This document shows positions 1 through 33,906 of a stretch of DNA of 33,906 nucleotides, piece after piece. The stretch comes from Stentor roeselii (taxonomy: Eukaryota; Ciliophora; Heterotrichea; Heterotrichida; Stentoridae), in the NCBI GenBank assembly GCA_006503475.1, contig RSEH01000370.1:1-33906 (forward strand). The letters run 5' to 3'. The notes below the pieces were generated by a model. It made no database searches and was not told the DNA's origin. It saw only the letters and a list, made by a program, of their open reading frames with translations. Both the position numbers and the translations under genes were made by a program. Within the stretch, counting starts at the first letter, position 1. Every line of letters starts with the position of its first letter.

Positions 1-93
1 GTAAAATACATGAATAAAAAAAGAGAGTTTAGATTGACGAAAGGAGATTTGATTTTATCATCACTTAAATATAGAAGCGGGCGTCTTAATTAA
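1..93 (+). CDS. 3' end of a second copy of the WD-repeat gene (partial)
   Basis: The first 30 codons end in TAA at 91-93. They are nearly identical to the last codons of the WD-repeat gene at 4117-6105 on the other strand. One base differs (position 82, C here, against A on the coding strand of the other copy), changing the fourth residue from the end from Ser to Arg. Only the tail is in the window; the rest lies to the left. The two copies face each other tail to tail, with similarity continuing about 26 bases past the stop. No function can be assigned from this fragment beyond that of its partner. Confidence 0.7.
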   Translation, partial: VKYMNKKREFRLTKGDLILSSLKYRSGRLN

Positions 94-119
94 ATCTCAA
101 TTAATCAGAATAAACTGTT
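1..119. repeat. Inverted repeat, left arm
   Basis: Bases 1-119 match the reverse complement of 4091-4209 with a single mismatch at position 82. Homology stops sharply at 120 (paired with 4090). The left arm is cut by the window edge, so the true repeat may be much longer and may include the whole WD-repeat gene. Confidence 0.9.
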
Positions 120-3100
120 TATTATATGAATTTGATGAATAAGGATTGCTATAAGATGCTCTTTATATATTAAACAAATTAATATTAGTTATTTAACAAT
201 TTTGATTATAAATAAGAGAGATAGTGTCAATTTTCAATTTTGTTCTTGTTATCAAATTCTTAGTGATATTTTAGATTCTTTAATAAATACAACCAAATTT
301 GAAAAACTAAAAAGTAGGTAAGTAAACAATTTTTACTATTAGCAGGGATATTTTATTTCAATCTAAACATCTTTAAGCAAACTCAGATTAGTTCTTTCAT
401 TTTTGATATATTTATGATATATGTTTAAACTTATCCCTATCTCTACAGTTTATTCAAATTTTTATGACTAAATCTTGTTCATTTTCAAATATTTTTCATT
501 TGATTTAATTATTTCTTAACAATTCTAATTTATTTCTAAATTTTAACTTTCTCTTAGTTATTAGTCAGACGATGCATTGCTATAAACCACTTATCTATAA
601 ATAAAATTATAAACTACTTTTTTTAAAACCTATAATATTCATTTCATCTGAGATTATTATTGAATTATAATGAATTCGCATATAATAGTTTATATTAGTG
701 AAGAAAGTTACCAATTATATATTTTTATCAATGATAAGAAGAAACGATTGATCTTTCTTGATAAGAATTGCTAAAATAAAAGAGAAAGCTTTAAACTAAT
801 GAACTAACAAGTAATGGTTTTTAAATGATTCTAAACCTTATTCAGTTATTTCAAGACTCAGATAGAAACCTGTTTACTGATATTTTGAATGGATTAATTA
901 ATCATATTTGCTCTAATTCTTTGACTAAACATTGAAATTCAGTATATCAATCAATAAATGAATCTTTATATATATTATAAATACCTTAAATATCTAAACA
1001 GATTATGAACACTTTCAAAACCCTTTAAGTATATAAACTTTAGAGTTTGACAAACCTTTAATACTTATTTTAGTTAAATAAAGATTCCATTTTATATATG
1101 CCTAATATTTCTGAGTTAGCAGGCCAGATAATACCACATCAGCTACAATAAATCCATTTATTTATAATAGGTGAGAGATCTTGCTCAAATTCACTAATAA
1201 AAGTCTAAATCTGCTGATAATACTCTTTTCAGATGATTTTTTACTTGGAAATCAATTTGATAAAATTTAAATAATTATTCGATATTTTAATGCAAAATAC
1301 TATTGATAAATTGCTAAATATATAGAGTTTCACTGACAACTAGTTTACTATTCTCGTAATTTTATTGCCAGAGTAACAATCTGTGATTTTCTTTTTTGCT
1401 TTTAAGATTTTACTAGCATGGAAGAAGAAACATATAAATTTTAGTGATAGTCATTAGATATACAGATATAAAAAGAGTTTTAATTTTTTGAATTCAATAG
1501 GAAAAAGGCTGATTCAAGTAGTGTTAATACTGAAAACTTAATAATTGTAGATAATACCTAACCTTACACTCAATTACCACAGTTATAAGCAGCAGGAATT
1601 TCTCATAACTTCTTCAAAGAATTAAAAAAAATAACATATTTTCAAGAATTTCATAATCGAGCAACTTGTACGAGTTTTAATTTAAAACTTCTGGTTGGCA
1701 GTAATTATTGCAGGTGAGTTTAATTTTTATATACTACCATAAAGTCATAAATATAGATTATCTTGGAATTTTATTCTTGGTAAAATCTGAATTTTTCTTT
1801 ATCATATTCTATATTATAATAGAAATAGTGTTGCCCTGATGTTAAGTTACCTAGATATAAATCATCATGGTCCAATATAAGTAATTGAAGTAAGACTCAT
1901 ATGAAAGAACTGATTCTAAATTTATAATTAGTAAATTGATAATTTTTATGTTATCTATTAATCTTGAAGATGACATAAAATCAATTTGTTAAATATTTTT
2001 ATGGGATTTGTTAGAGTCTTATTTATTAAATCTAGAATAAGAAGATTACTTGAGTTAGTGAGACAATGGTTCTGGGTCATAGTTGAATTTGATTTCTCAT
2101 GCTTTTGAGTGGAAATTTACTTAAAGTTAAGATTTGTTCAATTACTTAAATTAATCTATTACATCTAATTTAAATCAATGTCTCGAGTACTGATTTATTT
2201 ATAAAAGAAATTAAGCCACCTTGAATCATATATACTGCTTATGAGAGATAACTCTTTAGAAATGTAATTATCGAATGAAAGTTTACCTTTTGCTAAGTAA
2301 ATAATCTTAACTAGCGAATTGAATAGTTTTAGAAATTTTCAAGTTCCTTTAGTTGAATATAAACATACAAAAATGTTCAATAGTAAAGATAAAAAACATA
2401 TTTCTCATTCATTTAAAATATGAAAATATATCAAGTAATTTTCAAAATTACTTTTTAGTTTATTAAAACTGCTGTATGTATTGAAAAAAAATTAAACCTA
2501 TAGGGAATAATTATAATTATAAGATGAACTTGAAAATTATATTATGTCTCTTTAATAATGGATAGAGATCACAAAATTCACTTTGTGCTTCATTCAAAAA
2601 AAGTATTTATATATCTTTTACATGTAATAACAGTGATTATAGTTTATTTCCTTTAATATTTGATATAAAAAACTAAAAAGCTAAGATGTAGAATTATATT
2701 ATTGAGACTTTGGCTTACTTTAAATAATTATTTGGATATCTTATTTATATATTTAATAATCATTTGCTCATAGATATTTGATAGTCTATAAGCTTTGTAA
2801 AAACAATTAAATTCTAATCTTGCTGAACAAACTTTCCAAAAATTCCAAAATTTAAACAACTAATATCAATTTCATTGAATAAAACTACATTAAGATAAAT
2901 AACCAATAGGATCATTACAATATTTTCTTCAGGCATAGACATAATAACTTCAATAATACTTTTGTATCAGATTTGATTATTTAAGTAAATAGTGAAATAA
3001 TTAAGTTATTGGCTTCATGTTAGAAAAATTATATGATTTTATACTGTATATCAAAGAGGATTTTTTAATTTCTGAAACAAGTCCTAATGGACAAAATTTA

Positions 3101-4090
3101 GAAATCCTAAAAAGATGAAAAGTGGAAAATTATTTAGGGTTATGATGAAAATGATTGAATTTATTAATTGTATTACTAGATGTCCACAAATAAGAGTTCA
3201 ATGATCAAATGAGTACAATACTGCAGGTTTGGATATTTATTATTGAATATTATCAGTTTTTTCCTCAATTTTCTTTCCATTTTGAAGATTGTTCCTGATA
3301 ACTGTGACTTCAGGTGGATGATTGTCAAATGTTTAGAGCTTGGGATGTTTAGAACTTATAATGATTACAAAAATTTATTTATAAATATACTTGTTTTCTA
3401 ACTACTGAGACCCATATAGTTGTGAATCAATTAATGACTTATAATATAAATACAAAATGAAACAATTTGATGAAATTCTATAACATTTAGCAGTTTATGA
3501 ACTAAATCCTATCAAAAACATGTAAGGGATATTATAGAAATATGTAAATAATTAATAAAATGAGTGCTAAGTTATTCATTTACTTTAATAATGTGAAGTT
3601 GTATAATCAGCATGATTTTCATCAAAACATGTCTATAACTCAAAATGATAAAAATTTTACTATATTAGGAACTTTAAGGTCGAAATCATTTGAGTTTATA
3701 TTATAGAATCATCGGAATAGTAATAAAAGTGATTTAAATAAAAAATTTTAATATTTTGAGCCGATATTATGCTAATGGCTCAATTTTATAAGATTCTTGA
3801 AATTGATAGAGTTATATGTAGGAAATCTTTGTCAACTTTGTATGAAATGTAGAGATTTAAATGTACATTATTTAAATATTTTCTCTTCTAACTTAATTAA
3901 AATTCAAATGAGTGTTTATTTTCTAAAGATATTTAGAAACTTTATAAACCTAGATTGTTACCTAATTCAGAATTAACCATAGAATAATAATTTGGACGAT
4001 TTAAGGATATCATGTTAAAATACTTTGAAATTTTCTTATTTAAAAATCGAGTATACTCTTGAGAATCGAATATTCAAATATAAAATAATT
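120..4090. other. AT-rich spacer between inverted gene copies
   Basis: About 3.9 kb with no standard-code reading frame worth calling. All frames are dense in stop codons, close to what random DNA of this composition would give. A few stretches look faintly like decayed coding sequence, including about 1421-1715 (+) and the WD-like relic listed separately. No RNA gene, tandem array or mobile-element ends were recognised. Confidence 0.6.
3280..3349 (+). pseudogene. Possible WD-repeat relic
   Basis: Reading TVTSGG in one frame and DDCQMFRAWDV in a frame displaced by one base gives a good match to the end of a WD repeat (Ser-Gly-Gly-Asp-Asp, then Trp-Asp). The frames join with a one-base shift near 3316, and stops follow the WD. 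The flanks are not readable as more repeats. It lies between two WD-repeat gene copies, so a decayed third copy is plausible, but the match is short and could be chance. Confidence 0.3.
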
Positions 4091-4209
4091 AACAGTTTAT
4101 TCTGATTAATTGAGATTTAATTAAGACTCCCGCTTCTATATTTAAGTGATGATAAAATCAAATCTCCTTTCGTCAATCTAAACTCTCTTTTTTTATTCAT
4201 GTATTTTAC
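4091..4209. repeat. Inverted repeat, right arm
   Basis: Reverse-complement partner of bases 1-119. It covers the last codons of the WD-repeat gene and about 26 bases of its 3' flank. It may extend further into the gene; the comparison ends only because the left arm leaves the window. Confidence 0.9.
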
Positions 4210-6105
4210 TCCTTTCAAACTTTCTAATTTTATCTCATTTTCTTGTTTTCGAGTATTTAATATCAAAAAACCTGAATCACAACCTTTTAAAAATATATAA
4301 TCAACAGATCTGAACCAAAATAATTGCAAACTAAACAAATTACTTATTTTTCTCATTGTTCTCAAATTATTTGAAACAAACACTTCATTTCTATCATCCA
4401 CAAAAACAAAAATATTCTCTCTAAACTTTCCAACATTTATTTTTCTATTGTGAGTCAATAAAATCTCTGAATTCCTTAAATCTTGTACAATTGATTTATT
4501 TTTACTCGAACAGCACATCACTTCCCAATTTGTTCTTACAAATAGAATTCCAAAAACTCCAAAAAAATACTTCTTTCTTATTTCCAAACAACCAGTTTCA
4601 ACACAATAAATAAACCCTTTTGCTGTTCCACACAAAATAACTGATCTTTCAAATACTAAATAACAAACTTCACTTTCAAATGACCTGCAACAAATATGAG
4701 AGTTCGAAATAAGACTATATAAGTAAACTCTTTCAAATCCATAAACAATCAGCTTCAGTTTGATTGAAATCGATAAAATAATTGAATGAAATATTGTCTG
4801 TTTGGTTGTTTTTTCTACTTTTTGAGATGAAAGATCAAAACATTCAATAATTTTTGTTAAAACACCTGAATAGACTTTATTTCCGAGTAGTTTTACACAA
4901 AAAACTGGTTTATTAAAATGATCAAGCATTGTTTGAAGTGAAAATGAGGATAAACTCCACACTTTTACACTTCCATCATCAGATCCTGAAACGAATTTTG
5001 CAGTTTTTATGCAGTAGTCTATTGAGTTTATTGGTTGTGAGTGAGCTTTGAAAGTTTTTAAGAGTTGAAATTGTTTTAAAACTTGAATAAATCCATCATC
5101 ATGCCCAGTTAATAAAATATCACTTTCTTCTATAAGACTTGCACACATTAGTTGTTTTTTATATTGTTTTATGAATAAAGGAGACTTGTTTACAAGATTG
5201 AACTTTTGAATACATCCTTCATAAGTTGAGGTAATAAAAAAATGATCATTTTGGATAAATCTTACAAAACTAACTTCTGAATTGAAATTAATTTGAAATT
5301 GTAAACTATTTTTCAAAATACTCCAAATTTGGATATATCCTCGTTGTGATCCGCTTAAGAAGTTTTGAGAGTTTACTGAAAACATAAGTGACAAGATTTT
5401 CCCATTACAAGTTTGAAAGCATTTTTTGAGTTTTTTTGTTTTGAGATTAAATAGACAGATTGTTGAATCGAATGAACCAGTTAAACATAAAATTGATTTT
5501 ATATCAATTGTTGAGACAGTTGATTGATGATAAGTAAAGCAAGCTATTAGATTGAAAGTCTCGATATTAAAAATTCGAACACTTCCACATACGCCTCCAG
5601 CAACTAATATTTTTAGATTTTCTTGTATTGAAATTGAGAATATTTCAGACATATGAGATTTAATGAAAAGATTAAAACCTTTATGAATATTGTTTTTAAG
5701 ATATTTGAAGTTTGTTGATTCTTTGATACATTCCTGATCAAATAATAATTTCATCTGCTTTCTAAGTTCTAAATATTTTGAATTTTCATCAGATGGCTTT
5801 CCGATAAAATCTAGGGATTTATTTGATAATTTATGATTTATTTGAATAATTCTAATTGTATAACTTTTAAGCACATACATAAAACACATAAATTTTAGGT
5901 AAAATTGAGTATTCGATGACTTTATAAATTTAATTCTTTGATTGATATGAGCTTGGGTTTTTTTATCTAGGATTTTATTCTTTTTCACACCTGTAACTTT
6001 ATGGTTTAGTGGTTGTAGTAGATGAGCTCTTAATTCCGATGATTTTATGGTTTTTTCTTGACAGGTACATTTGTATTCTTTTTTATCTGACGTCAGCTTC
6101 ATCAT
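4117..6105 (-). CDS. WD-repeat protein with N-terminal Cys/His segment
   Basis: An intact frame of about 660 residues. The frame is open to an ATG at 6192, but the first 29 codons would give a hydrophobic Ile/Phe-rich leader. I prefer the twin ATG at 6105/6102, where a charged segment with a Cys-X-Cys and nearby His residues begins, resembling a partial zinc finger. From about residue 150 there are several WD-type repeats, with Gly-Ser-Asp-Asp-Gly-X-Val-X-Val-Trp-Ser as the clearest and degenerate copies around it (for example GSQRGYIQIWS and GHDDGFIQVL). Such proteins form beta-propellers that scaffold other proteins; the partner is unknown. It ends in TAA. No in-frame TAA, TAG or TGA occurs inside. 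A second copy lies tail to tail at the left edge. Confidence 0.85.
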   Translation of the reverse strand: MMKLTSDKKEYKCTCQEKTIKSSELRAHLLQPLNHKVTGVKKNKILDKKTQAHINQRIKFIKSSNTQFYLKFMCFMYVLKSYTIRIIQINHKLSNKSLDFIGKPSDENSKYLELRKQMKLLFDQECIKESTNFKYLKNNIHKGFNLFIKSHMSEIFSISIQENLKILVAGGVCGSVRIFNIETFNLIACFTYHQSTVSTIDIKSILCLTGSFDSTICLFNLKTKKLKKCFQTCNGKILSLMFSVNSQNFLSGSQRGYIQIWSILKNSLQFQINFNSEVSFVRFIQNDHFFITSTYEGCIQKFNLVNKSPLFIKQYKKQLMCASLIEESDILLTGHDDGFIQVLKQFQLLKTFKAHSQPINSIDYCIKTAKFVSGSDDGSVKVWSLSSFSLQTMLDHFNKPVFCVKLLGNKVYSGVLTKIIECFDLSSQKVEKTTKQTIFHSIILSISIKLKLIVYGFERVYLYSLISNSHICCRSFESEVCYLVFERSVILCGTAKGFIYCVETGCLEIRKKYFFGVFGILFVRTNWEVMCCSSKNKSIVQDLRNSEILLTHNRKINVGKFRENIFVFVDDRNEVFVSNNLRTMRKISNLFSLQLFWFRSVDYIFLKGCDSGFLILNTRKQENEIKLESLKGVKYMNKKREFRLTKGDLILSSLKYRSGSLN

Positions 6106-6192
6106 ATTTATTATAATGGAATATTTTATTAAATTTATACAAAAGAAATCAAAGCTATTAACTAAAAAGATTATTATTATGTTTAAAAGCAT

Positions 6193-7164
6193 GTCTATTT
6201 GCCCAATTGTAATTTTTTCCTCAATCCTTACTCTTTGCTTATAAAGATTGTCTATGCTGCATAAGAACTAATAATTTTTCATTCTTTATTAAAACTTTTA
6301 GTGATTTTTAAGAACAAAGACTTATCTGATAACATATATTTAAGTATTTGATAATTTTTGATTTAAGTATAGAGAAAAGTATAAATCAAAAACTAAGTAT
6401 ATATTTTAAAGGTAATTTCTTGTACACTTGCTAATTAAGACTCAAAATCTTTAAATAACTTTCATTTGAAGAATGTAAAACTATAAATCGCTTTTCAAAG
6501 TATTAGTGAATAGTAGGTGAAGATAATTTATTGATTATAAGTTCTGTTAGAATATCCTACTTTACTTTTAGTCTGAAGAGTGAAGTTATCTTTATAAATA
6601 CTAAACAGAATAAATATCAGAATTTTTTATCTTATGCTCAAGATCTAAGAAAAACCTTATTCATCTTCAGAGTTAATCAAATTATTCACTAAATCAAAGT
6701 TTTGAAAGTAATCACTTGAAAAATTGTTTAAATTTTTACAAATGTTTAGTCTCTATTTAAACTATCCTTAGTTTTAAGATATAAAGAATGATATTTAAGT
6801 CTATTGTACAAGACAATTCTTTTTTCTAAATTATAGAAGCTCATTCCGAGGCTTTAGAAGTAACAATACAAAATTCAAATATTATTATACTTTAAAGATG
6901 CTATTCATATTATACCTGATACTCTTTTCTTTATCTAAAGAAAAGTTTGCAAATACTACTTATCTTAATAATAAATAAAAATCACTTAAATAAAACCCGA
7001 GAATCATAAGGGAAATAATTTGATTTAAAATCAGAACCGAAATTCCTGTATTTATATTAATACCGAACTTCTGAAGGTAAGGTTTTTTCAAATCAAAGTT
7101 TATAGAGATAGAGGATGGTTAATGATTATAAGGTTCTGAAAATATTCTTAGCAAAGACAAATTT
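6193..7164. other. AT-rich intergenic region
   Basis: No convincing gene on either strand under the standard code. It may hold the 5' part of the interrupted tract that becomes readable at 7165, but stops are too frequent here to trace it. Confidence 0.5.
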
Positions 7165-9340
7165 GATTCAACCTTAGCAAGAAACAGCAAGATATTATAG
7201 TCTCTTTGGAGAAAATTAATAAATAATGAATACCAAGATATTGATTATTGATTTTGTTAAAAGTTCTCTTATCGAATCCCCATTTCTACTAAACCCTTAG
7301 CCTATATTCTTTTATTTTATAAATGAAAATTCAATCTACCTGAACACTGGTTCTTACAAATCTACCAATATTTAACAAAAGATAGAATAAGTGCTATTAA
7401 AGTTCAATTAATACAAGATATCTGTCTTCAAATTACCTCTATAGTCATAGCTGAGAAAGATTAAAAAATTAGAACTTTACATAAAATAGCTTCGAATCCC
7501 TTTTTCATTTTTCAAAAAATGATGAGCAGAGGGTTATTCTTATCGAAAGCAATGATTGGAAAGATTTAATCAATAATTTAGTAATATTCAAAGTTTATGT
7601 TAATTAAAATCACAAATAGAGGTTTTTACCAGTGAACTCCAGAAATAGTGAAATTTTCAACAGACTTATTTGTATTATTTTCAATTTTATGTTCTTCAGC
7701 AGAACTATTAAGAAGATAAGCAAGAAGTGATTACTCTTGTAATATTAATTTAGACTGATTGATAGATATGTGTTGGGAATGCCAGGGTGATTAGGCCTAT
7801 AACATGATCATACATGTCCTCAATACCTATCCCATTAATGCGAGCTACTGCTTCAATATACTTTTCAATTTTTTACTGATTGCATTTGAGTTGAATAATT
7901 TGTTGTAATATAATGTGAAAGACAATTATTATTCTCTAGCAGTTAATATAAAACTAAATAGTAGCAAATATATATTTTAAAACTGGATCAATATAGAAAA
8001 AAAGCTTTTGAATAAAATTGTTAATAAAAACGAATATCAAAGAAGTAAAGTGGATTATGCTTCGATGACTTTTCTTATTATTATGGGTATCGATGAGGAT
8101 TTTATATTTATTGCTCAATATGATGGTGAAATCTTTAGGAAAGATATAGCTTATAAATAGTTTATTAGATAGAAATATGAATATTGTGTTGGATTACTTT
8201 TTCAAGTATAATTTATAATCATGACCATATCAAGAAGTAATAGATTTCTTTCTAATAGTCTGTAAAAATAACTAATATCAACATATTTTTTATGAAATAA
8301 TATGATGTATTTAAACAAATAACCAATAAGGAAATCAGAGCTATTTATTATCATATAAAATAATTCAATATGGGAAAGATATAATAAATAAATACCCAAA
8401 TAAAATTAAACCTTTAATATGACTACCAATTCACCTAATTTCTTCTTATGAGCATATTAATTCAACCCATGAACTTAAATTTGAGTTTTCTGATATATTA
8501 GGGAGGAAAAAAGTACTAGATTTAAAATTTATCAATTTTAATATAAAATAGGTAAGGTTTTAAGTTAATAAATATTACAATTTAGAAAAATTTAGTTTCA
8601 GAGTTCATCCTAAAATAATTAATAGAGAAAAAATAGCCACAGAATTTATCATTTTCTGATATCTTAAGATAAAATTAGAATAACTTCCTAATTCGAAGAA
8701 TGAATAGTTTCAATATTAATGTTAAGACAAACATTAATGATTAACCCAACGATTATTCAAACCATGACAAAAATTGAATCCTGAGAAACACTTAACAATG
8801 AATCAAATTATAAAAGTTTTAAAATCTAATTTCTGTATCAAAATTGCCGAAAATTATGAATCCCAACATTTATATCCTTTGCAAGCTTTTTCACTATTTT
8901 ATGAAACTCGTAATAAGCGGCATTGGAATTTTGGTCTTATATCGAGACTAGGTGGAAAGTCTATCTCCTTTCTAGTTGATAATAATAAGAACGGAATTGT
9001 TCGAACTGAGCATTTCGAAACAAGAAAATCAATGACTTTCTTTTCTTCTAGAGGAATAGAAGCCTATGCATTTTTAGAGTAGTCTCGGAAAGCCTAGTTT
9101 GTTTTATTTAGATTTTCTAAACAATCTCCAAATCCATTTTGATGATTTTGAATGATTGTTAAAATTAATTAGTTTTGGACTAAGCATCCTGCAAGGAGGA
9201 CACCAACTTGCTGAGAAGTAAATGAAAAGGGGAGAGAAGAAAGTCAAATTGCTTGCAAGTACTTCTCCATCTTGCTTAAAAGTCTATTCCTAAAAAGGTT
9301 ATCCTATTGATTATCTGGTTGGCAATATTTTAAGGTAAAT
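7165..9340 (+). pseudogene. Long stop-interrupted coding-like tract, unidentified product
   Basis: Three consecutive blocks read well in one direction. 7165-8160 is one frame of 332 codons with about 15 stop codons; long clean runs include about 45 codons after 7333 and about 60 codons to 8158. About 8340-9082 is shifted by one base and contains a 102-codon open run from 8774. About 9093-9340 is shifted again. Reading TAA/TAG as Gln and TGA as Trp gives a plausible helical protein. The segment near 9170 contains ILQGGHQLAEKQM, faintly like the Gly-Gly-Asn motif of RIH-associated domains in intracellular calcium channels, but this is a weak guess. The frame changes could be 19-22 nt introns (for example GT...AG at 9079-9097) or indels. 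It is either a decayed gene or a recoded gene with tiny introns. Confidence 0.45.
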
Positions 9341-9877
9341 TCAATAAAATATTGAGTGAAATGAATTATTATTTAATAAATAAGGAAATTATGTTCAAAT
9401 AAACTTGCTTATGATTTTAACGAAGGAAAATTAAATAGGAAAATATGTATTCTGAATAATTATAAATGTTTAGGCTATCTAATGTTTATAGTAATCAGAG
9501 AGTTAGATTTTCAGTGAAATAAGATTGATTTTCACCTAAAATTGAATTCCTCAAGTTTTTACATGGAAAAGCCATGCACTGGCGATTTTAATTAATAAGA
9601 AAGATTTACTCAAAATATCCAAAAGCACTGATTTTAAAGATGATTTTATTAATTTTCTGATGTTTATTTGTAAATTTTTGATACTCTTAAAATTAAGAAG
9701 GCTTTTCATTTATTCAAGTATTAATAAACAAAAAGAAATTTCTTGTGCCAAAAAGAACACTAAAAATTTCAATTAATTATCAGAATATCCGTAAATATTC
9801 ATTATTTGACTTGATGTTGAAGCTGCAAAAGACAACCATAACAATTAAAAAAAAAATCTTCATCCTTAAATGTTATT
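9341..9877. other. Intergenic AT-rich region
   Basis: Lies between the plus-strand tract and the 3' end of the membrane-protein gene. Nothing recognisable was found in it. Confidence 0.5.
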
Positions 9878-12800
9878 CTACTTAACTCCATTCTTATTTC
9901 CATCAATACAAATAGAATTCCCCGCATAAATATCAGTAAAATCCGCAGTAGTATTATGACTTTTTTCCGGATGCACTTTCTGAGATCTTTTGACAGCCTT
10001 TTCCGCTTTAAACTTTTTATACTTATTAAAAAGTTCTTTTATCATGCAAAATAATGAATACATGCTAATAAGGGTCTGAAAACTAATACACCCAAGAACA
10101 AGATTAATAAAAACCTTGCTAATAAAATTTCTCGACACTGGTTTTTCATCAGGTAGCATAAACCCCGAAATGGCAATCACTAAAACAACGCACCCTTCTC
10201 CTACAAACTCCGAAATCATAACCGACTTCTCTTTAAACGGTCTGTAAACTACAATATAAACAAGCTGAAGCACTGAAAAAATAAAATTAAGTGAAAACTG
10301 AACATAAGGATACTCAAACAAAAGAGCCTGTGTCAAGATATACTGAAGTCTTCTAATAAAATAAACCAAATAAAACAAATAACTGAAAAATCCTCTGTTC
10401 AACTTAAATTCTGAAAACAAAGACCCAAACCTTTCATTAACAACAGGGTCTTGAACTTTCTTCCTAATTTTAAACAAAAGAAAAGCAGTATAAAATGGAG
10501 TGATCAAAACAACGATCTACTTAAACTTTACAATAATCACCGTCGCCGTGATAAAACTGAAATACCCGACATCCTTCGAATTCAGTGACTAAATAAAAAT
10601 CACAGATTGAATCTGAATAAAAGAAAAAAGTCCAGCTTCAAGATAAACTTCAATCCAGAACCTAATAAAAATCGAGTATCGATAATTTTTCAAGAATTTC
10701 TTACAATATTCACTGATATAAGGCAGTCGACTTCCACCCAGTGCAAAAGGCAACAAAGCGATATGAACAAGTAAAATCACTGCACTCGGTCCAATGTTGA
10801 CCCAAAAGACAGTCGAAGTAAGTCCGACCCTTCTGACTCTATCAATCGGCTTAGAACTGGCTTCGGCATCAAAGAAAAATTGCATAATATTCGGAATTAT
10901 CGAGTAACCTGCCAAGGCCTGCAGGAACTCAAGGATCTCCACTGTGTACTTCAAAGGACATAAAGGAAGATAAATTATTATTTGAATCGTGTTGATTAAC
11001 ACCCAACAAGACGCGGGGTTCGACATCATTGCACTTGTGAAGGACGATGTCATTATTCCTTGCATTGTTGACTTCACTGCTTTTGCGAAAGCTGTTGGAG
11101 GACTGGCAGGGAAAGTTCCGAAGTACTCGTAAGAGAAAAGTTGAGAGTTATTCAAACTGTAGATTGGAGAGGATAAGTAAAGGGAATAAGGAGTGGAAAC
11201 GTTGAAAAAGAACAGGTTTTGTAAGGTTAATATCAGGTGGTCTCTACGGATTTCGATGATTTTAAAGACTTTTGACTCTCCAAAGATGGAGAAATCGATG
11301 GAACTTTCATTTAAAGTAAATTCGAGTTCTTCAGAAAATTGGAAATCGAGGGAGTTGTTAGATAGTAAATTTATCTTTAGGTCAAAGTACTGGTTAAGGC
11401 AAAGATCATTTACAAGTGACTGTCCTTTCAAACAGATGCAAATTCCTTCAGATACTTTCATCCCATTATCACACTCCAAGCAATTTAAAGCCTCATCACA
11501 TTTCAAGCAGAACTTAGGACAATCAACACATTTAAACTCATGCCAAGCACGAGCCTTTCCACATTCAAGTCTACAACTATCAGCTTCTTTAAAACTTACA
11601 CATTTTTGACAGTCAACACTTGAGTTAAGGTTGAAGTAATGCCCTGGTTGACATCTGCATTCGCCATGGACAATGTGGGTGTTATTTCCGAGACACTTTT
11701 CACAGAATTTAAGATTTTTGCATTTCTGGCAACGAAAATGACATTCTTTGCAAGAGGTCTTAGTTGTCAGTCGAGTTTCATTGAAAAAACGTTCATCACA
11801 TTGACATCCTCCGAAAGGGTGAATTGAAGAATTAAGAGAGTTGCATTCTAAGCAAAAAGTTGAATTTTCGCAGAATCGACAGTCGACTTGACAAGATTTG
11901 CAGGTTTTCGTTGAGTTGTCTAAAAAGAACTTTTCTTTGCATTGGCAGGTCCCGTTGATGGCTTCGGCGTTGGTATCAGGACAAGAAGTGCAAAAATTGT
12001 AATCTAAACAGCCCTGGCACTTCAAATCACATCTCAAACAACGAGAATCATTATAATAAAGAGGACTGAAAGGTATTCCATAGAAACCTTCTCGACATTC
12101 ACATTGTTTTTTCACTAAAATCGCTTCATTATCAAAGCAACTCTGACAAGTTTTCATTGAAGAGCACTTAGAACACCCTCCTCCACATTCAAAACAAGTG
12201 ATTTTATCAGTCGGGTTCAAATAATAACCAGTTTTGCAAACACAACGCTTTTTAACAACTTCAGCATTAATGTCTAAACAAGCAGCGCACTCGTTTTTTG
12301 AAATGCATCCAGAACAGGCCTCTCCACATTCAGCTCTGCAGGGACTGGCATCAGTGGCTTCTCCGTAAAACAGGAAAATGCAGGTGCATTTTCCTAAGAC
12401 ACTTGTGGAGAACTGGTCTTTACATTCAATGCAAGTTGTGAGTGATGAACAATGAAGACATTCGTTTGAACAGAGACTGCATTTGTAAGGTTCTGAAAGA
12501 CTTGGATCAAAAAAAGACCCTTTTTGACATTTACAGATCCCGTTGATGGGAAAGGCCAAAGGGTCGAAACATTCTAAACAATTTGAAGAATTTTCACAGA
12601 ATTTACAACCGAATCCACAAGGACTACATTCAAGACTGGTACCAGGGAACTCGTTAAAATAACCTTCTTGACAAATGCAAAGACCATTAAAAATTCTAGT
12701 TTTTCCTGTGTAACAAGAATCACAGTGAGTGTCGTTTCTGCAAGTTATACAACCGATTGGACAAGTGTTGCAAGAACTGGTAGAGGTATTTGAAGGTAAT

Positions 12801-13810
12801 CCCCAGAAACCATCTGCACAGTGACAGGATCCATTTAAAACTTGAGCGTTGGGGTCGATACAAAGAAGACAAAATCCTGGGTCGTTATTACAAGAGCTGC
12901 ATATAGAATAGCAACATTTTTCTCCTCTTTCTACTTCAGGGAAATCACAGTTTAAAGGTACAGTGTTGGGGTTATTGGAACAATACAGATCATTGGATAA
13001 AAAGTTGTAAAAGCAGTAATTAGTGCAGGTGCAATTTAAAGTGGAATTTATTGAACAACCCCAGTTTTCTTCACATTGTGTTTCATTTGAATTTTGTGAC
13101 TGATTTGAATGTTTTGATAAACAAATGAGGCCGTATTTTGGGTCAACAAAGGAATAATTGCATGGCTCGCAAAATCCTGTCAGGCAGAACCCTGGCTCGT
13201 TTGAGTAAAATGTTGAAAGGTCGATGTTTCCGTATATTATTACGAAGTACCAGTAAAAAAGCTTTGCGCCTGGGAAAGAAGAACTTAATGCTCCAAAGTG
13301 AAAAGAATAGATGCTATACATGGAAAAATATATACTCGTATAGCTTATTGATGTAGGATATGTTGTTAGAGTCAAACTTGACCAATTAAGGAGAAGCTTC
13401 ACGAGGACCCATTCATTGTTATTGATAACACCTGAATCTGATATATCACTTTGAGAGTAGTAGCCCCAGCTCATTATGCGAAGTGAGGTCCCGCTTCTAG
13501 AAAGGGTAAATTTCTGATAGTAATTGTATCGATGGTTGAAGATTACTCCAGAATCATCTTTTGGCTTTATCCAAATGATTATTGTTGAAATCGGTCTGTA
13601 CATAAAAGTAGTAAGTCTTATTTGGTTTTGGCCACCGTCCAAGTAAACCCCTCTATCTGTGGACAACGCCTTGCTCGAAGAGTCTACATATGCATGGCGA
13701 TTATTGTACGAAAAGTCGAAGAACTTAGGTCCGAGGCTCTGGCCGAACCTGTATTCAACAATTTTCTGGCAGAGAGACGAGTAAGGAAAGAATAAAATGA
13801 AAAACAACAT
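9878..13810 (-). CDS. LamG-like, furin-type cysteine-rich multi-pass membrane protein with two in-frame TAG codons
   Basis: One continuous frame of 1,310 codons, broken only by TAG at 10589-10591 and TAG at 10517-10519, 24 codons apart. By position: a signal peptide (residues 1-14, Cys at its end); a LamG/concanavalin-like domain (about 16-205); about a dozen furin-like Cys-rich modules (about 210-800) of the form C-x2-C...C-x2-C with NGxCxC turns; a beta-rich linker; and a multi-pass membrane region (from about 930) ending in a basic cytoplasmic tail. Proteins of this layout are common, and mostly uncharacterised, in ciliates; a surface receptor or adhesion role is inferred. The two TAGs fall between membrane segments in a frame that continues perfectly into further membrane helices, with no shift. 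They would be Gln if recoded; otherwise the protein ends at residue 1073 and loses its last helices. The final stop is TAG at 9878-9880. Confidence 0.8.
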
Positions 13811-14175
13811 TATAATCGAATATTTATTATTACTTTGAACAGTTTAGCATTATTTCACTGTGGATTCAATTTAATCAAACTTTTGAGAAACTTTTATTAT
13901 TGTAAGTTAAGTATTATCATAAATTCATTAATTTTAATCGTTTTACCTTCAGGACAATGAAAATTTCCTTCTTAATCCTTAAAATTTAAGATATTTGTTG
14001 ATTTTCTTAAATCTTTTTGTATTTGCATTTAAAATGAAAAATTAGAGTTATATAGTAAGAGCAATTGTAAAAAAATTTAAAATTTATCTAAGTTTATTTA
14101 AAATAACAACCCTCGAAATATACTTTTGGATTTTTTAGATAAAAATTTGAAAATACCTTTTCTTATCATAGCAGA
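13811..14175. other. Divergent intergenic region
   Basis: AT-rich spacer upstream of the membrane-protein gene (-) and of the plus-strand tract starting near 14176. It should contain the membrane-protein promoter, but no motif could be picked out. Confidence 0.5.
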
Positions 14176-15116
14176 GTTCTTGCAAGTGAAGAAAATATCA
14201 TAGAAGAAGATCATGAGGAAAGAAATAAAAATATAGCTACAAAGTTGCTTTAAGTATAGCATTTTTACGATTATGCAAGTAAAGATCCTTTTTATTATGC
14301 CTGAGGTAATTATATATCTTCGATTGCTATATCTGTTAAGAGACTCAATTCAATAGACACTTAAAAATAGCAAATCACCGAAACGATAATAATCAAATAA
14401 TATGAAAATAAACTTAATCGATTTGAATACATTATGTGAATATTTAAAATGATTTTATTCACACATCACTTAAATAGATAAAACTTTTCATTACTTGAAA
14501 AACGATTGTAATTTCATGTCTATATCCTTTAAAACTCAAATTCATCGAAAGTTAATTCCTGCTAGGTGAAGACTATCGAAACCTCTGGCTCCAATTAAGA
14601 GAGTTTATCATTATTTGGAAATATGACTGCCCTCACCAGCAACTACTTTAAGATGTCTAAATGTATAAAAAAGTAAGAAGGATTAAATACTTCGATTAAT
14701 TTGTCATGATTATTTGGTACTGGGCTGATGAAAATTTAACCAAATGGAGCCCATATATATGAGCCTGAGGCCTGCTTATAAAAGAGGTCAATTACCTGAA
14801 GTTTATTCTTAAATATAAATGAAGGAAAATATCGACTTATCAAGATCAAGAAGAACTGGATCGTCAAGAATCGATTTAATCTTTTGAACCAGTGAATTGT
14901 TTACCTGATTGAATTTTTGATATGGTTCAGAGGAATTAAAAGACTCGGAAATAGAGATCGATTATGCAATAAGGAATTGAAGCATTCCAAGAAAACTTAA
15001 AGGTCTCTTAGATTAAACCTGAGCCTATACCTTATAATGATAATCCTGGCTCTTTATTTAATTAAGTTAACCAGTTCATAGTGGATGAATTAGGGTCGAG
15101 TAGAGAAGAAATCTAA
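14176..15116 (+). pseudogene. Stop-interrupted coding-like tract, unidentified product
   Basis: 14176 to about 14400 reads as an acidic then helical segment (starting VLASEENIIEEDHEERNKN). From about 14440 to 15116 another frame gives a Trp/aromatic-rich, possibly membrane-associated part, then a polar tail (IKPEPIPYNDNPGSLFN) ending in TAA at 15114-15116. Stops in this reading are TAA, TAG and TGA, and at least one frame change is needed. Because the DNA is AT-rich, other frames also look superficially coding for part of the length, so the exact path is uncertain. It is either a decayed gene or a recoded one. No family recognised. Confidence 0.4.
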
Positions 15117-15414
15117 TTTTTATAATTTTTAGATTTCTTTATTAAGATTTTAGGATTATATTTGGAGTGAATAAATTTGAAAGTTTCTATTTATATTAAA
15201 CATATTAGCTACTTTGAATTTAGGTATAATTAGTTTTTTTATAGGATATACAGAATTTAAGTAATTATGATTCAATTATATAGAAAGTTACAAAATCTTC
15301 CCTTATTCAAAATATGTTAAAAATTAGAATAGAGAATATGATTCAATAGTTAATTCGAAGCTTTTTCTTATATAAATAGTAAGAAATATTTACCATAAAT
15401 CTATTATAAATAAT
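15117..15414. other. Convergent 3' spacer
   Basis: About 300 bases of AT-rich DNA between the tract ending at 15116 (+) and the gene ending at 15415 (-). Nothing recognisable. Confidence 0.5.
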
Positions 15415-18400
15415 CTAAATTAAATCTATGACTTGAATCAAATTATGCATCAGTGTTTTGATAAAAGCCTTTTTTTCATCCCTTGAAATAAATAAAATTT
15501 CTTTAATTCTGTTAAATATCGATATCTTTCTGCTGTTAAATGAACTTAAATCAAAAACATTTAAATGGGATTTAGTTGAATATATCAAAAGCTTTCCAGT
15601 AACATAAACTTTTATATCAAACTCATTAAGATTGAGTTGTATTAACTTTGAGAAATGTTCTCTACAAAAAATTACTATTGTTGCTCTATTTTTTATAACT
15701 ATATTATCCATTGTTTCGAATAATTGATTTGAACTATCAAATTCCATATATTCTGAAACTTCATTAAACAAATTTTCCTCAACTTTTGTTTGATTTTCTA
15801 TAAAATATTCATAAAAATTACAAGAAATAGGTGAATATTCCATTCTTTTAAATTCATCATTTATAAACAAATGAAAATGGTTTTTTCCTTCATATACATA
15901 AAAACATTCATTGATTTTTTCTATTTTAAATTTTTTTATAATCCTTTCTGCAGGGTATTCCCTAAAAACAGTAAAATTTTCAAGATCATAAATGACCACC
16001 CGAATCAGTCCTGGAATATTTTCACCAAAAACAATTAAAAACTTTTTATCAGGTAGAAAGAGAAACCTTAAACTTTTAAGAGATTCATTATTCAAACTAC
16101 TGGAGATAAATTGTGGTTGATTTAAAGAAATGCTATCATCAAATGAAATTGATTGAACCGAGACTGAGTCACATTTAGCAATAATAACAGTATCATTAAA
16201 AATAACAAAAATGACTTCGAGAGTATTTGTTTCTATTGTGATTTTTTCTGTGATGTTGGTACTTGAGTAAATATTTATACAATTTTTTGATATTGTGTAG
16301 AAGCATTTATCACAAAATCCGATTTTTTCATAAGACTCTGCATTTTCAACATTTTCAAATTTTATATCTCCTCTGGTAACTACTATAAGATCACAAATAG
16401 TGATATATTTAGTAGCATATTCATTTCTTTTATAGTGTATATAAATGAAGTTTTCCTTTAAAACTACAAAAGGTCGATATTTTGATGAAATATTAATAGG
16501 TGAAGAGAACTTTAGATCATATAAATAAAAAGAATCTTTCACACTAAGTAAAAGACAATCGTTTAAAATATGGTAATCAATAAACGATACATCTGTGAAG
16601 TGATATTCTATTTTTCCAAGTTCTTTTGAATATTCCAGGTCTAGTAAAAGTAATTCTGATTTAAAAGCTAATCCTATAATTTTCCTAGTAATATAAATAA
16701 CTTTTTTGCACTTGCTTATATTTTTATTTTTGAGTATTAATATTGGAGAACTATTATCAAGTCCCAGTTTAAAAATTTTACTTCCTTTTTGATAAATAAT
16801 ATTATTTTCATCTGAATAAATAATAGTTTGGTAATTAAAAGTTGAAAAATTTGAGGATTTCGTTCTTTTGAATGAAATGGTGTAACTCACTATGCTCTTC
16901 GCAGTCAAAATAATAAAGTTTTGGGTTGAAGCTAATTTAAATTCCTTTTCAAACAGCAAATCTTTCGGTTTTTCAAAACTTGATTCAGGGTAATTTGAAG
17001 TCAATCTCCAAAAAAATAAGGTTTCTTTGTTTTCAATGCAATATGCTTGATTATTATTTTCAATTAATTTTATATCATAAAGGTTCGAATTTTCGTAGAA
17101 TACCCGAGACGAAAAATCATTAAAGTTCAAAGTGAAGATTTTTTTCTCTTGAATACAAACAAAAAACATTTTCGCAGCTTTTTCACAGTTTTTTGTTTTT
17201 AACTTAAAATTGGAAGGATTATGAAAATCCAAGAAATTTATAATATTTTGATTTCTTTGGTCTGTTAAAATGTATAAATTCATTTTCGAAATTCCAACAC
17301 TTTTGCTAGTTAACCTTAAAATCATTGATTTTTGTTTAAAGCTTTCAGGATCTCTGAAAATTGAGCAGGTTTCAAGGTCGATAAAGAAACAATTACTCAA
17401 AATCAGGAAATTTCTGTCAGATGTTAAAAAGCTTAGCTCGTAAATACTTTTCGTATCGAATTCAACAGTGGTTTCTATATTTCTTGATGATAGTTCAATA
17501 ATCTTAAGATGACTTGAATAAATTACAAGTATTTTTAACTGATTATTAGTTAAGCAGATTGATCTAATTTTTTCTTCACTTTTATAAATTAGTTCATTTT
17601 CATGTTCTTTTAAACGAATAATCATCCTATCGGCAAAGTAAAATTCTTTCATATCATCAGAAACCATAAATATTATGAAAAAAAAATCAACTTTCATGAT
17701 GAAGTTCTCGCTTTCGAAACTCTTTAAGTTCAATGCTAAAAATTCTAATTCATTATTTTTTTTATTTTTTCCTTTAAAAATCACTGCATGAGATTCGTTA
17801 AGACTCATCAGGACGTTGAACGACAAGATTTTTCCAATAAAAACCTTTTTTTCTATTGCATATAATTTAATGTTCCAGATAATTAGATAGTTTTCTTCAT
17901 AAAACATAAGAAACTCCAATTTGCCAAGTACTTCAAAGTCAAAGATTGTGTCAGTCTTAAGTAAAAATATTGATTCAAAAGTTTCCAGATTGAAGATATA
18001 AACTCTTTTACCAATTTTTATTATCATGTTGTTTTCATAAACCACCTTATACTGCACATCACGTATTTTATTTAAGTTTGTTTTAACTAAACTGAAATAT
18101 TTCTTGAATTTCAAAGATGTTCTTAGAAGATTTTCGACCTTTTTAGAATTTTTGAAAGATTTTCTGATTTTTTTTATATTTGGTGTTTCTAGAGAGACTT
18201 TCTGATCAGCATAGATAAAGTTGTTTATGATTTCAAATATTTTATCAAGACTAAAAAAATTCTGATTTTCTAATTCTGATAACATTTCTTCTAACTTTTC
18301 TGCCTTTCTTATGAGTCCTTTATAAGAAATTTCTTCATTCGTAAAATTTAATGATTCAAGTCTTTGTTTCAGAAGCGCTCGTAATAAGGATAATCTCTTT

Positions 18401-18576
18401 TTTAGTTTAAAGGATTCTTTCAAGGCTAGATTCTTGAAATTTTCTGATATTTGGTAAAAGTTTTTTTTACCTGATTGAGTGCAGAGCTGATCATGAGCAG
18501 TGAGGTTTGATTTATAAATCTGACGATTACATTTCGTGCAACTGAATATCTCTTTTGATAAATTCATTATTATCAT
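15415..18576 (-). CDS. C2HC zinc-finger, WD-like beta-propeller protein
   Basis: An intact frame of 1,053 residues ending in TAG. The N-terminus has a C2HC finger: Cys13-x2-Cys16-x11-His28-x3-Cys32 with Phe before the first Cys, as in the ZC2HC1-type fingers. A Lys/Glu-rich, probably coiled-coil segment follows (about 40-165). The rest (about 170-1050) is a regular series of short beta-strand blades with Leu/Ile-Trp/Tyr-Asp-Leu ends (for example LLIYSTKSHLNVFDLSSF), like highly diverged WD repeats making one or two propellers. A scaffold role is inferred. An alternative start is the second ATG at residue 4. It is the cleanest long gene here: no in-frame TAA, TAG or TGA and no frameshift, although the DNA is full of A and T runs. 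This argues against a high indel error rate. Confidence 0.8.
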   Translation of the reverse strand: MIIMNLSKEIFSCTKCNRQIYKSNLTAHDQLCTQSGKKNFYQISENFKNLALKESFKLKKRLSLLRALLKQRLESLNFTNEEISYKGLIRKAEKLEEMLSELENQNFFSLDKIFEIINNFIYADQKVSLETPNIKKIRKSFKNSKKVENLLRTSLKFKKYFSLVKTNLNKIRDVQYKVVYENNMIIKIGKRVYIFNLETFESIFLLKTDTIFDFEVLGKLEFLMFYEENYLIIWNIKLYAIEKKVFIGKILSFNVLMSLNESHAVIFKGKNKKNNELEFLALNLKSFESENFIMKVDFFFIIFMVSDDMKEFYFADRMIIRLKEHENELIYKSEEKIRSICLTNNQLKILVIYSSHLKIIELSSRNIETTVEFDTKSIYELSFLTSDRNFLILSNCFFIDLETCSIFRDPESFKQKSMILRLTSKSVGISKMNLYILTDQRNQNIINFLDFHNPSNFKLKTKNCEKAAKMFFVCIQEKKIFTLNFNDFSSRVFYENSNLYDIKLIENNNQAYCIENKETLFFWRLTSNYPESSFEKPKDLLFEKEFKLASTQNFIILTAKSIVSYTISFKRTKSSNFSTFNYQTIIYSDENNIIYQKGSKIFKLGLDNSSPILILKNKNISKCKKVIYITRKIIGLAFKSELLLLDLEYSKELGKIEYHFTDVSFIDYHILNDCLLLSVKDSFYLYDLKFSSPINISSKYRPFVVLKENFIYIHYKRNEYATKYITICDLIVVTRGDIKFENVENAESYEKIGFCDKCFYTISKNCINIYSSTNITEKITIETNTLEVIFVIFNDTVIIAKCDSVSVQSISFDDSISLNQPQFISSSLNNESLKSLRFLFLPDKKFLIVFGENIPGLIRVVIYDLENFTVFREYPAERIIKKFKIEKINECFYVYEGKNHFHLFINDEFKRMEYSPISCNFYEYFIENQTKVEENLFNEVSEYMEFDSSNQLFETMDNIVIKNRATIVIFCREHFSKLIQLNLNEFDIKVYVTGKLLIYSTKSHLNVFDLSSFNSRKISIFNRIKEILFISRDEKKAFIKTLMHNLIQVIDLI

Positions 18577-19337
18577 TTGGATTACTTGAAATCTTGTATT
18601 GTTTTAGTTAAATTGAATAAATTATGGTAAATATTAGTCGAAGGTTTTTCTATAACTTTTAGTTATTTGTATATATACAAGTTGTCTTAAATTTTGCTCT
18701 AGGTTTTTTTGAATCATTTTAGTTTATTGAATATTTTAGAATGATAATAAAATCTTAAGTATTAATATTGATTTATCATGGAATTAGGGATGAATTAGTA
18801 TTTTATACAAATATTCTTAATGTTTGAATATACATAAACCACTATTTAAAGAAAAAACTTCTTTAAAAATTGATATTTTCAGTCATTCAGGTTCAAATAT
18901 AATCTTTAGAATAGAAAAGTGCATATATTTTATTTTTATTTGAAAAGTTTATGGTTCTTTTTATTTTAAGGTCTTTCCAATATCAGTGGAACTTGTATAT
19001 GCATACTTTCACAAATTCATCGAAAGATGAAGACTGCGTTTTTTAAAAATGAAAGAAGGTGCGTCATAAATGAAGATTTTTCATAGTTCCCTTTGCCTAC
19101 CTAATGACTAAGTATTAATTTCAAATAGGATAGTGAAAAGAAGAGCAGAGATTGAACTTCATTTATATTTTCTTGTTTATTATTATCGATATTTCTTGTA
19201 AAGTACATCATTTTCGTAATTCTGGAAATATACCTGAAAAGAAATAAGAATTATAAAGATATGTTTTAATCAAGTGTTAACAATCATGTAGAAAATGCTT
19301 AATATTAGAGAAACTGATGTTTATCATATTTAAAAAT
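18577..19337. other. Divergent intergenic region
   Basis: About 760 bases, AT-rich, between the start of the C2HC/WD-like gene (-) and the plus-strand tract starting at 19338. It presumably holds promoters for both. No gene or RNA seen. Confidence 0.5.
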
Positions 19338-20400
19338 ATGAAAAAAATCCAAAAATTCAAGAAAATATTTAATAAGGATTGCAGAAATAATATCCTAATA
19401 ACCATTTGTTATTTGAATGATATTGAAGCGAATAATTATGAATCAATATAGAGAAATAAAGATTACTTCAAAGAAGCAATAAAACTAATCAGATAATCGA
19501 AGACTGCATGTATAAATGAGAAACAGTAGCTCGAAAATTCTCCAAACACTACATCCTATGAACATCAACTAGTTGAAAGGATGGAGCAGCTCAGACATCT
19601 CAATCAAGCCAGACAAGCAACTTGTTTTGATAGAATCAACTTATTAAATGTTGATCTGACTCATACTTTTGTTATAGAGAAATTTAAACGAGAGATTGAT
19701 TAAGGTTGAACTTACTCGTAATCCAGACGATATTGACAGTATTATTTATCAGAAACAAGGATTTTTGATATATTTTATCAAGATTTATTGTGATTTATGC
19801 TATCTTAGATTAACACCCAGATCAAATATATAGTTGTTGCTTGTATCACCTTGATCATAGTTTATATGAGTTGATTTTCTAAAAAATCAAAACTTTTCGA
19901 TAAATTAATGTTTTTATGCACAAATATCCCAAAAGGCCAAAGTCTTAAAAGAATCATTGAATTGTTCTAATAATTATCACTAATAAACTCTTTCATTTTC
20001 TTTTAATCGTTATTTAAAAAATGAAAAATTCAAACTTAAAATCTGCAGTGAAGTCCACAGGAAGTTTGCCCAGGCTATTGACTACTACAAAAATTCTTCT
20101 CAATCCTTTAAAAAATCTAAAATCAAAGATAGAGGATAAATTGATTACTTATATCAAGAATAATATTTTAAATCAAGACTTAACTGACAAATATTTCAGA
20201 GCATCCTTTTTATAAATATCTTTGATTTTCTCAAATATCTTTTTCTGAAGGATCTTAAAGTATGATTAAGTCGGGAATCTCGATGAAAATAGACAGAATA
20301 TCTGATTAGGAAAAGTAAATTTTGATGATATTTAACTGAAGGAATTTACAGCCTCAGCAAACTTAGACTCAGTATTAAATACAAAAAAAAATTTAATTAT
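19338..20400 (+). pseudogene. Stop-interrupted coding-like tract starting at an ATG, unidentified product
   Basis: From ATG 19338 one frame reads about 115 codons of charged helical protein, interrupted by TAG 19449, TAA 19494 and TAG 19527. It contains the strongly coding-like run VERMEQLRHLNQARQATCFD. Near 19690 the reading shifts by one base and continues in a single frame from 19702 (KVELTRNPDDIDSIIYQKQG) past 20062 (KFAQAIDYYKNSSQSFKK) to about 20400, with further TAA, TAG and TGA codons. A 22-nt GT...AG segment starting near 19671 would also bridge the shift. No family was recognised. It is the most gene-like of the interrupted tracts without a known domain. Confidence 0.45.
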
Positions 20401-20929
20401 TGATCATTATAATTCTTATGAAAGTATTTCTTAATAGCATATCAGCTAAATGCAACTTAATACTGTTAGTATTAAGGTTTAAATATCTATATATTACTTG
20501 AATTATTGAAACAGAGAAGTTATTATTTATTGAAACTTTGAAAAAAATTTATGTGGATTTCTAGTTGAATGACTTTTTAACTTCAGGTTTATATAGTCAT
20601 AATAAAATTATTTAAAATTAATCAAATTTGGAGGATGCTTATAAGAACCATTAAATAAAATCTCATCAATACACTATCCACATAATGAGACCGAAGTAAA
20701 TATAGAGTCTCAAAATTAAGCCGAAAACAATTTAAAGTACATAAAAATAAGTAAAGATTTTTTGAATTCTTTCGGATAAAGTTATATGTGGTTCATTTTT
20801 ATTTGATAAAAATAACATCATAATAAGAAACATATAAATTTCTTCTCAGGTCATTTTCTATCAAAAGTTTTTTAATAGTTTGATGATTCAAGATAATGAT
20901 ATCTGATCTTTAAAATAACTAAAAATTCT
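20401..20929. other. AT-rich intergenic region
   Basis: Spacer between the plus-strand tract and the tandem repeat at the 3' end of the monooxygenase gene. Nothing recognisable. Confidence 0.5.
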
Positions 20930-21146
20930 TTCAACCTTATCTAAATAATTCCTTAATTTATTAAAACATTCTATATATTGAGTCTAAAACTATGAAACAA
21001 TTCAATAATTGTAAGTCGAAATCCAGATAAGCTCTTTTCAACCTTATCTAAATAATTCCTTAATTTATTTAAACATTCTATATATTGAATCTAAAACTAT
21101 AAAACTATTCAATGATTTTATTAAAGTCGAAATCCGGATAAGCTTC
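20930..21146. repeat. Tandem duplication (107-base period) at the 3' end of the monooxygenase gene
   Basis: Two adjacent direct copies, 20930-21036 and 21037-21146, share long identical stretches (starting ttcaaccttatctaaataat) with scattered substitutions and small indels. The second copy contains the last codons and stop (TAG at 21105-21107) of the monooxygenase gene. The first is a duplicated downstream copy with the equivalent of the final Asp-Phe-Asp codons but a diverged end. Confidence 0.9.
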
Positions 21147-22580
21147 CTTATACTCCCTCACAAATTCTCTAATCCTCTCTTCCTGTTCAAGATTCTCCTT
21201 GAACATAAAAACAGTGCAAAAAGGTCCATTCCTGAATCCAAGAGATTCTAAAAACTCATAATCAATCTGAACATTAAGCACTCTAAGAAACTCAAAAACA
21301 ATACACCCGACATTATAATTATAAATAGAATCTGGAAATTCATTTCTTAACTTTTCTTCCATCCTAACCCCTTCCCACAACTCTTCATCACTGATACTCA
21401 GTTGTCCAGTTATCCACTTCACTGCAAGTAACGCCTGAATCTCGTATTTTCCAGGAAAAGGTCCAAAAAAGCATCCAGTAAACGCAAGTCGAGGAAGCGC
21501 AGGGTGGATGCTGGTTCTAAACAAGGTCAAAGCGATGCTTTCTTTTTTTGGGTCATAATTAAGTAACTCCTTAATTTCCTGACTTAAATAGTCAAAGTTG
21601 CAATAGTACCCCGTGCCAAGGATAATGACATCTGCGGGGATTTCGGAGCCATCAGTTAAAATTAATCCATTTTCAGTAATTTCTTTTGCAGAGGCTTTAA
21701 TACATTTTATTTTCTCAGTTTTAAGACAATCGAGGTAGTCATCTAGATGAATGCTCAGTCTTTGGAAGTTGTTTCGTAGCTCTTCATCGGTTATTCGTAA
21801 TTCTTCAAGATAGTCTCCTGGATTTCCACAAATGCTCTCAATTTTTCTCATACTTCTCTCATTACTTTCTTTTGTTGTAATGAAGGAGTCTTGTTGATGT
21901 CGTTTTAAAATGTTGTACATGTAGAATTCAAATGGAAGGCCCATGGCCTTTCTTTTCAAGAAAAACATCGATTTTCTATATATTTGAGTCACGGATTCTG
22001 AATTCATGCAGGCTTCACTTGCTATGTCACAAGAACTGTAAGAATTTCCTATGATTACAACTTTTTTCCCCTCGAATATTGAAGGTTCTCGATAATAAGC
22101 TGAATGCATTACAACTCCTCTAAACCTTTCTTTTCCTGGAATATTGTCTTTCAATCTTGAATAATACCCAGTGCCCAAGATAACATATTTAAAAGTTCGA
22201 GATTCTGAGCATCCTTCAGAAGTAAAACTTACAGAATAATTCTCACCAACTTTCGATACTTCTGTGACTGAATTATTAAATTTAATGAACTTAAAAAGTC
22301 CATGCTTATTCGCAAAAGAAGTATAATATTCCAACATTTCACTTCTAGTCGGAAACTCTTTGGCTTGTTTAGGCCAGGGGTGGTCTGAAATCCAACTAAA
22401 AACTTTAGAAGTATTTGCAGTCAGTGAATTTCAAGTCCCGATTTCTCCCTCTGCTCCTTTCCAGATTCCACCTATCGAGGTGGTTTTTTCTACGATGAAA
22501 GGAATCAACTGGTGCTCAAGACAGAATTTCGCTGATATTATGCCTGAGACTCCTGCACCTACTATGCAAACTTCTTCCAT
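21105..22580 (-). CDS. Flavin-containing monooxygenase with one in-frame TGA
   Basis: The frame from ATG at 22580-22578 to TAG at 21107-21105 has 491 codons, a usual length for flavin monooxygenases, with TGA at 22431-22433 (codon 50). It shows the FAD Rossmann motif Gly-Ala-Gly-Val-Ser-Gly (8-13), Gly-Gly-Ile-Trp around residue 39, the family signature Phe-Arg-Gly-x3-His-x3-Tyr, and the NADPH motif Gly-Asn-Ser-Tyr-Ser-Ser. These enzymes use NADPH and O2 to oxygenate soft nucleophiles (N or S) or act on ketones; the substrate is unknown. Under the standard code, translation could start only at residue 82 and would lose the FAD motif. The TGA sits in GT-[TGA]-NSL, where family members have an aromatic residue, so Trp fits. 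It may be a recoded TGA or a single nonsense change from TGG. Confidence 0.85.
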
Positions 22581-23289
22581 TTATATCTTATCTAAATTTT
22601 AAAAAAATTTAACAGGATTTAAAGCATTGAATTGATAATCAGGATTAGGTCAATTGAGAATTATCTTATTTTTGTGTTTAGGTGGGCATTTAATTTTTCA
22701 ATTAATGATGATAAGGTTTTATTAGTATTCTTGGCGAGCTGGTACTTTTAGAGATTAATTTCTTATAGAGAAATAGGCTTATGATGAACTCCTTTTTTGG
22801 CATATAATTGATTTAAATAGAATTAGTAATTATTAGTGTTTGGTTAAAATAATAACAATTTTTCAAGTATTATATAGGATTCTAAAGATCATAGATCATA
22901 TTGTATCATTTTCGGTTTTTTTTAGATGAGGCATTTAACAATATGCTTTGGAAGGTAAGGAGGATATAGAATTCCCAAAATGTAATTATCTGTGAGGAGA
23001 CCTTCCCGAACAACTGAAAAAAAAAATCTAAAGGAAAATACTCATCACACTAAAAGCTAAAACAATTTACTATTAGTCTTGTCAACATCATCATCAAAAC
23101 CATCATCAAACCTCCAAATTAAAATAATCACATTTTTATAATAAATACTCAACAAATTACTAAATTATCGAAAAGCAACTAATCCATCAAGAGTTTTTCC
23201 ACATATATTTAAGCATCAGCAAAATTTTTAGCCTGATTCTAAATAAATCTCAAAAAACAACACTTATTCAAAGGCCTTCCAGTTACCCA
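22581..23289. other. Intergenic region
   Basis: Upstream of the monooxygenase gene and downstream of the interrupted minus-strand tract. It includes a repeated cat-cat-caa-type stretch near 23090-23110. No gene was called. Confidence 0.45.
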
Positions 23290-25910
23290 TATCATTATTA
23301 AAAACAGCAGGTCGATTATCTTTATCAATCAAATTCTTCAAAAGAAAAAAATTCTAGTCTTCTTAAAACATTTTCAGAAAAATACAAATTTCCATCGAAG
23401 TCTATTCCAGATCTTGAGGCAAGGTCTTTGCTAGTATTTGCCCTTTCAAGCATAATTGCTTTCCATATAATTATCTAATCATTTCCCTATGTTTCTTTAA
23501 CTTCGTTGTCCTTGGTTCTTCCTTCCCAGATGCCTTCTTGCCGCTGTCATGTTTATCATCTAAGATGGCTTCAATCAAGTAATCAACGAGTAACTACAAA
23601 CATAAGAAGCGTTAATTTAAGTTCAATGAGCAGAGTTTCAATCTTTTCAATGAAAGCCTCGACTGCCGTCTCGGTATCTGTCTTTAGATCGGGAAAATTA
23701 TCTAAACTTAACAAGGAATTTTTTTTCTTAAATTATTGTAATGCAAAGGTGGCCTTTTCGAATTACCTGTCATGTAGAAGGTTGATCATAAGGAGGATAA
23801 ACATCGACTTGTTTATGGTTTCTTTGAATTTCAAACGAAGTGGATTAAAAAGTCAGCGATATCTTATTGAACCATGAGATTGATTTTCTTACTTTTTCAC
23901 TTTTATTCGGATTAGCAAGAGTCCCTTATATAGCTTTTCCAGATGCTCCAATCGCTTAATACCTTTGTCCTGTAAGAAACTGAGCAAGGTTTACCCTTTA
24001 AGAAAACCAACTCAAGTCAATATTTCCAGTATCATTGTTTGAAGTTAATGTTTACCTTCACCAGGTACATCTGCTGAAGCGCTTAAAAAGTGACCAGTTT
24101 TAGAATGATGTAAGTTTTAATAACATCATTCAAGTTCTTGTTTCCGATTTCAACCGATCATGAAGAGCGACCATGTGATTCAAGAAACAAATAAAAACTC
24201 AAGATGGCCTTTATTCAGCTTGTCTCAAATAAAGGTTACCTTGAGTGACCTTCAGAAATATTTGATGGCTTCAATGATTTCGAGTTTTCCTTAATCAGAA
24301 CTGCACCCTTTCTGAAGTTTTTTTTCATGAATTTAGCTCGAACCAAGCTTTTTTGTTAGGACTGACAAAAATTTCAAAGATTTGTGAGAGCTGGTATAGA
24401 CTTCTCGAGAGAGACTTCATCATATCGGAACTTGATGAATGGTCCCGATCTTTGAACAGAGCTTTTAAGTCATGTTATCGGCGAATCCTGTTTAGTACCC
24501 TAAGGAAGCCAGAATCTTTTAACCACTCGCGTTTTTCATGAGGTCTTGACATGATACCTGTTCATGTTGGCTTCCAGAGCGAGGTTCAAAGGACTGAGAA
24601 TCGTGCTCAAAACAGCCCAAACATGCCGTAACCCTTCTTCATAAACCCTGTAAGCATTTTCAAACGAGGGGATTTTTAGTCATTTCTTTCGGTGGACATT
24701 ATTCCTCTGCAATGATGATGATCTCGACCAGTGAGTTGGTGATCTACACAAAAAATATTAACACCTGATGGCAACATCAAGCAGCTTTGCAAAAACTTGT
24801 CTTGTTATCCACGTTCGTGTTTTCCGGCTATGTTCAAAAGTAGCTTCAGGCTCAGCTGCTCATATAAATCAACTTTGCGCTGATTTCATCACATTAAAAT
24901 CTTTCAATGCTCAAGGAACTCAGAAATATTAATGAAAAGTTTAGTTGCTACCTCAAATATATCTGCTGGGCTGATTTTTCGTTTAATTGGAATTTTTATC
25001 ACTTTTATGAGTTCCAAAATATTTATGGGTTATTTCACCTTGTTCGTAATCCCTCAGCTCGCAAAGTTCACTTGTTCGTCCTTTTAAAATTAATGTTGTC
25101 GAGTTTTAGCTTTTTTCGTAGTTCTGGTAAAATTTTCTGTTGAGGAGCAGATTTACTTTCAACCTGCGTCGATTTTGATCCAGTTGCGGCTGATTATTCG
25201 AAAAGCTTACTAAAAGTATTTTTTTTGTAGGTCCACTGATAAGTCACTTTAAAGTTGACATTTCTTCATCTGTGGTTTTTTCTCCTTCGAATGAAGTTTC
25301 TTTGTATTTCAAGTTGATGAATCTTTTCTATAATTTTCGAAGTAAATCTCTGGGTTTTGGACTTGAATTTCAAGAAGGTCATTTTTTGTCAGGAAGTTTT
25401 GGCTCGCAAGCGCTTTTTGGGAGTAGATGATTTTTTCATGTGCTCTTTATCAGATCTTATTCAACGCGCTTGGATTCTTAAGTGCTTTTAAAGCTTGAAC
25501 TGGTTTTTCAGGATGGAAAAAGCTGGATTATTTTAGGTTTTTTTCTTGTAGTATTTTTTGATTTTAATTTTTAGAATTTTGAAGAAATATTGAGGGAATA
25601 TACTGATTTTAGAGATATACCAGATTTTTATTGATTTGTAATCAAGGTGGTCTCAAAGATCTGGGATACTTTGCGGTAGGTGTGAACTACTTTATAATCA
25701 ATCATGGATTACCAAGGGTTGATGATATAACAAGTTTGAATATACATTTAATCCATTTTAGCCTCACTTACAGACACACAGGTTGCCTTCAAGAGTACCT
25801 TTCAAAAACTCTTCCTGAGTTCAGTTTTTCCCTTATCTTTAACATACTCGAGTTTTACCCTGTCAACTTTTCCCTTCCCTGTTGTTTCCAAGCGAGTTAA
25901 AACTTAAACA
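23290..25910 (-). pseudogene. Long interrupted coding-like tract, unidentified product
   Basis: This region is less AT-rich than the spacers and reads on the minus strand as protein with many TAA, TAG and TGA codons. Clear coding-like pieces, in gene order: TTGKGKVDRVKLEYVKDKGK (near 25860), SAATGSKSTQVESKSAPQQK (near 25170), VYEEGLRHVWAVLSTILSPL (near 24620), AFIEKIETLLIEL (near 23650), LERANTSKDLASRSGIDFDG (near 23430) and NRPAVFNNDMGNWKAFE (near 23290). The first several share or nearly share a frame. The last is displaced by one base, and shortening a run of seven T near 23350 would join it to the preceding piece. No family was recognised. Stops together with a homopolymer indel favour decay, but recoded stops are not excluded. 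Confidence 0.5.
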
Positions 25911-26017
25911 AGCTGGAATAGTCTTTCTTAAAATATTCGTCAATAAAAATTTATCATCTTCGAGAGGTCGAGAAGGCTTCTTAAGTTTATTTAATACATT
26001 TCAATTATATTCATAGA

Positions 26018-27439
26018 TTAAGAGTATTCCAAGTAACTCATCACGCTTTCTCTTCTTAGGCCGAAAGTTTCCATCAATTTCTTTTGGTCGACCTCCAGTT
26101 CGTAGATTGTTGTCGAAGCGAAGCCTGTCGTAGCCATTCCTCCGAAAATTAAGACCTTACTTCCTAGAACTGCGCATGAAGCTCCTACTCTTCCTGAGAT
26201 GTTCTCGCTGTGTAGACGCACTGGATCCCATCTCCAGGAGTTTATGCGAAGGAATACTAAATCGTTCAATATTCTTCCTGGAATCGAATCGTTTTGGCCA
26301 CCGAAGATCACTAAAAATGTTGTGCAAAAACAGGCACAGTGCCCATATCTCGGCAAGGGCTGGTTCCCTCCAGGTACTAATTTCGTCCAAACAAGTTCAA
26401 ACGCTCCAGGTCTCGTTTTCGATTTTTGGCCTTTTAAAACATAAAGATCATTCAAAGGACTTCCATCCTGGCTTTTGCCCCCGAATAAATACATTCCGGA
26501 TGTCTGTTTAGTGAACATATGATCATGGACTTTAGGTACTCTGAAGACATCAAAATTGTGACCCCCTGACAAAGAAGGATGAAAAATGGGAGTCAAGCTA
26601 GACCCAGCTCTAAGTGGAGGAACATCTCCTCGAACATGAAAATTATTCCAATGCATATTGTCCAAGTCAAGAACTCCAGCACTTCCAAGCATATCGCCTT
26701 TACTATTGAGTCCTGAGTAGATAACAAGTGTCCTTCCAACAACCAAGCCTAAATGATTTCTTCTTGCTTCCGGAACATGTCCAGCAGGTTTATGACTTTT
26801 CCATTTTCCACTCACAGTATCAAACAAATAAACAAGTGAGTTGCAGTTCCTAATCCTTAAAATAGGATCGAAATTCACAAACCCTCCATAAACAACAATA
26901 AACTGTTTAAAAACCGCTGAAATATGTCCACTCTTCACCACAGGTAATTCAGAAACTCCATTATTAGCAGGCAAAACACGATACCAAACAAGAGAAACGT
27001 ATTCAAGTCGTTTCAAGTCACAAATCAATTCAGCGCCTTCCCCAGCGAACAAATAAACATTCTTCGAAATTACGTTCATAGTGCCTCCAGTCCTGGCGAC
27101 AGGCAAGTCTCCATTAGTTTCAAGTTTTTTCCAATAAGCATGAATCACCTCGGACCTGATGAAAACACTGACAAGGTCGATGTTGTTTTTTTTGCTGTCC
27201 TCGTATTTATTGATCAGTTGGTCTAAAAAGTTTACTTTTGGGGAAAGGCTGCGGAATTCAATTTTTGAGAGTCTTTGGCAATTCATTTCTCTTAAAGAGA
27301 AAAACGGGGAGGAGGTTGTGTAGTGAGTTACGACTGGAGTTCGAGGACCGTATCTTTGCTTTACTCTTGGAAGACTTGTCTCTGAAGTGATTTTTTTGGG
27401 TTTAAGTTCTCGAATCACTGTAAATCTCGGAGATTCCAT
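26018..27439 (-). CDS. Kelch-repeat protein
   Basis: An intact frame of 473 residues ending in TAA. A basic N-terminal tail (1-105) is followed by five or six kelch repeats (about 110-455). These are recognised by the hydrophobic-Gly-Gly pattern (VVYGGF, MYLFGGKS, LVIFGGQN, VLIFGGMA), upstream Arg-x-Gly-His or Arg-x-Gly-Ala pairs, and downstream Trp (for example VWTKL, WRWDPV). Kelch repeats fold as beta-propellers that bind partners such as actin or ubiquitin-ligase subunits. There is no BTB, F-box or catalytic domain, so a scaffold role is inferred. It lies 5 nt downstream of the EF-hand gene in the same direction. Confidence 0.88.
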   Translation of the reverse strand: MESPRFTVIRELKPKKITSETSLPRVKQRYGPRTPVVTHYTTSSPFFSLREMNCQRLSKIEFRSLSPKVNFLDQLINKYEDSKKNNIDLVSVFIRSEVIHAYWKKLETNGDLPVARTGGTMNVISKNVYLFAGEGAELICDLKRLEYVSLVWYRVLPANNGVSELPVVKSGHISAVFKQFIVVYGGFVNFDPILRIRNCNSLVYLFDTVSGKWKSHKPAGHVPEARRNHLGLVVGRTLVIYSGLNSKGDMLGSAGVLDLDNMHWNNFHVRGDVPPLRAGSSLTPIFHPSLSGGHNFDVFRVPKVHDHMFTKQTSGMYLFGGKSQDGSPLNDLYVLKGQKSKTRPGAFELVWTKLVPGGNQPLPRYGHCACFCTTFLVIFGGQNDSIPGRILNDLVFLRINSWRWDPVRLHSENISGRVGASCAVLGSKVLIFGGMATTGFASTTIYELEVDQKKLMETFGLRRESVMSYLEYS

Positions 27440-27444
27440 TTAAT

Positions 27445-27984
27445 TTAAACTACTTTTCGGGTCATTATGAAGTAAAAGTCGTCGAAAGTTACGAGCTTGT
27501 CTGAATCTGAGTCGCCTTTTTCGATCAATCTTTTTAATGTTGCGTCGCTCAGTTGTAAGCCGATGTCATCGACTAGTTCTCTTAGATCTTTAAAGCTAAT
27601 GAAACCTGTTTTTTCTTTGTCGAAGATGTTAAATACCTTTTGGATCTCTACTTTTGAGTTCTCGTTACTTGAGTCTCCTGTGATCAGTGAAAGGAACTCG
27701 GGAAACTCGATTTTGCCGGAATTGTCTGAGTCGATTTCTGAGATCAACTCGAAAATAGCTGAGTTTTTTGCTTCTAATCCGAAATCTGTGATCATTTTTT
27801 TAAATTCTTGAAGTTCTATTGAACCTGAACTGTCTAGGTCTATCAAATCGAAAGCTTCTTTTAACTCTAGGATTTCTTCTAGAGTGCAGCCTGGCTTTAA
27901 GTAGGTTGAAGGGTCGAAGGATTTTGGGCCTCGAAGAATTTTAGAGACTGGAGCAGGGGGAAGGACTTGGTTGACTGCTGACAT
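27445..27984 (-). CDS. Centrin-like EF-hand calcium-binding protein
   Basis: An intact frame of 179 residues ending in TAA. After a Pro/Lys-rich N-terminal tail of about 40 residues there are four EF-hands. Loops 1 (DLDSSGSIELQE) and 2 (DSDNSGKIEFPE) have canonical ligands including the final Glu. Loop 3 (DKEKTGFISFKD) and loop 4 (DSDSDKLVTFDD) end in Asp, and loop 4 has Lys in place of the central Gly, so they may bind weakly or prefer other ions. Length, tail and hand spacing match centrins and related ciliate calcium-binding proteins of contractile or basal-body structures. That location is inferred, since calmodulin-like relatives cannot be excluded. It is divergent from the HExxH gene across 274 bases. 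Confidence 0.9.
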   Translation of the reverse strand: MSAVNQVLPPAPVSKILRGPKSFDPSTYLKPGCTLEEILELKEAFDLIDLDSSGSIELQEFKKMITDFGLEAKNSAIFELISEIDSDNSGKIEFPEFLSLITGDSSNENSKVEIQKVFNIFDKEKTGFISFKDLRELVDDIGLQLSDATLKRLIEKGDSDSDKLVTFDDFYFIMTRKVV

Positions 27985-28258
27985 TTTTATAGGTGGTTTA
28001 GTTAATTTTAGATATTTGGACGATATTCAAGTTGTTAATCGGCATTTAATGAATTTATATTGTTTTAGTTTTGAGGTATTATAGTTTAAGTATTTATTTG
28101 TCACTGATGAAATGAATTTATATCTGAAATATGGATTTCGCAGTTTTACATCTCTAATCGGATAATCTTCAACCTAATACAGATAATCTAGAACTAAGAA
28201 TATATATTTAAATGATTAACCCTGATTAATTTGCATCTTTTAATCTAATAATATAAAA
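27985..28258. promoter_or_regulatory. Probable shared divergent promoter region
   Basis: 274 AT-rich bases separate the starts of the EF-hand gene (-) and the HExxH gene (+), and must contain both promoters. No specific element could be identified. Confidence 0.4.
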
Positions 28259-30877
28259 ATGTACGAAACAATTGATACTTTTGTCAGAAGAAGCCTCAAT
28301 CTTCCCTGCTTCTCTGAAATACTGGCTAGAATCACATCCACTAGCAATTTGAAGATCCAGGAAATGATATCAGAACTGAATGAACTTAGTGATGATGAAA
28401 AATTCGTCTTGGCCCTTTACAACTATAAGAAATTTTATGAAAGTATACCGAATGGATACAGCCTCAATTCTTACTTAAAGATTATTGATATAATAATTAT
28501 GCATTTTAACAAAAGTTCAAATCAAAAATCACCTGAAAAAATAATTCAACCAGAAAATATATTAGAGAGTAAACCTGATCAGAAATTTCTTAAACAAGTA
28601 TATGAAGTAGTAGTAGCAGAACCAGAAAAGACTACAACAGAAATTGCATTTCAATTAGAGATTCGAAAAATAATTCAATTTTTAAAAAACCATCTACTAA
28701 TTTCTTTATCTTTGACTGAAAACACTAAAAGTTGCATTTTAAAAACTTTTAAATCCTGGATCAAACAAAGATCAGAAAAATTGAATGATGAGAAAAAAGT
28801 TTTTTACGAAGTATTAAGATTTTGGAAAAAAGTAAGAGATATGAATGGTTTTTTAAGGAAAATCAAAGCATCTAATTCTGAATCTGATAAAATAATGTTG
28901 AAGTCAAATATAAAAAAATTGATATACAATAAATTAGTAAAATATGATTTTGCATTGAATTTTGTGATAGAGACAATATACGAAACTCAATTATCTCGAA
29001 ATATCGAAAGAGAAATTCTTGACATTGTTCAAAATATTGTTTCTGAAAATCATCTGCCTATAACATCTTTAATATCAAATGCTCTCGAGTTAGCTTTACC
29101 AAATTATTTTGACTGCCGAGTTAAAGATCTTATACAAGGAAGAAAATTAATCAAATTAATCTTAAAAATCTTTGATCAGGTTATCATTGACAGCAATTCT
29201 AATTATTTCAACACAATAATTAACGAAGATTCACGAATAGATAAACTTGGAGTCAATTTTTTAAATTTATTTATGAATAGTTATGATGATTTCTATAAGT
29301 TGAGTATTGAAAGCCTCAGCATCAATACAAAAATTGGAAAAATTTTATCAGTAAAATCGATTTTTATAAGCATTAACCGATATTCAAAACAAATGCAAAT
29401 GGCTATAATCGAAATAATGATTCAGGCACTGCAGTCCAATAAAATAAATGCCATTAAGTATATGGAAATTATAGTTTTTGGTAAAAAATTAAAGCTAAAA
29501 CCACTCTCTCAATATTTAAAAAATATTTTCCTATTGAAAGCTTCAAGTAATCCTTTTGAAAAAGTTTTGATTCAGTTTCTGGCTGATAAATCACTAAATT
29601 TGGTAGAGTGTCTGAGGAAAATGATTGACCAAACATATGTGATGAAACTTCCTAAAAATATATCAGGGATAAATTTATCTAACGGTAATGTCATCTTAAA
29701 AAAATTTAAAAAAGGAAAATATATGATTGGTGCTACATTCTACATGTTTCTTCACGAGGCTGCACATTTTCTTCAAAGAATAAAAAGTGTTAATTTTGCA
29801 GACAGTGATAGACCATTTAGTGCTGAACTTGGAATTCAGTTAGACATAAATGAAGTATCACCAAATAATCATAAAAATTGGAGCAACTCTACTATTATGG
29901 AAGTTATCACAAAAATGATTAACAAAAGAAAAATTAAGCATTCAATTCCCCGAAGTACTGAAGAAAGAAAATCTATTGACCAAACAGTCATTAGCCTAAC
30001 AACTCAAACTGAAAACATTGAAAAAAACAACCTTTTATATCTTAGGCATAACAATGAAATAAATGAACAAGAAAGAAAATCAATTGGCAAAACAGTCCTT
30101 AGTCTACAGAAACAAGATGAAAAGATTGACACAAAAATCTTTCAGAATCTTGAACAAATACAAGTAAAAATTCATGAAGAAAGAAAATCTCTAGTCATAA
30201 AAACTCCGGGCTCAGAAAAGGAACATGAAAATTTCGGAGAAGCCAACATTCAAATTCTGGAACAAATCGATTTAATTGATCAAGAAAAAATATCTACAGA
30301 CCCGCAAAAACAAGAAGAAAATCTTAGAGAAACTAACTTTCAAGATCTTAATAAACAAATATTGAAATTGATTCAATTCACTAAATCAGAAATAGAAATA
30401 GAATCTTCAAAAGATATAAGTGAAATTATTGAAAGATTATATGTTGCAGAAAATAATGAGGAAGAGTCAAGTAGAATGACTCTAAAGGAAATTCTTATTA
30501 TTGAAAGAGAAACCGGTAAATTAACTGAAGCTAAAGAACAATTTTTGAGTATGATCGAAGAAATAGTTAAAATTTTACCTAATGATTATTATGCAAAACT
30601 CAATGATAATCAAGAAAATCTTAATGAAAAAGAAGTGCGCATTGAAGGTGGTAAAATACTCGAAGTTGCGATCTTTGGGGTTGAGTATGATTTAATCTTC
30701 ATAAGAGGTACTGAGTTTTTGATGTCCGATTTAACAGGCTACAGCTTGCCAGAATTCAGAGAGCTGTTCAATAAAGAAAATGTTAGATCAAGCATATCAG
30801 AACCAGGACAAAATTTGAAACGAAGGTATGATAGAAGTAGTCTTGGAATATGTGGGTTTCATTACTTAACTAAATAG
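28259..30877 (+). CDS. HExxH-motif protein with helical N-terminus and tandem 36-residue repeats
   Basis: An intact frame of 872 residues ending in TAG. Residues 1-470 are mostly helical and could form an alpha-solenoid (long Leu/Ile/Lys helices, no Cys pattern). A hydrophobic helix then carries His499-Glu-Ala-Ala-His503, the zinc-binding and catalytic motif of metallopeptidases. Residues 569-676 hold three units of exactly 36 residues, each starting Glu-Arg-Lys-Ser, with a weaker fourth after them. Near the C-terminus, EGGKILEVAIFG (796-807) offers Glu802 as a possible third zinc ligand. The long insertion between the two motifs is unlike classical gluzincins, so catalytic activity is unproven. 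The N-terminal part alone would be unassignable. Confidence 0.75.
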   Translation: MYETIDTFVRRSLNLPCFSEILARITSTSNLKIQEMISELNELSDDEKFVLALYNYKKFYESIPNGYSLNSYLKIIDIIIMHFNKSSNQKSPEKIIQPENILESKPDQKFLKQVYEVVVAEPEKTTTEIAFQLEIRKIIQFLKNHLLISLSLTENTKSCILKTFKSWIKQRSEKLNDEKKVFYEVLRFWKKVRDMNGFLRKIKASNSESDKIMLKSNIKKLIYNKLVKYDFALNFVIETIYETQLSRNIEREILDIVQNIVSENHLPITSLISNALELALPNYFDCRVKDLIQGRKLIKLILKIFDQVIIDSNSNYFNTIINEDSRIDKLGVNFLNLFMNSYDDFYKLSIESLSINTKIGKILSVKSIFISINRYSKQMQMAIIEIMIQALQSNKINAIKYMEIIVFGKKLKLKPLSQYLKNIFLLKASSNPFEKVLIQFLADKSLNLVECLRKMIDQTYVMKLPKNISGINLSNGNVILKKFKKGKYMIGATFYMFLHEAAHFLQRIKSVNFADSDRPFSAELGIQLDINEVSPNNHKNWSNSTIMEVITKMINKRKIKHSIPRSTEERKSIDQTVISLTTQTENIEKNNLLYLRHNNEINEQERKSIGKTVLSLQKQDEKIDTKIFQNLEQIQVKIHEERKSLVIKTPGSEKEHENFGEANIQILEQIDLIDQEKISTDPQKQEENLRETNFQDLNKQILKLIQFTKSEIEIESSKDISEIIERLYVAENNEEESSRMTLKEILIIERETGKLTEAKEQFLSMIEEIVKILPNDYYAKLNDNQENLNEKEVRIEGGKILEVAIFGVEYDLIFIRGTEFLMSDLTGYSLPEFRELFNKENVRSSISEPGQNLKRRYDRSSLGICGFHYLTK
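29963..30286 (+). repeat. Three in-frame 108-base repeats inside the HExxH gene
   Basis: Units begin at 29963, 30071 and 30179 (108 bases each) and encode Glu-Arg-Lys-Ser starts followed by Gln/Glu/Asn-rich helical sequence. Units 1 and 2 are most alike (ERKSIDQTVISL and ERKSIGKTVLSL). Unit 3 is diverged, and a vestigial fourth unit may follow at 30287. Confidence 0.75.
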
Positions 30878-30950
30878 AATTAAGTAGTATTAAAATAAAA
30901 TCTTGATGCTTCAAAGTCTCGAATTACTAGAGTTAAATGAAAAATAAAAA

Positions 30951-31926
30951 TTATGTTCTAAAATCCTCAACCTTTTTTTCATAGTCACTTCTAAATCCAG
31001 ATTGAATCATATTCACATAAACTTGAATCATGATTAGATCAGATCTTGATAAATTTTCATAATCTTTATAAAGAATTTATATAATTTGATGAGCCCACTT
31101 TTAAAGTTTAATAAAATTTAGATCAATCCAAGCTAGTCTCTTGTAGCGAGAGTTACTCATAATTTCAATCTCCTAATTTGTTTTCTGCTCATAGTTCTCA
31201 CTAAAGCCCGATTTGGAGAGATTCAAACTTTTTTTGCAGTCTCTGAATTCTAAAATTTCTAAGTATTATTTCTTAAGAATTGGTTTTTTTAAGTCACATA
31301 AAATCACTGATTTATCATATGATCCACTTATAGCTAAAGCACAATTATTAGATAACGCTAAAATTTGAACTATATTAGAATGTTCAGCATAGCAAGCTAT
31401 TAGGCTCAATTCAACCATGCTCCATAATCTAACAGTGCAATCTTCTGATCCAGTAAGGAGAGTTTATCCATCACTTAATATTACCATACAAAAGAAATCT
31501 CAATTGTGATTCTGAATAAATTGTTTTTCTTTTTCAAATCCAAGTTCAGAGTATATTAATTTATGAGAATATAATTTCTGCATTTCATACATTAATTCTC
31601 TCAAATCTGGAAGCTTGATGATCATTTCATCGTTTAGAATTTTTCTTATTTCATCAATTTCTGACTCAAAAAACTCGTTTTTCTGTAGAAATTTGTTATT
31701 TATTAATAGTTTTGATAATATTTTTCATTATTGAATCGTGATAATTTTCTATGGTTATCAAAAGATGCTCAATCTGAAGTTTTAGGATTTTCTTTAGATT
31801 TTTTAATGATGAAATTCTTGAAGTGAGCTCATTAGAAACTGAACTTTTCTCTATTGTTAGATAATTTTTTTTTTTAATATTTAGAAATAAGCTCACGAAG
31901 TAGTCGCAGACACCGGCCTGTTATTC
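30951..31926 (-). pseudogene. Broken paralogue of the B-box-like WD-repeat gene
   Basis: The N-terminal part reads in one frame from about 31926 to 31696: a degraded Cys segment (Val-Cys near 31910), then a coiled coil (SLKNLKKILKLQIEHLLITI) clearly similar to that of the gene at 33615 (SLKSLKKQVYLQTEETIKTI). At AAATAAC near 31697 the frame shifts by one base. The new frame runs to TAA at 30953-30951 through TGA 31500, TAA 31464 and about four more TAA/TAG. It contains two excellent WD repeats (TLLTGSEDCTVRLW and AISGSYDKSVILCDL). The protein would be about 325 residues. The repeats are very well preserved although six internal codons are stops, so it is either a young pseudogene or a recoded gene. 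Confidence 0.7.
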
Positions 31927-31938
31927 ATATTGAAAAAG

Positions 31939-33580
31939 ATGATATTTCCAAAAGGTCCAAAAAGTTTAAGCGCGAGGTTTCAAAGTCAAGTATCTCAAAC
32001 AACCTTCAGTAGTCTCGAATCAGTCCAATTAACTAAGACCTTCGACGAAGCACGAGCCAAGGCCATCTGCGGAGCACCCTTTCTCGCCCCAGCAAAAGGA
32101 AGTCAGCGAAGAGATCAAAAGTCGAATTCACAGCTGGCTGGTCGACTTTAGGTGATTCCTCCGAACTTTTTCTTGCACGTGTTCCTTTAACGCATGCGAG
32201 CGTCTCGCTCAGTGACCAACCGACTGGAAGGCCGCACTGAGGTGGTTCATGGGTTCATAAAAACCTTAAGAACACTTCTTTTTGCATCGCAAACATCACC
32301 ACGTCACTTGAATTTTGAAGGAAATCCCGAAAGTCAGATCAACATTTACATGGGCTAGGCTGAAATTCATGAAAGTAGCGAAGAGCGTATTAGACACTTC
32401 TACATGAATCGGCACCTGAACTTTTTGGGTAGAACATGTTAGAAGTGTGAAAACAGTTTTAAACCTGTTTCTGTCACTAGTTCCATGAAAAAGTCTATTT
32501 TCAGTGGGTTAACGCCTTGGGACTTGAACAGTTCGTAGTTTTTCACTCGGATCTGTAGAGAGGGATAATATTGTGAATGGTGTTGTTTAGATGAAGAGAT
32601 TTTACAGCACAAGACCAGGTATTATATGAAGTTCATGAATGAGCCTCAAAATTTGGATAACTTGAATAGCGCCTTGAAACTCATCAAAAATCGAGTCATC
32701 CCAGTGAGAAGTTTCATAGTCGGTTCAATGATCCGAAAGATTTGCTCTGAGCTGTGCTTTAGGAACTCATGAATAAAAATCGGGCTAATACTGATTTTTA
32801 TGATTCTTTTGGAATGAAAAATCAGAAAGATTCCTTGCTCAGCTGGATTGAGTCTTTAAAACTACTACCTCCTAGAGTTACTACATTTTAGAACTTTTTC
32901 TCAATTTAGGAATTGAGTACTGCTTGAAAGTTTGGTAAGTCTTGTAGAGCTGTAGAAAAAGTATTAAATCATTCATAATACTTAGACTGAATATGGTACT
33001 TTGTTGAATATTAGAAGGGTATTTAATATGTGAAGAATAAAGTGAGGATGAGTCAGTAATATACTGAAAGGCAAAAGAAATACATCATGGGACTTAATTG
33101 GTAGAGAATTAATCTTCGATTAACTTGAAGACCTTCACCGATTCGCAAATGGTGTCCAAGTGAAAAGCATTCATCCCCAACCCTTACTTTGGGACATCAC
33201 TTCTATCAAGCACAATAAAGCCAGTTCCTCAAGATATTCCTCCAAACCGTACTTTAGAGAAAGTCCATGCCATAGAAAACTTTCTGAAAGGTCTAAACAC
33301 CAGCCTCTCCAATCTTTAAGGCGAGACCCTTTCCGAGTTAAAGTCGGGTGAAAAGCTATGCGAAATAATCTAAGTATCGAAACACACGAGCTGGAAGGTG
33401 TCCATAGATCAGTAAAGACCTTAGCAGGAGCCCTTGCGGACATCCACAAACCTTTAGACTTTCTATACAAAAGCCTTCCTTTCCACGCAAGTTCATGTAC
33501 CTAGACGACCAGATCTTAAACGGCAAGGGAAAAGTGATCCGGTCTCTTCTTGAAGCAATAATCATCTTTTTTGAGTATTG
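31939..33580 (+). pseudogene. Interrupted coding-like tract with a Cys-rich segment
   Basis: It starts divergently from the broken B-box paralogue and ends just before the gene at 33615. Strong pieces: an N-terminal basic Ser-rich part (to 32151); about 32285-32760 in one frame with only TAG/TAA interruptions, carrying a Cys pattern (GRTC-[TAG at 32440]-KC, then CREG-[TAA]-YCEWCC) that suggests zinc binding; NTDFYDSFGMKNQKDSLLSW near 32790 in a frame shifted by one; RTLEKVHAIENFLKGLNTSL near 33260; and HRSVKTLAGALADIHKPLDF near 33410 in another frame. The shift before 32790 can be explained by loss of one A in a run at about 32690. Family unknown. Confidence 0.5.
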
Positions 33581-33614
33581 AATGTTAGTATTCTAGAACT
33601 TTGATAATAATAAA

Positions 33615-33906
33615 ATGAAATGTCGAGTCTGCTCAACTCAAGCTCTCTTCATCTGCTACTGCTCCAATGCTTATCTATGTAAAGCCCACCTTGATAAACA
33701 CTTAGCAAAGAAAGCAAAGCATCAGCATGAACGGTTGTTCGAAGAACTTGACTCAATCCAAAAATCAATACTCAATGACAAGCTTCATTATTGGATCCAA
33801 TCTCTCAAATCTTTAAAGAAACAAGTTTATCTTCAAACTGAGGAGACTATTAAAACTATTGAAACCTGCAGTAACTCAGTTATCAAACAAATCAACACAA
33901 TTACCA
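33615..33906 (+). CDS. B-box-like zinc-binding coiled-coil protein (5' part only)
   Basis: It begins at ATG 33615 and runs off the right edge, so only 97 residues are seen. The first 40 residues carry a Cys/His pattern (Cys3, Cys6, Cys14, Cys16, Cys22, His25, His29, His36, His38), like a B-box zinc finger. From about residue 45 a Leu/Lys/Glu-rich coiled coil follows. The broken paralogue at 30951-31926 shares this coiled coil and continues into WD repeats, so this gene probably encodes a B-box/coiled-coil/WD-repeat protein, a scaffold-like architecture known from heterotrich ciliates. No in-frame stop occurs in the visible part. Confidence 0.8.
   Translation, partial: MKCRVCSTQALFICYCSNAYLCKAHLDKHLAKKAKHQHERLFEELDSIQKSILNDKLHYWIQSLKSLKKQVYLQTEETIKTIETCSNSVIKQINTIT

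Follow-up and report, generated by a model that had tools for sequence, protein, structure and literature searches.

Fifteen-nucleotide introns and decayed gene copies as the probable source of in-frame stop codons in a heterotrich-like genome

In-frame stop codons recur across the window, the whole 33,906-nt stretch of DNA that we analysed and one entire contig of a 44.4-Mb genome. The sequence points, very probably, to two causes acting side by side: in healthy genes, an in-frame TAG would be the 3' splice site of a frame-neutral 15-nt intron, and the stop-rich tracts would be gene duplicates whose function was lost and which took up frame-shifting deletions and AT-biased substitutions. A lone TGA in a monooxygenase gene would be a recent TGG-to-TGA nonsense mutation within a multicopy family. 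An earlier note had set recoded stops against graded gene decay; the causes that we propose are ordinary and already known, and no new genetic code is indicated. In fact, an apparent case of recoding restricted to some genes is removed. The features are as follows.

9878-13810, minus strand: Cys-rich membrane-protein gene, three exons (ORF list, frame check, Pfam, DNA paralogue).
10589-10603, minus strand: putative intron 1, 15 nt, GTGATTTTTATTTAG, its last codon being the first in-frame TAG (paralogue comparison).
10517-10531, minus strand: putative intron 2, 15 nt, GTAAAGTTTAAGTAG, its last codon being the second in-frame TAG (paralogue comparison).
21105-22580, minus strand: flavin-containing monooxygenase gene, 491 codons, one in-frame TGA (Pfam FMO-like, 5.8e-51; paralogues).
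22431-22433, minus strand: TGA at codon 50 of the monooxygenase (paralogue alignment).
22910-25960, minus strand: probable decayed copy of three ORFs that are open on C374:9244-13283: one with a Myb domain, its neighbour and, in its first part only, a JmjC ORF.
26018-27439, minus strand: open Kelch-repeat gene (ORF, Pfam, DNA comparison; decayed 3' remnant at C374:8947-9291).
27445-27984, minus strand: open EF-hand gene (ORF list and Pfam).
31263-31679, minus strand: WD-repeat remnant, probably decayed, with B-box/WD proteins as relatives (Gly, Arg and Asn stand opposite its stops).
31890-33559, plus strand: probable decayed copy of a calponin-homology-domain gene, multicopy (open, 680 aa, on C322).

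The membrane-protein frame is interrupted by two TAGs and is otherwise open to its end, just as the earlier note described it. That note counted it among the cleanest cases, but neither recoding nor decay appears to be at work: the TAGs (10517-10519 and 10589-10591) are the final three bases of 15-nt GT...TAG stretches and would be the 3' splice sites of two tiny introns. Both stretches have the 15-nt length and GT..AG ends and, since 15 is divisible by three, both keep the frame on removal. Once they are taken out, the protein is 1300 aa long; its first exon gave no Pfam match. Both also carry an A at position 10, which may be the branch point; Stentor introns are described as 15-16 nt long, their branch A being the tenth base (PMC9505925).

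Paralogues provide the main evidence for these introns. One of them matches the gene over nearly its whole length with 77% identity (C162:57270-61199). A 15-nt GT..YAG insert occupies the intron 1 site in three of the four paralogues fetched (C162, C446 and C207), the fourth (C98, whose frame is broken) having lost the AG, and the intron 2 site in all three that reach it (C162, C98 and C207). At both sites the GT, the YAG, the A at position 10 and the length are kept, the interiors differ between paralogues, and inserts ending in CAG show no stop at all. The 15 letters of intron 2 also end another in-frame TAG, in L023.

A preference for this length emerges when TAGs are chosen by their surroundings. 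In 211 kb, 8 of the 24 in-frame TAGs with open frame on both sides have a GT exactly 15 nt back, and the remaining lengths between 9 and 40 give 0 to 4 cases apiece; no in-frame TAA (n=19) or TGA (n=22) with open flanks has a GT at 15. The peak is absent in the window alone and in unfiltered length spectra, where the 237 cases of GT..TAG at 15 nt lie inside the range for other lengths (187-244). Ten kinase matches have a TAG, and in the two fetched it ends a 15-nt GTA..TAG. Being always frame-neutral and often TAG-ended, 15-nt introns can be mistaken for read-through stops in heterotrich-like genomes.

The stop-rich tracts tell a different story. Inspection of the window finds two regions, near 22.9-26.0 kb and 30.9-33.6 kb, that are rich in stops in every minus-strand frame; within the second, the long decayed piece (31.9-33.6 kb) has the plus strand as its coding strand. 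When the decayed tracts were aligned to the open copies on C374 and C322, 49 stops fell at aligned sense codons, replacing 14 types of residue: Gln in nine cases, Trp in five (three as TGA) and other residues in 35. Reading TAA/TAG as Gln and TGA as Trp fits 12 of the 49. The idea that stops generally sit at Gln or Trp positions is not borne out by these 35 or by the membrane-protein TAGs, which end 15-mers. Nor is the B-box/WD tract the clean recoding case it was thought to be, since an open paralogue has Gly opposite its TGA and Arg opposite the TAA that follows.

What these tracts have in common is a homologue with an open frame, indels that shift the frame, and stops in place of many kinds of residue. 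Among the 157 alignment gaps, counts of which depend on alignment settings, 142 shift the frame and 145 are deletions. Base changes run from GC to AT in 418 cases vs 177 from AT to GC. Decay by C-to-T and G-to-A changes, as first suggested, is present, but it is only part of this general bias: transitions make up 255 of the 418 changes, and a single C>T or G>A suffices for 12 of the 49 stops. We propose that the tracts are pseudogenes that have lost function, most with an intact twin elsewhere in the genome. Graded decay was the right call for them, by comparison with the open copies, and probably for the monooxygenase too. Together, decayed and open copies form a small data set on pseudogene decay in a ciliate, biased towards deletion and towards AT. 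Among the papers listed by literature searches on pseudogenes of Stentor or of the somatic genomes of ciliates, no title or abstract deals with such a case.

The monooxygenase frame holds a single TGA, at codon 50, as first noted, and is otherwise open across all 491 codons. Sixteen paralogues cover the site, and all 14 fetched have TGG (Trp) there; among 17 other monooxygenase matches, the best candidates scored, none has a TGA. A recent nonsense mutation in a multicopy family is the likeliest reading, and we consider it probable. It is possible, though rather unlikely, that the gene is functional and its TGA an allele or a fault of base calling or assembly. This reading would suit a single change in a gene free of other defects, as well as the divergence from the C250 copy (0.28, 0.25 and 0.54 by codon position), a pattern like that of a gene under constraint; against it, a real TGA would leave a downstream-starting ORF of 410 aa without the N-terminal GxGxxG stretch, which we take to be the FAD-binding motif.

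Codes in which TGA means Trp fare worse. We first favoured that of Blepharisma (TGA as Trp, TAA and TAG as stops, 15-16-nt introns) for the rarity of TGA terminators, and dropped it on kinase and WD40 searches and an ORF census. TGA ends 2 of the 50 terminated ORFs of at least 250 aa (20 more run off the sequence), each with a TAA directly behind it or 13 codons later; the monooxygenase TGA sits at a conserved Trp, and B. stoltei, with this code, has introns of mostly 15-16 bp in a 41-Mb genome (PMC9942806). Yet that Trp is in one gene only, not in many, and TGA is met in 0 of 135 kinase domains and 0 of 150 WD40 matches (best candidates scored in both searches). TAA/TAG-bounded ORFs of at least 500 codons contain 7 TGA vs 179 TGG, all 7 lying by eye upstream of the first likely Met, and the one tRNA-Trp found has anticodon CCA. 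We regard this code as improbable here.

More improbable still is that TGA is a nearly vacated codon, and the monooxygenase TGA an early, rarely used Trp codon from before a UGA reassignment spread. This reading arises because TGA is hardly met as Trp, is seldom a terminator (8 of 97 ORFs of at least 150 aa with a Met), and the eRF1 motif is KAANIKS vs TASNIKS in the best-matching solved eRF1. That TGA is a stop in this genome is not strongly shown.

Scarcely credible, finally, is a code like that of Condylostoma magnum, which is context-dependent (PMC4967479), with TAA/TAG read as Gln, TGA as Trp, and termination governed by how close the codon lies to the end of the mRNA: here, too, in-frame stops appear at first sight, two TAGs and one TGA in otherwise open frames, the TGA at a Trp that all 14 paralogues fetched retain, but the TAGs end intron-like 15-mers, the stops of dead copies hit 14 residue types, the monooxygenase TGA alone fits, and stops (TAG or TAA) occur in 12 of 135 kinase domains, both TAGs checked ending 15-mers. 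Recoded stops are therefore not supported. Weaker evidence against them comes from tRNAs: UUA, CUA and UCA anticodons are absent from 76 ARAGORN calls at 58 loci (overlapping loci counted twice; 28 anticodon types), an incomplete set in which Leu, Tyr, His and Pro tRNAs are missing as well; in a first look, 63 of 3131 candidates were scored. None of three UCA-loop pattern matches folds as a tRNA. Codon usage, used to ask whether the stops have coding sequence on either side, gives too weak a test to decide, since training-window and other-frame scores overlap.

The genome looks like that of a standard-code heterotrich. The S. coeruleus genome is about 83 Mb, unlike the 44.4 Mb here. Its tiny spliceosomal introns are alike (15 nt, GT..AG, A at position 10, AT-rich), as is its standard code, which holds here as far as tested (PMC9505925); those here are deduced from sequence. 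Blepharisma stoltei is described with 15-16-bp introns, about 40 Mb and, in its macronuclear genome, truncated retrotransposon pseudogenes, but reads UGA as Trp, whereas TGA is hardly met inside reading frames here (PMC9942806).

One copy open, the other decayed, and different neighbours kept on each: the duplicated segment resembles what is seen in Paramecium, where pseudogenes follow genome duplications, although here it spans only about 3.4 kb, with no sign of a whole-genome duplication. Several long ORFs of the window's ORF list have no internal stop, as first noted.

Because many matches lie at contig ends, we asked whether the window is telomeric, and dropped the idea: by eye, 17 contig-end stretches from 16 contigs show no telomere-like repeat run, and a pattern scan of contig ends gave five scattered single matches (in L011, L040, L060, L073 and L075). 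The window ends in or beside repeated WD genes.

Probable introns and gene decay account for the in-frame stops that we examined in the window, the TGA of the flavin-containing monooxygenase (FMO) gene being the one less settled case. The window spans the whole of contig C311 (33,906 bp), and we searched it against 522 contigs (44,391,514 bases) of the same genome. ORFs of at least 120 aa cover 46% of it; nine 10-kb samples from other contigs gave 30-78%. The main genes, with those named by domain coming from combined ORF and Pfam analysis, are:

4117-6192, WD40 gene (ORF and Pfam analysis)
9878-13810, reverse strand, Cys-rich membrane protein, first exon without Pfam match
15415-18576, 1053-aa ORF, 25.6% GC, without Pfam match
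28259-30877, 872-aa ORF, 28.3% GC, without Pfam match
elsewhere in the window, FMO-like, Kelch and EF-hand genes (ORF and Pfam analysis)

The membrane-protein frame contains two TAG codons and is otherwise stop-free up to its end. Each TAG is the last codon of a 15-nt stretch, GTGATTTTTATTTAG at 10589-10603 (site 1) and GTAAAGTTTAAGTAG at 10517-10531 (site 2). We took the homologous stretch from four of the places matched by DNA search, on contigs C162, C446, C207 and C98. At site 1 these read GTAATTCTTATTTAG (C162), GTAATAAAAAAATAG (C446) and GTGAGTTTTATGCAG (C207), and in C98, where the frame is broken, the AG is lost. At site 2 they read GTAAAGTTTATTCAG (C162), GTAAACTCTAATCAG (C98) and GTAGGGTTTATTTAG (C207); the C446 piece stops short of this site. 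Length, GT, AG and an A at position 10 are constant across the copies (C98 at site 1 excepted), the interior varies freely, and a copy ending in CAG has no stop there, which is not how a Gln codon would behave. Separately, window 7801-10809 has a second copy at C98:6852-10122, broken at its membrane-protein end.

This arrangement recurs elsewhere in the genome. Among 45 loci (210,750 bases), 24 TAGs were preceded by at least 80 and followed by at least 30 open codons. GT lay exactly 15 nt back in 8 of these, every other distance from 9 to 40 nt counting 0-4, and under the same filter in none of 19 TAA or 22 TGA. The open-flank filter matters, because without it GT..TAG at 15 nt counts 237, inside the range for other lengths from 10 to 30 (187-244). 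In 135 scored kinase domains, 10 carried TAG, 3 TAA (one had both) and none TGA; two of the ten TAG-bearing domains were retrieved, and in both the TAG closes a 15-nt GTA..TAG. According to a study on Stentor coeruleus (PMC9505925), introns there measure 15-16 nt, and 8005 of them (90.90%) have a length of 15 nt and their branch A at position 10.

Most of the stop-rich tracts have open twins. Window 22,910-25,960 (reverse strand) and the end of the Kelch gene match contig C374 at 8947-12955, which carries:

a Myb-domain ORF, 412 codons, open
a 593-codon ORF, open
a JmjC ORF, 244 codons, open

The situation is in fact reversed between the two contigs: the window has an open Kelch gene and dead copies of the other three, whereas on C374 only 317 of the 1422 Kelch bases are left, interrupted by 3 stops and 3 gaps that shift the frame. 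For window 31,890-33,559 (forward), the counterpart is a CH-domain gene of contig C322 whose 680-aa frame is open. The WD tract at 31,263-31,679 (reverse) matches a B-box/WD protein at locus L088, its stops lining up with Gly, Arg and Asn; for 31,262-31,866 the DNA search found no close open twin.

Four pairs with a dead copy in the window gave 1384 fully aligned codons. In 49 places a stop stands against a sense codon: Q 9, E 8, K 7, W 5, L 4, S 4, G 3, R 2, Y 2, and a single stop for each of five other residues. The earlier note had placed such stops generally at Gln or Trp positions, a rule that fits 12 of the 49; with the membrane-protein TAGs closing intron-like stretches, its recoding of TAA/TAG as Gln and TGA as Trp is not supported. 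Its alternative, decay of the stop-rich tracts, is borne out by these stops and by the gaps against the open copies (145 deletions, 12 insertions, the count varying with alignment settings), 142 of 157 not being multiples of three. The proposed route by C-to-T and G-to-A changes holds in part: taking the open copy as near the ancestor, GC>AT changes number 418 per 1880 sites, 255 of them transitions, and AT>GC 177 per 2590 sites, but a single C>T or G>A explains just 12 of the 49 stops. Three pairs out of the four show more divergence at third codon positions than at the other two, so part of the divergence arose under constraint.

The FMO TGA is codon 50 (22431-22433). Among 17 FMO matches elsewhere, four have one TAG and one has one TAA. 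The site is covered by 16, and all 14 retrieved, including that on contig C250, have TGG (in three, the correct frame there appears in one of two analyses only). First, second and third codon positions differ from the C250 copy by 0.279, 0.246 and 0.543, the pattern of a gene under constraint until recently. A fresh nonsense mutation is the likeliest reading, an error or allele the next.

TGA is absent from the best-scoring kinase (135), WD40 (150) and other FMO (17) matches. In 148 non-overlapping TAA/TAG-bounded ORFs we counted 170 TGA and 509 TGG; ORFs under 200 codons hold 105 of the TGA, and those of at least 500 codons have 7 TGA to 179 TGG, all 7 upstream of the first likely Met as judged by eye. 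Contrary cases are an L028 ORF with a TGA downstream of Met and an L079 ORF with TGAs at its tail. A third contrary set consists of certain ORFs of 200-361 codons rich in TGA (up to 14), which as a class we take for probable antisense or chance frames. TGA terminates 2 of 50 terminated ORFs of at least 250 aa and 8 of 97 of at least 150 aa with Met; in the two long ones the next TAA follows immediately (L029) or 13 codons later (L079). Together, 15-nt introns and hardly any in-frame TGA would suit a heterotrich that uses the standard code, Stentor for instance.

ARAGORN, run on 58 loci retrieved for 63 scored tRNA matches (overlapping loci counted more than once), made 76 calls with 28 different anticodons, among them UUG and CUG for Gln and a single CCA for Trp. 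Anticodons UUA, CUA and UCA were absent; tRNAs for Leu, Tyr, His and Pro were equally missing, so the set is incomplete. The tRNA-Trp as DNA query found itself and four places called Arg, and a UCA-loop pattern search gave three matches, none called a tRNA. The eRF1 (L071:1840-3216) keeps NIKS, GTS and YLCDNKF, with KAANIKS replacing the TASNIKS of the best-matching solved eRF1, the human 3e1y. In a genome with very few in-frame TGA, this difference may be relevant to the reassignment of UGA among heterotrichs.

The contig opens, at window 1-135, with an inverted copy (96%) of the WD40 gene's 3' end (4074-4209); either the contig breaks within a repeated gene or this is a fold-back artefact. 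The WD40 gene belongs to a dispersed family with more than 20 further places at 70-88% DNA identity, some at contig ends. At the other end, 33616-33906 (forward) is an open B-box-like protein start that resembles the L088 gene and runs past the contig end.
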